Shown one piece after another: positions 1 to 64,000 of a DNA stretch of 64,000 nt. The stretch covers positions 1,698,435 to 1,762,434 of the forward strand of contig NZ_LGHP01000001.1 in assembly GCF_001280845.1 (NCBI RefSeq), in the 5' to 3' direction. The position numbers were made by a program, and so were the translations under genes. The first letter of the stretch is position 1, and every line of letters begins with the position of its first letter. This stretch comes from Bacillus sp. FJAT-28004 (GTDB lineage: Bacteria > Bacillota > Bacilli > Paenibacillales > Paenibacillaceae). The notes under the pieces were generated by a model. The model was not told the DNA's origin and made no database searches. It saw only the letters and a list, made by a program, of their open reading frames with translations.

Positions 1-176
1 ACAAAAGCGGTATCCACGGGATGCATATTGACGAGCTTAAAGTAGCTTTGGATAACGATCACCCGGAAACAGACTTGGAATTTAAAGAGCCAGGAACTTA
101 CAGAATCTATTGTTCCATTCCATGCGGTCAAGGACATACAACGATGGAATCTACTTTAGTGGTTGAAGCAGCCTAG
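1..176 (+). CDS. Cytochrome c oxidase subunit II, CuA domain (3' end only)
   Basis: The window opens inside this gene; the reading frame starts at base 3 and ends at the TAG at 174-176, giving the last 57 residues. They carry the CuA copper site of oxidase subunit II: an upstream His in a GIHGMH stretch, then Cys-x3-Cys-x3-His-x2-Met in the segment CSIPCGQGHTTM. The short C-terminus straight after the motif resembles the small ba3-type subunit II rather than the long caa3 type with a fused cytochrome c. It would accept electrons from cytochrome c at the outer face of the membrane and pass them to subunit I, whose gene should lie outside the window to the left or nearby. A terminator follows. 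Confidence 0.85.
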   Translation, partial: KSGIHGMHIDELKVALDNDHPETDLEFKEPGTYRIYCSIPCGQGHTTMESTLVVEAA

Positions 177-208
177 AGCTTGATCGATTCGTTTGCTGTA
201 AAAATGAG

Positions 209-234
209 AAAGGAGCCGAAAGGCTCCTTTTTGC
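209..234. terminator. Bidirectional terminator
   Basis: A stem AAAGGAGCC / GGCTCCTTT with a GAAA loop is followed by T residues on the plus strand and preceded by A residues. It lies between two converging genes, the oxidase subunit and the small membrane protein, and can serve both. Confidence 0.8.
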
Positions 235-245
235 CTAAAATAAAG

Positions 246-512
246 CTATCGTGCCGAACGCCGATGATGCTCATTCTCACGACTGCGTACGATAAGCACG
301 TCGGCTAGGAAGCCGAGCAGCGCCCACGTAATTACCGTAAGTGCATACATGAGCAAGACGCTTACTTCATGCACGTCGACAAATAAATCAACGACCCATG
401 CGGGAATGCTAAACATGAAGAAAACAAGATTGTGCGGGTCATAACCCGTGGAGTTAAACAAGCAGATAGCAAGTCCAATAATTGTAGCAACAATTGTAAC
501 CGGATAGCGCAT
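246..512 (-). CDS. Small membrane protein of unknown function
   Basis: An 88-residue protein with two predicted membrane segments, roughly residues 5-20 (ending in a short Gly/Asp loop) and residues 50-75, and a basic C-terminal tail rich in Arg and His. The reverse-strand ATG is preceded by GAAGGGGAT at good spacing, which supports it as a real gene. I do not recognise the family. It is transcribed away from the divergent Dabb gene, so the promoters of both must lie in 513-620. Confidence 0.6.
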   Translation of the reverse strand: MRYPVTIVATIIGLAICLFNSTGYDPHNLVFFMFSIPAWVVDLFVDVHEVSVLLMYALTVITWALLGFLADVLIVRSRENEHHRRSAR

Positions 513-620
513 AACGTACCGATCCCCTTCGTGTTAAAGATTGCCGTAATGCGACTGCATAGGTTATTATGTGACAAATAGACAAAGTTTATGCGTTAAA
601 ATCAGAGGAGGAACTGAAAA

Positions 621-908
621 ATGCTTACTCATATCGTATTTTTTAAATTAAAAGATGGCAGCGAAGAGAGCGTAGCGCGCACTGCACAGGTGCTTAGAGA
701 TATGGAAGGCAAGATTGAAGTGCTGAAGTCAATTGAAGTTGGCGTTGACGTTGTGCATTCGGAGCGTTCTTACGACATCGCCCTCATTACGAAATTCGAA
801 TCTTTGGAAGCGCTGGAGGTTTACCAAGTGCATCCTGTACATAAAAAAGTTATTGAGCATATGATGCAAGTTCGCGAAGCTTCCGTCAGCGTTGATTTTG
901 AAAGCTGA
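621..908 (+). CDS. Dabb family protein (stress-responsive alpha/beta barrel)
   Basis: A 95-residue protein starting MLTHIVFFKLKDG, the signature opening of the Dabb family (dimeric ferredoxin-like alpha/beta barrel), with the conserved HPVHKKVIEHM stretch near residues 72-82. The ATG follows CAGAGGAGGAACTG, a strong ribosome binding site. Dabb proteins are cytosolic and found in many contexts, some in stress response and a few as enzymes; the sequence alone gives no substrate. The small gene at 927 follows 18 bases downstream and is probably co-transcribed. Confidence 0.85.
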   Translation: MLTHIVFFKLKDGSEESVARTAQVLRDMEGKIEVLKSIEVGVDVVHSERSYDIALITKFESLEALEVYQVHPVHKKVIEHMMQVREASVSVDFES

Positions 909-926
909 GAGGCAGGTTGACAATTT

Positions 927-1043
927 ATGAGTGACATGAGAGATGTATACGAAATATTGACATATTTGCTGGTCATCATTTTTAGCAGCATTATTATGGT
1001 GGCATGGCTTAAACGCAAAGCGAAAAAAAAGAAACAAGGCTGA
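927..1043 (+). CDS. Single-span membrane miniprotein
   Basis: A 38-residue reading frame with one hydrophobic segment (about residues 11-27, ILTYLLVIIFSSIIMVAWL) followed by a very basic tail, KRKAKKKKQG. The layout is that of a small N-out/C-in membrane protein. A weak GGCAGG lies before the ATG. It sits between the Dabb gene and the HepT-like gene with gaps of under 20 bases, which suggests a single transcript. No family is recognised; it is supported by layout and composition only. Confidence 0.5.
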   Translation: MSDMRDVYEILTYLLVIIFSSIIMVAWLKRKAKKKKQG

Positions 1044-1060
1044 AAGCGGGCGACTGATTG

Positions 1061-1480
1061 ATGTATTATGTGAATCGTGAACAAATAGCCGTAAGGTTGG
1101 ATTCGATTACTGAAGTCGCTTCGGCACTGGATTCACTTGCCGCTAATTGGCAGGGAACGGTGCTGGAGGGGTTGGCGCAGGAAAGAGCGCTGCATCTGGC
1201 TATTGAAACCGTAACGGATGTTGGAAGCTTCCTGATCGATGGGTTTATTTTGCGGGATGCGAGCAGCTATGAGGATATCATCGATATTACTGGCGAGGCA
1301 GGCGCGTTTCCGCTTCACATGCAGGCCACGCTGACCGAGCTTGTGAAGCTTCGCAAGCCGTTAGTGCAGGACTATTATGTTTGGCCGAGGACGGAGCTTC
1401 ACCCACTTACCGGGACGCTTTCTACTCTGTTGCCTGCCTTTAAGCAAGCGATAAATGATTATTTGGAACGCGAATTATAG
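1061..1480 (+). CDS. DUF86 / HepT-like protein (YutE type)
   Basis: About 139 residues, mostly helical, opening MYYVNREQI and containing SYEDIIDI, the typical DUF86/HepT layout. HepT proteins of HepT-MntA toxin-antitoxin pairs carry an R-x4-6-H-x-Y motif. Here the corresponding segment is RKPLVQDYY, with Gln-Asp where His is expected, and there is no MntA nucleotidyltransferase next to it. It is therefore better seen as a stand-alone YutE-type relative than as a toxin. A TTG at 1058 directly precedes the ATG at 1061 in frame; I chose the ATG, but the ribosome binding site is weak and does not decide. Confidence 0.75.
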   Translation: MYYVNREQIAVRLDSITEVASALDSLAANWQGTVLEGLAQERALHLAIETVTDVGSFLIDGFILRDASSYEDIIDITGEAGAFPLHMQATLTELVKLRKPLVQDYYVWPRTELHPLTGTLSTLLPAFKQAINDYLEREL

Positions 1481-1620
1481 GCTTCTTAGCTATTAGTAAG
1501 CAAAACATACGGTTGCCGAACAAGGATAGCTTATGCCTTTACGATTGCTTTACGCTTGATTTACGAAAAACTAAAAATACGTTACAATGACGCTATCAAG
1601 CCTGCAAAGGTGGTGAAGGG

Positions 1621-2286
1621 TTGAAGCGGATGAAAACGGCAAGTACTGTTGACATAACGGCAGCTTCGCGGGGAGATCATTCCACGCGCGAGCGCATATT
1701 GATGCTGCTGAAAACAGGCGGCAGATTGAATGCTGGTTCCTTGTCAAGCGAGCTCGGATTAACGGAAATGGCGATCAGGCGTCATATGTATGCACTAGAG
1801 AGCGAAGGCAGCGTGAATATCGTATCTGTGCGACAGGCAATGGGCAGACCGCTCCATGCTTATGAGCTAACCGCTGCGGCGGATGAGCTTTTTCCGAAAA
1901 ATTATCATATGCTCGCACTCGACTTGCTTGATGAGCTCGCTGATGACCCGGATACCGCAGCGCTTATTGACCGGATGTTTGATGGACGCAAGAATAAGCT
2001 GCTTGAACGTTATGAGCCACGAATGACGGGCAAGAGCTTGGAGCAGAAGGTTAGCGAACTCGCTGCGATTCAGAACGCAGGAGGGTATATGGCTGAAGTG
2101 GAACCACAAAGCGATGGCAGCTATATGTTGTATGAGTATAATTGTCCGATTGCTCAGGTTGCCGGCAAATACCTGCAAGCTTGCAACTGCGAGCTTTCCT
2201 TGTTTAAATCGTTGCTTGACGTGCCAGTAGAACGAACGGAATGTTTGGCGAAGGGCGGCGGCAAGTGCAGCTACCATATCGGTTAA
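1621..2286 (+). CDS. SufR-like HTH transcriptional regulator with C-terminal cysteines
   Basis: A 221-residue regulator starting at TTG, chosen because AAGGTGGTGAAGGG lies directly upstream. Residues about 20-80 form a winged helix-turn-helix (RERILMLLKTGGRLNAGSL, then LTEMAIRRHMYALESEG). The C-terminal half resembles SufR-type repressors and carries cysteines near residues 172, 184, 186, 206 and 214 (NCPIAQ, ACNCEL, ECLAKGGGKC), which could hold an iron-sulfur cluster. By family it would sense Fe-S status and repress sulfur-mobilising genes, but no suf genes are nearby, so its target is unknown. A -10-like TACAAT lies at 1583-1588. Confidence 0.75.
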   Translation: MKRMKTASTVDITAASRGDHSTRERILMLLKTGGRLNAGSLSSELGLTEMAIRRHMYALESEGSVNIVSVRQAMGRPLHAYELTAAADELFPKNYHMLALDLLDELADDPDTAALIDRMFDGRKNKLLERYEPRMTGKSLEQKVSELAAIQNAGGYMAEVEPQSDGSYMLYEYNCPIAQVAGKYLQACNCELSLFKSLLDVPVERTECLAKGGGKCSYHIG

Positions 2287-2310
2287 TGTAATAAGTGATA
2301 CAAATGTATA

Positions 2311-2357
2311 GGTTGTCTTAGCAAATCGGAGAAGATTTGCTGAGGCGGCCTTTTTTT
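2311..2357 (+). terminator. Rho-independent terminator
   Basis: A 17-pair stem, including several G-U pairs, with a GGAGAA loop (AGCAAATC ... GATTTGCT core) is followed by seven T residues. It ends the SufR-like regulator transcript. Confidence 0.8.
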
Positions 2358-2513
2358 GTTGCCAATACGGGAAAGCTGCAGGCTCATGATCATTTTTATT
2401 TCGGTTGTGTCATGACAAGCCCATGCTGCTTATACTGTCATTACGCAAGTGGGCATTCGTCTAGGAGCATATACGTATGTTCCTGCAATTGATTGAAGAG
2501 GAGGGATACGGGC

Positions 2514-2990
2514 ATGGTCATGATGTGGAGCGCAGCGGTAGCTGCAGGAGCATTTGTCATTTTAGTTGGCGGCATACTCATTGCCTTGCGATCGGCGCTC
2601 GGCAGGCTGGGGCAAGTGCAGGCTGAAGCGGAAGCGATGAGGCAGGACCTCAGTAAGTTGTCTTTAGAACTTAGCGGGCTTGTGCAGCCGACCGAGGAGG
2701 CGATTCGCGCCTTACATCGTCAGCTGCAGGCAATGAGCAAGCTATTTGAAGCGGCAGGGCAGGTTGGTGGGGCAATTGCACATACGACATCGACCGTTGA
2801 GCGCGTTACGTCCATATTGTCGGAGTCGGCTGAGCAGCATGCGAAGCGGCACGAGACGAAGCGGCAGGTCGGTGATGCGCTTGAATGGGCGGAGCTAGGG
2901 ATGGCTGCATGGCAGCTGTGGCAAACTAACCGAAAGGCAGCAACGTCTGCCGAAGATGAGCATAAGCCTGTATTCGAATCGGAATCTTAA
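2514..2990 (+). CDS. DUF948 family membrane-anchored protein
   Basis: A 158-residue protein with an N-terminal membrane anchor (about residues 2-24) followed by a long coiled-coil region rich in Leu, Gln and Glu, the DUF948 layout. I start at the ATG at 2514 because AAGAGGAGG lies just upstream; a TTG at 2493 in the same frame would put the ribosome binding site inside the gene. The YtxH gene follows closely, a pairing common in Bacillales (general stress-associated genes in B. subtilis). Molecular function is not known. Confidence 0.8.
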   Translation: MVMMWSAAVAAGAFVILVGGILIALRSALGRLGQVQAEAEAMRQDLSKLSLELSGLVQPTEEAIRALHRQLQAMSKLFEAAGQVGGAIAHTTSTVERVTSILSESAEQHAKRHETKRQVGDALEWAELGMAAWQLWQTNRKAATSAEDEHKPVFESES

Positions 2991-3041
2991 ATCAAGGCGC
3001 TATCGACGAAGAGCACGCTAAACACGAAAGGAGCAAAAACA

Positions 3042-3458
3042 ATGACAACTCGTAAACAAACAAAGGGATTTTTTCTCGGCGCATTAGCTGGAGGTGTTGT
3101 AGGATCGATTACTGCATTGTTGCTAGCACCGAAGCCGGGCAAGGAATTGCGTCAGGATATTTCAGTAGGCGCGCAGAGGGTTGGAGAAACAACAGTTAAA
3201 GTTGCTGGCCAAGTGGGCGATACGACGGGTCGTATTGCCAAACAAATCAGTGGTCAAGCGATCCAAATCGCTGATCGCACTAAACAAGCGGCAAGCAGCG
3301 TTGTAAGCAGTGTAAGAAGCCGCAACAAAGGCACAGAAGAAACAGAAGCAATTACTGACGACATTGCTAATGCAGCCTTTACAGAAGAGGGCAGCGAGCA
3401 AGCGGCAAGTGCGATTGAAGCCGGAGAAACGGAAGCTGCTGCAACAAAGGAACTATAG
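3042..3458 (+). CDS. YtxH-like protein
   Basis: 138 residues. The N-terminus [30 protein letters not shown] is the hallmark of the YtxH family: a glycine-rich membrane-inserting hairpin followed by the APKxGxxxR signature. The remainder is an Ala/Thr/Gln/Glu-rich amphipathic helix and an acidic tail. The ATG follows AAAGGAGCAAAAACA. It is downstream of the DUF948 gene, probably on the same transcript, and ends at a strong terminator. A role in stress or cell envelope is known only by association. Confidence 0.85.
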
Positions 3459-3513
3459 AAGATAAACGAACGACGTGACATACGTAAAATAGTTCGAGAG
3501 CACAGTGCAAAAA

Positions 3514-3558
3514 AGGCAAACGGCAGGGAGCGAAGTCTCCTGCCGTTTGCTTTTTTTC
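3514..3558. terminator. Strong bidirectional terminator
   Basis: The stem GCAAACGGCAGG / CCTGCCGTTTGC is flanked by A residues on the left and T residues on the right. It separates the plus-strand YtxH gene from the minus-strand glgC. Confidence 0.9.
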
Positions 3559-3572
3559 TTCGTGTGAATGGA

Positions 3573-4793
3573 TTAACCGTGAACATGGCTGTGAACGTAT
3601 TTGGATGCCGGACGAAGTAAGCTTGCGAGTGGTTCCATCTCATAGTCGTTCATCGATGGAGAAGTCGCGGTTATGACTTCACCCGGGCCTACAACGGATA
3701 TTTCATCATCTAATCGACCGACGAATGCGCCGTCATGAATAATAGCTCCTTCTCCGATAATCGCTCGATGAAGAGTGACATTTCTTCCAATTTTGGCTCC
3801 CGGCATGATGATGCTCTCGTAAATCTCGCTGTTAATGCCAATGGTAACGCCTGAGCAGACGATGGAGCGTGTTACTTCGGCTTCCACAGCGCATGCTGGA
3901 TGGAGAATGGAGTCAGTAATCGTTGCTTCGGGGCTTAAATAAGGTTTTTCGCTTGTCAGGCTTGCGCTGGATTGAACTGGCCACTGATTTGCTCCGAGTT
4001 TAAGCTCGCCATCCAGCAGATCCATATTTGCCTCCCACAAGCTGTTGATTGTGCCGACATCCCTCCAGTAGCCGCTATATGGATAAGCAATCATATTGGT
4101 TTTAGAGGTAAGAAGAGCAGGAATAATATCTTTGCCAAAATCATGATTTGACTCTGCCGAAGCGGCGTCTTGGATGAGCATTTTTTTCAAGTCTGCCCAG
4201 CGGAACAAATAAATACCCATTGAAGCTAAGTTGCTGCGCGGCTCCGAAGGCTTCTCATGAAAAGAATTCACCCGCAATTGATCGTCTGTTTCAAGAATGC
4301 CGAAGCGGCTTGCCTCGTGCCAAGGTACTTTTTTAACGGCGATCGTAACGGCTGCGCCGCGATTTTTGTGAAATTCGAGCATGGGTTTGTAGTCCATTTC
4401 GTAGATGTGGTCGCCTGAGAGGATAAGCACATGCTCCGGAGCTTTTTCATCGATATAGTCGATGTTCTGATAAATAGCATCGGCAGTTCCGGCATAACCT
4501 TCTAAGCAATTTCGTGAGGAGGGAAGGAAGGATACTCCGCCAAGAACATGATCCGCTTGAGAACCGTTTCTGGATTTCATTACATATGTATGTACGCTTT
4601 CTGCGCAGTACTGCGTAAGCACGCCAATCGTCTTAATATTAGAGTTTGCACAGTTATTGAGTGGAAAATCAATCATTCGGAAGCGATCACCAAAAGGTAT
4701 GACAGGTTTGGCGAACTGACTTGTAAGTGGGGCTAGGCGGCGCCCTTCTCCTCCGGCTAACAGCATGGCAATACATTCAGTATGAATCTTCAA
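3573..4793 (-). CDS. glgC: Glucose-1-phosphate adenylyltransferase
   Basis: A 406-residue ADP-glucose pyrophosphorylase, close to the usual family length. It makes ADP-glucose from ATP and glucose 1-phosphate, the committed step of bacterial glycogen synthesis. Visible motifs are the nucleotide-binding GGEGRRL (residues 14-20), SGDHIYEMD (126-134) with the metal-binding Asp, FHEKP (178-182) for the sugar phosphate, and a left-handed beta-helix C-terminus with hexapeptide-like repeats (about 290-370). The start is TTG, with GGGGGA eight bases upstream. No glgD, glgA or glgB is visible, unlike the B. subtilis operon; the neighbour upstream is an alpha-glycosidase, which gives a loose glucan theme. 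Confidence 0.93.
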   Translation of the reverse strand: MKIHTECIAMLLAGGEGRRLAPLTSQFAKPVIPFGDRFRMIDFPLNNCANSNIKTIGVLTQYCAESVHTYVMKSRNGSQADHVLGGVSFLPSSRNCLEGYAGTADAIYQNIDYIDEKAPEHVLILSGDHIYEMDYKPMLEFHKNRGAAVTIAVKKVPWHEASRFGILETDDQLRVNSFHEKPSEPRSNLASMGIYLFRWADLKKMLIQDAASAESNHDFGKDIIPALLTSKTNMIAYPYSGYWRDVGTINSLWEANMDLLDGELKLGANQWPVQSSASLTSEKPYLSPEATITDSILHPACAVEAEVTRSIVCSGVTIGINSEIYESIIMPGAKIGRNVTLHRAIIGEGAIIHDGAFVGRLDDEISVVGPGEVITATSPSMNDYEMEPLASLLRPASKYVHSHVHG

Positions 4794-4887
4794 TTCAATG
4801 TCCCCCTGTCCATTAAATGTGGTTGATGGCTCTGTTAGTTATATGGATTCATTAACCATCTATCGTGACTATGAAACCGGTACGGTG

Positions 4888-4937
4888 AAAAAAAAGGGCC
4901 CTTACTCCGCCAAAATGGTGGTGCAAGAGCCCTTAAA
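4888..4937 (-). terminator. Terminator of the alpha-glycosidase gene
   Basis: On the minus strand a long imperfect stem (AAGGGCTCTTGC ... AAGGGCCCTT) is followed by eight T residues. It lies between the alpha-glycosidase stop and the glgC start, so glgC needs its own promoter. Confidence 0.8.
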
Positions 4938-4940
4938 TGA

Positions 4941-6686
4941 TTAGATGTTTCTGAATAAAATTCGGAAGTCGAGTGGTCCGAGCTCGAGCTGAAGCTGCTC
5001 TTCGAACGTGGGAACCTCATCTTTCGAAAGCGCATCTTTCCAGTCGTCAGCCTTCATCGGATGCGTAAGCGTAACGGTTTCTTCCGTGTTGTTAATCCAA
5101 ATAGTGAAATGCTGATTGCCGTTTAAACGCTCATAAATAAAGGCGCCGTTCTCGTTATCTGCATATAAGAAGCGGAATCTCCCGTCACGAAGAACGGTAT
5201 GCTGCTTGCGAATGGAAATTAAGAGTTGATAGAAATCAAACAGCTCACGATCTTGCTTTTCCTCATCCCATTCCATGCATTTGCGGCAGTCCGGATCATC
5301 GCCGCCGTCCATTCCAACCTCGTCGCCATAATATATGCACGGGATGCCCATTGAAGTCATCATAAATACAACAGCTTGTTTTAAACGCTGCGTATCTCCA
5401 TTCAAGCGGGTGGACGCACGCGGTGTGTCATGGCTGGAGAGGAGGTTGAACAACGCCTCATTGGTTTGCTGAGGATAACGCATGAGCAAACGGTTTATTT
5501 GGTCGGCAAAGTCCGATGCCTGCCCTTCAGAGGAAGCGAAGAAATCCAAGATGCGTTCCGTAAATGGATAATTCATGGACGAGTCAAACTGATCTCCATG
5601 CAGCCAGTTAAGCGAGTTGCTCCATACCTCGCCGATAATAAAAACATCAGACTTCGCGGACTTGACGGCTCTTCGGAAATCCCGCCAGAAGGCGTGATCG
5701 ATTTCACCCGCAACATCAAGTCTCCATCCGTCGATATCAGCTTCCTTGATCCAATGCACGGCAATATCAAGTAAAAATTGCTTTACCTCCGGGTTTGCCG
5801 TATTCAGCTTGGGCATATTGCCATAGAAGCCAAATGTCGCATAGTTCGCAGCGCCATCCTTGACTTCTACGGGAAAACCCTTCAAATGAAACCAATCTTT
5901 GTATTTCGAGCTTTCTCCATTCGCCAGCACGTCTTGGAAAGGAGGGAACTGCTCGCTCGTATGATTGAATACGGCATCTAATACGACACGAATTTCAAGG
6001 TCATGGCAAGCTTTAACCAACTTCTTAAGCTGCTCGGCATCTCCAAATTGTGGATCAATTTGCATATAATCGACCGTATCATATTTGTGATTTGACGGAG
6101 CTGTAAATAATGGCGTCAAATAAATCGCTGTAACACCCAAATCTGTCAGATGCTTGAGATTATCCATTATTCCTTGCAGATCGCCGCCAAAATGACTTTC
6201 GCCGCTTGGCGGTTCACCCCACGGCTGCAAGTTGTCGGGGTCATTGGTCGTATCGCCATTTGCGAAGCGATCGGGCATAATCTGATAGAAAACAGCTTCC
6301 TTCGCCCACTCGGGAGCATCAAACAAATCAACCGAATGAATAAAAGGGATTTCAAAATATCCGCCAGCTGGAGTGGGCTGCTCCTCAAAGATGCCCTTCT
6401 CGATGAGCCATAACGTTTCTTCACCGCTGCGTACGCGAAAGCCGTAAGAAAAACGCTGATACTCCGGCTTAATAACAGCCTCCCAATAATCGAATAGGGA
6501 GTCGGCTGCAATCTTTTCCATCTGAACATCAAGATGATGCTGATCCCAATCGTATTTGTCTCCCGTTACCGCAACAGCCTCTTCAACGTCATCTCTTTTG
6601 GTGCGGAGCCGCAGATGGAAAGTATCACGATCGTAAGCATATGCCCATTTCAGATCTGACGAATGATGCAAACATTCTTTAAACAA
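4941..6686 (-). CDS. GH13 alpha-glycosidase (neopullulanase / cyclomaltodextrinase type)
   Basis: 581 residues without a signal peptide, so cytosolic. Residues about 1-120 form the CBM34-like N-terminal domain that marks this GH13 subgroup. The catalytic barrel follows with QIMPDRFANGD (135-145), DAVFNH (237-242), GWRLDVAGE with nucleophile Asp324, GEVW with acid/base Glu353 and SSHD with Asp420; all three carboxylates are present. Such enzymes hydrolyse cyclodextrins, pullulan or short maltooligosaccharides after uptake. The start is TTG with AAGGGGCGA at correct spacing. The exact substrate cannot be told from sequence. Confidence 0.92.
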   Translation of the reverse strand: MFKECLHHSSDLKWAYAYDRDTFHLRLRTKRDDVEEAVAVTGDKYDWDQHHLDVQMEKIAADSLFDYWEAVIKPEYQRFSYGFRVRSGEETLWLIEKGIFEEQPTPAGGYFEIPFIHSVDLFDAPEWAKEAVFYQIMPDRFANGDTTNDPDNLQPWGEPPSGESHFGGDLQGIMDNLKHLTDLGVTAIYLTPLFTAPSNHKYDTVDYMQIDPQFGDAEQLKKLVKACHDLEIRVVLDAVFNHTSEQFPPFQDVLANGESSKYKDWFHLKGFPVEVKDGAANYATFGFYGNMPKLNTANPEVKQFLLDIAVHWIKEADIDGWRLDVAGEIDHAFWRDFRRAVKSAKSDVFIIGEVWSNSLNWLHGDQFDSSMNYPFTERILDFFASSEGQASDFADQINRLLMRYPQQTNEALFNLLSSHDTPRASTRLNGDTQRLKQAVVFMMTSMGIPCIYYGDEVGMDGGDDPDCRKCMEWDEEKQDRELFDFYQLLISIRKQHTVLRDGRFRFLYADNENGAFIYERLNGNQHFTIWINNTEETVTLTHPMKADDWKDALSKDEVPTFEEQLQLELGPLDFRILFRNI

Positions 6687-6723
6687 TGGCGTTCGCCCCT
6701 TATCATATGGTCTTCTATAATTA

Positions 6724-7530
6724 CTATCCGCGCAGCAAGGATTCTGCTCCGTCTATGTATACCGTTGTACCTGAGACATGGCTCGCGTCATCAGAAGCGA
6801 GGAACAAAGCCAGCTTGGCCACTTGAGCTGGGCTGCCGGGTCCATCTTCCAGCGGCTGACTGCCCTCAGGATATTCGACGGGTATCATTACGCTCTCCAG
6901 TTCTGGCGTACGCTCGGTATTTTCCTCGATGTTCGTTTCAATAGCGCCAGGGCAGATAGCGTTAACGCGAATTTTAAACTGAGCAAGCTCCAGAGCAGCC
7001 ATTTTGGCAAATGCGACCTGTCCAGCCTTCGTGCTGCTGTATGCGCTGAAGCCGATATTCGAGAAGACCCGATTGCCGTTAATAGAGCTGGTGATGATGA
7101 TGCTTCCTCCTTTTTCCTTTAGTAAAGGGATAGCATGCTTTACAGTCAGGAATGTGCCTGTAAGATTGACTTGAAGAGTCGTATTCCAATCTTCGAGGTC
7201 CATCAGCTCTATCGGTGTGAGTACACCGTTAATGCCTGCATTGGCAAATACAATGTCGAGTCGTCCATAATGTTCGCGTGCCTGTTGATAGGCGTCTGCA
7301 AGCTGAATTTCGTCGGATATATCGGTTTCAATAGGCAAGCAATCCACATTATATTCTCGGACACTGCGGCATACTTGCTCCATTGCTGCTTCTTTAATAT
7401 CAAGAAGGACCAAGCTTGCGCCTTCCTTGGCAAATTTTATAGCGGCAGCTTTACCGATTCCAGAGCCTGCCCCTGTAATGAGTGCGACTTTTTCTTGTAA
7501 ACGGCCGATCGGATATTTTACTTTTGTCAT
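6724..7530 (-). CDS. Short-chain dehydrogenase/reductase (SDR)
   Basis: 268 residues. The Rossmann motif TGAGSGIG is at 19-26, NAG at about 97-99, and the catalytic residues are Ser148/149, Tyr164 and Lys168 in YSSTK. The C-terminal IDGAESLL ending is typical of classical NAD(P)-dependent SDRs. The frame extends 15 codons upstream, but the ATG at 7530 is preceded by AAAAGGAGGACATTCAA and is clearly the start. It lies downstream of the MFS transporter terminator, so it is its own unit. Substrate unknown. Confidence 0.9.
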   Translation of the reverse strand: MTKVKYPIGRLQEKVALITGAGSGIGKAAAIKFAKEGASLVLLDIKEAAMEQVCRSVREYNVDCLPIETDISDEIQLADAYQQAREHYGRLDIVFANAGINGVLTPIELMDLEDWNTTLQVNLTGTFLTVKHAIPLLKEKGGSIIITSSINGNRVFSNIGFSAYSSTKAGQVAFAKMAALELAQFKIRVNAICPGAIETNIEENTERTPELESVMIPVEYPEGSQPLEDGPGSPAQVAKLALFLASDDASHVSGTTVYIDGAESLLRG

Positions 7531-7668
7531 TTGAATGTCCTCCTTTTGGTTGTCAGTCGAATTACGATGATGCATAGGTTTCTACACGTATGTACCCGAT
7601 CCGAGACGATCTAAACCGTTTGCAAAATGTTGCGGCACACGCTTTGCGTTGTATTTTTGATGAAGCAA

Positions 7669-7717
7669 CAAAAAAAGGACCGAAATGCTACGTAACGTAG
7701 TCATTCACGGTCCTTTT
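7669..7717 (-). terminator. Terminator of the MFS efflux gene
   Basis: AAAGGACCG ... CGGTCCTTT stem with an inner paired segment around ACTACGTTACGTAG, followed on the minus strand by seven T residues. It closes the marR-MFS operon and separates it from the SDR gene. Confidence 0.85.
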
Positions 7718-7752
7718 GCGCTTAAATTAAACTAGTTTACTTCTTAGAACGG

Positions 7753-9393
7753 TTAGATGTGGTTCATTTGTGCTTCTGAACCTGCGGCTTTTTTTTGATC
7801 CTTCGGCTGTTGAATAAGCTTCACATTCTTAAGCAGAAGAGTAAGTACCGTACCGATCAAAATAAACACAAGCCCTACCCAAAACACCATATGAAGGGAA
7901 TCGATAAGTGTAGACTTCACGACAGGCACCATTTTATCGGTTAGCTCTTTCGGAAATTGTGCAATCATCTTCGGATCAAGCAGCGTGGAGTAAATCGCTT
8001 GCGGATTCGTTGCGATCGTTGCAGAGGTTTGTTCTGCGAATGTCTTCGCATCCTCAGGCAGCTGTCCGAGAAGCGGGACTAACCGTTCCTTCAAATGGCT
8101 GCTTGATTGCATATTCATAATGGCACCTAGTAAGGTCATGCCGAACGTGCCCCCGATTTGCCGGAAAAACGTACTTGAAGACGTTACAACGCCAAGCTGT
8201 GATTTGGGGTACGATTCCTGCAGGACGAGCGTGAGCAGCGGCATAACAAGACCAATCCCGATACCCAAAATAACCATGAACGAAGATGCAGAAAGTTTGG
8301 TTGATGTCACATCCAGTGTTGTAAGCAAGAAGAAGGATACAGCTACGATGATCATTCCAATCGCTAGCTGCAAGCGTACACCGATCTTATAAACGATTTG
8401 TCCGCCGATCACACTGAAAATCATCATCGTTATCATCATTGGCATCATGACGGTACCTGATTCAGAAGCCGAAATGCCAACGATCCATTGCATGAAGAGA
8501 GGGACGAACATAATGGCACCGAACATACCAAGGCTCATAAAGAAACCAATTCCGTTAATCATCGTGAACGTTCTATCTTTAAATAGCTTAACTGGCAAAA
8601 TAGGCTCTTCTGCCGTTGCTTCGATGCGGACAAACAACGTGAGAGAGATAATTGCTAGCACGAACAAACCGATGATTTGCCATGAAAGCCAATCAAATTC
8701 GCTGCCGCCAAGCGATAAGCCAAGCAATAAGCTGACTACGCCGACAACCATAGTGAAAATACCCGGCCAGTCAAATTTGACGGGACCTTCTGCTTTTTTG
8801 CCGCTAAGGGCAATCGCAATAAAGATAGCTGCAAGCACGCCGACAGGCAGGTTGATGTAAAATACCCAGCGCCAGTTCCAAGCGTCGACGATCCAGCCGC
8901 CAACTTGCGGTCCAAGCACCGAGGAAAGACCGAATACGGCAGCAAAAACGCCCTGCCATTTGGCACGCTCTTTACCTGTAAAAAGGTCACCGATAATGAT
9001 CATGGCCATAGGCATCATAATACCGCCGCCTAGACCTTGAATCGCGCGGAAAATAATAAGCTGCTCAATGTTTCCTGCCATGCCGCATAAAGCGGAACCT
9101 ATGATAAAAATAATAATACCACTAACATAAACGAGCTTTCTTCCGAGTAAATCGGCCAGCTTGCCGGCAATCGGGACGATGGTTGTTGATGTGAGCATAT
9201 ATGCGGTAGTCAGCCATGCCATCAGCTCTAAGCCGCCCATTTCTCTAATGATAGTTGGCATTGCGGTGCCGACAATGGTTCCATCGAGAGCTGCGAACAG
9301 CATCGCAATAAGCAATCCGATAATCAATAAGCCTCGCTTATTGCCGGAATCTGATGCAGCGAGCGGAGCTGCTGCTTGTTTCGTGTTTTCCAT
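7753..9393 (-). CDS. DHA2 family MFS multidrug exporter (EmrB/QacA type)
   Basis: 546 residues with about 14 predicted membrane helices, the DHA2 layout. Visible motifs are D-x-T-I-V-G-T-A-x-P-T-I in helix 1 (LDGTIVGTAMPTI, the family signature), the loop 2-3 motif GKLADLLGRK, and motif C around GLSSVLGPQVGGWI. The long loop near residues 425-475 precedes the last helix. By family it exports drugs or other amphipathic molecules using the proton gradient. It is the second gene after the MarR regulator, with a 52-base gap, so it is very likely repressed by it. Confidence 0.92.
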   Translation of the reverse strand: MENTKQAAAPLAASDSGNKRGLLIIGLLIAMLFAALDGTIVGTAMPTIIREMGGLELMAWLTTAYMLTSTTIVPIAGKLADLLGRKLVYVSGIIIFIIGSALCGMAGNIEQLIIFRAIQGLGGGIMMPMAMIIIGDLFTGKERAKWQGVFAAVFGLSSVLGPQVGGWIVDAWNWRWVFYINLPVGVLAAIFIAIALSGKKAEGPVKFDWPGIFTMVVGVVSLLLGLSLGGSEFDWLSWQIIGLFVLAIISLTLFVRIEATAEEPILPVKLFKDRTFTMINGIGFFMSLGMFGAIMFVPLFMQWIVGISASESGTVMMPMMITMMIFSVIGGQIVYKIGVRLQLAIGMIIVAVSFFLLTTLDVTSTKLSASSFMVILGIGIGLVMPLLTLVLQESYPKSQLGVVTSSSTFFRQIGGTFGMTLLGAIMNMQSSSHLKERLVPLLGQLPEDAKTFAEQTSATIATNPQAIYSTLLDPKMIAQFPKELTDKMVPVVKSTLIDSLHMVFWVGLVFILIGTVLTLLLKNVKLIQQPKDQKKAAGSEAQMNHI

Positions 9394-9445
9394 GTGAATC
9401 TGTCTCCTGTCATTCTGTTAGTGAGTCGGTGACTCGGCCCAAGGC

Positions 9446-9898
9446 CTATGAACCGTCCTTCGAAAGTTCACCTGCTATTTTCTCAAATGTTTCTACGAAT
9501 CGAAGCATCTCAGTTGTATCCATCTCTTGCAGATGATGCTTCAGCAAAGCTTCAATATCACCCTTAATGCGCTGCAAAGCAGAAATTCCCTTTTCCGTAC
9601 AGCGCACGAGCACAACACGTCGATCTTTCACGTCATGGATGCGCTCAGCGTAACCATTGTTTACAAGCCGATCAAGCATGACTGTGATGGCGCTTGGCTT
9701 CACTTCCATTTTCTCAGCTAAGCGGGTTACGGTAATGTTCTGATCCTTCGAGATGATGCCCAAAATAAAGCATTGGGGAGCAGTCAAGTCATTGTCCAGC
9801 TTTTGCGTAATGAGTGCTCCAAGCCTGCGATGAGTGGTCGTCATGGCACGATGGAATCGTTCAATGATGAGTTCAGGGGCCTGATCTGGCGGGGGCAT
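9446..9898 (-). CDS. MarR family transcriptional regulator
   Basis: 150 residues with the MarR winged helix: NITVTRLAEKMEVKPSAITVMLDRL (recognition helix) and the wing with the DxRxxxV sequence VKDRRVVLVRCTEKG. The ATG follows GAAGGTGAAACGAT. As first gene of the operon with the DHA2 exporter it is presumably a ligand-released repressor of that pump and of itself. A promoter with an overlapping palindrome lies immediately upstream. The inducing ligand is unknown. Confidence 0.92.
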   Translation of the reverse strand: MPPPDQAPELIIERFHRAMTTTHRRLGALITQKLDNDLTAPQCFILGIISKDQNITVTRLAEKMEVKPSAITVMLDRLVNNGYAERIHDVKDRRVVLVRCTEKGISALQRIKGDIEALLKHHLQEMDTTEMLRFVETFEKIAGELSKDGS

Positions 9899-9941
9899 AT
9901 CGTTTCACCTTCTTTATCCCTTTAGTAATTAATAGTTAAAG

Positions 9942-9978
9942 TATTTAAATATTAAGTGATGTACATTTAAACTGTCAA
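9942..9978 (-). promoter_or_regulatory. marR-MFS promoter with overlapping palindromic operator candidate
   Basis: On the minus strand, TTGACA (9973-9978) is followed after 18 bases by TAATAT (9949-9954). The perfect palindrome TATTTAAATA (9942-9951), part of a longer imperfect one, overlaps the -10 element. This is where an autorepressing MarR dimer would block RNA polymerase. The promoter is seen; operator function is inferred. Confidence 0.6.
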
Positions 9979-10162
9979 TAAAAAAATATAGATGACTTGC
10001 AGCTCTGAAAGAATCAACATATAAAAGCATTCTGCAGCCGATTTTCGGCATGATGTGTTGATATGACTTGTCCGAAATGTCGATAAGATGTAGGTACGTT
10101 TTTGTGCCTGTATTCATATGCTATTTTGTCTCTATTCATTACACTTTGTTTAGGAAAGCGGT

Positions 10163-10978
10163 GTGTTTGTGCAGCAACCGATTGCAATACTTGACTCAGG
10201 CGTTGGCGGCCTCACCGTTGCCAAGGAAGTTATGCGCCAACTGCCGCGAGAAAAAATCCTTTATTTTGGAGACACGGCTCGAACCCCTTATGGTCCGCGT
10301 TCTTCAGAAGAGATTATTCGTTTTACAAGGGAAATTGTCGATTACTTAATTCAGTTTAATCCGAAAATGATTGTTATAGCATGTAACACGGCAACGGCCG
10401 CCGGACTTGAAGACATTCGCTCAAGAGTCGATATCCCGGTTGTCGGTGTCATTGATCCCGGTGCAAGAGCAGCAATCGCCATTACAGTTACGGGCTATGT
10501 TGGCGTCATCGGTACAGTGGGAACAATAAAAAGTGGTGCATATGAGCAAGCCTTAAGGAACCTGTCTCCGCAGGTGCAAGTGATAAGCGAAGCGTGTCCG
10601 AGGTTTGTACCGTTAGTGGAGAAGGGGAATTTCCACTCCTTTGAAACGTTCGAAACGGTAAAGAGCTCGATCGGACATTTGCGTTTTTTTCCGATGGATA
10701 CGCTTATACTTGGCTGCACGCATTATCCTTTTCTAGCGGAAACGATATCCGAGGTGATGGGTCAGAGCGTTAATCTCATCAGCTCGGCGGGTGAGACGAC
10801 ACGTGAGATTCGAAAGATTTTAAATGACAATGACCGGCTTGCTAGTGGAGAGAAGGAACTGGTGCATCAGTTTTTTTGCAGCGGCGATCCGCGGATGTTT
10901 CAATCGATTGCTAAGCGATGGCTTGGCGAGCAAATTGAATTGGCGCCTGTTGTATGGCAAATACCCAATATTAGTTAA
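10163..10978 (+). CDS. murI: Glutamate racemase
   Basis: 271 residues, usual family length. Interconverts L- and D-glutamate, supplying D-Glu for peptidoglycan. Both catalytic cysteines are present: Cys74 in ACNTA and Cys185 in GCTHYP; the N-terminal IAILDSGVGGLTV and YFGDTARTPYG motifs are intact. The start is GTG at 10163 with AGGA seven bases upstream; a second in-frame GTG at 10169 is possible. The next gene encodes a peptidase that may act on D-Glu-containing peptides, so the two may share a cell-wall theme (inference). Confidence 0.95.
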   Translation: MFVQQPIAILDSGVGGLTVAKEVMRQLPREKILYFGDTARTPYGPRSSEEIIRFTREIVDYLIQFNPKMIVIACNTATAAGLEDIRSRVDIPVVGVIDPGARAAIAITVTGYVGVIGTVGTIKSGAYEQALRNLSPQVQVISEACPRFVPLVEKGNFHSFETFETVKSSIGHLRFFPMDTLILGCTHYPFLAETISEVMGQSVNLISSAGETTREIRKILNDNDRLASGEKELVHQFFCSGDPRMFQSIAKRWLGEQIELAPVVWQIPNIS

Positions 10979-10999
10979 TTGATAGGGAGTATTTAAATT

Positions 11000-11034
11000 G
11001 AAGCTGGGCTTTAACAAAGCCTGGCTTCTTTTTG
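11000..11034 (+). terminator. Rho-independent terminator
   Basis: AAGCTGGGCTTT / AAAGCCTGGCTT stem, including two G-U pairs, with an AAC loop followed by TTCTTTTTG. It closes the glutamate racemase transcript. Confidence 0.75.
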
Positions 11035-11088
11035 TCGATTGCTTCATAGGACAGGTAAGGCGAAGCATAGCATGATAGGAGCAAATTC

Positions 11089-11994
11089 ATGCAGCTGGAG
11101 GCGATGATCATATATTCCTTACAAACTTATGGTTATCTCGATTTAGTGGAAGGTGTTCGACAGCTATCAGGCAGATATTCATTTTTGTCGGTACATGTTA
11201 TTGGGGAGAGCGTGATGGGCAAGCCGTTATTAGCACTTCGGTGCGGCAGCGGCCCGCGTCTTATTCATATGAACGGCTCTTTTCATGCAAATGAGTGGAT
11301 AACCTCTGCTTTGCTTATGCGTTTCGTTGCCGATTTGTCGGCAGCTTATTGCAGCGGCGAGCGGGTCGGCGGACAACAAGTAGCGGATCTGTGCAGAGAG
11401 GTGACTTTATGGGCTGTTCCGATGGTAAATCCTGACGGCGTAGAGCTCGCGCAGTATGGAGCATTGCCATCGCATCCTTATTATAGACAGCTTATGGAAT
11501 GGAATGGTGGCTCCAATCAGTTCAGCAGCTGGAAGGCCAATATTAGAGGCGTTGACTTAAATGACCAATTTCCTGCGTTTTGGGAAGAGGAATGTAAGCG
11601 AAGAGGGATAGAGGGACCTGGACCACGAGACTATCCAGGACCATATCCGCTAAGTGAGCCAGAGGCGAACGCAATGGCTCGTTTCACAAGTACGCTGAGC
11701 TTTGATGCGGTTCTGGCGCTTCATACGCAGGGGCGAGAAATTTATTGGAATTATCGGGATTATGAGCCGGCAAATGCAGAGCAGCTAGCCAAAAGGCTCG
11801 CCAAGGCGAGCGGATATGAAGCGGTGAAGCTGACGGGCAGCGATGCGGGCTATAAGGATTGGTTTATTCATCAGTTCCGCAGACCGGGTTTTACAGTGGA
11901 AGCGGGATATGGGGAAAATCCACTGCCGATGAGCAATTTTGACAATATTTACGTGGAGCTGCAGCCGCTGCTGCTAGAGGCGCTTCGTCTTTAG
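11089..11994 (+). CDS. M14 family zinc peptidase (gamma-D-glutamyl-diaminopimelate type)
   Basis: 301 residues with the metallocarboxypeptidase layout: zinc ligands His66 and Glu69 (SFHANEW), a later His at about 212 (LALHTQG) and catalytic Glu at about 271 (TVEAGYGENP). There is no signal peptide and no LysM domain, so it is cytosolic and resembles peptidases that cleave the gamma-D-Glu to diaminopimelate bond of recycled or spore-wall peptides. The ATG at 11089 follows GATAGGAGCAAATTC. Substrate assignment is by family resemblance and by the racemase next door. Confidence 0.85.
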   Translation: MQLEAMIIYSLQTYGYLDLVEGVRQLSGRYSFLSVHVIGESVMGKPLLALRCGSGPRLIHMNGSFHANEWITSALLMRFVADLSAAYCSGERVGGQQVADLCREVTLWAVPMVNPDGVELAQYGALPSHPYYRQLMEWNGGSNQFSSWKANIRGVDLNDQFPAFWEEECKRRGIEGPGPRDYPGPYPLSEPEANAMARFTSTLSFDAVLALHTQGREIYWNYRDYEPANAEQLAKRLAKASGYEAVKLTGSDAGYKDWFIHQFRRPGFTVEAGYGENPLPMSNFDNIYVELQPLLLEALRL

Positions 11995-12072
11995 CGGCCG
12001 CTGGCCCTTAGTAGTTAATTATGGCGTGCTTATGCTATACTATTCGGAAAAGGTCAGCAAAGGTGGGATTTC

Positions 12073-12306
12073 ATGCGTAAGTTGCTGTCGCTGCGTCATT
12101 GGCAGCGCACGTTTGTCCGCATTTTTCAGCTGCTTCGATCGAAGGATGTTTCGCTGCTGGACAAGCTGATTTTTTCCGTGCCTGTTTTTCTCTACTGGGT
12201 TTTGCCAGACGTGCTGCCGTTCATGCCCATTGACGATATCGCAGTTACCATGCTGCTTGCCGAATGGTTTGCCCGTAGAATGGAGAGCAAGTATAATATA
12301 AAATAA
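12073..12306 (+). CDS. Small DUF1232-like (YkvA-type) membrane protein
   Basis: 77 residues. The segment LLDKLIFSVPVFLYWVLPDVLPFMPIDDIAV resembles the DUF1232 core, in which a hydrophobic helix leads to the P-x-D-x-x-P-x-x-P-x-x-D-D motif (here PDVLPFMPIDD). A basic N-terminus precedes it. AAAGGTGGGATTTC lies upstream of the ATG, and an extended -10 (TGCTATACT) lies at 12033-12041. The function of the family is unknown. Confidence 0.65.
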   Translation: MRKLLSLRHWQRTFVRIFQLLRSKDVSLLDKLIFSVPVFLYWVLPDVLPFMPIDDIAVTMLLAEWFARRMESKYNIK

Positions 12307-12351
12307 CAATGATTGGCGCATAGCCTAACGATAAAAGGAGCTGGATAATTG

Positions 12352-12654
12352 ATGAACTGCAGAATTTCAAAAAATGCCGCTAAGGTTCTACAAATAGAAC
12401 TGGACAAGCCTGAAAACGAAGGTAAAAAACTGCGTATTTACGTGACTCATTCGCACGGTGATCATGCCCATTACGGCATGGGTATCGATGAGCCAACAGA
12501 GAAGGATGTTGTCGTATCGACAGACAAAGGAATCGACGTTATTTTGGAGAAAGACAATGCTTTTCTAGATGGCGTTCGCATCGACTATTTCTACGTGCCT
12601 GAAGAAGGTTTTGCTATTACGAATCCAACCAAGGGCAACCACGGTGATCACTAG
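12352..12654 (+). CDS. HesB/IscA-like protein with histidines replacing the cysteines
   Basis: 100 residues that follow the HesB/IscA A-type carrier fold: N-terminal helix (SKNAAKVLQIELDKPENEG), LRIYVTHSHGDHAHYGMGID in place of the usual Cys-x-G-x-x-Y-x-L segment, DKGIDVILEKDNAFLDGVRIDY, and a C-terminal NPTKGNHGDH where family members end NP...CGC. All three conserved cysteines are thus absent, and His-Gly-Asp-His clusters occupy both sites (residues 33-40 and 97-100). It may bind zinc or another metal rather than an Fe-S cluster. A TTG at 12349 in frame has the better spacing to AAAAGGAG, so the start is uncertain by one codon. Confidence 0.75.
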   Translation: MNCRISKNAAKVLQIELDKPENEGKKLRIYVTHSHGDHAHYGMGIDEPTEKDVVVSTDKGIDVILEKDNAFLDGVRIDYFYVPEEGFAITNPTKGNHGDH

Positions 12655-12691
12655 TATTTTTCCGTATTTGGTTGAGACAGGACGATGAATA

Positions 12692-12916
12692 ATGGCTAAC
12701 GATATAATGGTTTGTGATAAATGCAAGCACACGAAGATCAAATCGATTGTGCCTAAGCTGCAAAAACTGGCGCCAGACACAGAGGTTCGTGTCGGCTGCA
12801 AGTCTTACTGTGGGCCATGCGCCCGCTATGCATTCATATTTGTTAATGGACGGTACATTAAGGCACCTTCAGAGGATGAGGTCATCGAGAAGATCCTTCC
12901 TTACATCAAGAAATAA
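12692..12916 (+). CDS. DUF1450 family protein (YuzB-like)
   Basis: 74 residues with four cysteines arranged as CDKCKHT near the start and GCKSYCGPCARYAFIFVNGRY in the middle (five in all with GCK). The CGPC motif followed by a short beta segment is the DUF1450 signature and suggests a thioredoxin-like or metal-binding fold. It follows the HesB-like gene by 37 bases and is probably in the same transcript; a terminator follows. Function unknown. Confidence 0.8.
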   Translation: MANDIMVCDKCKHTKIKSIVPKLQKLAPDTEVRVGCKSYCGPCARYAFIFVNGRYIKAPSEDEVIEKILPYIKK

Positions 12917-12943
12917 ATTTTCATTTAGAAGATGACACACATG

Positions 12944-12982
12944 ACAAGACCCTACGACAGCTTTATTTCGTAGGGTCTTTGT
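12944..12982 (+). terminator. Rho-independent terminator
   Basis: AAGACCCTACGA / TCGTAGGGTCTT stem with a CAGCTTTATT loop, after the DUF1450 gene. The T tract is short. Confidence 0.75.
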
Positions 12983-13015
12983 ACATACGAAGCGCCAAGC
13001 GAAAGGAGTGCGAGC

Positions 13016-13630
13016 GTGGACATTACGACGCCTCAGCTGTTATATCATGGAACCACAAGCGATACGGTACAATCATTTGGGCAAAAACTGTTGAATTCGC
13101 CATATTGGCGACCGGGGAAAGATTTTGGAGAAGGGTTCTATACGACGATATCGGCTGAGCAAGCACGCAAATGGTCGCATAAGGCAGCAAAGGAGTCATG
13201 GGACGGCGGTCGTCCATGCGTGCTTGTCGTAGAACTGACCTCGGTACCGGAGAAGGTTGAGCCTCTATTGTTTTTATCGGATTCGCATGCATGGGCGTCC
13301 TTTATCTTTGCGCACCGCAAGGCAGCAATTAAGGGAACTGATCCATGCGAAGCTCATCCGGACATCATCATCGGCCCTATGGCGGACAATGACACTGGAA
13401 AAATCGTACATAAAGCAGTACAATTAAAGAAAGATGAGCAATGGTTTTATGAACAAATTACAGTTTCACGCAAAGGCAGGAAGCTCGATTCGCTGCGGCT
13501 CGGCAATCAGGTCGTTTTTTGCTCGGAACGGTGGGAGTCTCATTTGAAACTTGTCGGCTACCATATTTATACGGGAAGCAGGTGGATGTATCATGAACGC
13601 GAGAACACAGGTCAGATTAAGCTTATATGA
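13016..13630 (+). CDS. DUF3990 protein, ADP-ribosyltransferase-like
   Basis: 204 residues starting at GTG with GAAAGGAGTG just upstream. It shows the DUF3990 pattern: LYHGTTSDTVQSF near the start, then DFGEGFYTTISAEQARKWS (about residues 37-55), and HPDIIIGPMADNDTGKIV (about 116-133). The HGT plus GFYTT arrangement is that of ADP-ribosyltransferase folds that bind NAD. Related genes often sit beside a small partner gene, and here a 99-residue gene overlaps its 3' end by 38 bases. A toxin-like or modifying role is plausible but inferred. Total length is slightly longer than the core domain; the C-terminus (about 150-204) is not recognised. Confidence 0.75.
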   Translation: MDITTPQLLYHGTTSDTVQSFGQKLLNSPYWRPGKDFGEGFYTTISAEQARKWSHKAAKESWDGGRPCVLVVELTSVPEKVEPLLFLSDSHAWASFIFAHRKAAIKGTDPCEAHPDIIIGPMADNDTGKIVHKAVQLKKDEQWFYEQITVSRKGRKLDSLRLGNQVVFCSERWESHLKLVGYHIYTGSRWMYHERENTGQIKLI

Positions 13631-13892
13631 GCGCGGAATTGCAGAGGCGTTAGCTGCAGAATATGGTTACACCACAGCAGATGCGAGAGAGCTTGTCGTG
13701 GAATATATTCAGGTTATACGTAAGCTCAGCGGTTATGACAATTGTGCTCAATATGCACAGCTGCTCGATCGCGCGCGCCGTATGAACCATCCTCCAGCGC
13801 AGTGGCTTGAACGTATCCAAAGCTTGGAGAAGGGCGAGATGAGAGACAGGGGCATCGACTCGGAAGAACGTCAATATTTGCAAATGAAATAG
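13593..13892 (+). CDS. Small helical protein overlapping the DUF3990 gene
   Basis: 99 residues from the ATG at 13593, which has AGGTGGATG upstream inside the end of the DUF3990 gene; the frame is open further upstream but without a better start. It is predicted helical and rather charged, with no family I recognise. The 38-base overlap implies translational coupling, the usual arrangement for paired genes such as toxin-antitoxin or effector-immunity systems. It could be the cognate regulator or antitoxin of the DUF3990 protein; nothing in its own sequence proves that. Confidence 0.65.
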   Translation: MNARTQVRLSLYERGIAEALAAEYGYTTADARELVVEYIQVIRKLSGYDNCAQYAQLLDRARRMNHPPAQWLERIQSLEKGEMRDRGIDSEERQYLQMK

Positions 13893-13925
13893 GACCCCGC
13901 GATGTGGATCGCCCGGGTCCTTTGT
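13891..13925 (+). terminator. Rho-independent terminator
   Basis: AGGACCC-GCGAT / ATCGC-GGGTCCT stem with a GTGG loop, followed by TTTG. It ends the DUF3990 gene pair as one transcription unit. Confidence 0.8.
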
Positions 13926-13979
13926 TTATCCTAAGAGAAAGTGCATATGCTTAGTCAGAGAAAGCTTAGGGGGAAAAGA

Positions 13980-15422
13980 ATGCTGAAGCCAGCACGTTAT
14001 TACATATTTGGACTAGCCTTAGCGCTTGCCTGTTTGGCTGCAGCAGAGCTTATTTGGCTGCCGGCTCCGCTTAAGACATCAGGCGGAATGCAATGGATAG
14101 AAATGATTGATTGGTTGTTCAATATACTGGCGATTGTACCGATTAGCTGGGCGCTAGGTGCTTTGCTCAGTGTATGGCAGCAGCGAAAGAGAAGAGGCTG
14201 GACGCTTGTTCTACAGCTAGTAAGGCTTCTTATCGCTGGGCTAGGCGTAATCGGAGCAGGTTATGTGCTATTTGCGCCAGAGAAACTGTATGACCTGCTG
14301 CTCATCATAGTTGCTGCTGTACCTCTTGTATTTGTGGATATGCTTCTCAGTGAAGGGCTAGAGCGTTCGCGTGCGGCGAAGGCATCAAGTGTAGGAGGCA
14401 ATCATTCAAACGCTCTCATGAGGCTTCTAAGCCTTCTGTGGCTGCCGAAGCGCGGGGTGATCGTTCTAACGGTTACGATAGTGCTTCTATTGGTTTTGCT
14501 CTGTCCTACCGGTTACCGTGTTACATACCCGGGCATGACGCTGAATATGAATCGTTATGCGCATGTAGAGAATAGTGAAAATAGCGGTGGAACGATAAAT
14601 GGGATTCTCGTATTCGAGAGACCAGCCGTGCCGGCTGATTGGCTGTATGCCAAGCTGCTGCCGATGTACAGCTTCGAGAAAATACCAGCTAATGAGCCAC
14701 CGCTTACGGAATCGTATACGCAAGTCGTTCTGATGAAAACAGATGCTAATCGTGTTGCAGCAGCTGTCGCCATGGAGAAAGCAGGCGTTGGCGACGGAAT
14801 AAAGCCAGATGGAATTAGAATAATTGCAATCGTAAAGGACAGTCCAGCAGAACAGAAGCTGCAAGCAGGTGATATTATCGATGAGATGAATGGGCAAGCC
14901 GTTATATCCATTGGTGAGATGACTTCCTATATGGAGAAGTCGGTTAAGCCCGGCGAGTCCGTACAGATTACACTGAGGAGGGCGGGCGTTAAGACTCAGG
15001 TAGAGGTCGCAACAAAAGCATCAGCGGACTCGCCTGAGCGAGCAGTGTTTGGCATATCGGTGCAAACGGAGCTGCTTCTCGACATCCCTCTGAGCATCGA
15101 TTACAAGCGCTTCATGGCGCATATCGGCGGACCGTCTCATGGAGCGATGCTGACGTTAGCCATTATTGATCAGCTGACACCAGGCGGCGTCACGTATGGC
15201 AATCAGGTTGCGGGTACAGGCACAATTGAAGCAGATGGCTCGATTGGCCTAATTGGCGGCATAAAGCAGAAGGCTTATGCCATCAGCCGTACAGATGCGG
15301 ATGTGTTTTTTGTGCCGGCAGAGCTGGAAGAAGATGCTCGAAGCGGGGCGCCTGATCTGAACATTGTACCAGTGAAAACGATTGACGATGTGCTGAGCTG
15401 GCTGGCTGAGCACAAAAAGTAG
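13980..15422 (+). CDS. Membrane PDZ-Lon serine protease (YlbL-like, S16)
   Basis: 480 residues from the ATG at 13980, chosen for the AGGGGGAAAAG upstream; the frame also has GTG 13941 and ATG 13947. Residues 1-190 hold about five hydrophobic helices, including one just before VTYPGMTLN. Then comes a PDZ domain (about 275-350, with AEQKLQAGDIIDEMNG) and a C-terminal Lon-type protease domain with Ser386 in GGPSHGAM and Lys429 in GGIKQK. Their spacing of 43 residues equals that of the Lon catalytic dyad. B. subtilis YlbL has a single anchor; the extra N-terminal helices here are unusual. It probably cleaves proteins at the outer membrane face. Confidence 0.88.
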   Translation: MLKPARYYIFGLALALACLAAAELIWLPAPLKTSGGMQWIEMIDWLFNILAIVPISWALGALLSVWQQRKRRGWTLVLQLVRLLIAGLGVIGAGYVLFAPEKLYDLLLIIVAAVPLVFVDMLLSEGLERSRAAKASSVGGNHSNALMRLLSLLWLPKRGVIVLTVTIVLLLVLLCPTGYRVTYPGMTLNMNRYAHVENSENSGGTINGILVFERPAVPADWLYAKLLPMYSFEKIPANEPPLTESYTQVVLMKTDANRVAAAVAMEKAGVGDGIKPDGIRIIAIVKDSPAEQKLQAGDIIDEMNGQAVISIGEMTSYMEKSVKPGESVQITLRRAGVKTQVEVATKASADSPERAVFGISVQTELLLDIPLSIDYKRFMAHIGGPSHGAMLTLAIIDQLTPGGVTYGNQVAGTGTIEADGSIGLIGGIKQKAYAISRTDADVFFVPAELEEDARSGAPDLNIVPVKTIDDVLSWLAEHKK

Positions 15423-15458
15423 ATACGAGAGAGGGACCTTTCTCTCTTCTCAGCTCAG

Positions 15459-15562
15459 CAATAGAATGGGCTAAGTTAGAGACTAGATTGCAGTTTGTAC
15501 AATAGAATGAGATAGGAAAGGCGGTTTGAGGTTCCAGATTGCAGTTTGTGCAATAGACTGGC
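15459..15562. repeat. Short direct repeats with 51-base spacing
   Basis: AGATTGCAGTTTGT(A/G)CAATAG occurs at 15485 and again at 15536, and a partial copy (CAATAGAATGGGCTA) lies at 15459. Within the unit, ATTGCA and TGCAAT can pair around GTTTG. The copies lie in a 545-base gene-free stretch (15423-15967) that otherwise holds two hairpins (15643-15678 and 15776-15827) and nothing else that I recognise. Confidence 0.7.
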
Positions 15563-15642
15563 TAGATCCTGAGCAATCCTTTAGGAAAATGATAAATTTT
15601 GTCGCAAAACTGCAGCGTAGGCTGTTAATATGGTCGTCATGT

Positions 15643-15678
15643 AAGGTATCTGTTGTAGAAACTACAGCAGATACCTTT
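15643..15678. terminator. Hairpin, terminator-like
   Basis: AAGGTATCTGTTGTAG / CTACAGCAGATACCTT is an almost perfect 16-base-pair stem with an AAA loop. The T tract after it is short. It may end read-through from the YlbL-like gene, but it could also be a repeat element. Confidence 0.55.
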
Positions 15679-15775
15679 ATTGGTGTGCTGAGTGATGTGG
15701 ACAAACAACTCTCCATTTAATATCGGGAGTGGTATAGAGAGAATAAGCCTAAGTAAATTAAACCCCTAAACACGC

Positions 15776-15827
15776 AAAAGAACCTCCAAATCCACTATAA
15801 ATTGTGGAAGTGCAGGTTCTTCTTTTT
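15776..15827 (-). terminator. Terminator of the LTA synthase gene
   Basis: On the minus strand, AAGAACCTGCAC ... GGAGGTTCTTTT forms a stem with an inner CCAC/GTGG pairing and ends in T residues. It lies 140 bases past the stop codon. Confidence 0.7.
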
Positions 15828-15967
15828 GATCCATTATAACTTGCAAAGTAGAGTTGGAATTACCGAGAATAACTTTTGGAACAGCGCCTTGAAGAGAGGT
15901 AGTGCTGGTTTAGCAGCGTTCGAATTTCAATATGAACACCTTAAACCACCTTTGCAAAATTCCAAGT

Positions 15968-18001
15968 CTAACGTCCAACCGTTTCGACCTCATTGCTTCT
16001 GCGTGCTTCCGTAGCGGCTTGCTCTTTGAAGTCGGCAATTAGATCGTTCATGATGATCTGATCCGACATGTTCAGCTCGGTGCGTGAGTCTTCAAAGGCA
16101 CTTATGCAGGAGCTTACAGGCTTGGATGAATTCTCCGGAATGCTCCAACAGCTTCCATTCTCAGCAATACCGTCCGCCGAAGGCATATAGTAGATGGTGC
16201 CGTCGGTGAAGGCGCCATTTCTTTGTACGACTTTTTTGTAAGCGAGAGGTTTCTCAGTTAGCAGAGGCATTCCAATTAAATATTGATCGGCTGTTGAGAT
16301 GCCTAGCAGATGCATAACGGTTGGCGTTACATCGAGCTGTCCACCTACATTCGTATACGTTCCAGCATGCTCGTTCTTCGGCAAATGGATGAGCAAAGGA
16401 ACCTGCTTCACAATCATTTGACGCTCTAAATCATTAAGTGACTTGCCAAGGAATGTCTCGAATAATGACCAGTCATTGATCGAGTTGTCATGATCCCCGT
16501 ACATGACAAGAATCGTATTATCCCAGAGACCTTCTGCTTTCATTCGATCGACCAGTTCACCGAGCGCGGCATCTACATAATGAATCGATTGCAAGTAATC
16601 CCCCATTATTGTGCCATCCAGATCGCCTAGACTAAGCTTATGTTCCTCTTCCGGCATTGTGAACGGATAATGACTGGACAGTGTGATCAGAAAGGAGTAA
16701 AAAGGTCGTTTTTGATCGGCAATAACGTCAAACGATTGTCGGAAGAAAGACTTGTCTCCGAGCGCCCAACCGATTTTCTCATCAAGCTGAAAATGTTTCA
16801 AGCTGTAAAACTGATCATATTGCATATTTTTATACATCGTATTTCGGTTCCAAAAACCACCCTCATAAGAGTGGAAGACGGATGTCCCGTAATCGTTTGC
16901 TTTTAAGGTGCTGGGCATACAATCGAACTCGTTTGGTGCATATTGGATGAAAACGGAGCCGTTCGTGACTGGCTGCATCGAGCAGTTTGCAGTGAAATCA
17001 GCATCCGAGGTTCTACCTTGAGCGGTTTGATGATAAAACTGGCTGAAATAAGCGCTCTTCTCAATTAAATCGTTCAAATTCGGTGTAATCTCTTGACCGC
17101 CAATTGATTTATTGACCATAAAATTTTGGAACGCTTCGAGTTGAAGCATAATAACGTTGCTGCCCTTATATGCGCCAAATAAAGCATCCTGCTCCAGCGC
17201 TTTCCGCTGGTCGCCTCGTTCTTGAATCCAGTTTTTTGCATCCGAAAATTGCTCAGCAGTAACGGTCTCAACATCCAGCAAGTGTTGTTTAACATACCGA
17301 TACACATCATAGCCATGAAAGCCAAGTGCTCCCGTCATATTGTAAATGGATAGATTCCACCAGTTGCCGACCAAAATACCTTGTCCCCACGTACGCTTCG
17401 CTTCATTTACGTTTGTGAAAACAAGCGATGTGCCGATGACAAAAATAACAGCGCTTAGAACGATGCGGACGATCGCTTTTTGCAAGCCAGAAGGCTTATG
17501 ACGATATTCATTCGCTTGACGAAGGTCACTACGGCCACGCCATAGCGCATAGATCGCAAAGGGAATGATTACAATCCAATCAAGGAACAAAATAAAATCC
17601 GTCGCTCGAAGCAGTGTGCCAATACTCTCGCCTAAGGAGTCTACTTGACTGAACTGAAGCAGTATCGGGACGGAAATCAAGTCTTGAAAGTAACGATAAT
17701 AAATAATATCGGCATACAAAACAAAAGATGCGATTAAGTTCAGCACGATTAGTGCGACGATCCGCCCACGGGCAGGCAGCCAAATCGTCCAAAAGCTGAA
17801 TAACAGAATGGCTCCGAGCTCGATTAGAGCATCTTTATCGGTCATTTTCATTTTGGCTATATCAAGAATGACATTGAAAAAATAAACCTTCGCCATCATC
17901 ACAACAACAAACAAAAGCAAGTCAACAGCCTTCAGCCGCTCGAGCCCTATCAGAATCTTGCTCATGAAGCGGCGTAAAGGCGTTTGTTCATTAGTTAACA
18001 T
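15968..18001 (-). CDS. ltaS: Lipoteichoic acid synthase family protein
   Basis: 677 residues, with five N-terminal membrane helices (about residues 22-45, 60-75, 82-105, 130-155, 175-197) and a large extracellular sulfatase-like domain. Metal-binding Glu289 (QLEAF) and the catalytic threonine Thr331 (QGRTSDADF) match the LtaS active site; the MYGDHD motif follows near residue 500. It polymerises glycerol phosphate from phosphatidylglycerol onto a glycolipid or primer on the outer face. Several paralogues (LtaS, YfnI, YqgS, YvgJ) exist in Bacillales and I cannot say which this is. Confidence 0.9.
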   Translation of the reverse strand: MLTNEQTPLRRFMSKILIGLERLKAVDLLLFVVVMMAKVYFFNVILDIAKMKMTDKDALIELGAILLFSFWTIWLPARGRIVALIVLNLIASFVLYADIIYYRYFQDLISVPILLQFSQVDSLGESIGTLLRATDFILFLDWIVIIPFAIYALWRGRSDLRQANEYRHKPSGLQKAIVRIVLSAVIFVIGTSLVFTNVNEAKRTWGQGILVGNWWNLSIYNMTGALGFHGYDVYRYVKQHLLDVETVTAEQFSDAKNWIQERGDQRKALEQDALFGAYKGSNVIMLQLEAFQNFMVNKSIGGQEITPNLNDLIEKSAYFSQFYHQTAQGRTSDADFTANCSMQPVTNGSVFIQYAPNEFDCMPSTLKANDYGTSVFHSYEGGFWNRNTMYKNMQYDQFYSLKHFQLDEKIGWALGDKSFFRQSFDVIADQKRPFYSFLITLSSHYPFTMPEEEHKLSLGDLDGTIMGDYLQSIHYVDAALGELVDRMKAEGLWDNTILVMYGDHDNSINDWSLFETFLGKSLNDLERQMIVKQVPLLIHLPKNEHAGTYTNVGGQLDVTPTVMHLLGISTADQYLIGMPLLTEKPLAYKKVVQRNGAFTDGTIYYMPSADGIAENGSCWSIPENSSKPVSSCISAFEDSRTELNMSDQIIMNDLIADFKEQAATEARRSNEVETVGR

Positions 18002-18028
18002 TTGTAAAATATCCTTCCTCTTTCGTTA

Positions 18029-19171
18029 CTAGCGATTTCCGCGAGGGGGAAGCGGGCCAAAAAATTGCAAGTAATTACACTCGATGCGTCCATTAAATAG
18101 CTTCCGCTTCTTATCCGCAGGACGGCCGAAATAATGCTCAATTGTTGTTGACGGGCTAATCGAGAAATACGACCAAGTCGGATAATGGAGAGCAGTCAAT
18201 CCGAACTGACGCAGTGCAGCTTCGGCTTGTACATCGTCACCAAGACGTTCACCGTATGGCGGGTTTGTAATAATTACACCGTAATCTCCCTCAAGCTTTA
18301 CTTTTGCAACAGGCTGAACGGTAAGCTTAATTTCTTTGCCGAAACCAGCTTTCTTAATTGCAGCTTCTGCAATTTCAATTGCGCCTGGATCAATATCAGA
18401 GCCTGCAATTTGAAGCGGAATATCGTCTTTTACCAAATCGAATGCCTCATCGCGCGCTTCATCCCACAGCTCATTCGGAATAAGCGGCCAGCCCTCGCTG
18501 TTAAAGCTTCTGCGCAGTCCAGGTGCGATGTTCCAGCCAATCATTGCTGCTTCAATTAATATCGTACCGGAACCGCAAAACGGGTCATACAACGGTCGTT
18601 CAGGACGCCAGCGGCTAAGTTGAACGAGAGCAGCGGCAAGAGTCTCCCTAATTGGGGCCTCGGTAGCTACTTTGCGATATCCACGTTTATGCAACCCATC
18701 GCCAGTTGTGTCTAGCGTCAGCATGGCGCGGTCATTCATAAGTGTTACTTCTATTACATAACGTCCGCCGTCTTCCGGAAACCATTCGGTACCGTAACGA
18801 TCAGACATTTTATCAACGACAGCTTTTTTTACGATACTTTGGCAGGCAGGAACACTTGTCAGCTGTGATTTTTGTGAGCGGCCATTTACAGGGAATTCAC
18901 CGTCATTTGGTATCCATGTCGGCCAATCGAGTGCTTTTGTGCCTTCAAACAGTTCATCGAATGTTGTAGCAGGGAATTCTCCCATTTTAATAAGGATTCT
19001 GCCTGCGGTGCGCAGCCAAAGATTGGTGCGGCAAATATCGATAGGACCGCCTGTGAAGTTAACGCGTCCGTTCTCTACCTGAAGGTCGGTATAACCTAGA
19101 TCTTTCAATTCGCGTGCAACAACCGCTTCAAGCCCCATCGGCGCAGTTGCGATTAGCTGTAACTTTTCCAT
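18029..19171 (-). CDS. RlmL-like 23S rRNA (guanine-N2) methyltransferase
   Basis: 380 residues. The N-terminal part (about 1-160) is a THUMP domain that binds RNA; the C-terminal part is a Rossmann methyltransferase with DPFCGSGTILIEAAM (SAM-binding) and the catalytic NPPYGERLG. This is the COG0116 family (RlmL/YpsC), which methylates a guanine in 23S rRNA. The ATG at 19171 is preceded by AGAGAGTG; the in-frame ATG six codons earlier has no ribosome binding site. It lies 27 bases upstream of the LTA synthase start, so the two may be co-transcribed. Confidence 0.9.
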   Translation of the reverse strand: MEKLQLIATAPMGLEAVVARELKDLGYTDLQVENGRVNFTGGPIDICRTNLWLRTAGRILIKMGEFPATTFDELFEGTKALDWPTWIPNDGEFPVNGRSQKSQLTSVPACQSIVKKAVVDKMSDRYGTEWFPEDGGRYVIEVTLMNDRAMLTLDTTGDGLHKRGYRKVATEAPIRETLAAALVQLSRWRPERPLYDPFCGSGTILIEAAMIGWNIAPGLRRSFNSEGWPLIPNELWDEARDEAFDLVKDDIPLQIAGSDIDPGAIEIAEAAIKKAGFGKEIKLTVQPVAKVKLEGDYGVIITNPPYGERLGDDVQAEAALRQFGLTALHYPTWSYFSISPSTTIEHYFGRPADKKRKLFNGRIECNYLQFFGPLPPRGNR

Positions 19172-19313
19172 TTTACACTCTCTTTTCATTAATTCTTGGT
19201 AACCTTAGATTCATATCTAAAGCATAAGCTTGTAACCCCGTGAACAAAAACATACAATCAAGTATAGGACAAACTAGCTTGTTTTTACAAATTGTAAAAT
19301 TGGAGAGAGTAGA

Positions 19314-19946
19314 ATGACGTTGCAAAATGAACAATATGTGGATTCGCTTTACGGGGCAGATGCCGATCTTGAGCGTACAAAAGCAGGAATAGCGGCTAAC
19401 GGAATGCCGGATATATCTGTTGCTGATGGTTATGGCAGACTGCTCACGATGCTTGTATCGTTGTCGAAAGCACAAAGTATCGTTGAAATTGGAGCGCTAG
19501 GCGGTTATAGCGGCATTTGCTTGGCACGCGGCCTGCAAGAGGGCGGTAAATTAGTGTCGCTTGAACTGCTGCAAAACTATGCTGATCTAGCCAAAGCACA
19601 TATGGAAGCTGCTGGACTCGGAGATAAGGTAGAATATATGGTTGGTGATGCGAAGCAAAGCCTTGCGGAGCTGAAATCTGCCGGCAGGAAATTAGATTTC
19701 TTTTTCATCGATGCAGATAAAGAAGGGTACCCCGTCTACCTGGACTATGCGATTGCGCTAGCTAATCCTGGAGCGATTATTGTAGGCGATAATATTTTGC
19801 TGCGCGGGAGAACGATCGATCCGGCCAAGGAAGGCCCAGCGGTTCGTGCCGTGCGTTCCTTTAATGAAATCATCGCATCGGACGAGCGTTTGCAGAGCAC
19901 CATACTGCCGGGATACGATGGATTAGCGATAGCGATTGTGAAGTAA
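19314..19946 (+). CDS. SAM-dependent O-methyltransferase (COG4122)
   Basis: 210 residues, matching the size of the caffeoyl-CoA/catechol O-methyltransferase-like family. SAM-binding motif VEIGALGGYSGICLARG (about 57-73), the acidic LVSLELLQNYADLAK, and the metal-binding FFFIDADKEGY and GDN segments are all present. It would use a divalent metal to methylate a hydroxyl group. The ATG follows TTGGAGAGAGTAGA. A strong terminator follows, then tandem array 1. Substrate unknown. Confidence 0.88.
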   Translation: MTLQNEQYVDSLYGADADLERTKAGIAANGMPDISVADGYGRLLTMLVSLSKAQSIVEIGALGGYSGICLARGLQEGGKLVSLELLQNYADLAKAHMEAAGLGDKVEYMVGDAKQSLAELKSAGRKLDFFFIDADKEGYPVYLDYAIALANPGAIIVGDNILLRGRTIDPAKEGPAVRAVRSFNEIIASDERLQSTILPGYDGLAIAIVK

Positions 19947-19956
19947 GATTTTTATG

Positions 19957-20013
19957 ACCAAGCCCTGATCCTATTCAGCATTATGCTAAATTGGATCAGG
20001 GCTTGGTTTTTTA
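19957..20013 (+). terminator. Strong rho-independent terminator
   Basis: ACCAAGCCCTGATCC / GGATCAGGGCTTGGT stem followed by six T residues, ending the O-methyltransferase transcript immediately before tandem array 1. Confidence 0.92.
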
Positions 20014-20029
20014 GTGGTGGTAGGATGGT

Positions 20030-20955
20030 TGGGAGTGCTCGGAAGAGGCTATAAGCGCATATGTGTGCTTATGGGATGTGAGTAACGTAGATTTGTGTGC
20101 TGTAAGAGGCTATATCTTCTTACAGAGTGAATTTGGAGTGTGGGAAGTGCTCGGAGTGGGCTGTAAGCGCAAATGTGTGCTTATGGGGTGTGAGTAACGT
20201 TGATTTGTACGCTGTAAGAACCTATGTGTTCTTACAGCGTAAAGTCGGCGTGTGTGGATCGAACGATTGCTGCTGTAAGCGCAAATGTGTGCTTACAGGG
20301 TAGGAGTAACTTTGATTTGTATGCTGTAGGAACCTATGTGTTCTTACAGAGTGAATTTGGAGTGTTTGGAGTGCTCCGAGTAGGCTGTAAGCGCATATGT
20401 GTGCTTACAGGGTGTGAGTAACGTTGATTTGTACGCTGTAAGAACCTATGTGTTCTTACAGAGTGAATTTGGAGTGTTTGGAGTGCTCAGAGTAGGCTGT
20501 AAGCGCATATGTGTGCTTACGGGGTGGGAGTAACGTTGATTTGTACGCTGTAAGAACTTATGTGTTCTTATAGAGTGAATTTGGAGTGCTGTAAGCGCAT
20601 ATGTGTGCTTATAGGGTGAGAGTAACGTTGATTTGTGTGCTGTAAGTAGCGATGTGTTCTTTCAGAATGGATTTGGCGTGTGTGGAGGGAATGATTGCTG
20701 CTGTTAGCGCAAATGTGTGCTTATGGGGATTGAGTAAAGTAGAATTGTAAGCTGTAAGAACCTATGTGTTCTTACAGCGTAAAGTCGGCGTGTGTGGATC
20801 GAACGATTGCTGCTGTAAGCGCAAATGAGTGCTTACAGGGTATGAGTAACGTTGATTTGTGCGCTGTAAGAACCTATGTGTTCTTACAGAGCGAATTTGG
20901 AGTGTTTGGAGTGCTCCGAGTAGGCTGTAAGCGCATATGTGTGCATATAGGGAAG
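20030..20955. repeat. Tandem array 1: 112-base units of paired palindromes
   Basis: Nine A-type palindromes start at 20049, 20161, 20273, 20385, 20497, 20589, 20701, 20813 and 20925. Each has arms CTGTAAGC and GCTTACAG around ten bases. Eight B-type palindromes, arms CTGTAAGAAC and GTTCTTACAG, start exactly 51 bases after each A. Unit = 26-base palindrome, 25-base linker, 26-base palindrome, 35-base linker = 112; one unit lost 20 bases (A5 to A6). 112 is not a multiple of three, so this is not coding, and the open frames across it are artefacts. The array lies between two converging genes, outside both terminators. A second array of the same geometry is at 40339-41085. Confidence 0.95.
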
Positions 20956-21019
20956 CAATAGCCAGCGCCAGAGTTAGAAGTTGCATGTGGTAATGTGTGC
21001 TCACAATGAAAGTAAAGTA

Positions 21020-21070
21020 CTAAATATAAAAGGGTCATGAAGGAATTCTCATTCTCCTTCATGACCCTTT
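21020..21070 (-). terminator. Terminator of the MFS transporter gene
   Basis: AAAGGGTCATGAAGGA / TCCTTCATGACCCTTT is a 16-base-pair stem, with T-rich sequence on the minus-strand side. Confidence 0.88.
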
Positions 21071-21090
21071 GCTGTCTCAATGCAACATGA

Positions 21091-22314
21091 TCAGCCGTCC
21101 TTGCCCTGCTGTTTCGGCAGCGGTCGCTTACGGAGCAGCGACTGCCATACCCATCCAGCGTTAATCATAAGCATGACCGCTGATACAAGAAACAAACCTT
21201 TAATGCCGATCCAACCGGAGAGAGCACCGCCCGTGATCGGGCCAATCATGTTGCCTAGACTCATTGTGCTGGTGTTAAAGCTGTAGGAACGGCTCTCCAT
21301 GCCGTCAGGTGTGTATTTTCGAATAAGGGAGTTTACGGCTGGGATAAGCCCCCCGAGAAATATGCCAAGCACAAAGCGAGCAATGAGCAATTGCCATACA
21401 GTGCCTGCCAAAGCTTGCGGTATAAAGGCGAGCGAGGCACCAACAAGCGCTACACCTAGTACGCGTTCCGCGCCAATTCGGTCACTAAGCTTACCGAGCA
21501 GCGGAGATGACACGAGATTGGATAAGCCTGTGACTGACCCGACGAAACCTGCAAAGAAAGCAAGGTTAGCCGTTGTTCCATGCAGCTCCTGAACATAAAG
21601 CGGAATAAGCGTCATTGGACTCATCATCGCGAATTGGATGAGGAAGGTGACGGCGAATAGCGCTGTAAGCTGAGGAATCCCACTTAGCTTCCGAAAGCCT
21701 TCGATGACGGATGCTTGAATCCGAGCAGCAGCTTTCATCCGGTCAAAGGGTTCTTTTACAACGAATAAAGCAAGCAACGAAGCTGCGAATAGCAAAGCTC
21801 CTGTCAGATAGAAAATCGGTCGGAAGCCAATCGAATCTGCGAGCAAGCCGCCAATGAATGGTCCAAGTATCGTACCGGCAATGCCTCCGGATTGGATCGT
21901 TCCCATTGCGAAGCCCATCCGGTTTTTTGGCGTTGTTGCGGAAATTAAGGCGATGGAGGCAGGGTTGAAGCCAGATATTGTCCCATTCACCATTCGAAGC
22001 AGCAACAAGTGCCATGGGGTTGTGGCAAAACCCATCAATACCATAACGATTGACATGCCGAAACCAGAGCGGAGCAGCATCATTTTGCGACCGTATTTGT
22101 CCGCCATCTTACCCCATATCGGTTGAAAAATAAATGACGTCACAAAGTTCCCCGCAAAAATAAACCCAGCCCAAACACCGATCTCATGCTTATCCGTTAA
22201 ACCTAAATCAAATTGCAAATAGAGGGACAGGAACGGAATGATCATCGTCATCCCAGCCATAACGAGAAACTGTCCGAACCACAACACGATCAGATTTTTT
22301 TTCCATTGTTCCAT
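21091..22314 (-). CDS. MFS drug exporter (DHA1 family, MdtG/YqjV-like)
   Basis: 407 residues with 12 predicted membrane helices. Loop 2-3 motif GKMADKYGRK and the repeat of it in the second half (GKLSDRIGAE) identify the major facilitator fold; the motif-C glycine pattern GGIAGTILGPFIGG in helix 5 marks it as an antiporter that exports drugs or metabolites. There is no regulator next to it. The ATG at the far right end lies before a 400-base AT-rich gap. Substrate cannot be deduced. Confidence 0.88.
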   Translation of the reverse strand: MEQWKKNLIVLWFGQFLVMAGMTMIIPFLSLYLQFDLGLTDKHEIGVWAGFIFAGNFVTSFIFQPIWGKMADKYGRKMMLLRSGFGMSIVMVLMGFATTPWHLLLLRMVNGTISGFNPASIALISATTPKNRMGFAMGTIQSGGIAGTILGPFIGGLLADSIGFRPIFYLTGALLFAASLLALFVVKEPFDRMKAAARIQASVIEGFRKLSGIPQLTALFAVTFLIQFAMMSPMTLIPLYVQELHGTTANLAFFAGFVGSVTGLSNLVSSPLLGKLSDRIGAERVLGVALVGASLAFIPQALAGTVWQLLIARFVLGIFLGGLIPAVNSLIRKYTPDGMESRSYSFNTSTMSLGNMIGPITGGALSGWIGIKGLFLVSAVMLMINAGWVWQSLLRKRPLPKQQGKDG

Positions 22315-22616
22315 AAGAAAATTATAACATAACCGTAATGATCATTTCCTCAAACATAGGTAAATGAAGAAAAAAAGCACTGGTAAGTAAATTGTTTATT
22401 ACTTTACTTATAATTAATGAAATTTAATTTCGAATATTAAAAATTCCAAAACATTTTCATTTGAATTGTATTGGAAAAAAGTGATATCAACAAAAATTGC
22501 TTTGATTATACCAAGAATATAAAATCTTGGATCTTTAAGCCTACTCGAATGTGTCGAATGTTTTTTTTATTAGGAATTTATACTCATATATTATGTTTTT
22601 TATAGGCCAAAAGTCA
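22315..22616. other. AT-rich intergenic region upstream of the pilus locus
   Basis: About 300 bases without a convincing gene. It is strongly AT-rich compared with the rest of the window. It contains a hairpin CCAAGA-N8-TCTTGG at 22511-22530 and presumably holds the divergent promoter of the MFS gene. The pilus promoter starts at 22617. I see no riboswitch or other known element. Confidence 0.6.
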
Positions 22617-22645
22617 TTGACATACTTAATGAAACTTGCTTTAAT
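22617..22645 (+). promoter_or_regulatory. Sigma-A promoter of the type IV pilus operon
   Basis: A consensus TTGACA (22617-22622) is followed after 17 bases by TTTAAT (22640-22645). The expected transcript start is near 22652, giving a leader of about 64 bases before pilB. It is the strongest promoter-like sequence in the upstream gap. Confidence 0.75.
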
Positions 22646-22715
22646 AAAATGAGTTTCATATTATTTACAGTTGATTTAATAGTTTATCAAATTTATTGAT
22701 AGTTGGTGATGGATT

Positions 22716-24383
22716 ATGTCAGTTTCCCGTAAGCGAATAGGAGATTTGCTAGTCGACTCTGGCGTGATCAACGAAGAACAGCTTCAACAGGCTCTAATTC
22801 AGCAGAGGGAACTAAAAACTAGGCTTGGCGATGTATTGATTTCAAAAGGTTACATAACACAACAGCAATTTATTGAAGCGTTGGAATTTCAGCTAGGCAT
22901 ACCGCATGTACAAATCTATCGCCAGAAGATAGATCCTAAGATTATACAAATTATCTCTCAGAAGCTGGCAGACCAGCATTGTGTCATGCCACTTCGCATG
23001 GAAGGCAATAAGCTGATTCTAGCTATGGCGGATCCGCTAGATTACTTCGCAATTGATGAAATACGAATTGCTACTGGGCTTCGAATTGAGCCAGTAATAG
23101 CTTCTAAAGATGAGCTTATACGTGCCATTAACCGTTATTATGGGCTTCAAGATACAATCGAGCAGATCAGTCAGAATTTGCAGCAAAAAGATATAGACGA
23201 GGATCACGCGATTTCGGATGAAAATTCTCCTGTCGTGAAAACCGTCAATCAAGTTATTGTACAAGCTGTACAATTGGGTGCGAGTGATATTCATCTTGAT
23301 CCACAGGACGGAAGCTTCCGTATACGTTACCGCGTTGACGGTGTGATGAGAACGGAGCGAACGCTCCCGCCAAATATGCATAGCATTATTGTAGCCCGCA
23401 TTAAGATTATGGCTAATTTGAACGTTGCAGAGCGTCGTCTTCCGCAAGATGGACGAGTAGAGCTGGATATCGATTTTCGAAAAGTGGATGTTCGGGTTTC
23501 GACATTGCCGACGATTCATGGCGAGAAGGTAGTAATTCGAGTATTGGATCTTGGAAATTCATTGGCGGATATCTCAAAACTAGCATTATCTGAGCGTAAT
23601 GAGCAGGTATTTCGCAAAAGTATAGAAATGGCTTATGGTGTAGTGCTTATAACTGGTCCGACAGGAAGCGGTAAGTCTACAACGCTATATTCTGCTCTTG
23701 CCCATTTAAACAAAGAAGATGTGAACATCATTACTGTAGAGGACCCAGTAGAATATCAGCTTGAAGGTGTAAATCAGGTTCAGGTTAACCCTACAAGTGG
23801 TTTGACGTTCGCGAGAGGATTACGGGCTATTTTGCGGCAGGACCCGAACATCGTAATGCTAGGGGAAATTCGAGACACAGAGACAGCAGAAATTTCAGTG
23901 CGTGCCGCAATGACTGGACATCTGGTTCTGAGTACATTACATACGAATAACGCAGTGAATTCAATTACAAGATTAATAGATATGGGAGTAGAGCCCTTTC
24001 TTATTTCGTCTTCTGTCAATTGTATCGTGGCACAGCGGCTTGTTAGACGGATTTGTAAGCATTGCAAGCAGAGATATACGCCGATTGATAAGGAATTAGA
24101 ACTTATAACAAACTATGGCGTCCGAACGGATCATCTATACAAAGGTGCGGGCTGCGGAGAATGTGGTCGTACCGGCTATAAAGGCAGATTAGCAATTCAT
24201 GAAGTGCTGTTTGTAGATAATGAACTTCGCTCCTTCATTATTTCTAAGCGATCTGACAATGAGTATTATGAACATGCGCTCAAGCAAGGAATGATCCCGA
24301 TCATGGTGGATGGATTACGGAAAGCAGCAGAAGGGCTTACAACGGTTACTGAAGTTTTTCGTGTACTAGGACATGGAGAATAA
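22716..24383 (+). CDS. pilB: Type IV pilus extension ATPase PilB
   Basis: 555 residues, the full PilB/GspE layout: N-terminal MshEN/GSPII_E domain (about 1-150, with RIGDLLVDSGVI and RLGDVLISKGYI repeats), then the hexameric ATPase with Walker A GPTGSGKST (314-322), an Asp box, a Walker B region with MLGEIRD, and a His box. Cysteines 447, 450, 480 and 483 (CKHC, CGEC) form the zinc-binding tetracysteine site that marks extension ATPases and is absent from PilT. It drives pilin addition at the cytoplasmic face. First gene of the operon; pilT follows after 37 bases. Confidence 0.96.
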   Translation: MSVSRKRIGDLLVDSGVINEEQLQQALIQQRELKTRLGDVLISKGYITQQQFIEALEFQLGIPHVQIYRQKIDPKIIQIISQKLADQHCVMPLRMEGNKLILAMADPLDYFAIDEIRIATGLRIEPVIASKDELIRAINRYYGLQDTIEQISQNLQQKDIDEDHAISDENSPVVKTVNQVIVQAVQLGASDIHLDPQDGSFRIRYRVDGVMRTERTLPPNMHSIIVARIKIMANLNVAERRLPQDGRVELDIDFRKVDVRVSTLPTIHGEKVVIRVLDLGNSLADISKLALSERNEQVFRKSIEMAYGVVLITGPTGSGKSTTLYSALAHLNKEDVNIITVEDPVEYQLEGVNQVQVNPTSGLTFARGLRAILRQDPNIVMLGEIRDTETAEISVRAAMTGHLVLSTLHTNNAVNSITRLIDMGVEPFLISSSVNCIVAQRLVRRICKHCKQRYTPIDKELELITNYGVRTDHLYKGAGCGECGRTGYKGRLAIHEVLFVDNELRSFIISKRSDNEYYEHALKQGMIPIMVDGLRKAAEGLTTVTEVFRVLGHGE

Positions 24384-24420
24384 AGGCTAGTTAGTTATTG
24401 CCAGAAGGGGAGGGCTGATC

Positions 24421-25458
24421 ATGCAGGCAGAGGAAATGCTTCGCTTAGCTCATTCCAAACAAGCATCTGATATTCACATTACAGTTAATTCTCCCATCAT
24501 ATTCCGAATTCACGGAGAATTAATACCTATAAATGATGAGTTGTTAAAGCCGATTAATACGCTTGAGCTCGCTAAGCAATTCATGAATGAAGAACAGTAT
24601 ACTGCGCTTCAGCAAAATGGTGACGTTGACTTTTCTTACGGGGTTGCGGGACTCGCTAGATTTAGAATAAACGCCTATAAGCAGCGAGGCAGCGTCGGAC
24701 TTGCTATTCGAATAGTACCCAGCCGAATTCCTTCTATGGAGGAGCTACGGCTGCCGCGGATGGCGTCTGAATTTGCGAAGAAACCACAAGGTTTACTACT
24801 AGTAACTGGGCCTACGGGAAGCGGGAAGTCTACCACGTTAGCATCCATCATCGACCATCTGAACCGAACGGAAAATGCTCATATTATAACACTAGAGGAC
24901 CCAATAGAGTTTATATATGATCATAAGAAATCGATGGTCAATCAGCGTGAAGTTGGTCTGGATACGCCGTCCTTCTCTGATGGCCTGCGAGCAGCGCTCC
25001 GACAGGATCCTGATATTGTACTCGTAGGTGAGATGCGAGATTTAGAAACGATAAGTACAGCAATTAGTGCAGCGGAAACCGGACATCTCGTATTTGGCAC
25101 CTTACATACTGCGGACGCACCGCAAACGATTGATCGTATTATTGATGTTTTCCCGCCTGCGATGCAGGCGCAAATTCGAATTCAATTGGCAGCCGTTTTA
25201 CTAGGTGTCATCTCGCAACGTCTATTGCCGAAGTCAGACGGTCAAGGAAGGACGGCTGCCTTTGAAGTGCTCGTTAATACGCCCGCTGTTTCCAATCTGA
25301 TACGAACGGAGAAGATCTACCAAATACGTTCAGTTATGCAGACAGGCAAGGCGCTTGGCATGCAGACGATGGAGTATGCGCTGCGCGAGCTTGTGCAACA
25401 GGGTCAGGTCAGAATAGAAGATGCCCGAGAAGCGTTATTCGGATTCGGTGAGCTATAA
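24421..25458 (+). CDS. pilT: Type IV pilus retraction ATPase PilT
   Basis: 345 residues, the normal PilT length. Walker A GPTGSGKST is at 130-138, AIRIVP at about 95-100, the Walker B VLVGEMRD at about 200, and the His box GHLVFGTLHT. The C-terminus lacks the cysteine site of PilB and ends in a helical segment like the AIRNLIRE-type motif of PilT (here VSNLIRTEKIYQ). Its presence implies retractable pili and thus possible twitching or DNA uptake. The ATG follows AAGGGGAGGGCTGATC. Confidence 0.96.
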   Translation: MQAEEMLRLAHSKQASDIHITVNSPIIFRIHGELIPINDELLKPINTLELAKQFMNEEQYTALQQNGDVDFSYGVAGLARFRINAYKQRGSVGLAIRIVPSRIPSMEELRLPRMASEFAKKPQGLLLVTGPTGSGKSTTLASIIDHLNRTENAHIITLEDPIEFIYDHKKSMVNQREVGLDTPSFSDGLRAALRQDPDIVLVGEMRDLETISTAISAAETGHLVFGTLHTADAPQTIDRIIDVFPPAMQAQIRIQLAAVLLGVISQRLLPKSDGQGRTAAFEVLVNTPAVSNLIRTEKIYQIRSVMQTGKALGMQTMEYALRELVQQGQVRIEDAREALFGFGEL

Positions 25459-25491
25459 GTTTAACATTCGAGTTTCATTGGAGTGGGTATA

Positions 25492-26703
25492 ATGCCGAAA
25501 TATCGGTACAAAGCGATTACTTCCAGTGGCAAGAAGTCAATTGGAATTCTTGAGGCGAATACGATGCAGCGCGCACACGAGGCACTGAGTGAGAAGGGCT
25601 TGTGGGTTACGGATATATTAGATACGAACGAATCTACGCTATATAAGGATATAACGTTTGGCGGGCCGCGAGTCAAGATGGATCAATTTAACGTCTTTTG
25701 CAGGCAACTGGCTACTCTGTATCAAGCTGGTGTTAGTTTAGTAGAGGCTGTTCAAATTTTGAGTGAACAGACTGATAGCAAAACCTTATCCAAACTTCTC
25801 GCAGCCATTGCTGAAGAGATGAGAGGCGGCAAGCAGTTCTCTGAATCAGTGTCCGCATACCCTACCGTATTCTCGCCTATATTTATCAGCATGGTTCAGG
25901 CGGGTGAAGTGGCAGGAAATCTGGATACGATGCTGCATCGGTTGGCCGTTTTCTTCGAGAAAGAGCGCAATACAAGAGAAAAGGTAAAGTCAGCAATGGT
26001 CTATCCAACGGTGATGCTCGTAATGATGGTTCTCGTCGTTATTTTCATGATGCTTTTTGTTATTCCTCAGTATGTGACCAGCTTTGCGGGAATGGGAATC
26101 AAGCTGCCATTGCCAACGCGCATCGTCATGTCAGTTAGTGAATTTATGCAGAGCTTCTGGTATATCGTAATTGCGGCAATGTTTGTGCCTAGCTTATTAT
26201 GGAAACTTTTTAGGCGTACAGCTTCCGGCAGACAAAAAGTGGACTACTTGCTGCTCAAAATACCAGTATTCGGCACATTATGGCATAAGCAAGCAATTGC
26301 CCGGTTCTCAAGAACGTTTAGTTCGCTTATAGCTGCTGCTATTCCGCTTATGCAAGGCTTGTCTATCGTCTCGAATGTTGTAGGAAATGAGGCAATGGGG
26401 AAGGTGATTTTGGATACTAGGGAAAAGGTTCTAAGTGGGGAAACGATGTCAGAAACGCTTAAACAATCCAATCTTTTTCCCCCAATGGTTGTTCAAATGA
26501 TGGCTATCGGGGAGCGTTCAGGTTCAACTGAGGACATGCTGGATAAGGTTGCAGATTTCTATGAGTCAGACGTCGATCAGATGGCGGATCGTCTCAAGGC
26601 GCTGTTAGAGCCGCTTATGATTGTTTTGCTAACCGCAGTAGTAGGTGTCATCGTTATGGCGGTAATGATGCCAACATTTAAGATGATGCAAAGCTATTTA
26701 TAG
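25492..26703 (+). CDS. pilC: Type IV pilus platform protein PilC
   Basis: 403 residues from the ATG at 25492; a GTG nine bases earlier overlaps the ribosome binding site TTGGAGTGG and is unlikely. It is a GspF/PilC protein: two homologous T2SSF domains (about 65-190 and 270-395), with membrane helices near 165-190, 210-232 and 375-398. Signature stretches are FCRQLATLYQAGVSLVEA and the matching FSRTFSSLIAAAIPLMQGL. It sits in the membrane, contacts PilB and PilT, and anchors pilus assembly. PilA follows. Confidence 0.95.
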   Translation: MPKYRYKAITSSGKKSIGILEANTMQRAHEALSEKGLWVTDILDTNESTLYKDITFGGPRVKMDQFNVFCRQLATLYQAGVSLVEAVQILSEQTDSKTLSKLLAAIAEEMRGGKQFSESVSAYPTVFSPIFISMVQAGEVAGNLDTMLHRLAVFFEKERNTREKVKSAMVYPTVMLVMMVLVVIFMMLFVIPQYVTSFAGMGIKLPLPTRIVMSVSEFMQSFWYIVIAAMFVPSLLWKLFRRTASGRQKVDYLLLKIPVFGTLWHKQAIARFSRTFSSLIAAAIPLMQGLSIVSNVVGNEAMGKVILDTREKVLSGETMSETLKQSNLFPPMVVQMMAIGERSGSTEDMLDKVADFYESDVDQMADRLKALLEPLMIVLLTAVVGVIVMAVMMPTFKMMQSYL

Positions 26704-26845
26704 ATTGATGTTTCTACATTATGGGGAATTAGAGGTATCCTTTCTGAGCATAGATGTACCCCTTGCTCAGAGCTGTTATACGTCGTACCACTTCCTTGGT
26801 TTTACTTTTTTTAAATATGAATTAAAAATTGAGAGGAGAATGTTT

Positions 26846-27208
26846 ATGTTGATGGCATTGAAACGGAATCAAAAGGGTCTTACGCTTATCGAGTTGCTTG
26901 CGGTACTAGTTATTGTGGGAATTATTGCTGCGATTGCTATTCCGGCTATTGGTGGGACGATTTCAAAATCGAAAACTAGAGCTGATGAGGCTTCTGTAGA
27001 CTTGATTAAAGAAGCAATGTTGAGGTATGTAATTGATGAAGAAACAACTGGAGAAAAAATTGTAACCATTGCAGAACTAGTATCAGCGGGTTACTTAAAT
27101 TCAACTGTCGTTTGGCAAAACACTGCTACTACATTTGATTCTGCGAAGGCAGTTCCACATGCTACAAACGGAACGTGGACCATTACTGTTATAGATAATA
27201 CACCATAA
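26846..27208 (+). CDS. pilA: Major type IV pilin (prepilin)
   Basis: About 120 residues. The class III signal KRNQKG is followed by LTLIELLAVLVIVGIIAAIA: prepilin peptidase should cleave after Gly11, leaving Leu at +1 and the essential Glu at +5, then the hydrophobic N-terminal helix. The C-terminal domain is short and lacks the disulfide pair of Gram-negative pilins, as in ComGC-like pilins. GAGAGGAG lies seven bases before the ATG at 26846; ATGs at 26840 and 26852 are less well placed. Being directly followed by a terminator is consistent with it being the abundant subunit. Confidence 0.93.
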   Translation: MLMALKRNQKGLTLIELLAVLVIVGIIAAIAIPAIGGTISKSKTRADEASVDLIKEAMLRYVIDEETTGEKIVTIAELVSAGYLNSTVVWQNTATTFDSAKAVPHATNGTWTITVIDNTP

Positions 27209-27220
27209 TTGAATACACAA

Positions 27221-27263
27221 TAGAAAGGCAACCTCTCAAGGTTGCCTTTCTATAAATTTTTTC
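27221..27263 (+). terminator. Terminator inside the pilus locus, after pilA
   Basis: AGAAAGGCAACCT / AGGTTGCCTTTCT stem with a CTCA loop, followed by a T-rich tract. It ends the pilB-pilT-pilC-pilA transcript and would lower or separate expression of the peptidase gene that follows. Confidence 0.88.
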
Positions 27264-27284
27264 AAGCAAAGAAGGGTAATAAAA

Positions 27285-28058
27285 ATGACCACACCAGCTA
27301 TTATCGCATTCGCGCTTTTTGGGTTGCTTCTTAGCGGTGTCCTTAACGCTGTTGCTATCCGCTGGGATGAACGGCTTCTTCCTGTTTATCCACCTACATA
27401 CGAACTAAACAATCAAGTAAATCCGAAATGGTATGCTACAGTGCCATTGCTATCAGTACTAATCTCGACGTTCAAGAGCACAGTAAGTAAAAATCTAATT
27501 GTGTGGCGATACCCCGTCGGCGATCTTATAACGACCGTTCTGTTTGCTCATGCTGCTTATTACATAGGCTGGAAGCTTGAACTGCTCGCTGCTCTGTTCT
27601 TCATAAGTATTTTAGTTATCATCGTACAAACAGATATTACCGATATGATTATTCCAAATAAAGTGGTGGCGGTTGGTGTGGTCGGAGCAGTATGCATTCG
27701 ACTATTCGTTCATTCGCTTCCGATATTGAATTATGGCATCGCTGCTTTTGTTGGCAGCGGGGCATTGTTAATCATAGGCATCATTGGAAATAAGGTGTTG
27801 AAGAAAGAAACGATGGGTGGCGGAGACGTCAAGCTTTATGTGTTCATAGGTTTGATCTTAGGAGTTAAGCTCACCTTGCTCAGTTTGTTTCTCGCCAGTT
27901 TATTTGGATTAATCGGAGGGCTTACTTTAATTGCAACAGGGGCTCAGTCCAGAGGCAAAACGATACCGTTCGGACCCTATATCGCTGCAGGTGCGTTAGC
28001 AGCTTATTATTGGGGGAACGGCTTGATTGGATGGTATTTATCTTTGCTGCAGTTTTAG
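27285..28058 (+). CDS. pilD: Prepilin peptidase without the N-terminal zinc cysteines
   Basis: 257 residues with about seven membrane helices. Catalytic aspartates are Asp117 (QTDITDMIIPN) and Asp181 (GGGDVKL); the distance of 64 residues equals that between the two active aspartates of known type IV prepilin peptidases. The cytosolic loop after helix 1 keeps the framework of the family (YATVPLLSVL, IVWRYPVGDLIT) but lacks both CxxC pairs. It would process PilA and the minor pilins. Its 3' end overlaps the 3' end of the minor pilin gene on the other strand by 4 bases. Confidence 0.9.
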   Translation: MTTPAIIAFALFGLLLSGVLNAVAIRWDERLLPVYPPTYELNNQVNPKWYATVPLLSVLISTFKSTVSKNLIVWRYPVGDLITTVLFAHAAYYIGWKLELLAALFFISILVIIVQTDITDMIIPNKVVAVGVVGAVCIRLFVHSLPILNYGIAAFVGSGALLIIGIIGNKVLKKETMGGGDVKLYVFIGLILGVKLTLLSLFLASLFGLIGGLTLIATGAQSRGKTIPFGPYIAAGALAAYYWGNGLIGWYLSLLQF

Positions 28059-28561
28059 CTGATTCGCTGAGTGGTATAGACAACGGTTGATGTTTTTTTG
28101 ATCGAATCGTTTGGCAGCTTCATCTCAAGAGTAATCTCTATTCGACCGTCTTTGGCATCAAATAGAATATTTTCTACATGATCAGAGAATGTGAAGCTTG
28201 AAGTTGGGGTTGCGGATACAACGTTCTCAACAATCGGTTTATAAGAGACATGAAGTGTTTTTGAAGAGCTATCATAAGTGTAATCGACTGCCTCATCGTT
28301 ATCTGAACTAACAAGTCGCAAATTGCTAGATTTACTCTCAAGCGGCGCTGGCGAATAGCCTTTACGGACTGTTTTCACAACCTGGCTCATGATATCCCTT
28401 TGCTGTTGGAGTGTTTTCTCTCTAGCTGATACCTGATTTAGACTCATATTTGAATAGTTTAGCAGGTAGATTAAGAAGCCTAAAATAATGACCGAAAGAA
28501 CAAGAACGGCAGTTACTTCAACAAGCGTCAATCCTTTTTCATTTTTTAGAAAATATCTCAT
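28055..28561 (-). CDS. Minor pilin (PilW/PilJ-like)
   Basis: 168 residues. The leader MRYFLKNEKG is followed by LTLVEVTAVLVLSVIILGFL, a prepilin cleavage site with Glu at +5. The globular part is beta-rich, with a V-x-x-Y repeating pattern near the end, and resembles PilW-type minor pilins. The ATG at 28561 has GAGGTGAAC upstream; a GTG three codons earlier overlaps the ribosome binding site. It is second in a two-gene minus-strand unit with the PilV-like gene, 21 bases downstream of it. Confidence 0.85.
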   Translation of the reverse strand: MRYFLKNEKGLTLVEVTAVLVLSVIILGFLIYLLNYSNMSLNQVSAREKTLQQQRDIMSQVVKTVRKGYSPAPLESKSSNLRLVSSDNDEAVDYTYDSSSKTLHVSYKPIVENVVSATPTSSFTFSDHVENILFDAKDGRIEITLEMKLPNDSIKKTSTVVYTTQRIS

Positions 28562-28581
28562 TCTGTTCACCTCAATCGATA

Positions 28582-29037
28582 TTATTGGTATTCAACATAC
28601 GCTTCTAATTCGAATTTTTTGGAAGAAGAGACCTCAATACAATTGACAGTAACTCGGCGGAAAATGGAGTCTAAATCGGATATTGCTGTATCTGTAAGAG
28701 ATACCGTTCCTAACGATGCTGTATATGATTGAATCTGCAGTTCATACCGCCGATCAGCAGCATCCGGATAATAAATGGTGGTTGATGAAAGATTGCGCAG
28801 ATTTTCTAGTGAAATCGCTTGTCCATACACAGAAGTTTGTACAACGTTCGTTCTTAGTTTGTTTTTGATTTCTTCCATAACATTTCTAGCAACAACAACA
28901 GCTTCATCTGATTTTTCATTTGACTTGGTATCTAATGTGGTTTGCTGCAAAATGAATGTGATGCCTAGAACTGCGATGCCTAATAAGACGATGGAGCCCA
29001 AAACTTCTATTAATGTTAGTCCTTTTTGATTGCGCAT
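28582..29037 (-). CDS. Minor pilin (PilV-like)
   Basis: 151 residues. The short leader MRNQKG is followed by LTLIEVLGSIVLLGIAVLG with Glu at +5, as in PilV/GspI-type minor pilins, including the ARNVMEEIKNKL stretch typical of PilV (residues about 48-60). The ATG has AGGGAGCTG upstream. Minor pilins of this kind form the initiating complex at the pilus tip. The promoter must be in 29038-29110, back to back with that of the solenoid protein. Confidence 0.87.
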   Translation of the reverse strand: MRNQKGLTLIEVLGSIVLLGIAVLGITFILQQTTLDTKSNEKSDEAVVVARNVMEEIKNKLRTNVVQTSVYGQAISLENLRNLSSTTIYYPDAADRRYELQIQSYTASLGTVSLTDTAISDLDSIFRRVTVNCIEVSSSKKFELEAYVEYQ

Positions 29038-29110
29038 CGGGCAGCTCCCTTATAGTTAAGTAGTCGGATCGATTTACTCATAGAATAATATGTTCAAGGG
29101 GGAAAAGGCA

Positions 29111-31066
29111 ATGATTAAATCTTTTCAGTCTGAAAAAGGCGGAACGTTAATGCTTGTTTTTGGATTCATAGTTATGATTTCCATTGTAATAGCTTCGCTT
29201 GCTATGAGTACGAGTATCGGATTGCTGCAAGCCAAAACAAACGCAAATTCAGAGAAGTCTTTCACGGATGCTCATTCAGGTATGACCGTGTTCGCTAGAA
29301 TGTATGAGGATATGAAACAGATTGATGAAACGAACAATACTTTGCTAAACATCAATCGTTTGGTTAAGATTGTCAATGGAATGGACCAATTAAACGTTCA
29401 AGCGGAAATTGTGAATGACAGCCATAATAAGCCGATTGCTGTAGTCTTTAAAGCAAATTACGGAAACGGAAATCAGGTTCGTGCAAGCAAACTAAAGTAT
29501 AATTTAGTTCCGCTTCATGTACCTACCGCTCCTCCGATCGTCGTTGTACCAACTCCAACTCCAGGTCCTACACCATCACCAACCCCGCCGGTCCCTTCAA
29601 CTGGCAATAAGGTGATTATGAAAAATAGTAACAATACAACAGATAATAAGGATAATAAAAACAATAAAATTTTTGCAGCATGCTACATATTACCTGCAAC
29701 GGGACAAGCGCTGCCGACGTCGCATATTTTAAATGAATATACGGATGCTCAGTTTCAAGCTTGGTTTGCTCCAACAGCAGATTATTATATCAATCATTCT
29801 TCAAATGTCATTTCTGACGCATTCCAGAATGTATTCACGGATAATCGATTCAGTGACGTCGCAGCATTGGACAATAACGTCACATCAAGTGAACTTTATA
29901 AAAAACAATCAGGACCAGCGATTGTTAATGCGGGAACTATTAATATCGGCGAAGTGAAAAACTCTACAATTACAAATGATATTGTCATTAATTCCAATAG
30001 TGACGGAAATTCTATTGAGGCAACTGGAAATTTGTATTTCAAGGATATCGTTGATGCAAAAGTTCAATTTGACGGAGACGTTCGTGTCGGAGGGAATTTG
30101 ACATTTAAACAAATCAATAAATTGAGTTCGATTACTTTCAAGAAAAATGTTCTTGTTAAAGGGAATGTAGTCATAGGAGAAGGAGGAACGAATGACACGA
30201 TCATTATCGATGGCGACTTGATCGTGGGCGGGAATTTAGTTGTAAAAAATTCACTGAACAACCTCATTGTCACAGGAGACATTATTGTGAATGGGGACGT
30301 CGAATATAATAACACCGTGCTAAGATGGCATGTCAACGGTGGTATGGTTGTAAAGGGAAGTATAAAAGCAACGAACGGAATTACGAGCTTTGATGTGAAA
30401 AAGGATGTTGTTGTTCAAGGCGGGATGCTCTTCACCAATCCTGTTGCAGAGTCAAGAGATGGTGTGGCAGGATTGTTCTTATTTGGGGGATCCTTGAAAG
30501 TGAAAGGACTCCTTCAAATCAAAAATACAGTTTATGGCTTTGTCGTCGCAGGAGATGTAATTGTAAATCAAAACTTAATCTTTAATGATGTCATTAAGAA
30601 AAATTTTCAAGTGGGCGGCTCTTTTCATATAAAAGGGAATCTGCTACTAGAAAATACAGTTTTTGATTTTAATGTTCTTGGCAACGTGGTTGTGGAAGGA
30701 GATTTTACTGTTAATAGCACTATCGAGAAAGCATTCAATATTAAAGGCTCATTAGTATCAAAGGGAAATATAGTTTTTAAAAATACTATACAATCTGATG
30801 CGGTAATAAAGATTGGTGAAAATCTAATTTCAAAAACTGATTTAACCTTCGGTAATTGGACACTGAATGGGAGCCTTGATGTTGGTGGTATGCTTTTAGT
30901 ATTTGAGAATGCTACCTTCCAGAATTTGAAGAAGGACTGGAATAGCAATCAAACCAAAGGTTTTTACGTAGGTGGTACTACGAATTTTAATACGGAGTAT
31001 GCAACCCCCTCATATCTAGAGGGTCTTGATAAAGGATATACACAAGAACGTATTTGCATTAAGTAA
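29111..31066 (+). CDS. Pilus-associated protein with prepilin-like N-terminus and beta-solenoid
   Basis: 651 residues from the ATG at 29111 (AAGGGGGAAAAGGC upstream; a start seven codons earlier lacks one). Residues 4-35: QSEKGG then TLMLVFGFIVMISIVIASLAM, a pilin-like hydrophobic helix lacking Glu at +5, as in GspK/PilX tip proteins. A Pro-Thr linker follows at about 137-165 and a spacer with Asn/Lys runs. Residues about 300-613 hold roughly 13 repeats of 21-24 residues with a pattern like V-x-G-N-L-x-F-x-N-T-V-x-x-F-x-V-x-G-D, a bactofilin-like beta-helix. With pilM, N and O downstream it is probably a tip or surface protein. No close family is recognised for the whole chain. Confidence 0.82.
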   Translation: MIKSFQSEKGGTLMLVFGFIVMISIVIASLAMSTSIGLLQAKTNANSEKSFTDAHSGMTVFARMYEDMKQIDETNNTLLNINRLVKIVNGMDQLNVQAEIVNDSHNKPIAVVFKANYGNGNQVRASKLKYNLVPLHVPTAPPIVVVPTPTPGPTPSPTPPVPSTGNKVIMKNSNNTTDNKDNKNNKIFAACYILPATGQALPTSHILNEYTDAQFQAWFAPTADYYINHSSNVISDAFQNVFTDNRFSDVAALDNNVTSSELYKKQSGPAIVNAGTINIGEVKNSTITNDIVINSNSDGNSIEATGNLYFKDIVDAKVQFDGDVRVGGNLTFKQINKLSSITFKKNVLVKGNVVIGEGGTNDTIIIDGDLIVGGNLVVKNSLNNLIVTGDIIVNGDVEYNNTVLRWHVNGGMVVKGSIKATNGITSFDVKKDVVVQGGMLFTNPVAESRDGVAGLFLFGGSLKVKGLLQIKNTVYGFVVAGDVIVNQNLIFNDVIKKNFQVGGSFHIKGNLLLENTVFDFNVLGNVVVEGDFTVNSTIEKAFNIKGSLVSKGNIVFKNTIQSDAVIKIGENLISKTDLTFGNWTLNGSLDVGGMLLVFENATFQNLKKDWNSNQTKGFYVGGTTNFNTEYATPSYLEGLDKGYTQERICIK

Positions 31067-31099
31067 CTACATTTTACACTGCTGCGAGGGGGATGAGAG

Positions 31100-32143
31100 A
31101 TGAATCAGTCTGTACTTAGAAAACTAGCTAATGGTCATCAAACCCTTGGTATTGAAATTACAGACAGCCATGTTAAGGTTTGTGAGATTCAACAAAAGGG
31201 CAAGAAGGCTGTTCAATTAATGAACTACTCCTCAAGAGAGCTGCCAGTGGGTGTTGTAGACGATGGAATGGTCGTTGATAAGGAAAAGCTGCAAGCTGTA
31301 TTGAAAATAGTGTTGGACTCAAGACGCTTTGGAAGTCGATACGTTCATTTCGCCATTCCTAGTCAACGAGTGATGGTAAGAAGTCTCAAGCTGCCTGATA
31401 TCGTAAATGTTGAGCTTAAGAAGCTTATACAGTTCGAAGTGAAAAATAACTTGAGTATGGCATTTGACGATCCTTATTACGATTTCATCAAGCTGCCGAA
31501 GGCAGTTAACTCTCAGGCAGAGCTTCCATCGGATGAAGCGAATTTGTGCGAGGTATTGGTGGTTGCTGCTCCAACGAGCATACTACAGGACTACGTGGAT
31601 GTCTTTGAGCAACTGAAATTAATTCCTTGCAGCATTGAGATTAAGTCATTCTCTCTACTGCGGCTAGTAGAATGGGGACATATCGAAGCTGAAGGGATTA
31701 ATATCATCGTTAATGTAAATGAGCTAAACAGTGAGATAACTATTATTGAAGATGGACATTTCAAAATTACTCGTAATGTTGAGGTATCCTTCAAATCACT
31801 AGTTACAGAAAACAATGTTGAACAAAATATTTGGCTGGATAACTACTCAAACCCTGAGCAATTTTTCATGAATGCTGCACAGGATTTAATATCAGAGCTG
31901 GAGCGGTTAATGAATTTTTATTACTACAATATCAATAAGAGTGAACGTACATTCAGCCGAGTACTAGTCTCAGGTGATATTTTACAACTAGATAAGCTAG
32001 CTTCTTTAATGGAAGATAGTCTAACCCCGCCTGTAGAGTTGCTAAATTTGGATCTAATATCTGAAGCAGGAAACGATAACAGCTGGAGCGTTCCAATGTA
32101 TGCCGTGCCGCTTGGTTTAGCTTTGAGGGGGAAGGAAACATGA
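31100..32143 (+). CDS. pilM: Type IV pilus assembly protein PilM
   Basis: 347 residues, an actin/FtsA-like cytoplasmic protein. The N-terminal LGIEITDSHVKVCEIQ is the first phosphate-binding loop; RSLKLPDI and the following LIQFEVKNNL region match PilM. It binds the N-terminal tail of PilN (whose start INLLP is the docking motif) and recruits the ATPases. AGGGGGATGAGAG precedes the ATG. Its stop overlaps the pilN start (ATGA), implying coupled translation. Confidence 0.9.
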   Translation: MNQSVLRKLANGHQTLGIEITDSHVKVCEIQQKGKKAVQLMNYSSRELPVGVVDDGMVVDKEKLQAVLKIVLDSRRFGSRYVHFAIPSQRVMVRSLKLPDIVNVELKKLIQFEVKNNLSMAFDDPYYDFIKLPKAVNSQAELPSDEANLCEVLVVAAPTSILQDYVDVFEQLKLIPCSIEIKSFSLLRLVEWGHIEAEGINIIVNVNELNSEITIIEDGHFKITRNVEVSFKSLVTENNVEQNIWLDNYSNPEQFFMNAAQDLISELERLMNFYYYNINKSERTFSRVLVSGDILQLDKLASLMEDSLTPPVELLNLDLISEAGNDNSWSVPMYAVPLGLALRGKET

Positions 32144-32742
32144 AATCTATAAACTTACTGCCTGCTAAGCAAAAATCAAACTCCAAAAACCCCAAGCTGC
32201 TGCCGCTGATGCTGTTATTAATGATTATTTTGTTAGGCGCTCAATTTTTCTATACGAAGACTTGGCAAGCGGAAGCTAGAGGACATCAACAGGATAGCTT
32301 ACGATCGGAGCAGGAAGCCGACAATATTCGTAATAATGGCGATTTGAAGGTGAAGGTGGATGGATATAAACAAGCTGAGCAAATGATTGCCCAATTAGAG
32401 CTTAATCGTACGGAATGGAAGTCTTATTTGGCAGCAATAATTGGGAATTTGCCGTTAACAACAAAAATAGTGACGATTTCCGCTAGTGATGATCTGAAAA
32501 TAAGTATGGAACTCGATTTCGAGAAGGCTTCTGAGGTAATTCAATATATGAAGGACTTAGAAGATAATGATAAGCTTCAAGGCGTTGTATTATCTTCTTT
32601 CTATAAGAAAGCGGACGAGCAAACGTCTGCTGAAGCTGTTTCTTCTGGTACAAATGGCGAAACGGTCATAGAAACGAAAAGAAAAGAAGTGTATAAGCTA
32701 ACGTTAGTCATTGAGCTAAACAAGGATAAAGGAGCTCAATAA
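32140..32742 (+). CDS. pilN: Type IV pilus assembly protein PilN
   Basis: 200 residues. It begins MKSINLLPAK; the INLLP motif is the PilM-binding tail. A single membrane helix follows (about 22-40), then a coiled coil and a ferredoxin-like domain outside the membrane. A Ser/Thr-rich stretch (about 160-180) lies before the last beta-strand. It overlaps pilM by 4 bases and precedes pilO by 2. Confidence 0.9.
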   Translation: MKSINLLPAKQKSNSKNPKLLPLMLLLMIILLGAQFFYTKTWQAEARGHQQDSLRSEQEADNIRNNGDLKVKVDGYKQAEQMIAQLELNRTEWKSYLAAIIGNLPLTTKIVTISASDDLKISMELDFEKASEVIQYMKDLEDNDKLQGVVLSSFYKKADEQTSAEAVSSGTNGETVIETKRKEVYKLTLVIELNKDKGAQ

Positions 32743-32744
32743 AC

Positions 32745-33434
32745 ATGGAGATCAAATTAAAAGTTGCCAAGCCGTCGCTTACTAAATTTCAGATCTATAT
32801 TATAATTGGGATAGCTATATTAATAATGGTGAACGCAGTATCTTTATTTGTTTATCTATTACCTGAGCTAGAGAACTTGAGTCAGACTAAACAAGTGTCA
32901 GAACAGAAAAAACTGATGCTGCAAAGTGTAAGAAACGAATTCTCTGATGAGAAAATATCAAAAAAAGAAATAGAACAATTAACGAGCCGTGTACCTGTAA
33001 AGAGAGCTGATTCCGATAACCTTATTTTTTTCAATGAGTTAGCGTTGCTCTCTATGGCACCTCTAGCTTATGTAAAGCAATCGAATGAGGATGAAAATAA
33101 TCCACAAACCTCTGAGACTGCTGTGCCCAATCTAAATATCATTACTAATAACCTCGAAGTGGTTGTCATTGGCCATCTTCCTAGTTTATTGCTCTATATC
33201 GACAATATGCAGAAGCATGAACGGTTGTTTACATTACAAAAATGGAATTTGACGGAATTAACTAAAGAATCCATTAATAAGGATTATCCTGATTTATATT
33301 CGCATCCTTTTATTACGAAAGATAAAGCGATTCTTTCCTTGCGAATGAATATTCAAACGTACATATTCCCTCAATATGCAGACGTTTTCCGTAAAGTCAG
33401 TGATACGAAGAAAACTCAGGAGCAATCAACCTAA
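32745..33434 (+). CDS. pilO: Type IV pilus assembly protein PilO
   Basis: 229 residues: a short cytosolic start, one membrane helix (about 16-38), a coiled coil rich in Lys, Glu and Gln (about 40-80), and a ferredoxin-like domain outside the membrane (about 90-220). This is the PilO layout and position. It pairs with PilN to link the cytoplasmic PilM ring to the wall side. In a monoderm there is no PilP or PilQ, and none is seen. A terminator follows 22 bases downstream. Confidence 0.87.
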   Translation: MEIKLKVAKPSLTKFQIYIIIGIAILIMVNAVSLFVYLLPELENLSQTKQVSEQKKLMLQSVRNEFSDEKISKKEIEQLTSRVPVKRADSDNLIFFNELALLSMAPLAYVKQSNEDENNPQTSETAVPNLNIITNNLEVVVIGHLPSLLLYIDNMQKHERLFTLQKWNLTELTKESINKDYPDLYSHPFITKDKAILSLRMNIQTYIFPQYADVFRKVSDTKKTQEQST

Positions 33435-33456
33435 TTCTAGAGAATGTCATAAGTAC

Positions 33457-33511
33457 AAGATGGCTTTTTAGTTAGAGTGTTACAGCTCTTATTAATGAAG
33501 CCATCTTTTTT
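33457..33511 (+). terminator. Terminator of the pilus locus
   Basis: AAGATGGCTT / AAGCCATCTT stem with a 34-base loop and six T residues. Confidence 0.75.
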
Positions 33512-33578
33512 CATAGGTCCTTCATGCAAGCTGCAGCTGATTGTCATACTATTGTCATAGGAAGTGGAGTGCCAGCGG

Positions 33579-33607
33579 TTGTTAGGTTTGCGGAAAAAGG
33601 GCATAAT
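33579..33607 (+). promoter_or_regulatory. Promoter of the haem operon
   Basis: TTGTTA (33579-33584) and CATAAT (33602-33607) are 17 bases apart, with hemE starting 38 bases after the -10. Spacing and match suggest a sigma-A promoter. Confidence 0.65.
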
Positions 33608-33644
33608 GGAAGCATAGGAAAATACATAGAAATGGGGAACGGGA

Positions 33645-34715
33645 ATGTCTTATAACGACCGTTTCATACGGGCTTGCCTGAAGGAACAAGTAGACCAAAT
33701 ACCTGTATGGTACATGCGACAGGCGGGAAGATATGATCCTGATTATCGCAAAATAAAAGAGAAGTATTCGTTGCTTGAAATATGCAAACAGCCAGAGCTT
33801 GCAGCTGAAGTAACAATGATGCCGATTCGCAAGCTGGGTGTTGATGCAGCTATTTTGTATTCAGACATTATGAATCCAGTAGCATCTATCGGAATTGATT
33901 TTGATATCGTTGCTAACATTGGCCCTGTAATCGCGAATCCGATCCGTTCGGCGGCTGACGTTGAGCGCTTGAAGCCGATCGATGTGGAAGGCGATCTAGG
34001 CCATGTCATTGAAACGATCCGTATACTAGACCGCGAGCTAGAAGTACCGCTTATTACGTTCGCTGGTGCACCATTCACTATCGCGAGCTATTTAATTGAA
34101 GGAAGACCTTCCAAAAACTATTTGCGTACGAAAGAAATGATGTACAGTGAGCCGGAGCTATGGCATGAATTGATGCGCAAGCTTGGCGACATGGTCATTA
34201 CTTATTTGCGCGCGCATATCGCTGCAGGCGGTAAAGCTTTTCAATTGTTTGACAGCTGGGTAGGAGCGTTGACACCAGCAGATTTCCGGAAATTCGTATT
34301 GCCGACTATCGAACGTATTTTCTCAGAGCTGTCGGACTTGCCGCAGCCGAAAATATATTTCCCAGGCGTAAGCTCAGGGGAGCTGCTTCCGGAACTGTTA
34401 AATGTAAAAACAGATGTCATCGGTTTGGATTGGCGGATTTCGATTGCAGAAGGTCGTCGTAGACTGGAACAAGGTTTTGCGGTGCAAGGTAATCTAGATC
34501 CTACAATTCTCACAGCGCCAATTAGCGTGATTGAGTCCTATGCGAAAGAAATCATTGATAGTGGAATAGAAGAGCCAGGCTTTATTTTCAACCTTGGCCA
34601 CGGTTTGTTCCCTGAAGCATCTCTCGAGAAGCTGGCTCAGTTAACTGCATTCGTACAATCGTATTCCAAAAAGGCGATCGCTGCACGCAGCCATAAGGAG
34701 ACTAGTCATGTCTGA
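33645..34715 (+). CDS. hemE: Uroporphyrinogen III decarboxylase
   Basis: 356 residues, full length. The MRQAGRY signature (residues 24-30) with the substrate-anchoring arginines, LYSDIM with the catalytic Asp, and the later FNLGHG segment are all intact. Converts uroporphyrinogen III to coproporphyrinogen III by four decarboxylations. First of three overlapping genes; hemH starts 8 bases before its stop. Confidence 0.96.
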   Translation: MSYNDRFIRACLKEQVDQIPVWYMRQAGRYDPDYRKIKEKYSLLEICKQPELAAEVTMMPIRKLGVDAAILYSDIMNPVASIGIDFDIVANIGPVIANPIRSAADVERLKPIDVEGDLGHVIETIRILDRELEVPLITFAGAPFTIASYLIEGRPSKNYLRTKEMMYSEPELWHELMRKLGDMVITYLRAHIAAGGKAFQLFDSWVGALTPADFRKFVLPTIERIFSELSDLPQPKIYFPGVSSGELLPELLNVKTDVIGLDWRISIAEGRRRLEQGFAVQGNLDPTILTAPISVIESYAKEIIDSGIEEPGFIFNLGHGLFPEASLEKLAQLTAFVQSYSKKAIAARSHKETSHV

Positions 34716-35661
34716 GCATAAAGCGAAACAAATAGGCGTTCTTGTAATGTCCTACGGAACGCCGGAGTCGATGGATGATGTCGAAACTTATTATACGCAT
34801 ATACGCCGCGGCAATGCGCCAACACCTGAGCTGCTTGCCGAGCTGAAGGGTCGTTATGAAGCGATCGTAGGCGGTGTTTTCCCGCTGCGGGAAAATACTA
34901 ACGGTCAGGTAGCCGGTTTGCAGGATAAACTAGAGCAGCTCGCACCTCATTCGTTCACATGTTATCAGGGCTTGAAGCACGCAAAGCCGTATATTGAAGA
35001 CGGTGTTGAGCAAATGGCGAAGGACGGCATTACCCAAGCGGTAGGAATCGTGCTTGCGCCACATTTCTCGACGATGAGTGTAGGCAGCTATATTAAGCGT
35101 GCGGAGGAAAAGGCGAAAGAGCTAGGTATCGCGATGACTTTCGTAAAGCAATATCATATGCATCCGAAGCTGCTAAAAGCGCTTACTGATCGGGTTGTCG
35201 CTGGATTAGAACGCTTGGCCACTGCTACGGATGGCGAAGAAAATGTGAAAGTACTATTTAGCGCACATAGCTTGCCTGAAAAAATTCGTGAGCTAGGTGA
35301 TCCATATGAGCAGCAGCTGCTTGAAACTTCCGCAGCGGTTGCGAAAGCAGCAAATGTGAAGGATTGGCAGTTTACTTGGCAAAGCGCAGGCCGGACGAGA
35401 GATCCTTGGCTCGGACCTGATATTTTGGAAACATTGCCTGTACTAGCAGAAGAGGGCGTTAAAGCTGTGCTTGTTGCACCAGTTGGCTTCGTCTCGGATC
35501 ATTTGGAAGTGTTGTACGATCTTGATATCGAAGCACAAGCTGCTGCGAAAGAACTGAATATGACTTTGGATAGAATTGCGATGCTGAATCGTGATCCTTT
35601 ATATATGGAAACATTGGCAGAATCGGTCATCGAGGCTTTGGACAGTCAAGGGAAGGAATGA
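34708..35661 (+). CDS. hemH: Ferrochelatase (coproporphyrin type)
   Basis: 317 residues, lacking the extended C-terminus and Fe-S cysteines of other ferrochelatases. Metal-binding His187 is in SAHSLPE, and the acidic PVGFVSDHLEVLYDLD segment carries the partner Glu. In Gram-positive bacteria this enzyme inserts iron into coproporphyrin III. It overlaps hemE at the front and hemY by 4 bases at the back, so the three are translationally coupled. Confidence 0.95.
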   Translation: MSEHKAKQIGVLVMSYGTPESMDDVETYYTHIRRGNAPTPELLAELKGRYEAIVGGVFPLRENTNGQVAGLQDKLEQLAPHSFTCYQGLKHAKPYIEDGVEQMAKDGITQAVGIVLAPHFSTMSVGSYIKRAEEKAKELGIAMTFVKQYHMHPKLLKALTDRVVAGLERLATATDGEENVKVLFSAHSLPEKIRELGDPYEQQLLETSAAVAKAANVKDWQFTWQSAGRTRDPWLGPDILETLPVLAEEGVKAVLVAPVGFVSDHLEVLYDLDIEAQAAAKELNMTLDRIAMLNRDPLYMETLAESVIEALDSQGKE

Positions 35662-37133
35662 ATGAGATGCGGAGAATCGGAAAACCTGATCGAATTGTCA
35701 TTATTGGCGGAGGGATCAGCGGACTGAGCTCCGCTTTTTATTTGCAGCGGGAAGCGGAGCGGCAAGGCAGAGAGCTTGAAATGACCATTGTAGATGGGGC
35801 TCCTGCCTTAGGCGGAAAAATTAATACGCTGCAGCGTGACGGGTTCGTCATCGAGAAAGGACCGGATTCATTTTTGGCGCGCAAGCTTGCTATTATTGAC
35901 CTTGCGGAGGAGCTTGGCCTAGCGGACGAGCTTACAACAACAAATCCGGGAGCGAAAAAAACATATATTTTGCATCAGAGAAAGCTGTTTCCGATGCCGG
36001 CGGGCCTGGTGCTGGGGGTACCGACCGAAATTGGACCTTTCGTGAAAACAGGCTTGCTGTCATGGGGCGGTAAACTGCGGGCATTAATGGATCTGGTGAT
36101 TCCAGTACGCAAGGAGCAAAGCGATGAATCGCTTGGTGGATTTCTGGAGCGTAGAGTGGGTAATCAAGTCATGCGGCGCATTGCGGAGCCGCTGCTCGCA
36201 GGCATTTATGCAGGTGACTTGAAGAAGCTAAGTCTACAAGCGACCTTTCCGCAATTTGCAGCGTCAGAGCGCAAACATGGCAGCCTTATTCGCGGCATGC
36301 AGCATAACCGTAAAGTAAGTGCTGCTGCAGGAGCACTTCCGGCTGTGGCAAAGGGTGGAACTTTTTTGACGTTTAAGGGTGGTTTGTCTACGCTCGTTGA
36401 TGCACTTGATAAGTCTTTGAGCAAGTTGCAGAGACGACTTGGTACGAAGGTTTTGGAAATTAAACGTTGTGCGGATCAAGCACCGGGTAGCGATCAAGAG
36501 GTTTCAATTGAGGCAGAGGGAGCTCGTTATGAGGTTGTCCTCGATAGCGGTGAGAGGCTGTGGGCTGATCAAATCGTGATGACAGCACCTGCATATAATG
36601 CGGTAGAGCTGCTAGCGCCTTTGACGGAAGTTAGCGAGCTGCGGTTGATTAATTATGTTTCAGTTGCGAACGTAGTGCTGGCGTTTGATAAAGCAACGTT
36701 TGGGCTGAATTTTGACGGATCAGGATTCGTTGTGCCTCGCTCGGAAGGCTTGCAAATTACGGCCTGCACATGGACGTCAAATAAATGGCTGCATTCGAGT
36801 CCTGATGATAAGGTGCTCCTGCGCTGCTATGTGGGACGATCGGGTTATGAAGAAAGCGTCAAACTTCCGGATGCGGAGCTTATTAAGGTTGTACGGCGAG
36901 ATATTGAAGAGACGATGGGCATAAAGGCAAATCCGTTGTTTGTTGAGATTACGAGGTTGCCTCGCTCAATGCCGCAATATCCCGTAGGGCATGTTGATAA
37001 TATGAAGCAGCTTCGAGATCGCTTCGAACGGGAGCTGCCAGGCGTCTGGATAACGGGTGCAGCATTCGATGGGGTAGGTCTTCCGGACTGCATCAGACAG
37101 GGCAAGGAAGCTGCTAAGGAACTATTAAAGTAA
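35658..37133 (+). CDS. hemY: Coproporphyrinogen III oxidase (HemY/CgoX type)
   Basis: 491 residues. FAD-binding GGGISGLSSAFYLQ near the start (residues 17-30), the amine-oxidase ending TGAAFDGVGLPDCIRQGKEA, and the PRSMPQYPVGH stretch match HemY. It oxidises coproporphyrinogen III to coproporphyrin III using oxygen; ferrochelatase then inserts iron. A separate coproheme decarboxylase (HemQ) would finish the pathway and is not seen here. The start overlaps the hemH stop; an in-frame ATG at 35667 is an alternative. Confidence 0.94.
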   Translation: MNEMRRIGKPDRIVIIGGGISGLSSAFYLQREAERQGRELEMTIVDGAPALGGKINTLQRDGFVIEKGPDSFLARKLAIIDLAEELGLADELTTTNPGAKKTYILHQRKLFPMPAGLVLGVPTEIGPFVKTGLLSWGGKLRALMDLVIPVRKEQSDESLGGFLERRVGNQVMRRIAEPLLAGIYAGDLKKLSLQATFPQFAASERKHGSLIRGMQHNRKVSAAAGALPAVAKGGTFLTFKGGLSTLVDALDKSLSKLQRRLGTKVLEIKRCADQAPGSDQEVSIEAEGARYEVVLDSGERLWADQIVMTAPAYNAVELLAPLTEVSELRLINYVSVANVVLAFDKATFGLNFDGSGFVVPRSEGLQITACTWTSNKWLHSSPDDKVLLRCYVGRSGYEESVKLPDAELIKVVRRDIEETMGIKANPLFVEITRLPRSMPQYPVGHVDNMKQLRDRFERELPGVWITGAAFDGVGLPDCIRQGKEAAKELLK

Positions 37134-37170
37134 GTTAACAATAATAGTTCTCCCCGCGAAGATGGATCAT

Positions 37171-37179
37171 TGCTATAAT
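37171..37179 (+). promoter_or_regulatory. Extended -10 promoter for the CapA-like gene
   Basis: TGCTATAAT (TG-N plus a consensus TATAAT) stands 54 bases before the start codon; no good -35 lies 17 bases upstream, as is typical for extended -10 promoters. Confidence 0.55.
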
Positions 37180-37233
37180 GGAAGAGTCTAACTTTTCATG
37201 GACTTTTAATCTATTAAAGAGGAGCCATCTTCC

Positions 37234-38523
37234 ATGCACGTATCACGTTCCGAAACGCATCAGCAGGACAAGTTTAAACGTAAAAAGAGGCTTCGAAGAC
37301 TATTAATCGTTAATTTCTCGCTGCTAGGCATCATTATAGTCGTGTTCGGAGTCTGGCTTGCTGCTGAAAATTCAGATAAACTAAAGGGTTTGTTGAGTTT
37401 CGCAAACGGTGAGAATAAAGGACAAAATCAAGCTGTTAACACTGGTAATGAAGGTTCAGGAAAAGAGCCGGATTTTACGGAAGATGTAGATTTGTCAGGG
37501 AAAGAAACAGGGTCTAATCTTCCTGATGAAGAAGATAATTCTGCTGTATTGGAGCCTGACGCAGCAGGCAATGAGGAAGAGAAAATTAGCCTTTCCTTTG
37601 TAGGAGATTTGTTGGTTTCTGATTATGTGAGTGCAATTACTGCGCGTGAGGGCTATGACTATCTCTATCAACCTTCTATGCTTTACTTAAGCGAACCGGA
37701 TCTGACGGCTGGAAATTTAGAATTTCCAGTAACGGAGCGGGGAACCCCGGTAGAGGGAACACCTTATGTGTTTAAAGGTTCGCCGGACGTGCTTCCATCG
37801 ATACGCAATGCAGGCTTTGATGTTATGAGCCTAGCGAATAATCATGCGCTTGATCAAGGCGTTGAGGGTATGCTCGACACCATGAAATATTTGGATGAAG
37901 CGGGCTTGTCGCATATGGGTGCGGGGAATAATGATAAAGAGGCGTTTACCCCAGTTATCAAAGAGGTTCGAGGTATTAAAGTAGCGTATATTGGCCTGAG
38001 CAGAGTGGTGCCGTTCTCTTCATGGAAAGCGGATAAAAATGTACCAGGATTAGCAGAAACCTACGATACAAGGCGCGCGACAGAAGCGATTGCGAAAGCA
38101 AAGAAGGAAGCAGACATCGTAGTTGTGATGGTGCACTGGGGCAAAGAACGAGTGGATCAGCCAGAGCCTTATCAGAAGGATTTTGGCAAACAATATATCG
38201 ATGCTGGAGCGGATCTTGTGATCGGGAGTCATCCACATGTGATGCAAGGCTTTGAAATGTATAAAGGCAAATGGATTGCATACAGTTTAGGAAACTTTAT
38301 TTTTACCTCATATCCTAAGGAGACAGCGGGCGAGACAGGTGTACTTGACGCTATATGCTCAAAAAACGGGGATTGTGAGATGACGTTTCATCCGATGTTT
38401 ACAGTCAATGCGCAGCCGACTCCATTAGAGGGAGAAAAAGCAAAAGCGTTACTCGATCGGCTGACGTCGGTCTCCTTTGGCGTAAAGCTGAATGAGGATG
38501 GACGAATTACACCAGTACAATGA
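37234..38523 (+). CDS. CapA family protein (poly-gamma-glutamate capsule synthesis type)
   Basis: 429 residues. Residues about 24-45 form a membrane anchor; an acidic, low-complexity linker (about 55-120) follows; the rest is a metallophosphatase-like CapA/PgsA domain with FVGDLLVSD, LANNHALDQG, VHWGKE and GSHPHVMQ as metal- and phosphate-binding motifs. Family members are needed for poly-gamma-glutamate capsule export in Bacillus, but no capBC genes are nearby, so the role here is open. AAAGAGGAGCCATCTTCC precedes the ATG. Anchored to the outer face. Confidence 0.85.
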   Translation: MHVSRSETHQQDKFKRKKRLRRLLIVNFSLLGIIIVVFGVWLAAENSDKLKGLLSFANGENKGQNQAVNTGNEGSGKEPDFTEDVDLSGKETGSNLPDEEDNSAVLEPDAAGNEEEKISLSFVGDLLVSDYVSAITAREGYDYLYQPSMLYLSEPDLTAGNLEFPVTERGTPVEGTPYVFKGSPDVLPSIRNAGFDVMSLANNHALDQGVEGMLDTMKYLDEAGLSHMGAGNNDKEAFTPVIKEVRGIKVAYIGLSRVVPFSSWKADKNVPGLAETYDTRRATEAIAKAKKEADIVVVMVHWGKERVDQPEPYQKDFGKQYIDAGADLVIGSHPHVMQGFEMYKGKWIAYSLGNFIFTSYPKETAGETGVLDAICSKNGDCEMTFHPMFTVNAQPTPLEGEKAKALLDRLTSVSFGVKLNEDGRITPVQ

Positions 38524-38547
38524 GCCGAGTGAGAGGATGATCGTTTA

Positions 38548-39285
38548 ATGAAAAATCCGTGCGTAGCGCACCGAGGCTGGTCTAGCCGCGCGCCGGAAAA
38601 TACGATGGCAGCAATACGATTGGCGCTCGCTGATCCAGATATCGAATGGATTGAAATTGATGTTCATCTTTCAAAGGATCATGTACCGATGGTAATCCAT
38701 GATTATACGTTGCGTAGAACGACGGATGGAAAAGGCGATGTGAAAAAAAAGACGGCTGCTGAGCTCGCTGAGCTGGACGCGGGAAATTGGTTTTCACAAA
38801 AGTATCAAGGAGAGCAAATTCCGACTCTTGCTCAGGTGCTTAAAGAAGCTGTCGGCCACTGTAAGCTTAACATTGAATTGAAGACGGATGGTATCCGTTA
38901 TCCGTTGATCGAGCAGAAGGTGCTCGATTGTATACAGGCTTATCAAGCGGAGAATGAAGTGGTCATCACTTCCTTCCATGAAGGAACATTATATCGAATG
39001 AAGCGGCTTTCCAGCCAAATTCGCACGGGTCTTATTATAGATGGCTGGCGCAATTCGCTGCCGAAGGAGCTAATGGAGCTCGGCGCTGATTTTTTATCGA
39101 TCAGCTATTCCAAGTTGAACAAGGAAAGAGTCGAGCTTTTGAAAAATGCAGGCATTCAAATTATGGCTTGGACGATCAATGAGAAACGTGCGATTCGTAA
39201 AATTGCTGCACTTGATCCGGAATTATTAATATGCACAAATTACCCAGAACGCTGGCATGAGCTGCGGGCTGAGAACAATGAATAA
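38548..39285 (+). CDS. Glycerophosphodiester phosphodiesterase
   Basis: 245 residues. Catalytic and metal residues are visible: His8-Arg9 (AHRGW), Glu17-Asn18 (PENTM), Glu37 and Asp39 (IEIDVH), His51 (VIHDYTL), and a late LNIELK and MAWTIN. Cytosolic, as there is no signal peptide. It hydrolyses glycerophosphodiesters to glycerol 3-phosphate and an alcohol, probably recycling phospholipid head groups or lipoteichoic fragments. It follows the CapA-like gene by 24 bases. Confidence 0.92.
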   Translation: MKNPCVAHRGWSSRAPENTMAAIRLALADPDIEWIEIDVHLSKDHVPMVIHDYTLRRTTDGKGDVKKKTAAELAELDAGNWFSQKYQGEQIPTLAQVLKEAVGHCKLNIELKTDGIRYPLIEQKVLDCIQAYQAENEVVITSFHEGTLYRMKRLSSQIRTGLIIDGWRNSLPKELMELGADFLSISYSKLNKERVELLKNAGIQIMAWTINEKRAIRKIAALDPELLICTNYPERWHELRAENNE

Positions 39286-39336
39286 GGAATCAAGTTTTTA
39301 TTTCGGTTCTTGCATAAGCAGGAGGTCGCTCACTAG

Positions 39337-40203
39337 ATGGTAGGATGGATAGATGAATGGTGGTTGCGTCTCATTATCGGTTTAGTAGGAAGCTGCTTTA
39401 TTGCCGCAGCAGCCTATCACGTTCGTTCGTTGTCTGCATCAGGCGCATGCTCTGCGATCATAATGGGAACAGGTTTCGTAACACTTGGGGAACCCGTCTG
39501 GTTCGGATTATTGATTGGTTTTTTTGTTTCTTCGAGTGTATGGTCCAAGTGGAAGAGAAAGCACCGAGCGAAGGAAGCTGCCGAAGCAAAATATGAGAAG
39601 ACAGGGCGCCGTGATGCTGGGCAAGTGTGGGCAAACGGCGGTGTTGGCCTCCTACTATGCGCTGCTAATGCAATATGGCCAGATCAGGGTTGGCTATTCG
39701 CGTACATCGGCGTAATGGCTGCCGTAAACGCGGATACATGGGCCACTGAAATTGGGGCCCTAAGCAAGATAGCGCCGCGATCGGTGACGAGCGGCAAGCT
39801 GGTCGCTCCTGGAACGAGCGGCGGTGTCACGCCGCTCGGCAGTGCAGCAGCGCTCGCAGGCGCCGTGTTCATCGGCGCCGTTGCCGTGCTGCTGCTTGCG
39901 GCCCCGCAGCCAGCAGAGGCTGCTGCGGGTACGCTTGGCGGCGGAGCCGCAGCGGCGGTATACATCGCCGCAGCGGCCGCCGCCGGCCTGGCCGGTGCCT
40001 TCGCCGACTCTTTGCTCGGCGCAACCGGCCAGGCCATGTATCGCTGCCGGGTATGCGGCAGCGAGATCGAGCGCGCCGCGCATTGCGGCAGCGCGGCGGA
40101 TCAAGTGCGCGGCTTCGCCTGGCTGAATAACGACAGAGTGAACCTTCTGTCGTCGTTGTTCGCAGGCGCGCTAGCATGGGGTATCGGTCATATTTTTCTA
40201 TGA
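39337..40203 (+). CDS. DUF92 family integral membrane protein
   Basis: 288 residues with about six membrane helices. Family marks are VNADTWATEIGALSK (about 130-144), and the late CRVCGSEIERAAHCG plus FAWLNNDRVNLLSSL segments; in related eukaryotic and plant proteins this family includes phytyl-phosphate kinase (VTE6). The segment 39760-40130 (about residues 142-265) is much richer in G+C than its surroundings and codes for a long Ala/Gly-rich stretch. Two basic clusters sit in the first loop. An enzymatic role in prenyl or lipid phosphate chemistry is possible but not shown. Confidence 0.82.
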   Translation: MVGWIDEWWLRLIIGLVGSCFIAAAAYHVRSLSASGACSAIIMGTGFVTLGEPVWFGLLIGFFVSSSVWSKWKRKHRAKEAAEAKYEKTGRRDAGQVWANGGVGLLLCAANAIWPDQGWLFAYIGVMAAVNADTWATEIGALSKIAPRSVTSGKLVAPGTSGGVTPLGSAAALAGAVFIGAVAVLLLAAPQPAEAAAGTLGGGAAAAVYIAAAAAAGLAGAFADSLLGATGQAMYRCRVCGSEIERAAHCGSAADQVRGFAWLNNDRVNLLSSLFAGALAWGIGHIFL

Positions 40204-40221
40204 CCGATGCGATTAGCCGAT

Positions 40222-40272
40222 AAAAAAGACTGTTCAGGATGAAGAAATTCACCTGAGCAGTCTTTTTTTCTT
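40222..40272 (+). terminator. Rho-independent terminator
   Basis: AAAAGACTG-TCAGG / CCTGA-CAGTCTTTT stem with two bulged bases, followed by a long T tract. It ends the DUF92 transcript just before tandem array 2. Confidence 0.88.
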
Positions 40273-40338
40273 TTTTTGCTGCACTGTGAAATAAGTGCAG
40301 CAAAAATGTCATTTCACTCGAACAACCGCAAAACCAAC

Positions 40339-41085
40339 CAATAAGCACATATACGCTCTTACAGTGTTAAAAGTACCCCATCTACCTACTTGTAAGAACA
40401 TATACGTGCTTACAGATTGAAGTCGACGTACGAACAAGCAAATACCCGTGCTATAAGCACACATACGCTCTTACAGTGTTAAAAGTAACCCATCTACCTC
40501 TCTGTAAGAACACATACGTGCTTACAGAGTGAAATCGACATACGAACAAGCACATACCCGTGCTATAAGCACACATACGCTCTTAAAGCATTAAAAGTAA
40601 TCCATCTACCTCTCTGTAAGAACATATACGTGCTTACAGAGTGAAATTGACGCACGAACAAGCAAATACCCGTGCTATAAGCACACATACGCTCTTACAG
40701 CGTTAAAAGTAACCAATCTACCTCTCTGTAAGAACATATACGTGCTTACAGTGTGAAATCGACGTACGCACAAGCAAATACTCGTGCTATAAGCACACAT
40801 ACGCTCTTACAGCGTTAAAAGTAACCCATCTATCTCTCTGTAAGAACATATACGTGCTTACAGAGAGGAATCGACGTACGAACAAGCACATACCCGTGCT
40901 ATAAGCACACATACGCTCTTACAGCGTTAAAAGTAACCCATCTACCTCCCTGTAAGAACAAATACGTGCTTACAGAGTGAAATCGACGCACGAACAAGCT
41001 CATACCCGTGCTATAAGCACACATAAGCTCTTACAGCGTTAAAGTAACCAATCTATTTACTTGTAAGCACACATACGTGCTTATA
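40339..41085. repeat. Tandem array 2: 112-base units of paired palindromes
   Basis: First palindromes start at 40339, 40451, 40563, 40675, 40787, 40899 and 41011; second ones start 51 bases after each (the last 50, one base deleted). Palindromes read CTATAAGCAC ... CTCTTACAG and CTGTAAGAAC ... GTGCTTACAG. The internal geometry (26, 25, 26, 35) is identical to that of tandem array 1, in the same orientation, and linker remnants such as AGTAAC and GTGAAATCGACG match linkers there (GTAAAGTCGGCG). Units within array 2 differ by only a few bases, so it is younger or better homogenised than array 1. It lies between the DUF92 terminator and the DinB-like gene. Confidence 0.95.
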
Positions 41086-41223
41086 GAGTAAAGTATCCAT
41101 AAGCCGTAGTCAAAAACCCCGAATGTTACCGGGAATTTATGTTATTGTTATCCTATAATTGTTACTTAAATTTTTAAAAAATATGTAAAAAATAAATCTT
41201 TCATTACACAGGGAGGGACTATA

Positions 41224-41709
41224 GTGGATTACAATTTCAATCGAGAATGGTTAACTATAAAGTTTAAGGAAATCCGAAGAAGAATACTTAAAGCGGTTGA
41301 TCAACTTGATGATGAACAGCTAAATTGGCAGCCTGATCAATCAAGTCACAGCATTTCGATGTTGATTATTCACATGGATGGCAATATCGAAGAAAGAATC
41401 GTTAAAGGTATTTTACGTGAAGATAGCGATAGAAGCCGTGAGAATGAGTTTAAACCTACATACGTTAAGAAGGCAGAGTTACAAACCATCATTCAAGATA
41501 GGTTGCAGCTGGTCATCAATACGATTCAAATGATTACGGACGAGACATTGGAACAAACACAAATGGTTAGAAATCGGGAAAGAACGAATCTGGATATGCT
41601 GCATCAATGCGCTGCCCATTATTCTGAGCATATGGGACAACTATTCTATATTGCAAAACTATGTTTGAAAGAACAGTATATATCAACTTCAGTGATACGT
41701 AAAAAGTAA
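41224..41709 (+). CDS. DinB / DUF1572-like four-helix protein
   Basis: 161 residues, predicted four-helix bundle. The pattern of metal ligands in DinB/YfiT proteins is present: a His in the second helix (IIHMDGN), and a His-x3-His late in the chain (HYSEHMGQ). The LNWQPDQSSHSISMLI stretch is typical of DUF1572. The start is GTG, with CAGGGAGGGACT upstream. Many members are bacillithiol-dependent S-transferases; the substrate here is unknown. It follows tandem array 2 and stands alone. Confidence 0.8.
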   Translation: MDYNFNREWLTIKFKEIRRRILKAVDQLDDEQLNWQPDQSSHSISMLIIHMDGNIEERIVKGILREDSDRSRENEFKPTYVKKAELQTIIQDRLQLVINTIQMITDETLEQTQMVRNRERTNLDMLHQCAAHYSEHMGQLFYIAKLCLKEQYISTSVIRKK

Positions 41710-41722
41710 TTCTAATAGAACA

Positions 41723-41761
41723 TCCAAAAGATTTCTTAGCATCGCTAAGGAATCTTTTGGT
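41723..41761. terminator. Hairpin after the DinB-like gene
   Basis: CCAAAAGATTTCTTAGC / GCTAAGGAATCTTTTGG, with one mismatch and an ATC loop. There is no clear T tract, so it may be a weak terminator. Confidence 0.55.
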
Positions 41762-41954
41762 GAATTCAATTAACAAAAAATGTCCTATGTGAATGCCAAG
41801 GAAAGACTAGTCTAGGAATGAATTATCGAAGATTTTGATATGGATGATTTAGATATTATGATTCATGGAATTATTTTGAGACTATTCACAAATTATTTCA
41901 AGAATATAATGCTAGCCCCATAATTAATCGATCAATTTCTTCTAAATGAACAAC
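41762..41954. other. Gene-free AT-rich stretch
   Basis: No reading frame with a credible start is seen between the DinB-like gene hairpin and the pepF terminator. Short broken frames could be remnants of a lost gene, but I cannot identify one. Confidence 0.5.
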
Positions 41955-41990
41955 AAAAGACCGTCAAGTGTGAGCTTGACGGTCTTTACA
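41955..41990 (-). terminator. Terminator of pepF
   Basis: AAAGACCGTCAAG / CTTGACGGTCTTT stem with a six-base loop, followed on the minus strand by TTTTGTTG. Confidence 0.85.
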
Positions 41991-42010
41991 TTTTTATTGT
42001 TCTGTTTGCG

Positions 42011-43921
42011 TTACTTCGTTAACTGCTCCATCTGTCCAATAAGCTCTTCGAAGACGCTCATTGCTTGTTCAATTGGCTCAGGTGAAGACATATCGACGCC
42101 CGCTTTTTTCAAAATGTTAATCGAGAAGTCTTTGCCGCCGCTTTTTAGGAAGCCAAGGTAACGCTCAACCGCAGGCTCGCCTTCCTCCAAAATTTGCTTG
42201 GAGAAGCTGGTTGCAGCAGAGAAGCCAGTTGCATATTTGTACACGTAGAAGCTGTTATAGAAATGGGGGATACGAGCCCATTCTATTTCGATATCCTTAT
42301 CAACGACCATACCTGTGCCGTAGTATTGAACGTTAAGATCATAATAGATTTTGCTGAGCTCTTGCGGCGTTAGCGAATCGCCTTGCTCTGTACGCTCATG
42401 TATGATTTTCTCGAACTCTGCAAACATCGTTTGACGGAATACGGTTGTACGGAACTGATCCGCATAATACGTGAGCAAATACATTTTTTCTTTTGGATCA
42501 GTCGATTTGCCGAGGAGATGATCCATCAGCAGCGCTTCATTTAGCGTAGAAGCAACCTCAGCTAGGAAAATCGTATATTGCGCATCGCGGTAGTTCTGAT
42601 TCGTGTCCGAATAGTGGGAATGCAGTGCATGCCCCATTTCGTGCGTCAAAGTGAACATGCTGTTCAAGTTGTCTTTATGATTGAGCAATACATACGGATG
42701 CGTTCCGAATGCGCCCCAGCTGTAAGCACCGCTGCGTTTGCCTTCATTCTCGTAAACATCGATCCAGCCATTATCGAAGCCCTCTTGCAGCACCTTCAAA
42801 TAATCTTCGCCCAAAGGCTTCAAGCTTTCGCTTACTGTTTTTTTGGCTTCTTCATACGTAATGTCCATCTTGAACTCGTCGACGAGTGGAGCGAACAAGT
42901 CGTACATATGCAGCTCATCCAAACCTAGCAGCTTTTTGCGAAGCTCCATATAACGGTGCATCAGCGGAAGATGCTTATGAATGGTGTTGATTAGGTTCGT
43001 ATATACTTCCTGCGGGATGTTATCTCCATAAAGGGACATATCGAGCACAGAATCATATTTGCGAGCTTTGGCATAAAAGCTGTTTTTTGTAACATTTGCA
43101 GTCAATGTAGTAGCAAGTGTGTTTTTAAGCTTGCCATACGTTTCGTACACTGCTTTAAACGCCTCGCGGCGCACATCTTGATTTTTGCTTTCAAGAAACT
43201 GTATGTAACTGCCGTGAGTGAGCTCAACCAATTCGCCGTTTTCGTTTTTTACTTTAGGGAATTTGAGGTCTGCATTGTTCAGCATGCTGAAGATCGTACC
43301 GGATGCGGAGCTCATGTTGCCTACTTGAGCAAGCAGCGCTTCCTCGTCTTTTGATAAAATGTGTGCTTTCTGGCGACGCATTTCCTCGAGAGTATGGCGG
43401 AATATTGCTACAGATTCGTTCGATATCAATTCCTCCAGCTTCTCATCGGATAGACTGAGTACTTCTGGTGTGATGAATGACAACGCTTCGCCTGATTCAA
43501 CACTTAGTTTTTTGGATTTATCGGACAGAGCCTGGTATGTAGGTTCTGCCGTATCCTCGTGATGCTTCATATTTGCATATACATAAAGCCGTTCAACATG
43601 CATCGACAGTTCATCTTCAAGCTCGAAGCAAGCTTTAAGCTGGGCGACATCGGCTAATTTGCCTTGGTATTCAGATATTTTTTTGATTAATCCTTTTGCT
43701 TCTGCATATTCCTTGTCCCATGCCGCTTGGCTTGGGAAAATATCCTCTAGCTTCCAGCGGGTCTCAGGTGCGGATTCTGAACGTTTAGGTACGTGATTCA
43801 TCGAATTCCTCCTTGGTATGGATAAGGTTGGTAAAGCATGCTCGGCATGTGCCGCTGCATCATTAGTAGCGGAAGCACCCGGCACGAGGCTTAAAACAAG
43901 CAGCAGGGGAAGCCATTTCAT
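42011..43921 (-). CDS. pepF: Oligoendopeptidase F, with an optional signal peptide
   Basis: An M3B metallopeptidase with the zinc motif HEMGH in LTHEMGHALHSHYSDT; it cleaves short peptides. Two starts are well supported. ATG at 43921 has GAGGTGAT six bases away and adds a lipoprotein-free signal peptide, MKWLPLLLVLSLVPGASA, plus a short linker. ATG at 43801, in the same frame with no stop between, has AAGGAGG six bases away and gives the usual 596-residue cytosolic enzyme beginning MNHVPKRSE. I annotate the longer form (636 residues) and list the internal start here; the same gene may yield secreted and cytosolic products. Confidence 0.88.
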   Translation of the reverse strand: MKWLPLLLVLSLVPGASATNDAAAHAEHALPTLSIPRRNSMNHVPKRSESAPETRWKLEDIFPSQAAWDKEYAEAKGLIKKISEYQGKLADVAQLKACFELEDELSMHVERLYVYANMKHHEDTAEPTYQALSDKSKKLSVESGEALSFITPEVLSLSDEKLEELISNESVAIFRHTLEEMRRQKAHILSKDEEALLAQVGNMSSASGTIFSMLNNADLKFPKVKNENGELVELTHGSYIQFLESKNQDVRREAFKAVYETYGKLKNTLATTLTANVTKNSFYAKARKYDSVLDMSLYGDNIPQEVYTNLINTIHKHLPLMHRYMELRKKLLGLDELHMYDLFAPLVDEFKMDITYEEAKKTVSESLKPLGEDYLKVLQEGFDNGWIDVYENEGKRSGAYSWGAFGTHPYVLLNHKDNLNSMFTLTHEMGHALHSHYSDTNQNYRDAQYTIFLAEVASTLNEALLMDHLLGKSTDPKEKMYLLTYYADQFRTTVFRQTMFAEFEKIIHERTEQGDSLTPQELSKIYYDLNVQYYGTGMVVDKDIEIEWARIPHFYNSFYVYKYATGFSAATSFSKQILEEGEPAVERYLGFLKSGGKDFSINILKKAGVDMSSPEPIEQAMSVFEELIGQMEQLTK

Positions 43922-43995
43922 CCAGTTATCACCTCGGGACACAGTTTGTTTCTACTATGTCCGTACGGGATATCGAATATTCAGCAGTCTGCTGG

Positions 43996-44178
43996 CTAAG
44001 TTGTACCCATTGTGAAAAAAGCATATACGATTAGAAAAAACGCAAATGCAATAAATCCAATGGATACAAGTGCAAGACCTCGGCGCATACCAGGGGGCAA
44101 GGTATCTCGTTTCATGATAACGATTGCTCCTAGCGCGAAGGCTGCAATAATGAAAATAACTGAAGCGGTAGCATCCAT
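43996..44178 (-). CDS. Small two-span membrane protein
   Basis: 60 residues: helix at about 5-22, a loop with MKRDTLPPGMRRG, and helix at about 34-56. AGGAGG lies upstream of the ATG, though at longer than usual spacing. It is minus-strand and ends 75 bases before the pepF start, so it could be co-transcribed with pepF. No family is recognised. Confidence 0.6.
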   Translation of the reverse strand: MDATASVIFIIAAFALGAIVIMKRDTLPPGMRRGLALVSIGFIAFAFFLIVYAFFTMGTT

Positions 44179-44310
44179 TTGAAGGTAAGTCCTCCTGATT
44201 GTAGGCTGGCCTCAAAAGGCAGCATTCTAATTGTACCTATGCACAAATGCGTAACGATATGTTCGCCGCGGCGTGTAAAATATCCTGCTGGTTGGTTAGA
44301 AATGTGTTGC

Positions 44311-44544
44311 TTATACTTCCTTTAATGCACTCATAATGGATGCAAGCTCTTCTTCGCGTCCAACAAAGTCGGCTGCGCGAAACCGGTTCTGTGCCCAATG
44401 AAGCATTTCTGGGCGGCTAATAAAAGTATGCGTGTCCTCGCCCCATTGATCAGAAATTTCGCGAACAATAAGTGTTTTGCCTTGAACTTCAACCGTCAAC
44501 ATATTGTATTTGTCGGTCTTGTAAATTTCGTGTTTCTTAAACAT
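44311..44544 (-). CDS. Small conserved-looking cytosolic protein, unknown
   Basis: 77 residues from the ATG at 44544, which has AAGGGTGG nine bases upstream; a GTG four codons earlier overlaps that site. Mixed alpha/beta composition, opening MFKKHEIYKTDKYNMLTVEV and ending REEELASIMSALKEV. No motif or family is recognised. It is divergent from the methyltransferase gene on its right. Confidence 0.6.
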   Translation of the reverse strand: MFKKHEIYKTDKYNMLTVEVQGKTLIVREISDQWGEDTHTFISRPEMLHWAQNRFRAADFVGREEELASIMSALKEV

Positions 44545-44689
44545 TCGTAATTCCACCCTTATAGTAGTTAATTATGGTATTCTTATCATCATAGCCATTA
44601 TGGCGGCGGTAATCAATACGACACTGCAAGAAGAAGCTATGGCTGTAACGAGAAAAGATGAGATGAGACGAGCTGAGGAGAGTGTAGGA

Positions 44690-45391
44690 ATGAGTAAACA
44701 GGGCTATGAACAAATGGGTGTCGCTATGACATGCAGAAGCTACGAAGAGTATTTAAGGATGTTTGATTTGCAGCCGGAGGATCTAGCTACTGGAGAAATT
44801 CTCGATGTTGCAGCCGGAGGATCGTCCTTCACGGCAGAAGTAAACGATAGAGGTTTTTCAGCGAAAGCTGTTGATCCACGTTACGGAGCAGGGATTGAGA
44901 AATGGATTTCTGAGGCTGCTGAGGAAATTGAGACATCGACAGCTAAAATTGCTAAGATTCAGGAGCTTTTCGACTGGAGCTATTATGGATCGGTTGAGAA
45001 TCATCGAGCTGGCCGCGAAGCGTCAATTGAACGATTTAAAGCTGATGTATTAAGAAACGAGAATAAACAAATCTATATAGATGGCAAGCTTCCAGAGCTG
45101 CCTTTCAAGGATAATCGTTTTTCACTCATTTTGTGCAGTCATTTTATGTTTTTGTATGCGAGCCAATTTGGGCATGAATTTCATTCACAGGCTATTTTAG
45201 AGCTGATGCGTATAGGTAAGCCTGGCGGCCAAATTCGAATTTATCCGCTTATTTCACTTAACTGGGAGCCATACACTGAACTCGATAACCTAATTGAGAT
45301 GATAGCCGCTAACGGAGGACGTGCAGAACTAGGAAACTCAAATCTTCCGTTTATCCCTGGATCTAGTCAATATTTGAAAATTTTACTTTAA
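44690..45391 (+). CDS. Class I SAM-dependent methyltransferase
   Basis: 233 residues from the ATG at 44690, which has GAGGAG nine bases upstream; the frame is open further upstream (ATG 44639 also has a weak AAGAAGAAG). SAM-binding motif ILDVAAGGSSFTAE is near residue 35, followed by the acidic AVDPRYG, and a later LILCSHFMFLY and GGQIRIYPL. The target is not evident. It lies 81 bases before the cold-shock gene with an independent promoter between them. Confidence 0.75.
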   Translation: MSKQGYEQMGVAMTCRSYEEYLRMFDLQPEDLATGEILDVAAGGSSFTAEVNDRGFSAKAVDPRYGAGIEKWISEAAEEIETSTAKIAKIQELFDWSYYGSVENHRAGREASIERFKADVLRNENKQIYIDGKLPELPFKDNRFSLILCSHFMFLYASQFGHEFHSQAILELMRIGKPGGQIRIYPLISLNWEPYTELDNLIEMIAANGGRAELGNSNLPFIPGSSQYLKILL

Positions 45392-45420
45392 TTGCTTTTT
45401 CAAAATGGGATAGCTATAAT
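45392..45420 (+). promoter_or_regulatory. Promoter of the cold-shock gene
   Basis: TTGCTT (45392-45397), 17 bases, TATAAT (45415-45420). It gives a leader of about 46 bases before the TTG start. Confidence 0.6.
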
Positions 45421-45472
45421 AATTTTACTCGCACGTTCAAAAAACGGCGGTCATATTTAGGAGGTTGTTCAA

Positions 45473-45670
45473 TTGAAAGGAACAGTTAAATGGTTTAATG
45501 CAGAGAAAGGCTACGGCTTTATCCAAACAGAGGGCGGAGAAGACGTATTCGTGCATTTCTCAGCGATTCAAAGCGATGGCTTCAAATCTTTGGATGAAGG
45601 GCAAGCGGTTGAATTCGACATTACTGAAGGTAACCGCGGTGCTCAAGCGGCCAACGTCATTAAACTATAG
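45473..45670 (+). CDS. Cold-shock protein, CspA family
   Basis: 65 residues, a single cold-shock domain with both RNA-binding motifs, KGYGFI (RNP1) and DVFVHFS (RNP2). It binds single-stranded RNA and acts as a chaperone at low temperature. The start is TTG with TAGGAGGTTG upstream. A terminator follows 27 bases after the stop. Confidence 0.95.
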
Positions 45671-45696
45671 TAAAATGTGCGAATGGACGATTGGAG

Positions 45697-45730
45697 AGGG
45701 CTCCCTGGAAACAGGGAGTCCTTTTTTTAT
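45697..45730 (+). terminator. Rho-independent terminator
   Basis: GGCTCCCTG / CAGGGAGTCC stem with a short GAAA loop, followed by eight T residues. It ends the cold-shock mRNA. Confidence 0.88.
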
Positions 45731-45795
45731 AATTGTTCTATGTTATATTAATTAAAAATTCCCAAATTAAGTAACCTGTATTGGAGGGGAAGTAG

Positions 45796-46785
45796 TTGGA
45801 CGATAAAATAATTGGTGGGATTTTAAACGATTACTCCATTCATGATCCATCCATCGCATTTATTCGGCATAACGAAAACTTGACCTATAAAGTGATCGAT
45901 AAAACAAATGGAATATCATATCTATTAAGAATACATAAAGCTGTGATTTCCAATATGAGTGGTTTACAGCATACCTATGAAGGTCTCAAGGCTGAGATGT
46001 TATTATTGCAGCAAGTGCAAGAGAGAATAGACTCAGATTTAAGGGTACAGACTCCGGTGCGTAACAAAATGGGTGATTGGGTCACTTTGGTGACTGTAGA
46101 TGGAGAAGTCATTCATTGCACACTTCTGAAATGGATTGAAGGCAGGGACATGCAACAGAATGAGACGATCCCGAAGGAACATATTATTCATTTTGGGGAA
46201 CAAGTGGCTAACCTTCATCAATTCAGCAGAGGCGCAGACATGGGAATGAGCAATGTTCGACCAGCATATGCCGGCATTGCGCAAAATGAGTTGATGTTGA
46301 AAAGGTTAGCGCTAGGCGTATCCATGGGTATTTTTTCGGCCGAAGATATGAACACGTTAAACCATTTTTTTGAATCGCTTAACTCAAGTTTAGAGGCTTA
46401 CTCTATGGCAACCAGTACATGGGGTATCATTCATGCGGATATTAACAAAGGCAATCTTCTCGTAACGGAGGATGGGCTTGCTCTAATTGATTTCTGTTTG
46501 TTTGGCTTTGGTTATTATCTTTATGATGTCGCTGGATGTGTCCTTAGCTTAAAAACAGATGAACGTGATCATTTTATAGCAGGTTATACGAGCAAAACAG
46601 CACCATTTTCGGTACAGGATATGAGGCGGATAGAAGGGTTTATGCTGCTATCCATCCTTGGTTATTACGCTTTTCATCTGGACAATGAAGAGAGACATAA
46701 CTGGATGAGGGAGCGCATGCCAATCTTTTGTAAAACATACTGTCTGCCTTTTATAAATAATCAAAGTATTTTTTATACATTTTAA
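45796..46785 (+). CDS. Aminoglycoside phosphotransferase-like kinase
   Basis: 329 residues. It has the APH/choline kinase fold: catalytic loop IIHADINKGNLLV (His-x-Asp-x4-Asn, about 213-225) and a DFG-equivalent LIDFCLFGFG. The start is TTG, preceded by TTGGAGGGGAAG. Targets in the family range from aminoglycosides to choline, homoserine and unknown cell-wall compounds; nothing here identifies one, and an antibiotic-resistance role should not be assumed. Stand-alone gene. Confidence 0.8.
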   Translation: MDDKIIGGILNDYSIHDPSIAFIRHNENLTYKVIDKTNGISYLLRIHKAVISNMSGLQHTYEGLKAEMLLLQQVQERIDSDLRVQTPVRNKMGDWVTLVTVDGEVIHCTLLKWIEGRDMQQNETIPKEHIIHFGEQVANLHQFSRGADMGMSNVRPAYAGIAQNELMLKRLALGVSMGIFSAEDMNTLNHFFESLNSSLEAYSMATSTWGIIHADINKGNLLVTEDGLALIDFCLFGFGYYLYDVAGCVLSLKTDERDHFIAGYTSKTAPFSVQDMRRIEGFMLLSILGYYAFHLDNEERHNWMRERMPIFCKTYCLPFINNQSIFYTF

Positions 46786-46946
46786 AGCTGGACCATTAAA
46801 CCATCATCAACAATAAAGGATATCTAAGCCATAATTTTATAAAAAGATGACTTGGAATAACCGCCGTTTGCGCTTGCTTTCATTGACCAAGACCTGTTTG
46901 CAGTGATAAACTGTTGCATGGAAACTTTGTCAGGGGAGCGAGCATA

Positions 46947-47666
46947 ATGAAATTTAAATTGTTCAAAGACCGTAAAGGAAAGGCCGATCAGGCTAAAAAT
47001 AACAAGTTCGTCAAGCTCGGACGTGAAATTTACGTACAAGCTCGCAGAGGCGGACCAAACCCAGACGCAAACTTTGGTTTGAAAACAGCGATTGCGAACG
47101 CAAGAGCGGAGCAAATGCCAAACGATAATATCGAGCGGGCGATCAAGAAAGCTGCTGGTGCTGGAGATGGCGTCGAATACGATGATATTATGTATGAAGG
47201 TTATGGCCCAGGCGGTGTAGCTATTATGGTTAAATGTTTGACGGATAATCGGAATCGTACGGCAGCGGACGTTCGTTCTGCGTTCAACAAACGTGGCGGC
47301 AATATGGGTGAGAGCGGCTGCGTAGGTTATATGTTCGATCATAAAGGATTGCTCGTTGTTGACCGTGAAGCGCATGAGACAGACGAGGATACGATGATGA
47401 TGGTATCACTTGAAGCGGGAGCTGAGGACGTTATCGTCAATGACGACAGCTTTGAGATTTTGACGCATCCGCATGAGTTCGAGCAGGTGAAAAATGCGCT
47501 TGAAAAGGAAGGATATACCTTCGTAAATGCTGGCGTTCGCTGGCTTCCGCAAACGATTGTTAAAGTCGAAGGCGAGAATGCAGACAAGCTGCTTAAGATG
47601 ATGGATGCTTTTGAAGACAATGACGATGTTCAGGATGTATACTCCAATTTCGAAATTGTAGAATAG
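46947..47666 (+). CDS. YebC/PmpR family regulator (YeeN-type)
   Basis: 239 residues from the ATG after AGGGGAGCGAGCATA. Family stretches KLGREIYVQARRGGPNPDANFGL, MPNDNIERAIKKA, YEGYGPGGVAIMV and NRNRTAADVRSAFNKRGGNMG are all present. It belongs to the YeeN side of the family, with a lysine-rich start instead of the usual MGRKWNNIKEKK. Some members act in transcription and others assist translation at proline runs. It ends in the shared stem at 47686-47734. Confidence 0.93.
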   Translation: MKFKLFKDRKGKADQAKNNKFVKLGREIYVQARRGGPNPDANFGLKTAIANARAEQMPNDNIERAIKKAAGAGDGVEYDDIMYEGYGPGGVAIMVKCLTDNRNRTAADVRSAFNKRGGNMGESGCVGYMFDHKGLLVVDREAHETDEDTMMMVSLEAGAEDVIVNDDSFEILTHPHEFEQVKNALEKEGYTFVNAGVRWLPQTIVKVEGENADKLLKMMDAFEDNDDVQDVYSNFEIVE

Positions 47667-47685
47667 TATCAGCTTAAGCGATACA

Positions 47686-47734
47686 AAAAGGGCTGCTCCA
47701 AGCGTATGTGATACGCCTTCTGGAGCAGCCTTTG
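47686..47734. terminator. Bidirectional terminator
   Basis: GGCTGCTCCAAGCGTAT / ATACGCCTTCTGGAGCAGCC stem with a GTG loop, flanked by A residues on the left and T residues on the right. It lies between converging YebC and MFS genes. Confidence 0.88.
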
Positions 47735-47753
47735 TTTTCTGATATAGAGCTCG

Positions 47754-48941
47754 TTATCGATTCGTTCGACTAAAATAGTACCTTGTAAGGAAGGCGGCCG
47801 CAGCAACCAGAGCGAAGCCAGCACCCATACGGAAGAAGGTCTCGCGTCCAAAATGTTCATATACATAACCGCCGAACATGCCGCTGATAACGCCTGCAAG
47901 TCCTGTCCAGACAACGGCATAAACGGCTTGACCGGATGCTCGGAACTCGTCCGGAATAAGGTGGGACAAATAACGCAGCGCAGTTGAGAAATAAATGCCG
48001 AACGAAACGCTGTGCATCGCTTGAGTAGCAATAACCCAGCGTGGATCTTGAATATCGCTAAGCAGCCAAAGTCTGATTGCATACATAATGGATGCGATCA
48101 TAAGCAGCGGCAGCTCCTTAAATTTATGGCCGTATTTGCCGAGTAAAAACAGGATCGGAATCTCGCTCAAAGCGGAAACGAGCCATGCTAGTCCAACTAG
48201 GGAATCACTGGCTCCCATCTGACGCATGGTGACGGCAAGAAAACCTTCGTACATGCGGTGCGGGATCGATATGGTCAAAATAATTAAAAAGAACAATAGG
48301 ACATCGCGCTGGCGAATAAGCTTGAAGAAGCCAGAGAAATCGATTTTGCGGGCGCTTCCCTGATAGTCCTTAATCCTAGTCGTTAAAGCAAGCGTGATGG
48401 CAATGGTGCAAAGTGCAAGTGGAAGTGTCCACTGTGAGCCAATTTCTTTTAGAATAAGTCCGAACGTATAAGCGGTTACTGCAAAACCAAGCGAGCCGAA
48501 TATGCGTATCAAAGCGTATGGAGTTCCGGTGTATTGACTTGATAATAACAGCAAGCTGTCACTTAATGGATTAATAGGTGTCTGAAAAAAATAAAAGCCC
48601 ATCATGACAAGGCAAACGAGAGCAAAGTTTTCAATAGGGAAGAGCAATGAAATCATGACAAGCTGACCAAATAACAGAAGCATAAGCAGTTTTTTTATCG
48701 TTCTGAATTTATCGCTAGCTATCCCGAGAATGATATTGGCAAAAATTGATATAAATGGTCCGGTCGAATAAATGATCCCAATTTGCTGCTCAGAGAAACC
48801 TCTATCCAAAAAATATAACGGGATAAAGGATACAACCATCGCCGCCGTAGAATAGGCAGAAAAGCTGAAAATACGCAATGAAAGAGTTTCCTTGCGTGCA
48901 GTCGAAGAGCGCTCTGCAGGCGCAATCTCAGATGTATCCAT
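47754..48941 (-). CDS. MFS transporter, LacY-like (YwbF type)
   Basis: 395 residues, 12 predicted helices. It lacks the drug-antiporter motif C and matches the MFS_1_like/nucleoside-permease-like group: SAYSTAAMVVSFIPLYFLDRGFSEQQIGI in helices 1-2 and QTPINPLSDSLLL later. Likely a proton symporter for a sugar, nucleoside or related small molecule. AAAGAT at the start is preceded by GGAGTGAGCTTTAAA. No neighbouring catabolic genes suggest a substrate. Confidence 0.85.
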   Translation of the reverse strand: MDTSEIAPAERSSTARKETLSLRIFSFSAYSTAAMVVSFIPLYFLDRGFSEQQIGIIYSTGPFISIFANIILGIASDKFRTIKKLLMLLLFGQLVMISLLFPIENFALVCLVMMGFYFFQTPINPLSDSLLLLSSQYTGTPYALIRIFGSLGFAVTAYTFGLILKEIGSQWTLPLALCTIAITLALTTRIKDYQGSARKIDFSGFFKLIRQRDVLLFFLIILTISIPHRMYEGFLAVTMRQMGASDSLVGLAWLVSALSEIPILFLLGKYGHKFKELPLLMIASIMYAIRLWLLSDIQDPRWVIATQAMHSVSFGIYFSTALRYLSHLIPDEFRASGQAVYAVVWTGLAGVISGMFGGYVYEHFGRETFFRMGAGFALVAAAAFLTRYYFSRTNR

Positions 48942-49075
48942 CTTTTAAAGCTCACTCCATCTCTATACTGAAACAATATGGAACTCAGTATAACATGGAA
49001 TAGTAATCGAACCAATGAGATTTGAAGCTGGATTATTATGAGCTGAGATGATACATTTAGAGGCGGAGGTTTACA

Positions 49076-49393
49076 ATGGGAGCTTATCGTTTTGTCTGGA
49101 ATGAACGGCTTCGGATCCATATTCCCGTGCTGGAAATGGAATGGGAGCAGTATGCAGCAGCTGTGCAGCTAACGATCGTCTTGCAATGGGAACTCATACG
49201 AGGGACGATTCCCGATCGCGTTAAAGAGTTTGAAATGTTCATTAATGAAAAGCAGGCGGAGTTGTTCGAAGAAGATAGCTTTGAGCAATCTTGTATACTA
49301 AATTATGAAATTGCCGATTATGCAAGTAGGATAAACGATCTTCATATTTGGTATCGCTTAGAGCAGCAATTAGAGCCGCGCTGGCATTCATGA
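49076..49393 (+). CDS. Small protein of unknown function upstream of the terpenoid synthase
   Basis: 105 residues, predicted helical (WEQYAAAVQLTIVLQWELIRG; FEMFINEKQAELFEEDSFEQ). GGCGGAGGTTTACA precedes the ATG. It is 24 bases ahead of the ytpB-like gene and is probably translated from the same mRNA. The family is not recognised. Confidence 0.65.
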   Translation: MGAYRFVWNERLRIHIPVLEMEWEQYAAAVQLTIVLQWELIRGTIPDRVKEFEMFINEKQAELFEEDSFEQSCILNYEIADYASRINDLHIWYRLEQQLEPRWHS

Positions 49394-49416
49394 ACGATTT
49401 TGAGGAGAGGTGCATC

Positions 49417-50499
49417 ATGAGATTGACGACTTTGACAGGCCATCGAGTGCCCCAGAGCCCATTAAAGCTCATGCATCGCGTATATAAATATGTGCTTCCC
49501 GAAGTGGCACGAGAGCTGGAGCAACATCGCGTCTTTGCGCTTCGGATACCGGATGCAGAGCTGCGAACGCAAGCTCTTAGCAGCATGGAGAGCAAGAAGT
49601 TTCATTGCCAAGGCGGCGCTGTTTACGCAGCAGCAAATCTGGAGCAGAGACATGTGCTCATACCGTTAATTGTTGCTTTGCAGACCATTAGCGACTACTT
49701 GGACAATCTATGCGACCGCAGCACCTCTCTTGATCCGAATGATTTCCGATTATTGCATCAATCGATGCTCGATGCCGTCAATCCCGAAGCCAAGCTTCAG
49801 GATTATTATGCATTTCGCGAGGAAAAGGATGATGGGGGATATTTGCATCATCTCGTCCGGACATGTCAAATCCATGTCGCGCAATTGCCATCCTACGGAA
49901 GTGTGCAGCAGCATGTGATCGAGCTTGTCACTCTTTATGGCGATCTGCAGGTGTACAAGCATATACGCAAAGAATTGCGTGAGGAGCATTTGTTTGCGTG
50001 GTGGGAGCAGCATCGCGAGGACTATCCAAACTTGAAGTGGAATGAATTTGCAGCAGCGTCAGGCTCGACGCTTGGCATGTTCATGTTGTTTCTAGCGGCA
50101 AGCGAACAATGTTTATCCTCGAAGGACGCAGCAGTGATCAAAAATATTTATTTTCCGCATGTTTGCGGACTTCATATTTTGCTCGATTATTTAATCGATC
50201 AAGAAGAGGATCATGTAGGCGGAGACCTTAATTTTTGCAATTATTATGATAATGACAGTCTGCTTGTTGAGCGTATCGGCACAATTGTGAACCGAGCGCG
50301 TGAGGATGTGAAGCAGCTTCCTGCTTCTCGTTTTCATCGTTTGATTATTGAAGGGCTTTTAGCCTTATATTTGTCAGACCCGAAGGTTCGCCACCAGGCG
50401 GATGTCAGAGATGTTTCTAGGAGGCTAATGAAGAACAGCCCGCTAACGCGTCTGTTTTTCCTTATTAACAGCATCTGGATTCGGAAACAACAGGCTTAA
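49417..50499 (+). CDS. ytpB: Tetraprenyl-beta-curcumene synthase-like (DUF2600, YtpB)
   Basis: 360 residues from the ATG at 49417, which has GAGGAGAGGTGCATC just upstream; an ATG at 49390 overlapping the previous stop has none. It is a DUF2600 protein, the large-terpene synthase family of Bacillales that cyclises linear C30-C35 prenyl diphosphates. Aspartate-rich metal-binding segments are visible (SDYLDNLCDR about 115-124; LLDYLIDQEEDH about 262-273). The product is probably a membrane sesquarterpenoid. The companion prenyltransferase is not in the window. Confidence 0.85.
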   Translation: MRLTTLTGHRVPQSPLKLMHRVYKYVLPEVARELEQHRVFALRIPDAELRTQALSSMESKKFHCQGGAVYAAANLEQRHVLIPLIVALQTISDYLDNLCDRSTSLDPNDFRLLHQSMLDAVNPEAKLQDYYAFREEKDDGGYLHHLVRTCQIHVAQLPSYGSVQQHVIELVTLYGDLQVYKHIRKELREEHLFAWWEQHREDYPNLKWNEFAAASGSTLGMFMLFLAASEQCLSSKDAAVIKNIYFPHVCGLHILLDYLIDQEEDHVGGDLNFCNYYDNDSLLVERIGTIVNRAREDVKQLPASRFHRLIIEGLLALYLSDPKVRHQADVRDVSRRLMKNSPLTRLFFLINSIWIRKQQA

Positions 50500-50528
50500 C
50501 TATAAATAAACAATGTGGAGGAATGACC

Positions 50529-51497
50529 ATGTCTGCAGTCAAATCAATCGCAGTATTGACAAGCGGAGGAGATTCGCAAGGAATGAACGCAGCCGTTCGT
50601 GCTGTTGTAAGGAGTGCATTATTTCACGGTTTAGATGTATATGGTGTCCAACGTGGTTATCAAGGGCTTATTAACGACGATCTAAGACAAATGGATTTGA
50701 GAAGCGTTGGCGATATTATTCAACGCGGCGGTACGATTTTGCAAACAGCTAGATGCAAGGAGTTTATGACAGCTGAAGGCCAGCAACGCGGCGCTGAGGT
50801 GCTTCGTGCAAGAGGAATCGACGGTTTGGTCGTTATTGGCGGCGACGGCTCCTATCATGGCGCTAACAAGCTTAGCAAGCTAGGCATTAAGACGATGGGA
50901 CTTCCAGGCACAATCGATAACGATATTCCGTTCACGGATATTACGATCGGTTTTGATACAGCGGTTAGCATCGTAGTAGATGCCATCAACAAAATTCGCG
51001 ATACAATGTCTTCACATGAGCGTTCATCGGTCGTTGAAGTTATGGGTCGCCATTGCGGCGATATCGCGCTTCATGCTGGACTTGCAAGCGGTGCGGAGAC
51101 GATCCTAGTACCAGAGGTTCCTTTTGAGCTAACTGAGGTTGCTGAGCGTATGAAGACGAATTTTGCCAAAGGCAAGCGTCACAGTATTATCGTTGTAGCA
51201 GAAGGCGCTGGAAAAGGCGAGGAAGTGGCTAGACAGATTACGGCTAACAGTGGAATTGAGCCTCGTGTAACTGTTCTTGGACACATCCAGCGCGGCGGTA
51301 CACCAACGGCAATCGATCGTATTCTAGCAAGCCGACTTGGCGACTTTGCAGTTAGACAGCTAATGGCTGGCGATTCGGGCAAAGGTTGCGGCGTCGTTAA
51401 AGGTGAGCTTGTAACGACAGATATTGATCTTGTAGTAAATACGAAGAAACCATTCGATACAGACATGTATGAGCTGGCGCTTCGATTGTCTCAATAA
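50529..51497 (+). CDS. pfkA: 6-phosphofructokinase
   Basis: 322 residues, standard PfkA length. ATP-dependent type, with GGDGSYHGA and catalytic Asp in LPGTIDNDI, plus MGRHCGDIAL for fructose 6-phosphate. The N-terminal glycine loop reads TSGGDSQGMNAAVRAV; a proline normally follows SGGDS (or SGGDA). The ATG at 50529 is spaced seven bases from GTGGAGG; an ATG two codons earlier is too close. Commits hexose phosphate to glycolysis. It follows the terpenoid synthase by 29 bases. Confidence 0.93.
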   Translation: MSAVKSIAVLTSGGDSQGMNAAVRAVVRSALFHGLDVYGVQRGYQGLINDDLRQMDLRSVGDIIQRGGTILQTARCKEFMTAEGQQRGAEVLRARGIDGLVVIGGDGSYHGANKLSKLGIKTMGLPGTIDNDIPFTDITIGFDTAVSIVVDAINKIRDTMSSHERSSVVEVMGRHCGDIALHAGLASGAETILVPEVPFELTEVAERMKTNFAKGKRHSIIVVAEGAGKGEEVARQITANSGIEPRVTVLGHIQRGGTPTAIDRILASRLGDFAVRQLMAGDSGKGCGVVKGELVTTDIDLVVNTKKPFDTDMYELALRLSQ

Positions 51498-51506
51498 ACG
51501 ATAAAT

Positions 51507-51554
51507 AAAAAAGGTCCACTAACGCTGCGATAGCGAAGGTGGACCTTTTTTGTG
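51507..51554. terminator. Bidirectional terminator
   Basis: AAAAAAGGTCCAC / GTGGACCTTTTTT stem with an inner CGCT / AGCG pair. It serves pfkA on the plus strand and the glycosidase gene on the minus strand. Confidence 0.9.
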
Positions 51555-51573
51555 TGTCTATATGCGGTTTAAG

Positions 51574-52770
51574 CTAGTCATATTCTACGTTAGGTGTGTA
51601 TTTATTGCCCGCATTCCATAACAGAAACTCCTTGATGCCAGTTTCTTTCAAAGCTTTAATCTGAGCTTCGACCTCAACTTTGCCATACTTCACATAATGA
51701 CCGGCACCTAGCCAGCTTGCGGTGAAATCTTGAATCCATGGACGAATAATTGGTTTAACCTCCATATTCGGATCAAGCTTCTTATGCGTATCAAGCATGG
51801 CGCCTTTTATAGTCTCGTATGGGCTTTTGTCAGGATCTTTCTGTTTAAACCAGCCGGTACTATAGTGACTAGGATAAACCATAGGCGAAATGACATGCAC
51901 ATCATCTGAAATCTTTACGAAATCTTGGCCGATTCCTTCAGCAGTCGGTACAGATGCCGCATAACCGAAAATATCTACCGATACTCTGACGCCAAGTGGC
52001 TGAAGCTGCTCTCTAGCATATTTGACAAAACCGGCGACTGTGTCGACTCGGCTTTGTTCAGACTTGCTGAAGGTCAGTGTGTCTGATTTGTTATCAAAAC
52101 CTTCTGGGAACCGAACGTAGTCGAACTGGATTTCCTTAAACCCGAGTTTTGCGGCTTCCTTCGCGACGGCGATATTATAATCCCACACTTCTTTGCGATA
52201 AGGATTTACGAAGCTCTCGCCTCGATTGTTTTTCCATATCGTTCCATCTTGGTGAAGGAAGGAGAGCTCAGGCTGCTTTCGCGCAAGCACGGTATCCTTG
52301 AAGACGACAATTCTGGCAATCGGATAGATGTTATGTTTTTTTAAGGTAAGCATAAGTTCATTGATGTCTCGGATATATTTCTTGGAAGCTCCAACCTCAA
52401 GCAGCTCCGGTGTTGCAGTAGGATATGTAATGTAGCCGTTGTCATCTTTAATGTCGATTACCATACTGTTGAGCTCTGTATCGTCAAGCAGTTTTAAAAG
52501 TGATTCCATACGCGCTCCACCTGCACTATGAGCAGTAACGTAGATGCCTTTAATCGGAGGTGTTTCAGGTTGTGGATCTTTTTTGACGATTCCAGCGTGA
52601 TTTGTTCCTGGGATTTCTCCTCCGTTTGCGGACGCATCCGGGTTAATCATTGTTTGACCAGCTGCGGAATTTAGGTATGCAATTGCAAGCTGCTTTGCTG
52701 CGGCATTATGCTCTCCGCTTCCAGTGAGCAAGCTATACAGCAGCAGCAATGTTGAAATGATGATGTCCAT
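51574..52770 (-). CDS. Putative secreted glycoside hydrolase (DUF4015)
   Basis: 398 residues with an N-terminal hydrophobic segment (MDIIISTLLLLYSLLTGSG) that is a signal peptide or anchor. After a low-complexity linker, the DUF4015 TIM barrel begins near residue 72 (IKGIYVTAHSAGG) and carries conserved carboxylates: VIDIKDDNG (about 104), EIQFDYVRFPEG (about 206) and VSVDIFGYA. DUF4015 proteins resemble GH13-like hydrolases. The ATG follows AACGGGGAGAGAGCAAA. It probably acts on the wall or on extracellular glycans; the substrate is unknown. Confidence 0.83.
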   Translation of the reverse strand: MDIIISTLLLLYSLLTGSGEHNAAAKQLAIAYLNSAAGQTMINPDASANGGEIPGTNHAGIVKKDPQPETPPIKGIYVTAHSAGGARMESLLKLLDDTELNSMVIDIKDDNGYITYPTATPELLEVGASKKYIRDINELMLTLKKHNIYPIARIVVFKDTVLARKQPELSFLHQDGTIWKNNRGESFVNPYRKEVWDYNIAVAKEAAKLGFKEIQFDYVRFPEGFDNKSDTLTFSKSEQSRVDTVAGFVKYAREQLQPLGVRVSVDIFGYAASVPTAEGIGQDFVKISDDVHVISPMVYPSHYSTGWFKQKDPDKSPYETIKGAMLDTHKKLDPNMEVKPIIRPWIQDFTASWLGAGHYVKYGKVEVEAQIKALKETGIKEFLLWNAGNKYTPNVEYD

Positions 52771-52937
52771 TTTGCTCTCTCCCCGTTAGCTATTCTGTTC
52801 AAATTATAAAGCAGATGGCATGTCTGGGTCATTAACTTTTTTGAAATTGTAACAAAATTCATGTTGATTATTTGCTTGATAGCTGAAAAGTTGACTTTAG
52901 ATAAGCTGAATTTTTAATGCTAATCACGTCCAAAACA

Positions 52938-52972
52938 AACAAAAGCCAGCCGAGTGTGACTCGACTGGCGCA
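52938..52972 (-). terminator. Terminator of the small gene at 52998
   Basis: GCCAGTCGAG / CTCGGCTGGC stem with a short loop, followed on the minus strand by TTTTG. Confidence 0.8.
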
Positions 52973-52997
52973 TAAATAATCCGTGTGTCCCGCATTG

Positions 52998-53192
52998 TCA
53001 TTGTAACAAAGCTTCTCTCTGCTGATTGCAAATACTGTGCTGTACAATTTCCATTGCGTCAGCAGGCTCTAATAGTGCAAGACCGTCACGCAGCACAATG
53101 CTGATGTCCAATTCGCGTTTCGTAAGAAAAGGACTGAGCTCTGGGGCAAGCTTCTCTACAATTTGAGACAATTTGACCGTTTCCATATCCAT
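52998..53192 (-). CDS. Small protein of unknown function
   Basis: 64 residues, predicted alpha/beta and acidic, opening MDMETVKLSQIVEKLAPELSP. GAAAGGGTGATGCTCA precedes the ATG, and a good terminator follows, so it looks like a real transcription unit. No family is recognised. Confidence 0.6.
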   Translation of the reverse strand: MDMETVKLSQIVEKLAPELSPFLTKRELDISIVLRDGLALLEPADAMEIVQHSICNQQREALLQ

Positions 53193-53329
53193 TGAGCATC
53201 ACCCTTTCATATCTAATGTTTAGGGGAAATCATATGGCAAGAAACCAAACTACGGGATACAAACATTATATCAGGATCATTTTCAAAAACATAGGGATAC
53301 GGTGTAAAATCCATACCTGCGTATATGAT

Positions 53330-54169
53330 TTAGTCTTTTGGCTTATGAAAATCGCCGATGACACCAACCGTTTCTACGATGTTAATGAATGCACGCGGGT
53401 CGATGGTGGTAATCGTTTTGCAAAGTTCTGCTATTTCATATTTCGTTCTTACAGTCATCAGCATATCGCGTTCATCCGAAGAATATGCACCGCGTGTTTT
53501 TATTATTGTAATTCCGCGGGGGTGTAAGAGCAGCTTCGTCAAAAGCTCATCGGTTTTGGTCGTGATGATGAATGCTGTAAGTTTAATATGCCTCACGTGG
53601 ATGAGATCTACTACTTTTCCAGCGGAAAAAATGGCAACGAGTGAGTATAAGGCTAAATTCCAGTCTTGTGTAAAAAAAATCAACACAGCAATAACTACGC
53701 CGTTCAATAAGAAAATGATCATTCCTATCGGCCAATCGTGTTTTCGCGTTGCAATCGAGGCGATAATATCGAATCCGCCAGAGGAGCCGCCGTACCTTAA
53801 TGTTAATCCGCTGCCGAATCCGATTATAATACCGCCGAATACAGCACCAAGCATAAGGTCATTAGCAATTTTCATTACTGGAATCACCTGAAGGAACACA
53901 GTGGAGGCGACAACGGTGTAGACGCTCCATATAATAAAACGATGACCTACGATGAACCATCCCCATAATAGTACAGGCATATTGAGGATAAAATAAAGCA
54001 GGGCGATGTTTCCGCCGGTAATATAGCCGACCATCATAGAAATACCAGATATTCCGCCACTGAGCAGCTGATGCGGAATTAGAAAGAAATTGAAGCCTAA
54101 TGCGATGAGGAAGGCTCCAACCGTCATCATGGGGATGGTAAAAAGGTAACGCAGGGAATGCGGATTCAA
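53330..54169 (-). CDS. YitT family membrane protein (DUF161 + DUF2179)
   Basis: 279 residues: five or six membrane helices (about 8-190) with the family pattern GFNFFLIPHQLLSGGISGISMM and TLRYGGSSGGFDI, then the cytosolic DUF2179 domain (about 220-275, with LHPRGITIIKTRGAYS). The start is TTG, nine bases after TTGGAG. B. subtilis has several paralogues, none of firmly known substrate. The open plus-strand frame across it is a shadow. Confidence 0.88.
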   Translation of the reverse strand: MNPHSLRYLFTIPMMTVGAFLIALGFNFFLIPHQLLSGGISGISMMVGYITGGNIALLYFILNMPVLLWGWFIVGHRFIIWSVYTVVASTVFLQVIPVMKIANDLMLGAVFGGIIIGFGSGLTLRYGGSSGGFDIIASIATRKHDWPIGMIIFLLNGVVIAVLIFFTQDWNLALYSLVAIFSAGKVVDLIHVRHIKLTAFIITTKTDELLTKLLLHPRGITIIKTRGAYSSDERDMLMTVRTKYEIAELCKTITTIDPRAFINIVETVGVIGDFHKPKD

Positions 54170-54262
54170 TAAAATCGCTCCAATGCAACCGACTTGTTTA
54201 ATTCCTTTATTTTGGCATGCTTAGTATGGCTTAAATTGGATTGCTGGTATTCACGATTGATT

Positions 54263-54274
54263 GTGTGCTATAAT
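54263..54274 (+). promoter_or_regulatory. Extended -10 promoter for cshA
   Basis: TGTGCTATAAT ends at 54274: a TG-N plus consensus TATAAT about 50 bases before the TTG start. A -35 at ideal spacing is poor. Confidence 0.5.
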
Positions 54275-54324
54275 GATTTGGATATTCTTAAGTAGGCTGC
54301 AGATAAAAGGAGTTTGAGAAAAGT

Positions 54325-55944
54325 TTGAAAACATTTGCTGAATTTGGCTTGGAACCAAAAGTGTTACAAGCAATTACCGAACTTGGATTCGAGGAATCTA
54401 CCCCGATTCAAGACAAAGCTATCCCTATTGCTATGGCAGGGCAAGATTTAATTGGCCAAGCACAGACGGGTACAGGAAAGACAGCGGCATTCGGAATTCC
54501 GCTCATTAACAAAATTCCGACAAGCGAGGAACGCATTGTCGCATTAATAATGACGCCAACCCGTGAACTCGCTATTCAAGTGGCTGACGAGATCGGGAAG
54601 TTAACAAGGTACAAAGGTCTTCGCTCGTTGCCGATTTATGGTGGACAGGAAATTGGTCGTCAAATCCGTGCATTGAAGAAGAAACCTCAAATTATTATTG
54701 GTACACCAGGACGTTTGCTTGATCACATCAACCGCAAAACAATCCGTCTTGAAGATGTACAAACCGTTATTTTGGATGAAGCGGATGAAATGCTCGATAT
54801 GGGTTTCATGGAAGATATTCAATCTATCCTGAAGCAAGTGCCAGACGAGCGTCACACAATGCTGTTCTCTGCAACTATGCCAACAAACATTCAGAAGCTA
54901 GCACAACAATTTCTGAAAAACCCTGAGCATGTTTCAGTTATTCCAAAACAAATCACAGCACCACTTATTGAGCAATCTTATATTGAAGTGCATGAGCGCC
55001 AGAAGTTCGAAGCGCTTAGCCGTTTGCTCGATATGGAATCTCCAGAGCTAGCTATCATTTTCGGTCGTACAAAACGCCGGGTTGATGAGCTTAGCGAAGC
55101 GCTTCAAAAACGTGGATATACAGCAGACGGTTTGCATGGCGATTTGTCGCAGAACCAACGCGATAGCGTAATGCGTAAATTCCGCGATGGCAGCATTGAT
55201 GTACTGGTAGCGACTGATGTTGCTGCTCGTGGCCTTGATGTTTCCGGCGTAACGCATGTTATCAACTTTGACCTTCCTCAAGATCCTGAAAGCTATGTTC
55301 ACCGTATCGGTCGTACTGGCCGCGCAGGTAAAGAAGGTACAGCTTGGTCATTCGTTACTCCTCGTGAAACAGATCACTTGCACTTCATCGAGAAAGTTAC
55401 ACGTCAGAAGATGAACCGCAAACCGCTTCCAAGCATTGCAGAAGCGATTGAAGGCAAACAACGCGTAACAGCTGAACGTCTTATTGAAGTCGTTCAAAAC
55501 GATGAGTTCTCCGAGTACAAAGCGATTTCGATTCAATTGCTTGAGCAATATGATTCCGTTCACTTGCTCTCAGCAGCAATTAAATTGCTGACTGGCGAGA
55601 AGAAAAACGTAGAAATCGAATTGACGCCGGAAGATCCGCTTCGCGCGAAAAAACGCAAGCCGGATATTCGTTCAAACGGTCGTCCATTCAACCGCAGCGG
55701 CTCATCCTCATCATACGGTGGCAACCGCAGCAGCAGCACTGGCGGCGGCGGATATCGCGGACGCGATGACAGACGCAGCAGCGGCAGCAGCAGCAGCAGC
55801 AGTACTGGTGGCAGCTCGCGCGGTGGCTATGAGTCCCGTGGCGGCAGCAGCAGTGGTGGCGGATACGCTGGTAAAAGAAGCAGCGAAGGACGCCCAGAAA
55901 ACCGTCGTCCAAAAAGCTCTTCCGACGGTTATGTAAATAACTAA
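54325..55944 (+). CDS. cshA: DEAD-box RNA helicase CshA
   Basis: 539 residues. All helicase motifs are intact: Q motif [43 protein letters not shown] and [10 protein letters not shown] (about 320). After the CshA core, a C-terminal tail from about residue 440 is rich in Arg, Gly and Ser (RGG-like repeats with Ser runs), encoded by strings of AGC and GGC codons; such tails bind RNA. It works in RNA decay and ribosome assembly, notably in the cold. TTG start, with AAAAGGAG 11 bases upstream. Confidence 0.94.
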
Positions 55945-55967
55945 TTAAGAGTTACCCTTGTATAACC

Positions 55968-56027
55968 AAAAAAATCGAGGAAGTCCGTGATCCCTAACGG
56001 GCATCTGGACGACCTCGATTTTTTTAT
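55968..56027 (+). terminator. Strong rho-independent terminator
   Basis: AAAAATCGAGG / CCTCGATTTTT outer stem with an inner GTCC-based pairing, followed by seven T residues. It ends the cshA mRNA. Confidence 0.9.
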
Positions 56028-56126
56028 TATTATTCTATTGGTTGTCTTTTTACAAAACAGATATACGAATTCCGCTATTCTTTGTAGTCTAGTGGGAGTA
56101 ATCTTACTTTTCTGGAGGCAGATCCG

Positions 56127-56903
56127 ATGGAACCAAAGGGGCTAATGGGTGGGTTTTACCGAATTTCGGAATGGATCATGAGGTTGGCAGTTATTAATGT
56201 TTTGTGGTTGGTCTGTTCGATTCCATTCGCTTTTTTTGCATGGGGATTGGTTTTGTCGCAGGATGTTAATCAAATTTATTCCGCACTTATTGCGATGGCA
56301 GTCGTCGCGCCGTTCTCCTTATTTCCAGCTACCGCAGCTATGTTTGCGGTTGCGCGCAAATGGGTAATGGGCGAGAGTGATGTCGCGCTATTCAAAACGT
56401 TCTTCCGCGGCTACAAGGAAAATTATAAGCAAAGTATGCTAGGCGGTATTATTTATACGATACTGCTTGCGATTATGGTTGTTGACTTTATCGTATATCG
56501 TGAACAATTGAATTTGCTTTCATACATTTTCATTGCATTTTTGCTGCTGCTAATGGTTTCGTTATTTAATTTTTTCTCAATGCTTGTCCACTATCATATG
56601 AAAACGTTTCAATTGCTGAAAAATGCTGTTCTCATTACGATCGGCAAACCTTTCCGTTCGCTATCTACAGCTATTATGAGCGGTGCGGTTATGTATTTCA
56701 GTACTAGATTCACTTTTCTTATACCGTTCTTTATGGGCAGCATCATCGCTTACCTGGCGTTCTGGAACTTCAACTTGATATACCAAAAGCTGCAGGACCA
56801 AGCGGAGAAGGCGCGTTTGGCAGAGGAAGAAGAAGCAGAGAAGGCTGCTGAGCTTGACCGTATCGATTTAGTTAAGGAAGATTCGAGCGGCACCAGTAAA
56901 TAA
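56127..56903 (+). CDS. YesL family membrane protein (DUF624)
   Basis: 258 residues: five membrane helices (about 15-42, 52-72, 110-128, 132-155, 190-220) followed by an acidic, coiled-coil-like C-terminal tail of Glu, Ala and Lys. YesL proteins are found beside polysaccharide and ABC-sugar genes in Bacillus, yet their function is unknown. TCTGGAGGCAGATCCG precedes the ATG. The 6S RNA gene follows directly. Confidence 0.85.
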   Translation: MEPKGLMGGFYRISEWIMRLAVINVLWLVCSIPFAFFAWGLVLSQDVNQIYSALIAMAVVAPFSLFPATAAMFAVARKWVMGESDVALFKTFFRGYKENYKQSMLGGIIYTILLAIMVVDFIVYREQLNLLSYIFIAFLLLLMVSLFNFFSMLVHYHMKTFQLLKNAVLITIGKPFRSLSTAIMSGAVMYFSTRFTFLIPFFMGSIIAYLAFWNFNLIYQKLQDQAEKARLAEEEEAEKAAELDRIDLVKEDSSGTSK

Positions 56904-56916
56904 CAGCCCGTCAAAG

Positions 56917-56945
56917 TTTACTTTTTCTTTTGTTCAGTCTATAAT
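56917..56945 (+). promoter_or_regulatory. Promoter of the 6S RNA gene
   Basis: TTTACT (56917-56922), 17 bases, consensus TATAAT (56940-56945). A start near 56951 fits the expected 5' end of the RNA. Confidence 0.75.
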
Positions 56946-56948
56946 AGC

Positions 56949-57136
56949 AATACCTCCTGCGATGCTCGTTACGGCTTTACGCTGTTTTGAACCAATGGCT
57001 GTTTCACGGGAGACCAACATCGAAACGCAGCTGACATGCCCCCGAAAGGGGATCTCAAAAGCGGTTCTGCGGTCACCCACCTGCGTAAGCGGGTTCAGAA
57101 ACATGTGAGTCGGACGGCATAGGCGGGTTCTCATTT
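56949..57136 (+). ncRNA. ssrS: 6S RNA
   Basis: About 185 bases of non-coding sequence with a matched promoter and terminator. Its 5' end (CCTCCTGCGATGCTCG) corresponds to the 5' CTGAGATGTTCG block of E. coli 6S RNA, and the 3' half holds CACCTGCGTAAGCGGGTTC and CGGACGGCATAGGCGGG, matching the CACCT ... GGGTTCA ... GGCGGCAT order of known 6S RNAs. The ends can pair (CCTCCTGC with GCATAGGCGG), leaving the large open centre that mimics a melted promoter. It binds the sigma-A holoenzyme and damps housekeeping transcription in stationary phase. No protein is encoded here. Confidence 0.85.
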
Positions 57137-57140
57137 TCAA

Positions 57141-57184
57141 ATAAAGAGCATTTGCTGGTTAAATCCAGTGATAGCTCTTTTTTC
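57141..57184 (+). terminator. Terminator after 6S RNA
   Basis: AAAGAGC ... GCTCTTT outer stem with an inner CTGG / CCAG pairing and six T residues. Confidence 0.8.
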
Positions 57185-57243
57185 ATGGGACAAATCATGG
57201 TATCATATAGAGTAATGTACATAGATGCCGGAGGGGGAGATCG

Positions 57244-57636
57244 TTGTTGTTGAAGCGGACCTTGATCGGGCTGCTGCGCAGTCATGAACAGACGGGCGAC
57301 AGAGCTAAGGATCCAATGCTCAAATCTCATTTCTACAAGCTGCAGAAGGACAAAGCTTGGGAAGAAGTGATATCGACTCTTAAGAAGATGCAAGGGTATA
57401 AGGTTCTTCATGAAGTGCAATCCGTAGGGGAGATTGTCCTGGAGAAGCGCACGGCATTTGGTAGAACGATGGACATCACTGTTTCCGTCATTAGCGTAAA
57501 CCCGCTGCAATCGGCTGTCGATATTTATTCAGCTTCCCGTGGCTCGCTAGGGGATCTTGGTTCTAATTACAGAGTCATCCTGGATTTATACCGTACACTC
57601 GATAAGAAGTTAGCTGCATTTAAAGTTAATAATTAA
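57244..57636 (+). CDS. DUF1499-like conserved cytosolic protein
   Basis: 130 residues from a run of three TTG codons (57244, 57247, 57250), any of which could start; GGAGGGGGAGATCG lies just upstream. The pattern of a helix-rich first third, then beta strands ending in the NYRVILDLYRTLDKKL sequence, is typical of a small conserved Bacillales family. Function unknown. Confidence 0.65.
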   Translation: MLLKRTLIGLLRSHEQTGDRAKDPMLKSHFYKLQKDKAWEEVISTLKKMQGYKVLHEVQSVGEIVLEKRTAFGRTMDITVSVISVNPLQSAVDIYSASRGSLGDLGSNYRVILDLYRTLDKKLAAFKVNN

Positions 57637-57641
57637 TACAT

Positions 57642-57682
57642 AAACAAAGCGAGGAAGGGTAGCCTTCACTCGCTTTGTTTGC
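57642..57682. terminator. Bidirectional terminator
   Basis: AAACAAAGCGAG / CTCGCTTTGTTT stem, with an inner GAAGG / CCTTC pair, between converging genes. Confidence 0.85.
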
Positions 57683-57713
57683 AATATTGATAAAAAACTT
57701 CTTTGTTTGCGAA

Positions 57714-58232
57714 TTACACGAGTGCTTTTACTGCGTTGATTGCTTGCTCATAGTTCGGGTGCTCTGTCATTTCAGGCAAATATTCAACATATTGGATTGT
57801 ATCATTGGCATCGATAACGAAGATTGAACGCTGATCTAAACCAAGTTCTTTAATATATACGCCGTATGATTCGCCAAAGCTATGTGCTTTGTAATCAGAC
57901 AGCAATACAACTTTGTCAATTCCAGCAGCCCCGCACCAGCGAGCTTGTGCGAAAGGTAGGTCTACGCTGACGGTCAAGACAACAACGTTGTCGCCAAGTT
58001 CTCCAGCTGCTTCATTGAAACGACGAGTTTGCGCATCGCAAACACCAGTATCGATGGAAGGCACAACGCTGATTAGTTTAATTTTTCCGGAGTAGTCTTT
58101 AAGGGAAACATTTTCAACGAGCGATTTGTTTAGATTGAAATCTGGGGCTTGATCCCCTGCTTTTAGTTCTGGTCCTACTAATGTGATCGGATTGCCTTTG
58201 AAAGTGGCAGCTCCATTACGTTCTTGTGTCAT
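57714..58232 (-). CDS. tpx: Thiol peroxidase, Tpx type
   Basis: 172 residues from the ATG at 58232, which has AAGAGGAGGAAAATCACA upstream; the frame extends 20 codons further without support. Peroxidatic Cys65 is in SIDTGVCDAQTRRF and resolving Cys100 in ARWCGAAG, the atypical 2-Cys Tpx pattern. It reduces hydrogen peroxide and alkyl peroxides using thioredoxin. Stand-alone gene. Confidence 0.95.
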   Translation of the reverse strand: MTQERNGAATFKGNPITLVGPELKAGDQAPDFNLNKSLVENVSLKDYSGKIKLISVVPSIDTGVCDAQTRRFNEAAGELGDNVVVLTVSVDLPFAQARWCGAAGIDKVVLLSDYKAHSFGESYGVYIKELGLDQRSIFVIDANDTIQYVEYLPEMTEHPNYEQAINAVKALV

Positions 58233-58334
58233 TTGTGATTTTCCTCCTCTTAATTGTATGGTTAATACCAGATTTATTATAATCGTTATCAAACAACCTT
58301 GTCCAATTGTTGGATTGAGAAAGGGGATATTCCC

Positions 58335-58982
58335 ATGATCTTCTTACGATATGAGAGCTTTCGCTCTTACCTAAAGCTGTATCCGGTCACATCAATATTG
58401 ATTGTATTAAATATTTTATATTTCATTGTAGTCTTATGGAATGGCGATCCTAATGATTCCTTGCATGCTTATCAGTATGGAGCGTTTGCTACTGACCCTG
58501 TTAATGATCCATTTGGGTTAGAACAGCCATGGCGTTATATAACAGGCATGTTCATGCATGCGGGATTTGAACATTTACTCTACAATATGTTTGCTTTGCT
58601 CGTGTTTGCGCCGCCGCTAGAGTATTTGCTTAAACAAACCAGATATATTTTATTTTATTTACTTTGTGGGATTGCGGGAAATGTACTGAGCGCTTTAGTA
58701 AATGTGCTGCAAGATGATCCTTATAGTCATGTAGGCGTAGGGGCCTCTGGCGCGATTTATGGCGTGTATGGCGCGTTTCTGTTCATATCAGTGTTCCGCA
58801 AGGCTCAGCTTGATGAGAGCTCGCGCAAAACGGTGTATACGATATTAATATTTGGGGTTATATATTCTATTATCGTAGCAAAAGTTGATCTATGGGCACA
58901 TGTTGGTGGGGCTCTCGCAGGCTTCTTGCTCTATAAGGGCTTTGACCGTATAAAGACTCAAAAGAAACAGCGACACTCATAA
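58335..58982 (+). CDS. Rhomboid family intramembrane serine protease
   Basis: 215 residues from the ATG at 58335, with GAAAGGGGATATTCCC upstream. Six membrane helices; catalytic Ser138 in GVGASGAIYG and His189 in LWAHVGG; HLLYNM motif at about 80-86. Cleaves membrane proteins within the bilayer. Substrate unknown. The LysR gene follows after 34 bases. Confidence 0.92.
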   Translation: MIFLRYESFRSYLKLYPVTSILIVLNILYFIVVLWNGDPNDSLHAYQYGAFATDPVNDPFGLEQPWRYITGMFMHAGFEHLLYNMFALLVFAPPLEYLLKQTRYILFYLLCGIAGNVLSALVNVLQDDPYSHVGVGASGAIYGVYGAFLFISVFRKAQLDESSRKTVYTILIFGVIYSIIVAKVDLWAHVGGALAGFLLYKGFDRIKTQKKQRHS

Positions 58983-59016
58983 AAACTATGCAAGTACGGG
59001 AGAGAATTGAACCGGT

Positions 59017-59913
59017 ATGGAACTTCGTCAGCTTCATTATTTTGTAAAGGTAGCGAAAAAAGAGCATGTAACGCAAGCGGCGGAAGAACTGCATGTGGCG
59101 CAATCTGCGGTTAGTAGGCAGATTCATCAGCTTGAAGAAGAGCTTGGCGTAAAACTGTTCGTTCAAAAAGGTAGAAATTTGCAGCTCACACCAGTCGGCC
59201 AGCTTTTTCTAAAGCGTGCTGAAGTTATATTGGCTGATCTGGAACGTGCTGTCATTGAAATACATGAATTTTTAGACCCAGAGAAGGGCGAGATTAGACT
59301 GGGATTTCCGCATAGCCTTGGAATTTCATTAATTCCACAGGTTGTGGCAGCTTTTCGCAAGCTCCATCCAAATGTGAAATTTAAATTTAAGCAGGGGATG
59401 TACCCGTCGCTTATTCGAGACATGGTGAAAGGTGAAATAGATTTGGCATTTATATCTCCTTTCCCGGATGAACATGAATTCGTTTGCGGCGAGGTTTTGC
59501 TGACAGAGGAGCTATATGCGATATTGCCGCCGGGGCATCGTTTATCAGACAAAGAATCGATTGAACTGAAAGAGCTGGAGCATGAGACGTTCGTGTTGTT
59601 TAGCGAAGGCTATTCGCTTAGACCAATCGTCTGGGGCGCTTGCCAAGAGGCTGGTTTTACGCCGAAGATCGGATTTGAAGGTGAAGAAACGGATACCATT
59701 CGCGGGTTGGTAGCCGCTGGGATGGGCGTAAGTCTTCTTCCAGAGATGGCACTTCACTATACAGGGCCTTTGCAGCCGACCAAAGTTCGGGTGATTAAAC
59801 CTCAAGTGACTCGCACGATCGGTCTAATCCAGCGTTCAAATGAGAAACTGCCTTTAGTGGCAAAAGTTTTCCATGGCTTTTTGCTTCGTTATTTCCAGAA
59901 CACGATGAAGTAG
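59017..59913 (+). CDS. LysR family regulator, GltC-like
   Basis: 298 residues: N-terminal LysR helix-turn-helix (MELRQLHYFVKVAKKEHVTQ, then HVAQSAVSRQIHQLEEELG) and a two-lobed effector domain. The similarity to B. subtilis GltC runs through the whole length (DPEKGEIRLGFPHSLGISLIP, LVAAGMGVSLLPE). GltC activates glutamate synthase genes, which are not in the window, so the target here is unknown, though nitrogen genes (amtB) lie 2 kb away. It ends in a strong terminator. Confidence 0.85.
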   Translation: MELRQLHYFVKVAKKEHVTQAAEELHVAQSAVSRQIHQLEEELGVKLFVQKGRNLQLTPVGQLFLKRAEVILADLERAVIEIHEFLDPEKGEIRLGFPHSLGISLIPQVVAAFRKLHPNVKFKFKQGMYPSLIRDMVKGEIDLAFISPFPDEHEFVCGEVLLTEELYAILPPGHRLSDKESIELKELEHETFVLFSEGYSLRPIVWGACQEAGFTPKIGFEGEETDTIRGLVAAGMGVSLLPEMALHYTGPLQPTKVRVIKPQVTRTIGLIQRSNEKLPLVAKVFHGFLLRYFQNTMK

Positions 59914-59921
59914 ATAAAGAA

Positions 59922-59983
59922 CAAAAAAAGAGGAGCAGTTCCTATCGGTCGATGATGACCGATGTGGAACTGCTCCTCTTTTG
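59922..59983. terminator. Strong bidirectional terminator
   Basis: AAAAGAGGAGCAGTTCC / GGAACTGCTCCTCTTTT stem with an inner TCGGTC / GACCGA pair, between converging lysR and yugP genes. Confidence 0.92.
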
Positions 59984-60005
59984 TTTAGCTATAGGACATA
60001 AGCGC

Positions 60006-60686
60006 TTATTCCTGACGGCTGCCACCTACGAAGATTAAGATGTACCTGACGAGTTCCAGCAAGGACAAGAGAGCCGCTGCTACATACGTTAAAGCTGCTG
60101 CGTTAAGCACCTTTGCAACTCCGCGTTCCTCATCATTTGTTATGAACCCTTCAGCAACCATGATGTCTCTAGCTCGGTTACTGGCATTAAATTCTACTGG
60201 GAGAGTAATGACCTGGAAGGCTACTGCTACTGAGAAAAATATGATGCCTAGCCCGATCAGATTGAATGCTGAGAATAGGATACCGGCAATAAAGAGAAAT
60301 GGCGCTACACCGGATGCAAAATTTACGACTGGGAATATGCGATGCCTGAGCACGAGCATCGGGTAATGCTCCGCATGCTGAATGGCGTGCCCGACTTCAT
60401 GACAAGCGACAGAAATCGCTGAAATTGAATTTTCATAATATACAGGCTCCGACAAACGTACAACACGGTGAATCGGATCGTAATGATCGGTAAGCGTGCC
60501 TCGTACAGGTTCAATCGGAACATCATGCAGTCCGTTTGAATCAAGCATTCTTCGTGCAGCTTGATATCCGGTTAACCCGCTGTTCGCTTGAACTTGCGTC
60601 CATTTTTTAAACGTTCCTTTGACTCGGAATTGAGCCCAAATAGTTAGTATAAATGCAAGTATGATTAAAACATAGATAAACGCCAT
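60006..60686 (-). CDS. YugP-type zinc metallopeptidase
   Basis: 226 residues. Membrane helix at 1-18; zinc motif HEVGH in ACHEVGHAIQHAE (about residues 95-107); helices near 115-160 and 195-222; a downstream NAASN/EFNASNRA segment carries the third ligand region typical of the family (PVEFNASNRARD). YugP is conserved in Firmicutes, but its substrate is unknown. GGAGGAATGACTC precedes the ATG. MerR follows on its right on the same strand. Confidence 0.88.
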   Translation of the reverse strand: MAFIYVLIILAFILTIWAQFRVKGTFKKWTQVQANSGLTGYQAARRMLDSNGLHDVPIEPVRGTLTDHYDPIHRVVRLSEPVYYENSISAISVACHEVGHAIQHAEHYPMLVLRHRIFPVVNFASGVAPFLFIAGILFSAFNLIGLGIIFFSVAVAFQVITLPVEFNASNRARDIMVAEGFITNDEERGVAKVLNAAALTYVAAALLSLLELVRYILIFVGGSRQE

Positions 60687-60722
60687 TGAGTCATTCCTCC
60701 ATTTTTTTGATGAAATATATAG

Positions 60723-61148
60723 CTACATGAGGGAGCTCTTATTAATGAGGAGCATGAGTGCCTCTATGCAAGCCGCTGTCTGCGGCATGAGACGTGTATA
60801 GAGGTGATTGGCTTGACGAGGCTTGAGCTTCTTAATGACAGGCTCTAACTCCTTCACTTCACGCTCGAGCTGGCTTAGATGGTGCTGCAAGTCCGTTAGC
60901 TTGCGTGAGACTTGCTCCTCATGGGTAATTTTGCTCCAGCTTTCAATTGTGGCTTTAATCTCATCTAATGTATATTTATCTTTTTTCATCTGTTCAATAC
61001 GTTCCAGACGCTGCAAAGTTTCATCGGAATAGAGGCGATAGTTTTTGGCAGAACGCTCTGCAGGCTCTATTAGACCGATTGAAGTGTAATAATCAATGGT
61101 GCGTGGACTGATTTGCGCAAGCTTGGATAGTTCCCCGATACGATACAT
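60723..61148 (-). CDS. MerR family regulator
   Basis: 141 residues from the ATG at 61148, which has TTGGAGGATTTGAAA upstream; the open frame runs 23 codons further. Winged helix MYRIGELSKLAQISPRTIDYYTSIGLIEP and YRLYSD are typical of MerR, followed by a long coiled-coil dimer helix and a C-terminal segment without cysteines, so it does not look like a metal sensor. Effector unknown. It lies 36 bases upstream of yugP, possibly in one transcript. Confidence 0.88.
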   Translation of the reverse strand: MYRIGELSKLAQISPRTIDYYTSIGLIEPAERSAKNYRLYSDETLQRLERIEQMKKDKYTLDEIKATIESWSKITHEEQVSRKLTDLQHHLSQLEREVKELEPVIKKLKPRQANHLYTRLMPQTAACIEALMLLINKSSLM

Positions 61149-61386
61149 TTTCAAATCCTCCAATCGTTCAAATGTAAGTAAGCTAGATTCCGCTTGCGTA
61201 CTTAGCTTATGTTTCATCTCGTTGCGAGATGTTGTGCCGTCAAAGAACAGGTCTGTTGGTATAGCTGGTCATGTCTAAAAGAACATCATTACCTATTGAG
61301 GTGATTTGCACAATCACCATCTTATGGAAAATCGTATAACTATTGTTCCTCTAATGATAATAGGAAAGTAACCATACAGTCAAACG
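61149..61386. other. Gene-free region between merR and amtB, left part
   Basis: A 606-base gap (61149-61754) has no credible gene. This left part must hold the merR promoter on the minus strand and has a hairpin GGTGATT-N5-AATCACC at 61300-61318. The right part holds the amtB promoter and control elements listed separately; a stem AATAAGG ... CCTTATT lies at 61559-61605. Confidence 0.6.
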
Positions 61387-61403
61387 TGTTACATGGCTAT
61401 ACA
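61387..61403 (+). promoter_or_regulatory. Possible distal GlnR/TnrA box
   Basis: TGTTACATGGCTATACA matches the TGTNA-N7-TNACA pattern at all but one outer position. It lies about 280 bases before the amtB -35, far for direct activation, so it is only a candidate. Confidence 0.35.
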
Positions 61404-61670
61404 ATTTTAGTGTCAATTTTTAATTTCGACTGGACGGTTTCATGGATTTCTACTATATAACGCAATTTATGTAACATGAAACGACTGTGTGTGATTGAAA
61501 TTATCGTTTCACACTAGAAAAAGTAGGAATCAATACCTATATAAAGTGAAAATGCGAAGAATAAGGAGCTTCAGCAAACGATTTTGGAGCTGTTTCGCCT
61601 TATTTCTTAACGTTCGTGTTAGATTATATGCCGAACGTTTGATTTTTTTTATAAAAATAGATAAAACGTA

Positions 61671-61699
61671 TTGTCAAATTGAGCACTTCTGACTATAAT
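61671..61699 (+). promoter_or_regulatory. amtB promoter
   Basis: TTGTCA (61671-61676), 17 bases, consensus TATAAT (61694-61699). It gives a leader of about 50 bases. Confidence 0.75.
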
Positions 61700-61720
61700 G
61701 ACATTAAGTCTTTCTTATCG

Positions 61721-61737
61721 TGTAAGGAAACATAACA
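61721..61737 (+). promoter_or_regulatory. GlnR/TnrA-type operator in the amtB leader
   Basis: TGTAAGGAAACATAACA fits TGTNA-N7-TNACA exactly and 15 of 17 positions of the fuller GlnR/TnrA consensus on the reverse strand. It lies some 15 bases after the expected transcript start, the place for a repressor (GlnR) rather than an activator. Confidence 0.65.
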
Positions 61738-61754
61738 TTTAGGGAGTGGTCGTA

Positions 61755-63119
61755 ATGATTAAGAAAACGATGTTAGCTTTAGGAATCTTCACCTTATTGT
61801 TCCCCGTAATGGCGTTTGCAGAGGATCCTTCCGCAGCTACGTTGAACATGGGTCTCAACTCTCTATGGGTTATGCTCTCATTCATTCTCGTTCTTCTCAT
61901 GCAAGGCGGATTTATTCTTCTTGAAACGGGTTCAACACGAATGAAAAATGCGGGTCACGTTGCCGGTAAAACAATCTTTACAACAGGTTTGGCGGCACTT
62001 ATCTATTGGGCTTTCGGTTACGGCATTGCATTCGGTGGCGATAGCGGTATAAATGCTTTAATCGGTTGGGGCAATTTCTTCTTCGATCCATCATTAGCTG
62101 CTGGAGATGGAGAGAACTATCCAAGTACAGTATTCTTCTTATTCCAATTAGCATTTGCAGCTGTTTCGCTTTCCATAGCATGGGGCGGTTTTGCAGAAAG
62201 AGCTAAGCTTTCCGCTTATATCGTATTTACAATATTCTTCATTGCCATTATCTACCCGGTAGTTGCTCACTGGATCTGGGGCGGCGGTTGGCTCGCTGAA
62301 GATGGAGCGCAAGATTTTGCGGGCTCCACGGTCGTTCACTTAACGGGTGCACTTGCAGCATTCGCAGCTACCGTATTACTTAAACCTCGTATCGGTAAAT
62401 TTAATAAAGATGGCTCAGCGAATGAGATTTTGGGACATAACCAAGTGTTCACAGCACTTTCTGTATTGCTTCTGTGGGTTGGCTGGTTTGGATTCAACGC
62501 AGGCAGTACAGTAGCAATCGGCGATGGATTTTTTGGATATGTAGCATTCAACACGATGCTTGGAGCAGGCGCAGGCGGCGTTGCAGCACTTCTTATCTCT
62601 TGGGCAGTTACAGGTAAAGCAGATATTACAGCTATGTTAAATGGTACTCTTGCAGGTCTAGTTGCTATTACAGCTTCTTGTGCTTACGTCGCTCCTTGGG
62701 CGGCAGTAGTAATCGGTTTAGTAGCTGGCGTGCTCGTATTCTACAGTGTGAAATTTTTTGAGAAAATTAAAGTTGATGACCCGATTTATGCTTTGTCTGT
62801 TCATGGCGCGGCTGGTGTGTGGGGTACGCTTGCTAATGGTATCTTTGCAACGCAAGAGCTCGCAGATAAAGTTGGCGTAGGTACAGGCGGCTTGATCGAC
62901 ACAGGCAGCTGGAAGCAACTTTGGGTTCAATTTGAATCGGTAGTAGTCGTTGGCGCATTCGTTCTCGCTGCATCATTCCTTATCCTTGGCATCATGAAGG
63001 TTGTCATGGGCTTCCGCGTAACAGAAGAGCAAGAGATTATCGGTCTTGACCTGAGTGAACATGGAGCTTATGGTTATCCTGAGCAAATGAAAAAGGCTGG
63101 TCAAAACATTCAAGGATAA
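61755..63119 (+). CDS. amtB: Ammonium transporter AmtB/NrgA
   Basis: 454 residues with a cleavable signal peptide (MIKKTMLALGIFTLLFPVMAFA) and 11 membrane helices. Family motifs GGFILLETGSTRMKNAGHVAGK, DFAGSTVVHLTGALAA (with the first conserved pore His) and YALSVHGAAGVWG (with the second) are intact. Imports ammonium when nitrogen is scarce. Start at the ATG after AGGGAGTGGTCGTA. Instead of the usual glnK (PII) gene, the next gene is a DUF294 nucleotidyltransferase. Confidence 0.95.
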   Translation: MIKKTMLALGIFTLLFPVMAFAEDPSAATLNMGLNSLWVMLSFILVLLMQGGFILLETGSTRMKNAGHVAGKTIFTTGLAALIYWAFGYGIAFGGDSGINALIGWGNFFFDPSLAAGDGENYPSTVFFLFQLAFAAVSLSIAWGGFAERAKLSAYIVFTIFFIAIIYPVVAHWIWGGGWLAEDGAQDFAGSTVVHLTGALAAFAATVLLKPRIGKFNKDGSANEILGHNQVFTALSVLLLWVGWFGFNAGSTVAIGDGFFGYVAFNTMLGAGAGGVAALLISWAVTGKADITAMLNGTLAGLVAITASCAYVAPWAAVVIGLVAGVLVFYSVKFFEKIKVDDPIYALSVHGAAGVWGTLANGIFATQELADKVGVGTGGLIDTGSWKQLWVQFESVVVVGAFVLAASFLILGIMKVVMGFRVTEEQEIIGLDLSEHGAYGYPEQMKKAGQNIQG

Positions 63120-63161
63120 TAAAAGGAACGTGATGGACTGACCGAAAGGAGAGAGCGTCGC

Positions 63162-64000
63162 ATGAGTGATCCGGTGCGATTGCAGCTGCTTAAGCAGATT
63201 GGTTCAGCTGATCATGTAGATAGGCTGCGAAACTTGCGGGATCAGGTTCACGAACATATGGAGGCTCTTCTCCCAACGCGTCCAGTCGAACAGTTTAATG
63301 AACAATTAAATGAGGTGCACGATGCGGTTATAGAGCGCTCGATTATCCTCGCAGAAGCGGAAATGGCACGGATGGGAAAAGGTTCTCCCCCCGTGCCTTA
63401 CGCATATGTACTGTTCGGCAGCGGCGGTCGGCAAGAGCAAACTTTGTCAAGCGATCAAGACAGCGGAGTTGTCTATCAGGATCCAGTGGCTGATTCGACA
63501 AAAGTAAAGGGTTATTTTTTGGAATTGTGTGAGCTTATTGTTAACAATCTTCAAATGGTAGGATATCCGCCTTGTGAGGGGAATGTTCTGAGCAGCAACT
63601 CCGATTGGTGCTTGTCCATATCGGAATGGGGCATAAAACTGAATCACTGGTTTGAGGAGCCTGCGTGGGAAGCTGTTCGATATTTACTTATTATTGCTGA
63701 TGGCCGTTGTATTTATGGTGATTTTAAGCTGGTTGAAGAACTTAAAGAATTGTTTTTTATAGATATGCTTAACAACCGGCTCATCTTACAGCGCATGCTT
63801 GATAATACGCTCCGGCATAAAGTGCTGTTAGGCTTTTTTGGACAATTGCTAAAAGAGCAGTATGGCGAGGAAACGGGTAGTTTAGATATTAAATACGGCG
63901 CTTATATTCCTATGGTTAATTCGATTCGGCTATTATCCATTCAAGTAGGTATCCGTGAAACCTCTACACTTGAGAGAATTAAAATGCTTGTGAAGTCTGG
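63162..64000 (+). CDS. DUF294 nucleotidyltransferase (GlnD-like), 3' end outside the window
   Basis: 279 residues are visible before the window ends; the gene runs on. The start ATG at 63162 has AAAGGAGAGAG upstream and is 42 bases after amtB. The nucleotidyltransferase motif GSGGRQEQTLSSDQDSG (about 86-102) carries Gly-Ser and the Asp-x-Asp pair of the polymerase-beta fold; a helical substrate-binding part (DUF294 C-terminal) follows. Such proteins resemble the uridylyltransferase half of GlnD. Being tied to amtB suggests nitrogen signalling, but no PII gene is adjacent, so the substrate is unknown. Confidence 0.85.
   Translation, partial: MSDPVRLQLLKQIGSADHVDRLRNLRDQVHEHMEALLPTRPVEQFNEQLNEVHDAVIERSIILAEAEMARMGKGSPPVPYAYVLFGSGGRQEQTLSSDQDSGVVYQDPVADSTKVKGYFLELCELIVNNLQMVGYPPCEGNVLSSNSDWCLSISEWGIKLNHWFEEPAWEAVRYLLIIADGRCIYGDFKLVEELKELFFIDMLNNRLILQRMLDNTLRHKVLLGFFGQLLKEQYGEETGSLDIKYGAYIPMVNSIRLLSIQVGIRETSTLERIKMLVKS

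Follow-up and report, generated by a model that had tools for sequence, protein, structure and literature searches.

Palindrome arrays of Paenibacillus as the probable dispersed DNA half of a two-part system with a nuclease-like protein encoded beside ftsZ

The two tandem palindrome arrays in the window, by which we mean the whole 64,000-nucleotide stretch of Paenibacillus DNA analysed here, probably form the dispersed DNA component of a two-part system whose protein component is nuclease-like and encoded at the ftsZ site of the same genome. Nuclease-like genes with private palindromes behind them look like a two-part genetic system that has not been described before.

In both arrays (Table 1) the start-to-start distances alternate between 51 and 61 bases (26 + 25 + 26 + 35 = 112), and the palindrome positions confirm the division of the unit proposed in an initial annotation of the sequence, as the 17 and 14 palindromes confirm the related arms. 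The period had also been called exact: TRF does return 112 for each array, but array 1 contains one long linker of 15 bases rather than the usual 35 (20548 to 20589), and in array 2 the final short linker measures 24 rather than 25. The arrays share their orientation, as had been noticed, with an AGTAAC motif common to their short linkers on the + strand in each. The linkers, described as variable, do differ between loci, but retain motifs, since AAAAGTAAC in the short linker and parts of GGCGTATG plus GAAAG in the long linker tend to persist from array to array. The arrays are homogeneous internally and differ between loci. Palindrome matches in the window genome number 220 at up to two mismatches against 24 for a reversed control, and 158 against 0 at up to one mismatch, and because these counts far exceed the control the palindrome family is not a product of chance. 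Both arrays had been placed just past strong terminators. Array 1 sits between two facing terminators; a terminator-like stem precedes array 2, but it was absent from the output of a stricter terminator scan.

Table 1. The window arrays and their flanks; none of the four neighbouring genes shows a sign of membership of the system
Feature	Position	Strand	Details
Array 1	20049..20950	+	17 palindromes CTGTAAG-N12-CTTACAG, spacing 51/61, one 41
Array 2	40339..41086	+	14 palindromes CTGTAAG-N12-CTTACAG, spacing 51/61, last 50
Terminator of O-methyltransferase-like gene, directly before array 1	19960..20012	+	sequence, terminator scan
Terminator-like stem of converging MFS transporter gene, after array 1	21029..21070	-	17 pairs; terminator scan
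Terminator-like stem between DUF92 gene and array 2	40273..40306	+	13 pairs
O-methyltransferase, left of array 1	19314..19946	+	PF01596
MFS transporter, right of array 1	21091..22314	-	
DUF92 membrane protein, left of array 2	39337..40203	+	
DUF1572/DinB protein, right of array 2	41224..41709	+	

A search of the genome and its relatives with the palindromes established that the unit is not confined to the window. The window genome holds at least 15 arrays, the window's two included, its relative G058 holds at least 16, and the family is found across the genus. Rather than random periods and arms among relatives, the outer arms and the spacing are kept genus-wide, while linkers fall to random identity between clades, and the palindrome cores are alike within a clade even across loci with unlike linkers. 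The array sites are old: 12 of the 16 G058 arrays examined have a flanking gene in common with an array of the window genome. Since sites are common to species and same-site arrays of different species are far more alike than different arrays of one genome, the suggestion that units are copied as whole arrays is unsupported for recent time. The arrays are intergenic and lie mostly downstream of at least one gene, the gene context of 59 arrays being convergent in 22, tandem in 32, divergent in 4 and unplaced in 1 (orthologous sites counted separately). A replication-direction bias was rejected, as co-directional arrays, among those listed, make up 11 of 16 in G058 but 2 of 6 in G011, judged by eye with the terminus assumed to lie opposite dnaA. 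Solo palindromes were also considered, and rejected, as regulator operators: the sites were read at all three sampled loci (L050–L052), and in the two with genes listed there was no regulator with a site in its promoter.

One array of the window genome lies between ftsZ and a gene (G000 C2:1061637-1062320, outside the window) for a protein with a DUF559-like nuclease domain and a winged helix. In a survey of the ftsZ locus in 50 genomes, at least one palindrome (up to three mismatches) was found in between in 16 of the 20 genomes where the gene, located by tblastn, adjoins ftsZ, and in 0 of the 28 where spoIIGA is the next gene found after ftsZ; 2 of the 50 fell in neither class. Palindromes at up to one mismatch were then counted by gene state in 51 genomes of the genus, with G003, G048 and G052 set aside. 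All 13 genomes with an intact ftsZ-site gene contain 5–158 palindromes, and all 27 that lack it contain 0–2. The eight with a broken gene contain 0, 0, 0, 1, 3, 7, 14 and 35; G024 is classed here on the basis of a 37-column gene fragment, and the value of 35 comes from G047, where the gene is broken into two adjoining fragments. Test values for gene state against palindrome number ignore phylogeny; on a tree of 48 genomes, where the placement of G013 and G019 within the G057 group is implausible, both characters change about 8 times each. Among the array loci searched, only the ftsZ-site ones have the gene nearby; the dispersed arrays are tied to the gene through the shared palindromes and the counts. 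In G022 another gene copy, L203, bears the same palindrome type as the dispersed arrays. Genes and palindromes are therefore not matched strictly one to one, and in that genome the partner could be a copy other than the ftsZ-site one.

The protein has about 230 residues, with an N-terminal DUF559/MTES_1575-like domain, putatively of the PD-(D/E)XK type, and a C-terminal winged helix. In an alignment of 46 copies (A2; 44 of the 54 other copies with sound frames plus two ftsZ-site copies), Asp-60, Asp-69, Glu-82, His-89 and Arg-104 are conserved in every sequence and Asp-84 in 38. Pfam matches are weak: MTES_1575 matches 37 of the 46 at E ≤ 0.01 (best 3e-07) and DUF559 matches 27 (best 3.5e-06), and the window genome's copy reaches 20.3 bits where the cut-off is 38.2. 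The C-terminal part is similar to winged-helix proteins, most strongly to eS25, itself a winged helix, at 2.2e-07, the other matches being at 0.007–0.09. A profile comparison with Escherichia coli Vsr (hhalign; a single-sequence target of low power) reached E 0.097 across 11 columns and did not outperform the Dcm control (E 0.1).

Multi-copy genes of the DUF559-like type occur in 50 of the 51 genomes. We inspected 60 copies away from the ftsZ site, hand-picked among the matches listed rather than random, 6 of them with short or interrupted frames. Recurrent palindromes occur within 600 bases 3' of the gene in 23 of 58 copies and within 600 bases 5' in 4 of 60, against 2 of 55 (3') and 0 of 60 (5') in control segments at 1.7–2.3 kb and 0 of 60 in 600 bases taken from the gene itself; two near-3' and five far-3' segments were dropped as too short. 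The palindromes behind these copies generally differ in sequence from one another and from the CTGTAAG type. Tandem repeats of any kind (period ≥30, score ≥100) lie within 1 kb of 35 of the 60, several being of short period with no good palindrome, and cover 27% of the first 500 bases 3' of the gene compared with 0.4% at 2–2.5 kb; 17 of the 60 have neither a tandem repeat nor a recurrent palindrome. A Paenibacillus cellulosilyticus copy is flanked on each side by 51-base arrays, and the one plasmid record with a relative of the protein is from this species. Among viral contigs one encodes a relative, an IMG/VR contig on which two palindromes, 52 apart, stand immediately 3' of the gene; a palindrome scan of six viral-contig stretches found no array of the window kind, and a search of phages found no relative of the protein. 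Similarity between proteins correlates with similarity between palindromes (r 0.65 over 30 loci, confounded by shared descent and with five ftsZ-site loci included).

At the other gene copies the spacings gather around 51.5, 62 and 72.5 bases, values that differ by one helical turn. Of 56 spacings below 80, 54 fall at 51–53, 60–63 or 72–73, and the best period without a spacing filter is 10.55. A linker finder allowing 15–45 bases turned up only 25, 35 and 36. The spacing claim draws on this result and on the searches without a spacing filter, not on a separate linker-length table whose finder favoured neighbours 48–64 or 108–116 bases apart. The earlier suggestion of selection for spacing, as for a DNA-binding oligomer, agrees well with the data, in which arrays of unrelated sequence have spacings that step by roughly one helical turn.

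We infer that the nuclease-like protein binds and cuts the palindromes and acts as an oligomer. The winged helices of a dimer would hold the two arms of one palindrome, and adjacent dimers would share one face of the helix, which would account for the distances of roughly 51, 62 or 72 bases (4.9, 5.9 and 6.9 turns of 10.5) between palindrome centres. As to how the arrays arise, nicks or cuts at the palindromes that are then repaired between repeats could lengthen or shorten arrays in place and, rarely, seed new ones. With the protein intact, letters would drift as arms, cores and spacing persist; once it is lost, the palindromes would decay. The possible parasitic nature raised at the outset gains support from the coupling with a nuclease-like gene. 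Whether the DUF559-type nuclease with its winged helix is a new class of selfish or domesticated element, which writes and maintains its own palindromic arrays, in cis downstream of the gene and in trans elsewhere on the chromosome, with a helical-turn spacing ruler, and whose differing palindromes mark several independent pairs per genome, we consider evenly balanced.

It is unlikely that the arrays instead serve the host as chromosomal binding platforms, for the nucleoid, supercoiling or segregation, with the protein a domesticated non-cutting binder. Sites common to species (12 of 16 G058 arrays), intergenic positions, usually downstream of one gene or both, and the helical spacing would all suit such a role, but 27 of the 51 genomes do without the ftsZ-site gene and hold 0–2 palindromes, the array orientation relative to replication is inconsistent between G058 and G011 among the arrays listed, and a mere binder would have no need of the catalytic-type residues Asp-69, Glu-82 and His-89 kept in 46 of 46 copies. 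A passive satellite, in which replication slippage spreads and homogenises the units and the gene is a hitchhiker, is very unlikely; it accommodates arrays that are homogeneous inside and different between loci, yet slippage leaves unexplained both the helical-turn spacing classes in unrelated sequences and the genome-wide lack of palindromes where the gene is missing.

We give slightly less credence still to a transcribed structured RNA of tandem hairpins. The palindromes could fold, the linkers contain conserved motifs, and on the motif strand G-T outnumbers A-C by 30:24 in A palindromes and 20:12 in B (26 array consensuses, summed by hand). Against this slight wobble excess, the sign is opposite in the two window arrays (5 G-T and 0 A-C in array 1, 0 G-T and 5 A-C in array 2, on the same strand), most arrays retain an unpaired C8/T19 in their A palindromes, and array 1 is flanked by two terminators. 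Rfam at gathering score gave no match in the arrays and, within the window, only 6S RNA elsewhere; at a relaxed threshold it gave chance-level matches only, in array 1 and L031. The hairpin reading was therefore rejected. Least credible of all is mobilisation by a RAYT (Y1) transposase as REP/BIME elements. The window-type arrays are extragenic, palindromic and clustered as BIMEs are, but Y1_Tnp (PF01797) occurs in 8 of 51 genomes, none of them among the 16 with five or more palindromes, which refutes RAYT-mobilised REPs as regards the defining transposase.

The proposed pairing of nuclease-like protein and palindromes nevertheless resembles several known systems, each in part. RAYT (TnpA-REP) is described as a nuclease-type gene beside its own palindromes, with many dispersed extragenic copies and several pairs per genus (PMC2817692). 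The Paenibacillus gene likewise stands beside its own palindromes with dispersed extragenic copies and several pairs in the genus; unlike RAYT-REP, it encodes another protein type, its array-rich genomes have no Y1 transposase, and its arrays are long with helical spacing. A GTAG or CGTC tag at one palindrome foot marks two large REP superfamilies, not every REP, according to PMC3733652, whereas the Paenibacillus palindromes have CTGTAAG/CTTACAG arms on both sides and no such foot tag. BIME-2 of E. coli, said to bind gyrase strongly (PMC2817692), consists of extragenic tandem units of paired palindromes, as the window-type arrays do; the Paenibacillus linkers, however, diverge between loci at constant length, and the partner gene differs. 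In PMC9403480 a DUF559 gene is placed in the EDxHD homing endonuclease family, one member of which, I-Bth0305I, reportedly binds as a dimer to a target almost 60 base pairs long (PMC3943268, PMC9403480). The likeness to these enzymes lies in a small nuclease domain joined to a region that binds DNA and possibly in an E-x-D....H pattern (Glu-82 and His-89 in 46 of 46, Asp-84 in 38 of 46); in contrast, no intron or intein was seen, and the presumed targets are palindromic arrays. Our literature search, in which subscription journals were thinly covered, found among the results listed no description of such arrays or of palindromic arrays next to DUF559 genes. Plasmid centromeres such as F sopC are made of tandem units, each with an inverted repeat, and are similar in this respect, but the Paenibacillus arrays are many and chromosomal.

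If the pairing is real, Gram-positive bacteria would have arrived at the RAYT-REP arrangement a second time by an unrelated route, and the built-in spacing rule of the pairing would make the nucleoprotein geometry directly testable. The natural variation offers dozens of protein-palindrome pairs for decoding how a nuclease family reads DNA. The system would also provide a function for the multi-copy DUF559-like genes of 50 of the 51 genomes, and would explain species-specific repeats that otherwise resemble junk.

Both arrays in the window consist of palindromes that alternate with 25- and 35-base linkers, which gives a period of 112; the exact period described in the initial annotation holds for both with two exceptions, a linker of 15 bases within array 1 and a final linker of 24 bases in array 2. 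The strand of a linker motif bears out their identical orientation, and the arrays do lie past terminators, array 1 between two that both face it and array 2 behind one. The four adjoining genes are ordinary and unrelated. Elsewhere, the window carries a 6S RNA (56951-57133, 80.1 bits).

Palindrome arrays of the window
Feature	Position	Content
Array 1	20049-20950	17 copies of the 26-base palindrome CTGTAAG-N12-CTTACAG
Array 2	40339-41086	14 copies of the 26-base palindrome CTGTAAG-N12-CTTACAG

The structure first noticed is real and unusual. A search of the whole genome (G000) with up to two mismatches gave 220 palindrome matches versus 24 for the reversed control. At least 15 arrays and one degenerate site were read in G000, and the arrays have in common the arms, the spacing and part of the linkers, with the short linker keeping AAAAGTAAC and the long one traces of GGCGTATG and GAAAG. 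The linkers vary, as had been claimed, with this qualification; the other letters are homogeneous inside one locus but different from locus to locus. Across the genomes read, with orthologous sites each counted separately, 59 arrays lie between tandem (32), convergent (22) or divergent (4) genes, one being undetermined. The 112-position model matched in 15 of 51 genomes of the genus; in 253 genomes from other genera of the family, palindrome counts were at most 5 and control counts at most 4. Every named match is from Paenibacillus (P. harenae, P. paridis and P. sp. PL91), and in the seven stretches concerned, with linkers of 15-45 bases permitted, the linker lengths are 25, 35 and 36 only.

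At least 16 arrays are present in the related genome G058, and 12 of the 16 read share a flanking gene with a G000 array, nine of them (arrays 1 and 2 included) on both flanks. Linker identity is 77% in the 12 same-site G000-G058 pairs versus 45% and 41% in other pairs from these genomes (permutation p 0.0002). Since same-site arrays are much alike in their linkers and share flanking genes, the arrays are inherited in place and seldom hop. Between clades (two of them represented by three pairs each), linker identity falls to 0.28-0.37, near the random level of 0.30, and core identity is 0.30-0.45 versus 0.61-0.77 within a clade, with the exception of G022 against G049 (0.62). That cores are alike across unlinked loci of one clade is as would be expected if one protein reads the sites.

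The array site shared most widely is behind ftsZ, and on its other side stands a converging gene of ~227 codons, the candidate partner, with a predicted nuclease domain and winged helix; spoIIGA and sigE come after it. Among the array loci searched, only those at this site have the gene, and it is absent from the window. A tblastn survey of this locus in 50 genomes (two undetermined) found the gene adjoining ftsZ in 20, and in 16 of these one or more palindromes stand between the two genes; where spoIIGA comes next (28 genomes), palindromes occur in none. By fragment search (three genomes undetermined), the 13 genomes with an intact gene at this site hold 5-158 palindromes, the eight with a broken gene 0, 0, 0, 1, 3, 7, 14 and 35, and the 27 lacking it 0-2; test values for this relation ignore phylogeny. 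Gene state and palindrome number each change ~8 times on a 48-genome tree, and the coupling is therefore not a single event.

Members of the gene family, which occurs in several copies, were matched in 50 of 51 genomes of the genus, and we examined 60 further copies hand-picked among the matches listed, excluding those at ftsZ. Recurrent palindromes were found within 600 bases 3' of the gene in 23/58 and 5' in 4/60, versus 2/55 far 3', 0/60 far 5', 0/60 inside the gene and 2/106 window tiles, the two positive tiles being in array 1. Of the 60 copies, 35 have a tandem repeat of some kind at a distance of up to 1 kb, in some cases of short period and lacking a good palindrome. On the 3' side such repeats take up 27% of the sequence over the first 500 bases and 0.4% at 2-2.5 kb; on the 5' side they take up 4% at 0-250, 13% at 250-500 and, between 1.5 and 2.5 kb, 0%. 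The arms vary among copies (e.g. AATAACGCTG, TTAAGGTCCC, ATAAGACCC, TATCCTGCA and TACGTTGGA), and 16 of 18 palindromes sought in the other loci read from the same genome were confined to their own copy, the exceptions being the L203 type, which fills six other G022 loci, and the L209 type, also at L119. The L203 gene copy (G022, C34) is 52% identical to a query copy in its best segment. Repeats flank the gene on both sides at L202 and L240, with TATCCTGCA-type palindromes, and in G000 two other copies adjoin long arrays (L190, 3779-5482; L188, 1812-2646) whose periods are near 260 and 296 and which have palindromes of their own. Near a nuclease-like copy in P. cellulosilyticus (NZ_CP054613.1; L248, 4416-4553) are ~17 perfect copies of CCCCTAAA, an 8-base unit of telomere-like look.

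Palindrome spacings beside the further copies have a best period of 10.55 bases and form classes with means of 51.45, 61.80 and 72.47, covering 54 of the 56 spacings under 80. The CTGTAAG family uses 51 and 61-62, and the G011 array at the site of array 1 (L084, 4829-5617) mostly 51/71 rather than 51/61, which moves the spacing by roughly one turn of the helix. One spacing rule across unrelated sequences points to protein contacts that would lie along one face of the helix.

In 46 aligned copies of the protein, D60, D69, E82, H89 and R104 are invariant and D84 is kept in 38; the N-terminal part has a weak likeness to MTES_1575 and DUF559, and the C-terminal end resembles winged-helix proteins. 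The protein at the ftsZ site changes more quickly than those encoded beside it (G000 and G011 share 71% identity here, versus 96% for FtsZ and 99% for SigE), and at the ftsZ-site loci L029, L031, L089, L101 and L118 the gene differs much more from species to species than the adjacent ftsZ and sigE do. A DUF559 gene has been placed among EDxHD homing endonucleases (PMC9403480), and I-Bth0305I, a member of this family, is reported to form a dimer on a target spanning nearly 60 base pairs (PMC3943268); we take this link as a lead and not as membership. Profile comparison with a single target sequence, E. coli Vsr, scored no better than the Dcm control. The arrangement is like that of RAYT-REP, but the Y1 transposase that defines that system was found in none of the 16 genomes that hold five or more palindromes. 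Comparison with known families placed the proposed nuclease-palindrome pair in none of them, and we regard it as new, on a limited literature search.

The association of gene and palindromes is well supported; that the protein binds and cuts the palindromes, and the way in which arrays grow, we infer. Our preferred explanation for the window arrays is that they form the dispersed half of a pair made up of a nuclease and its palindromes, which are spaced by helical turns.
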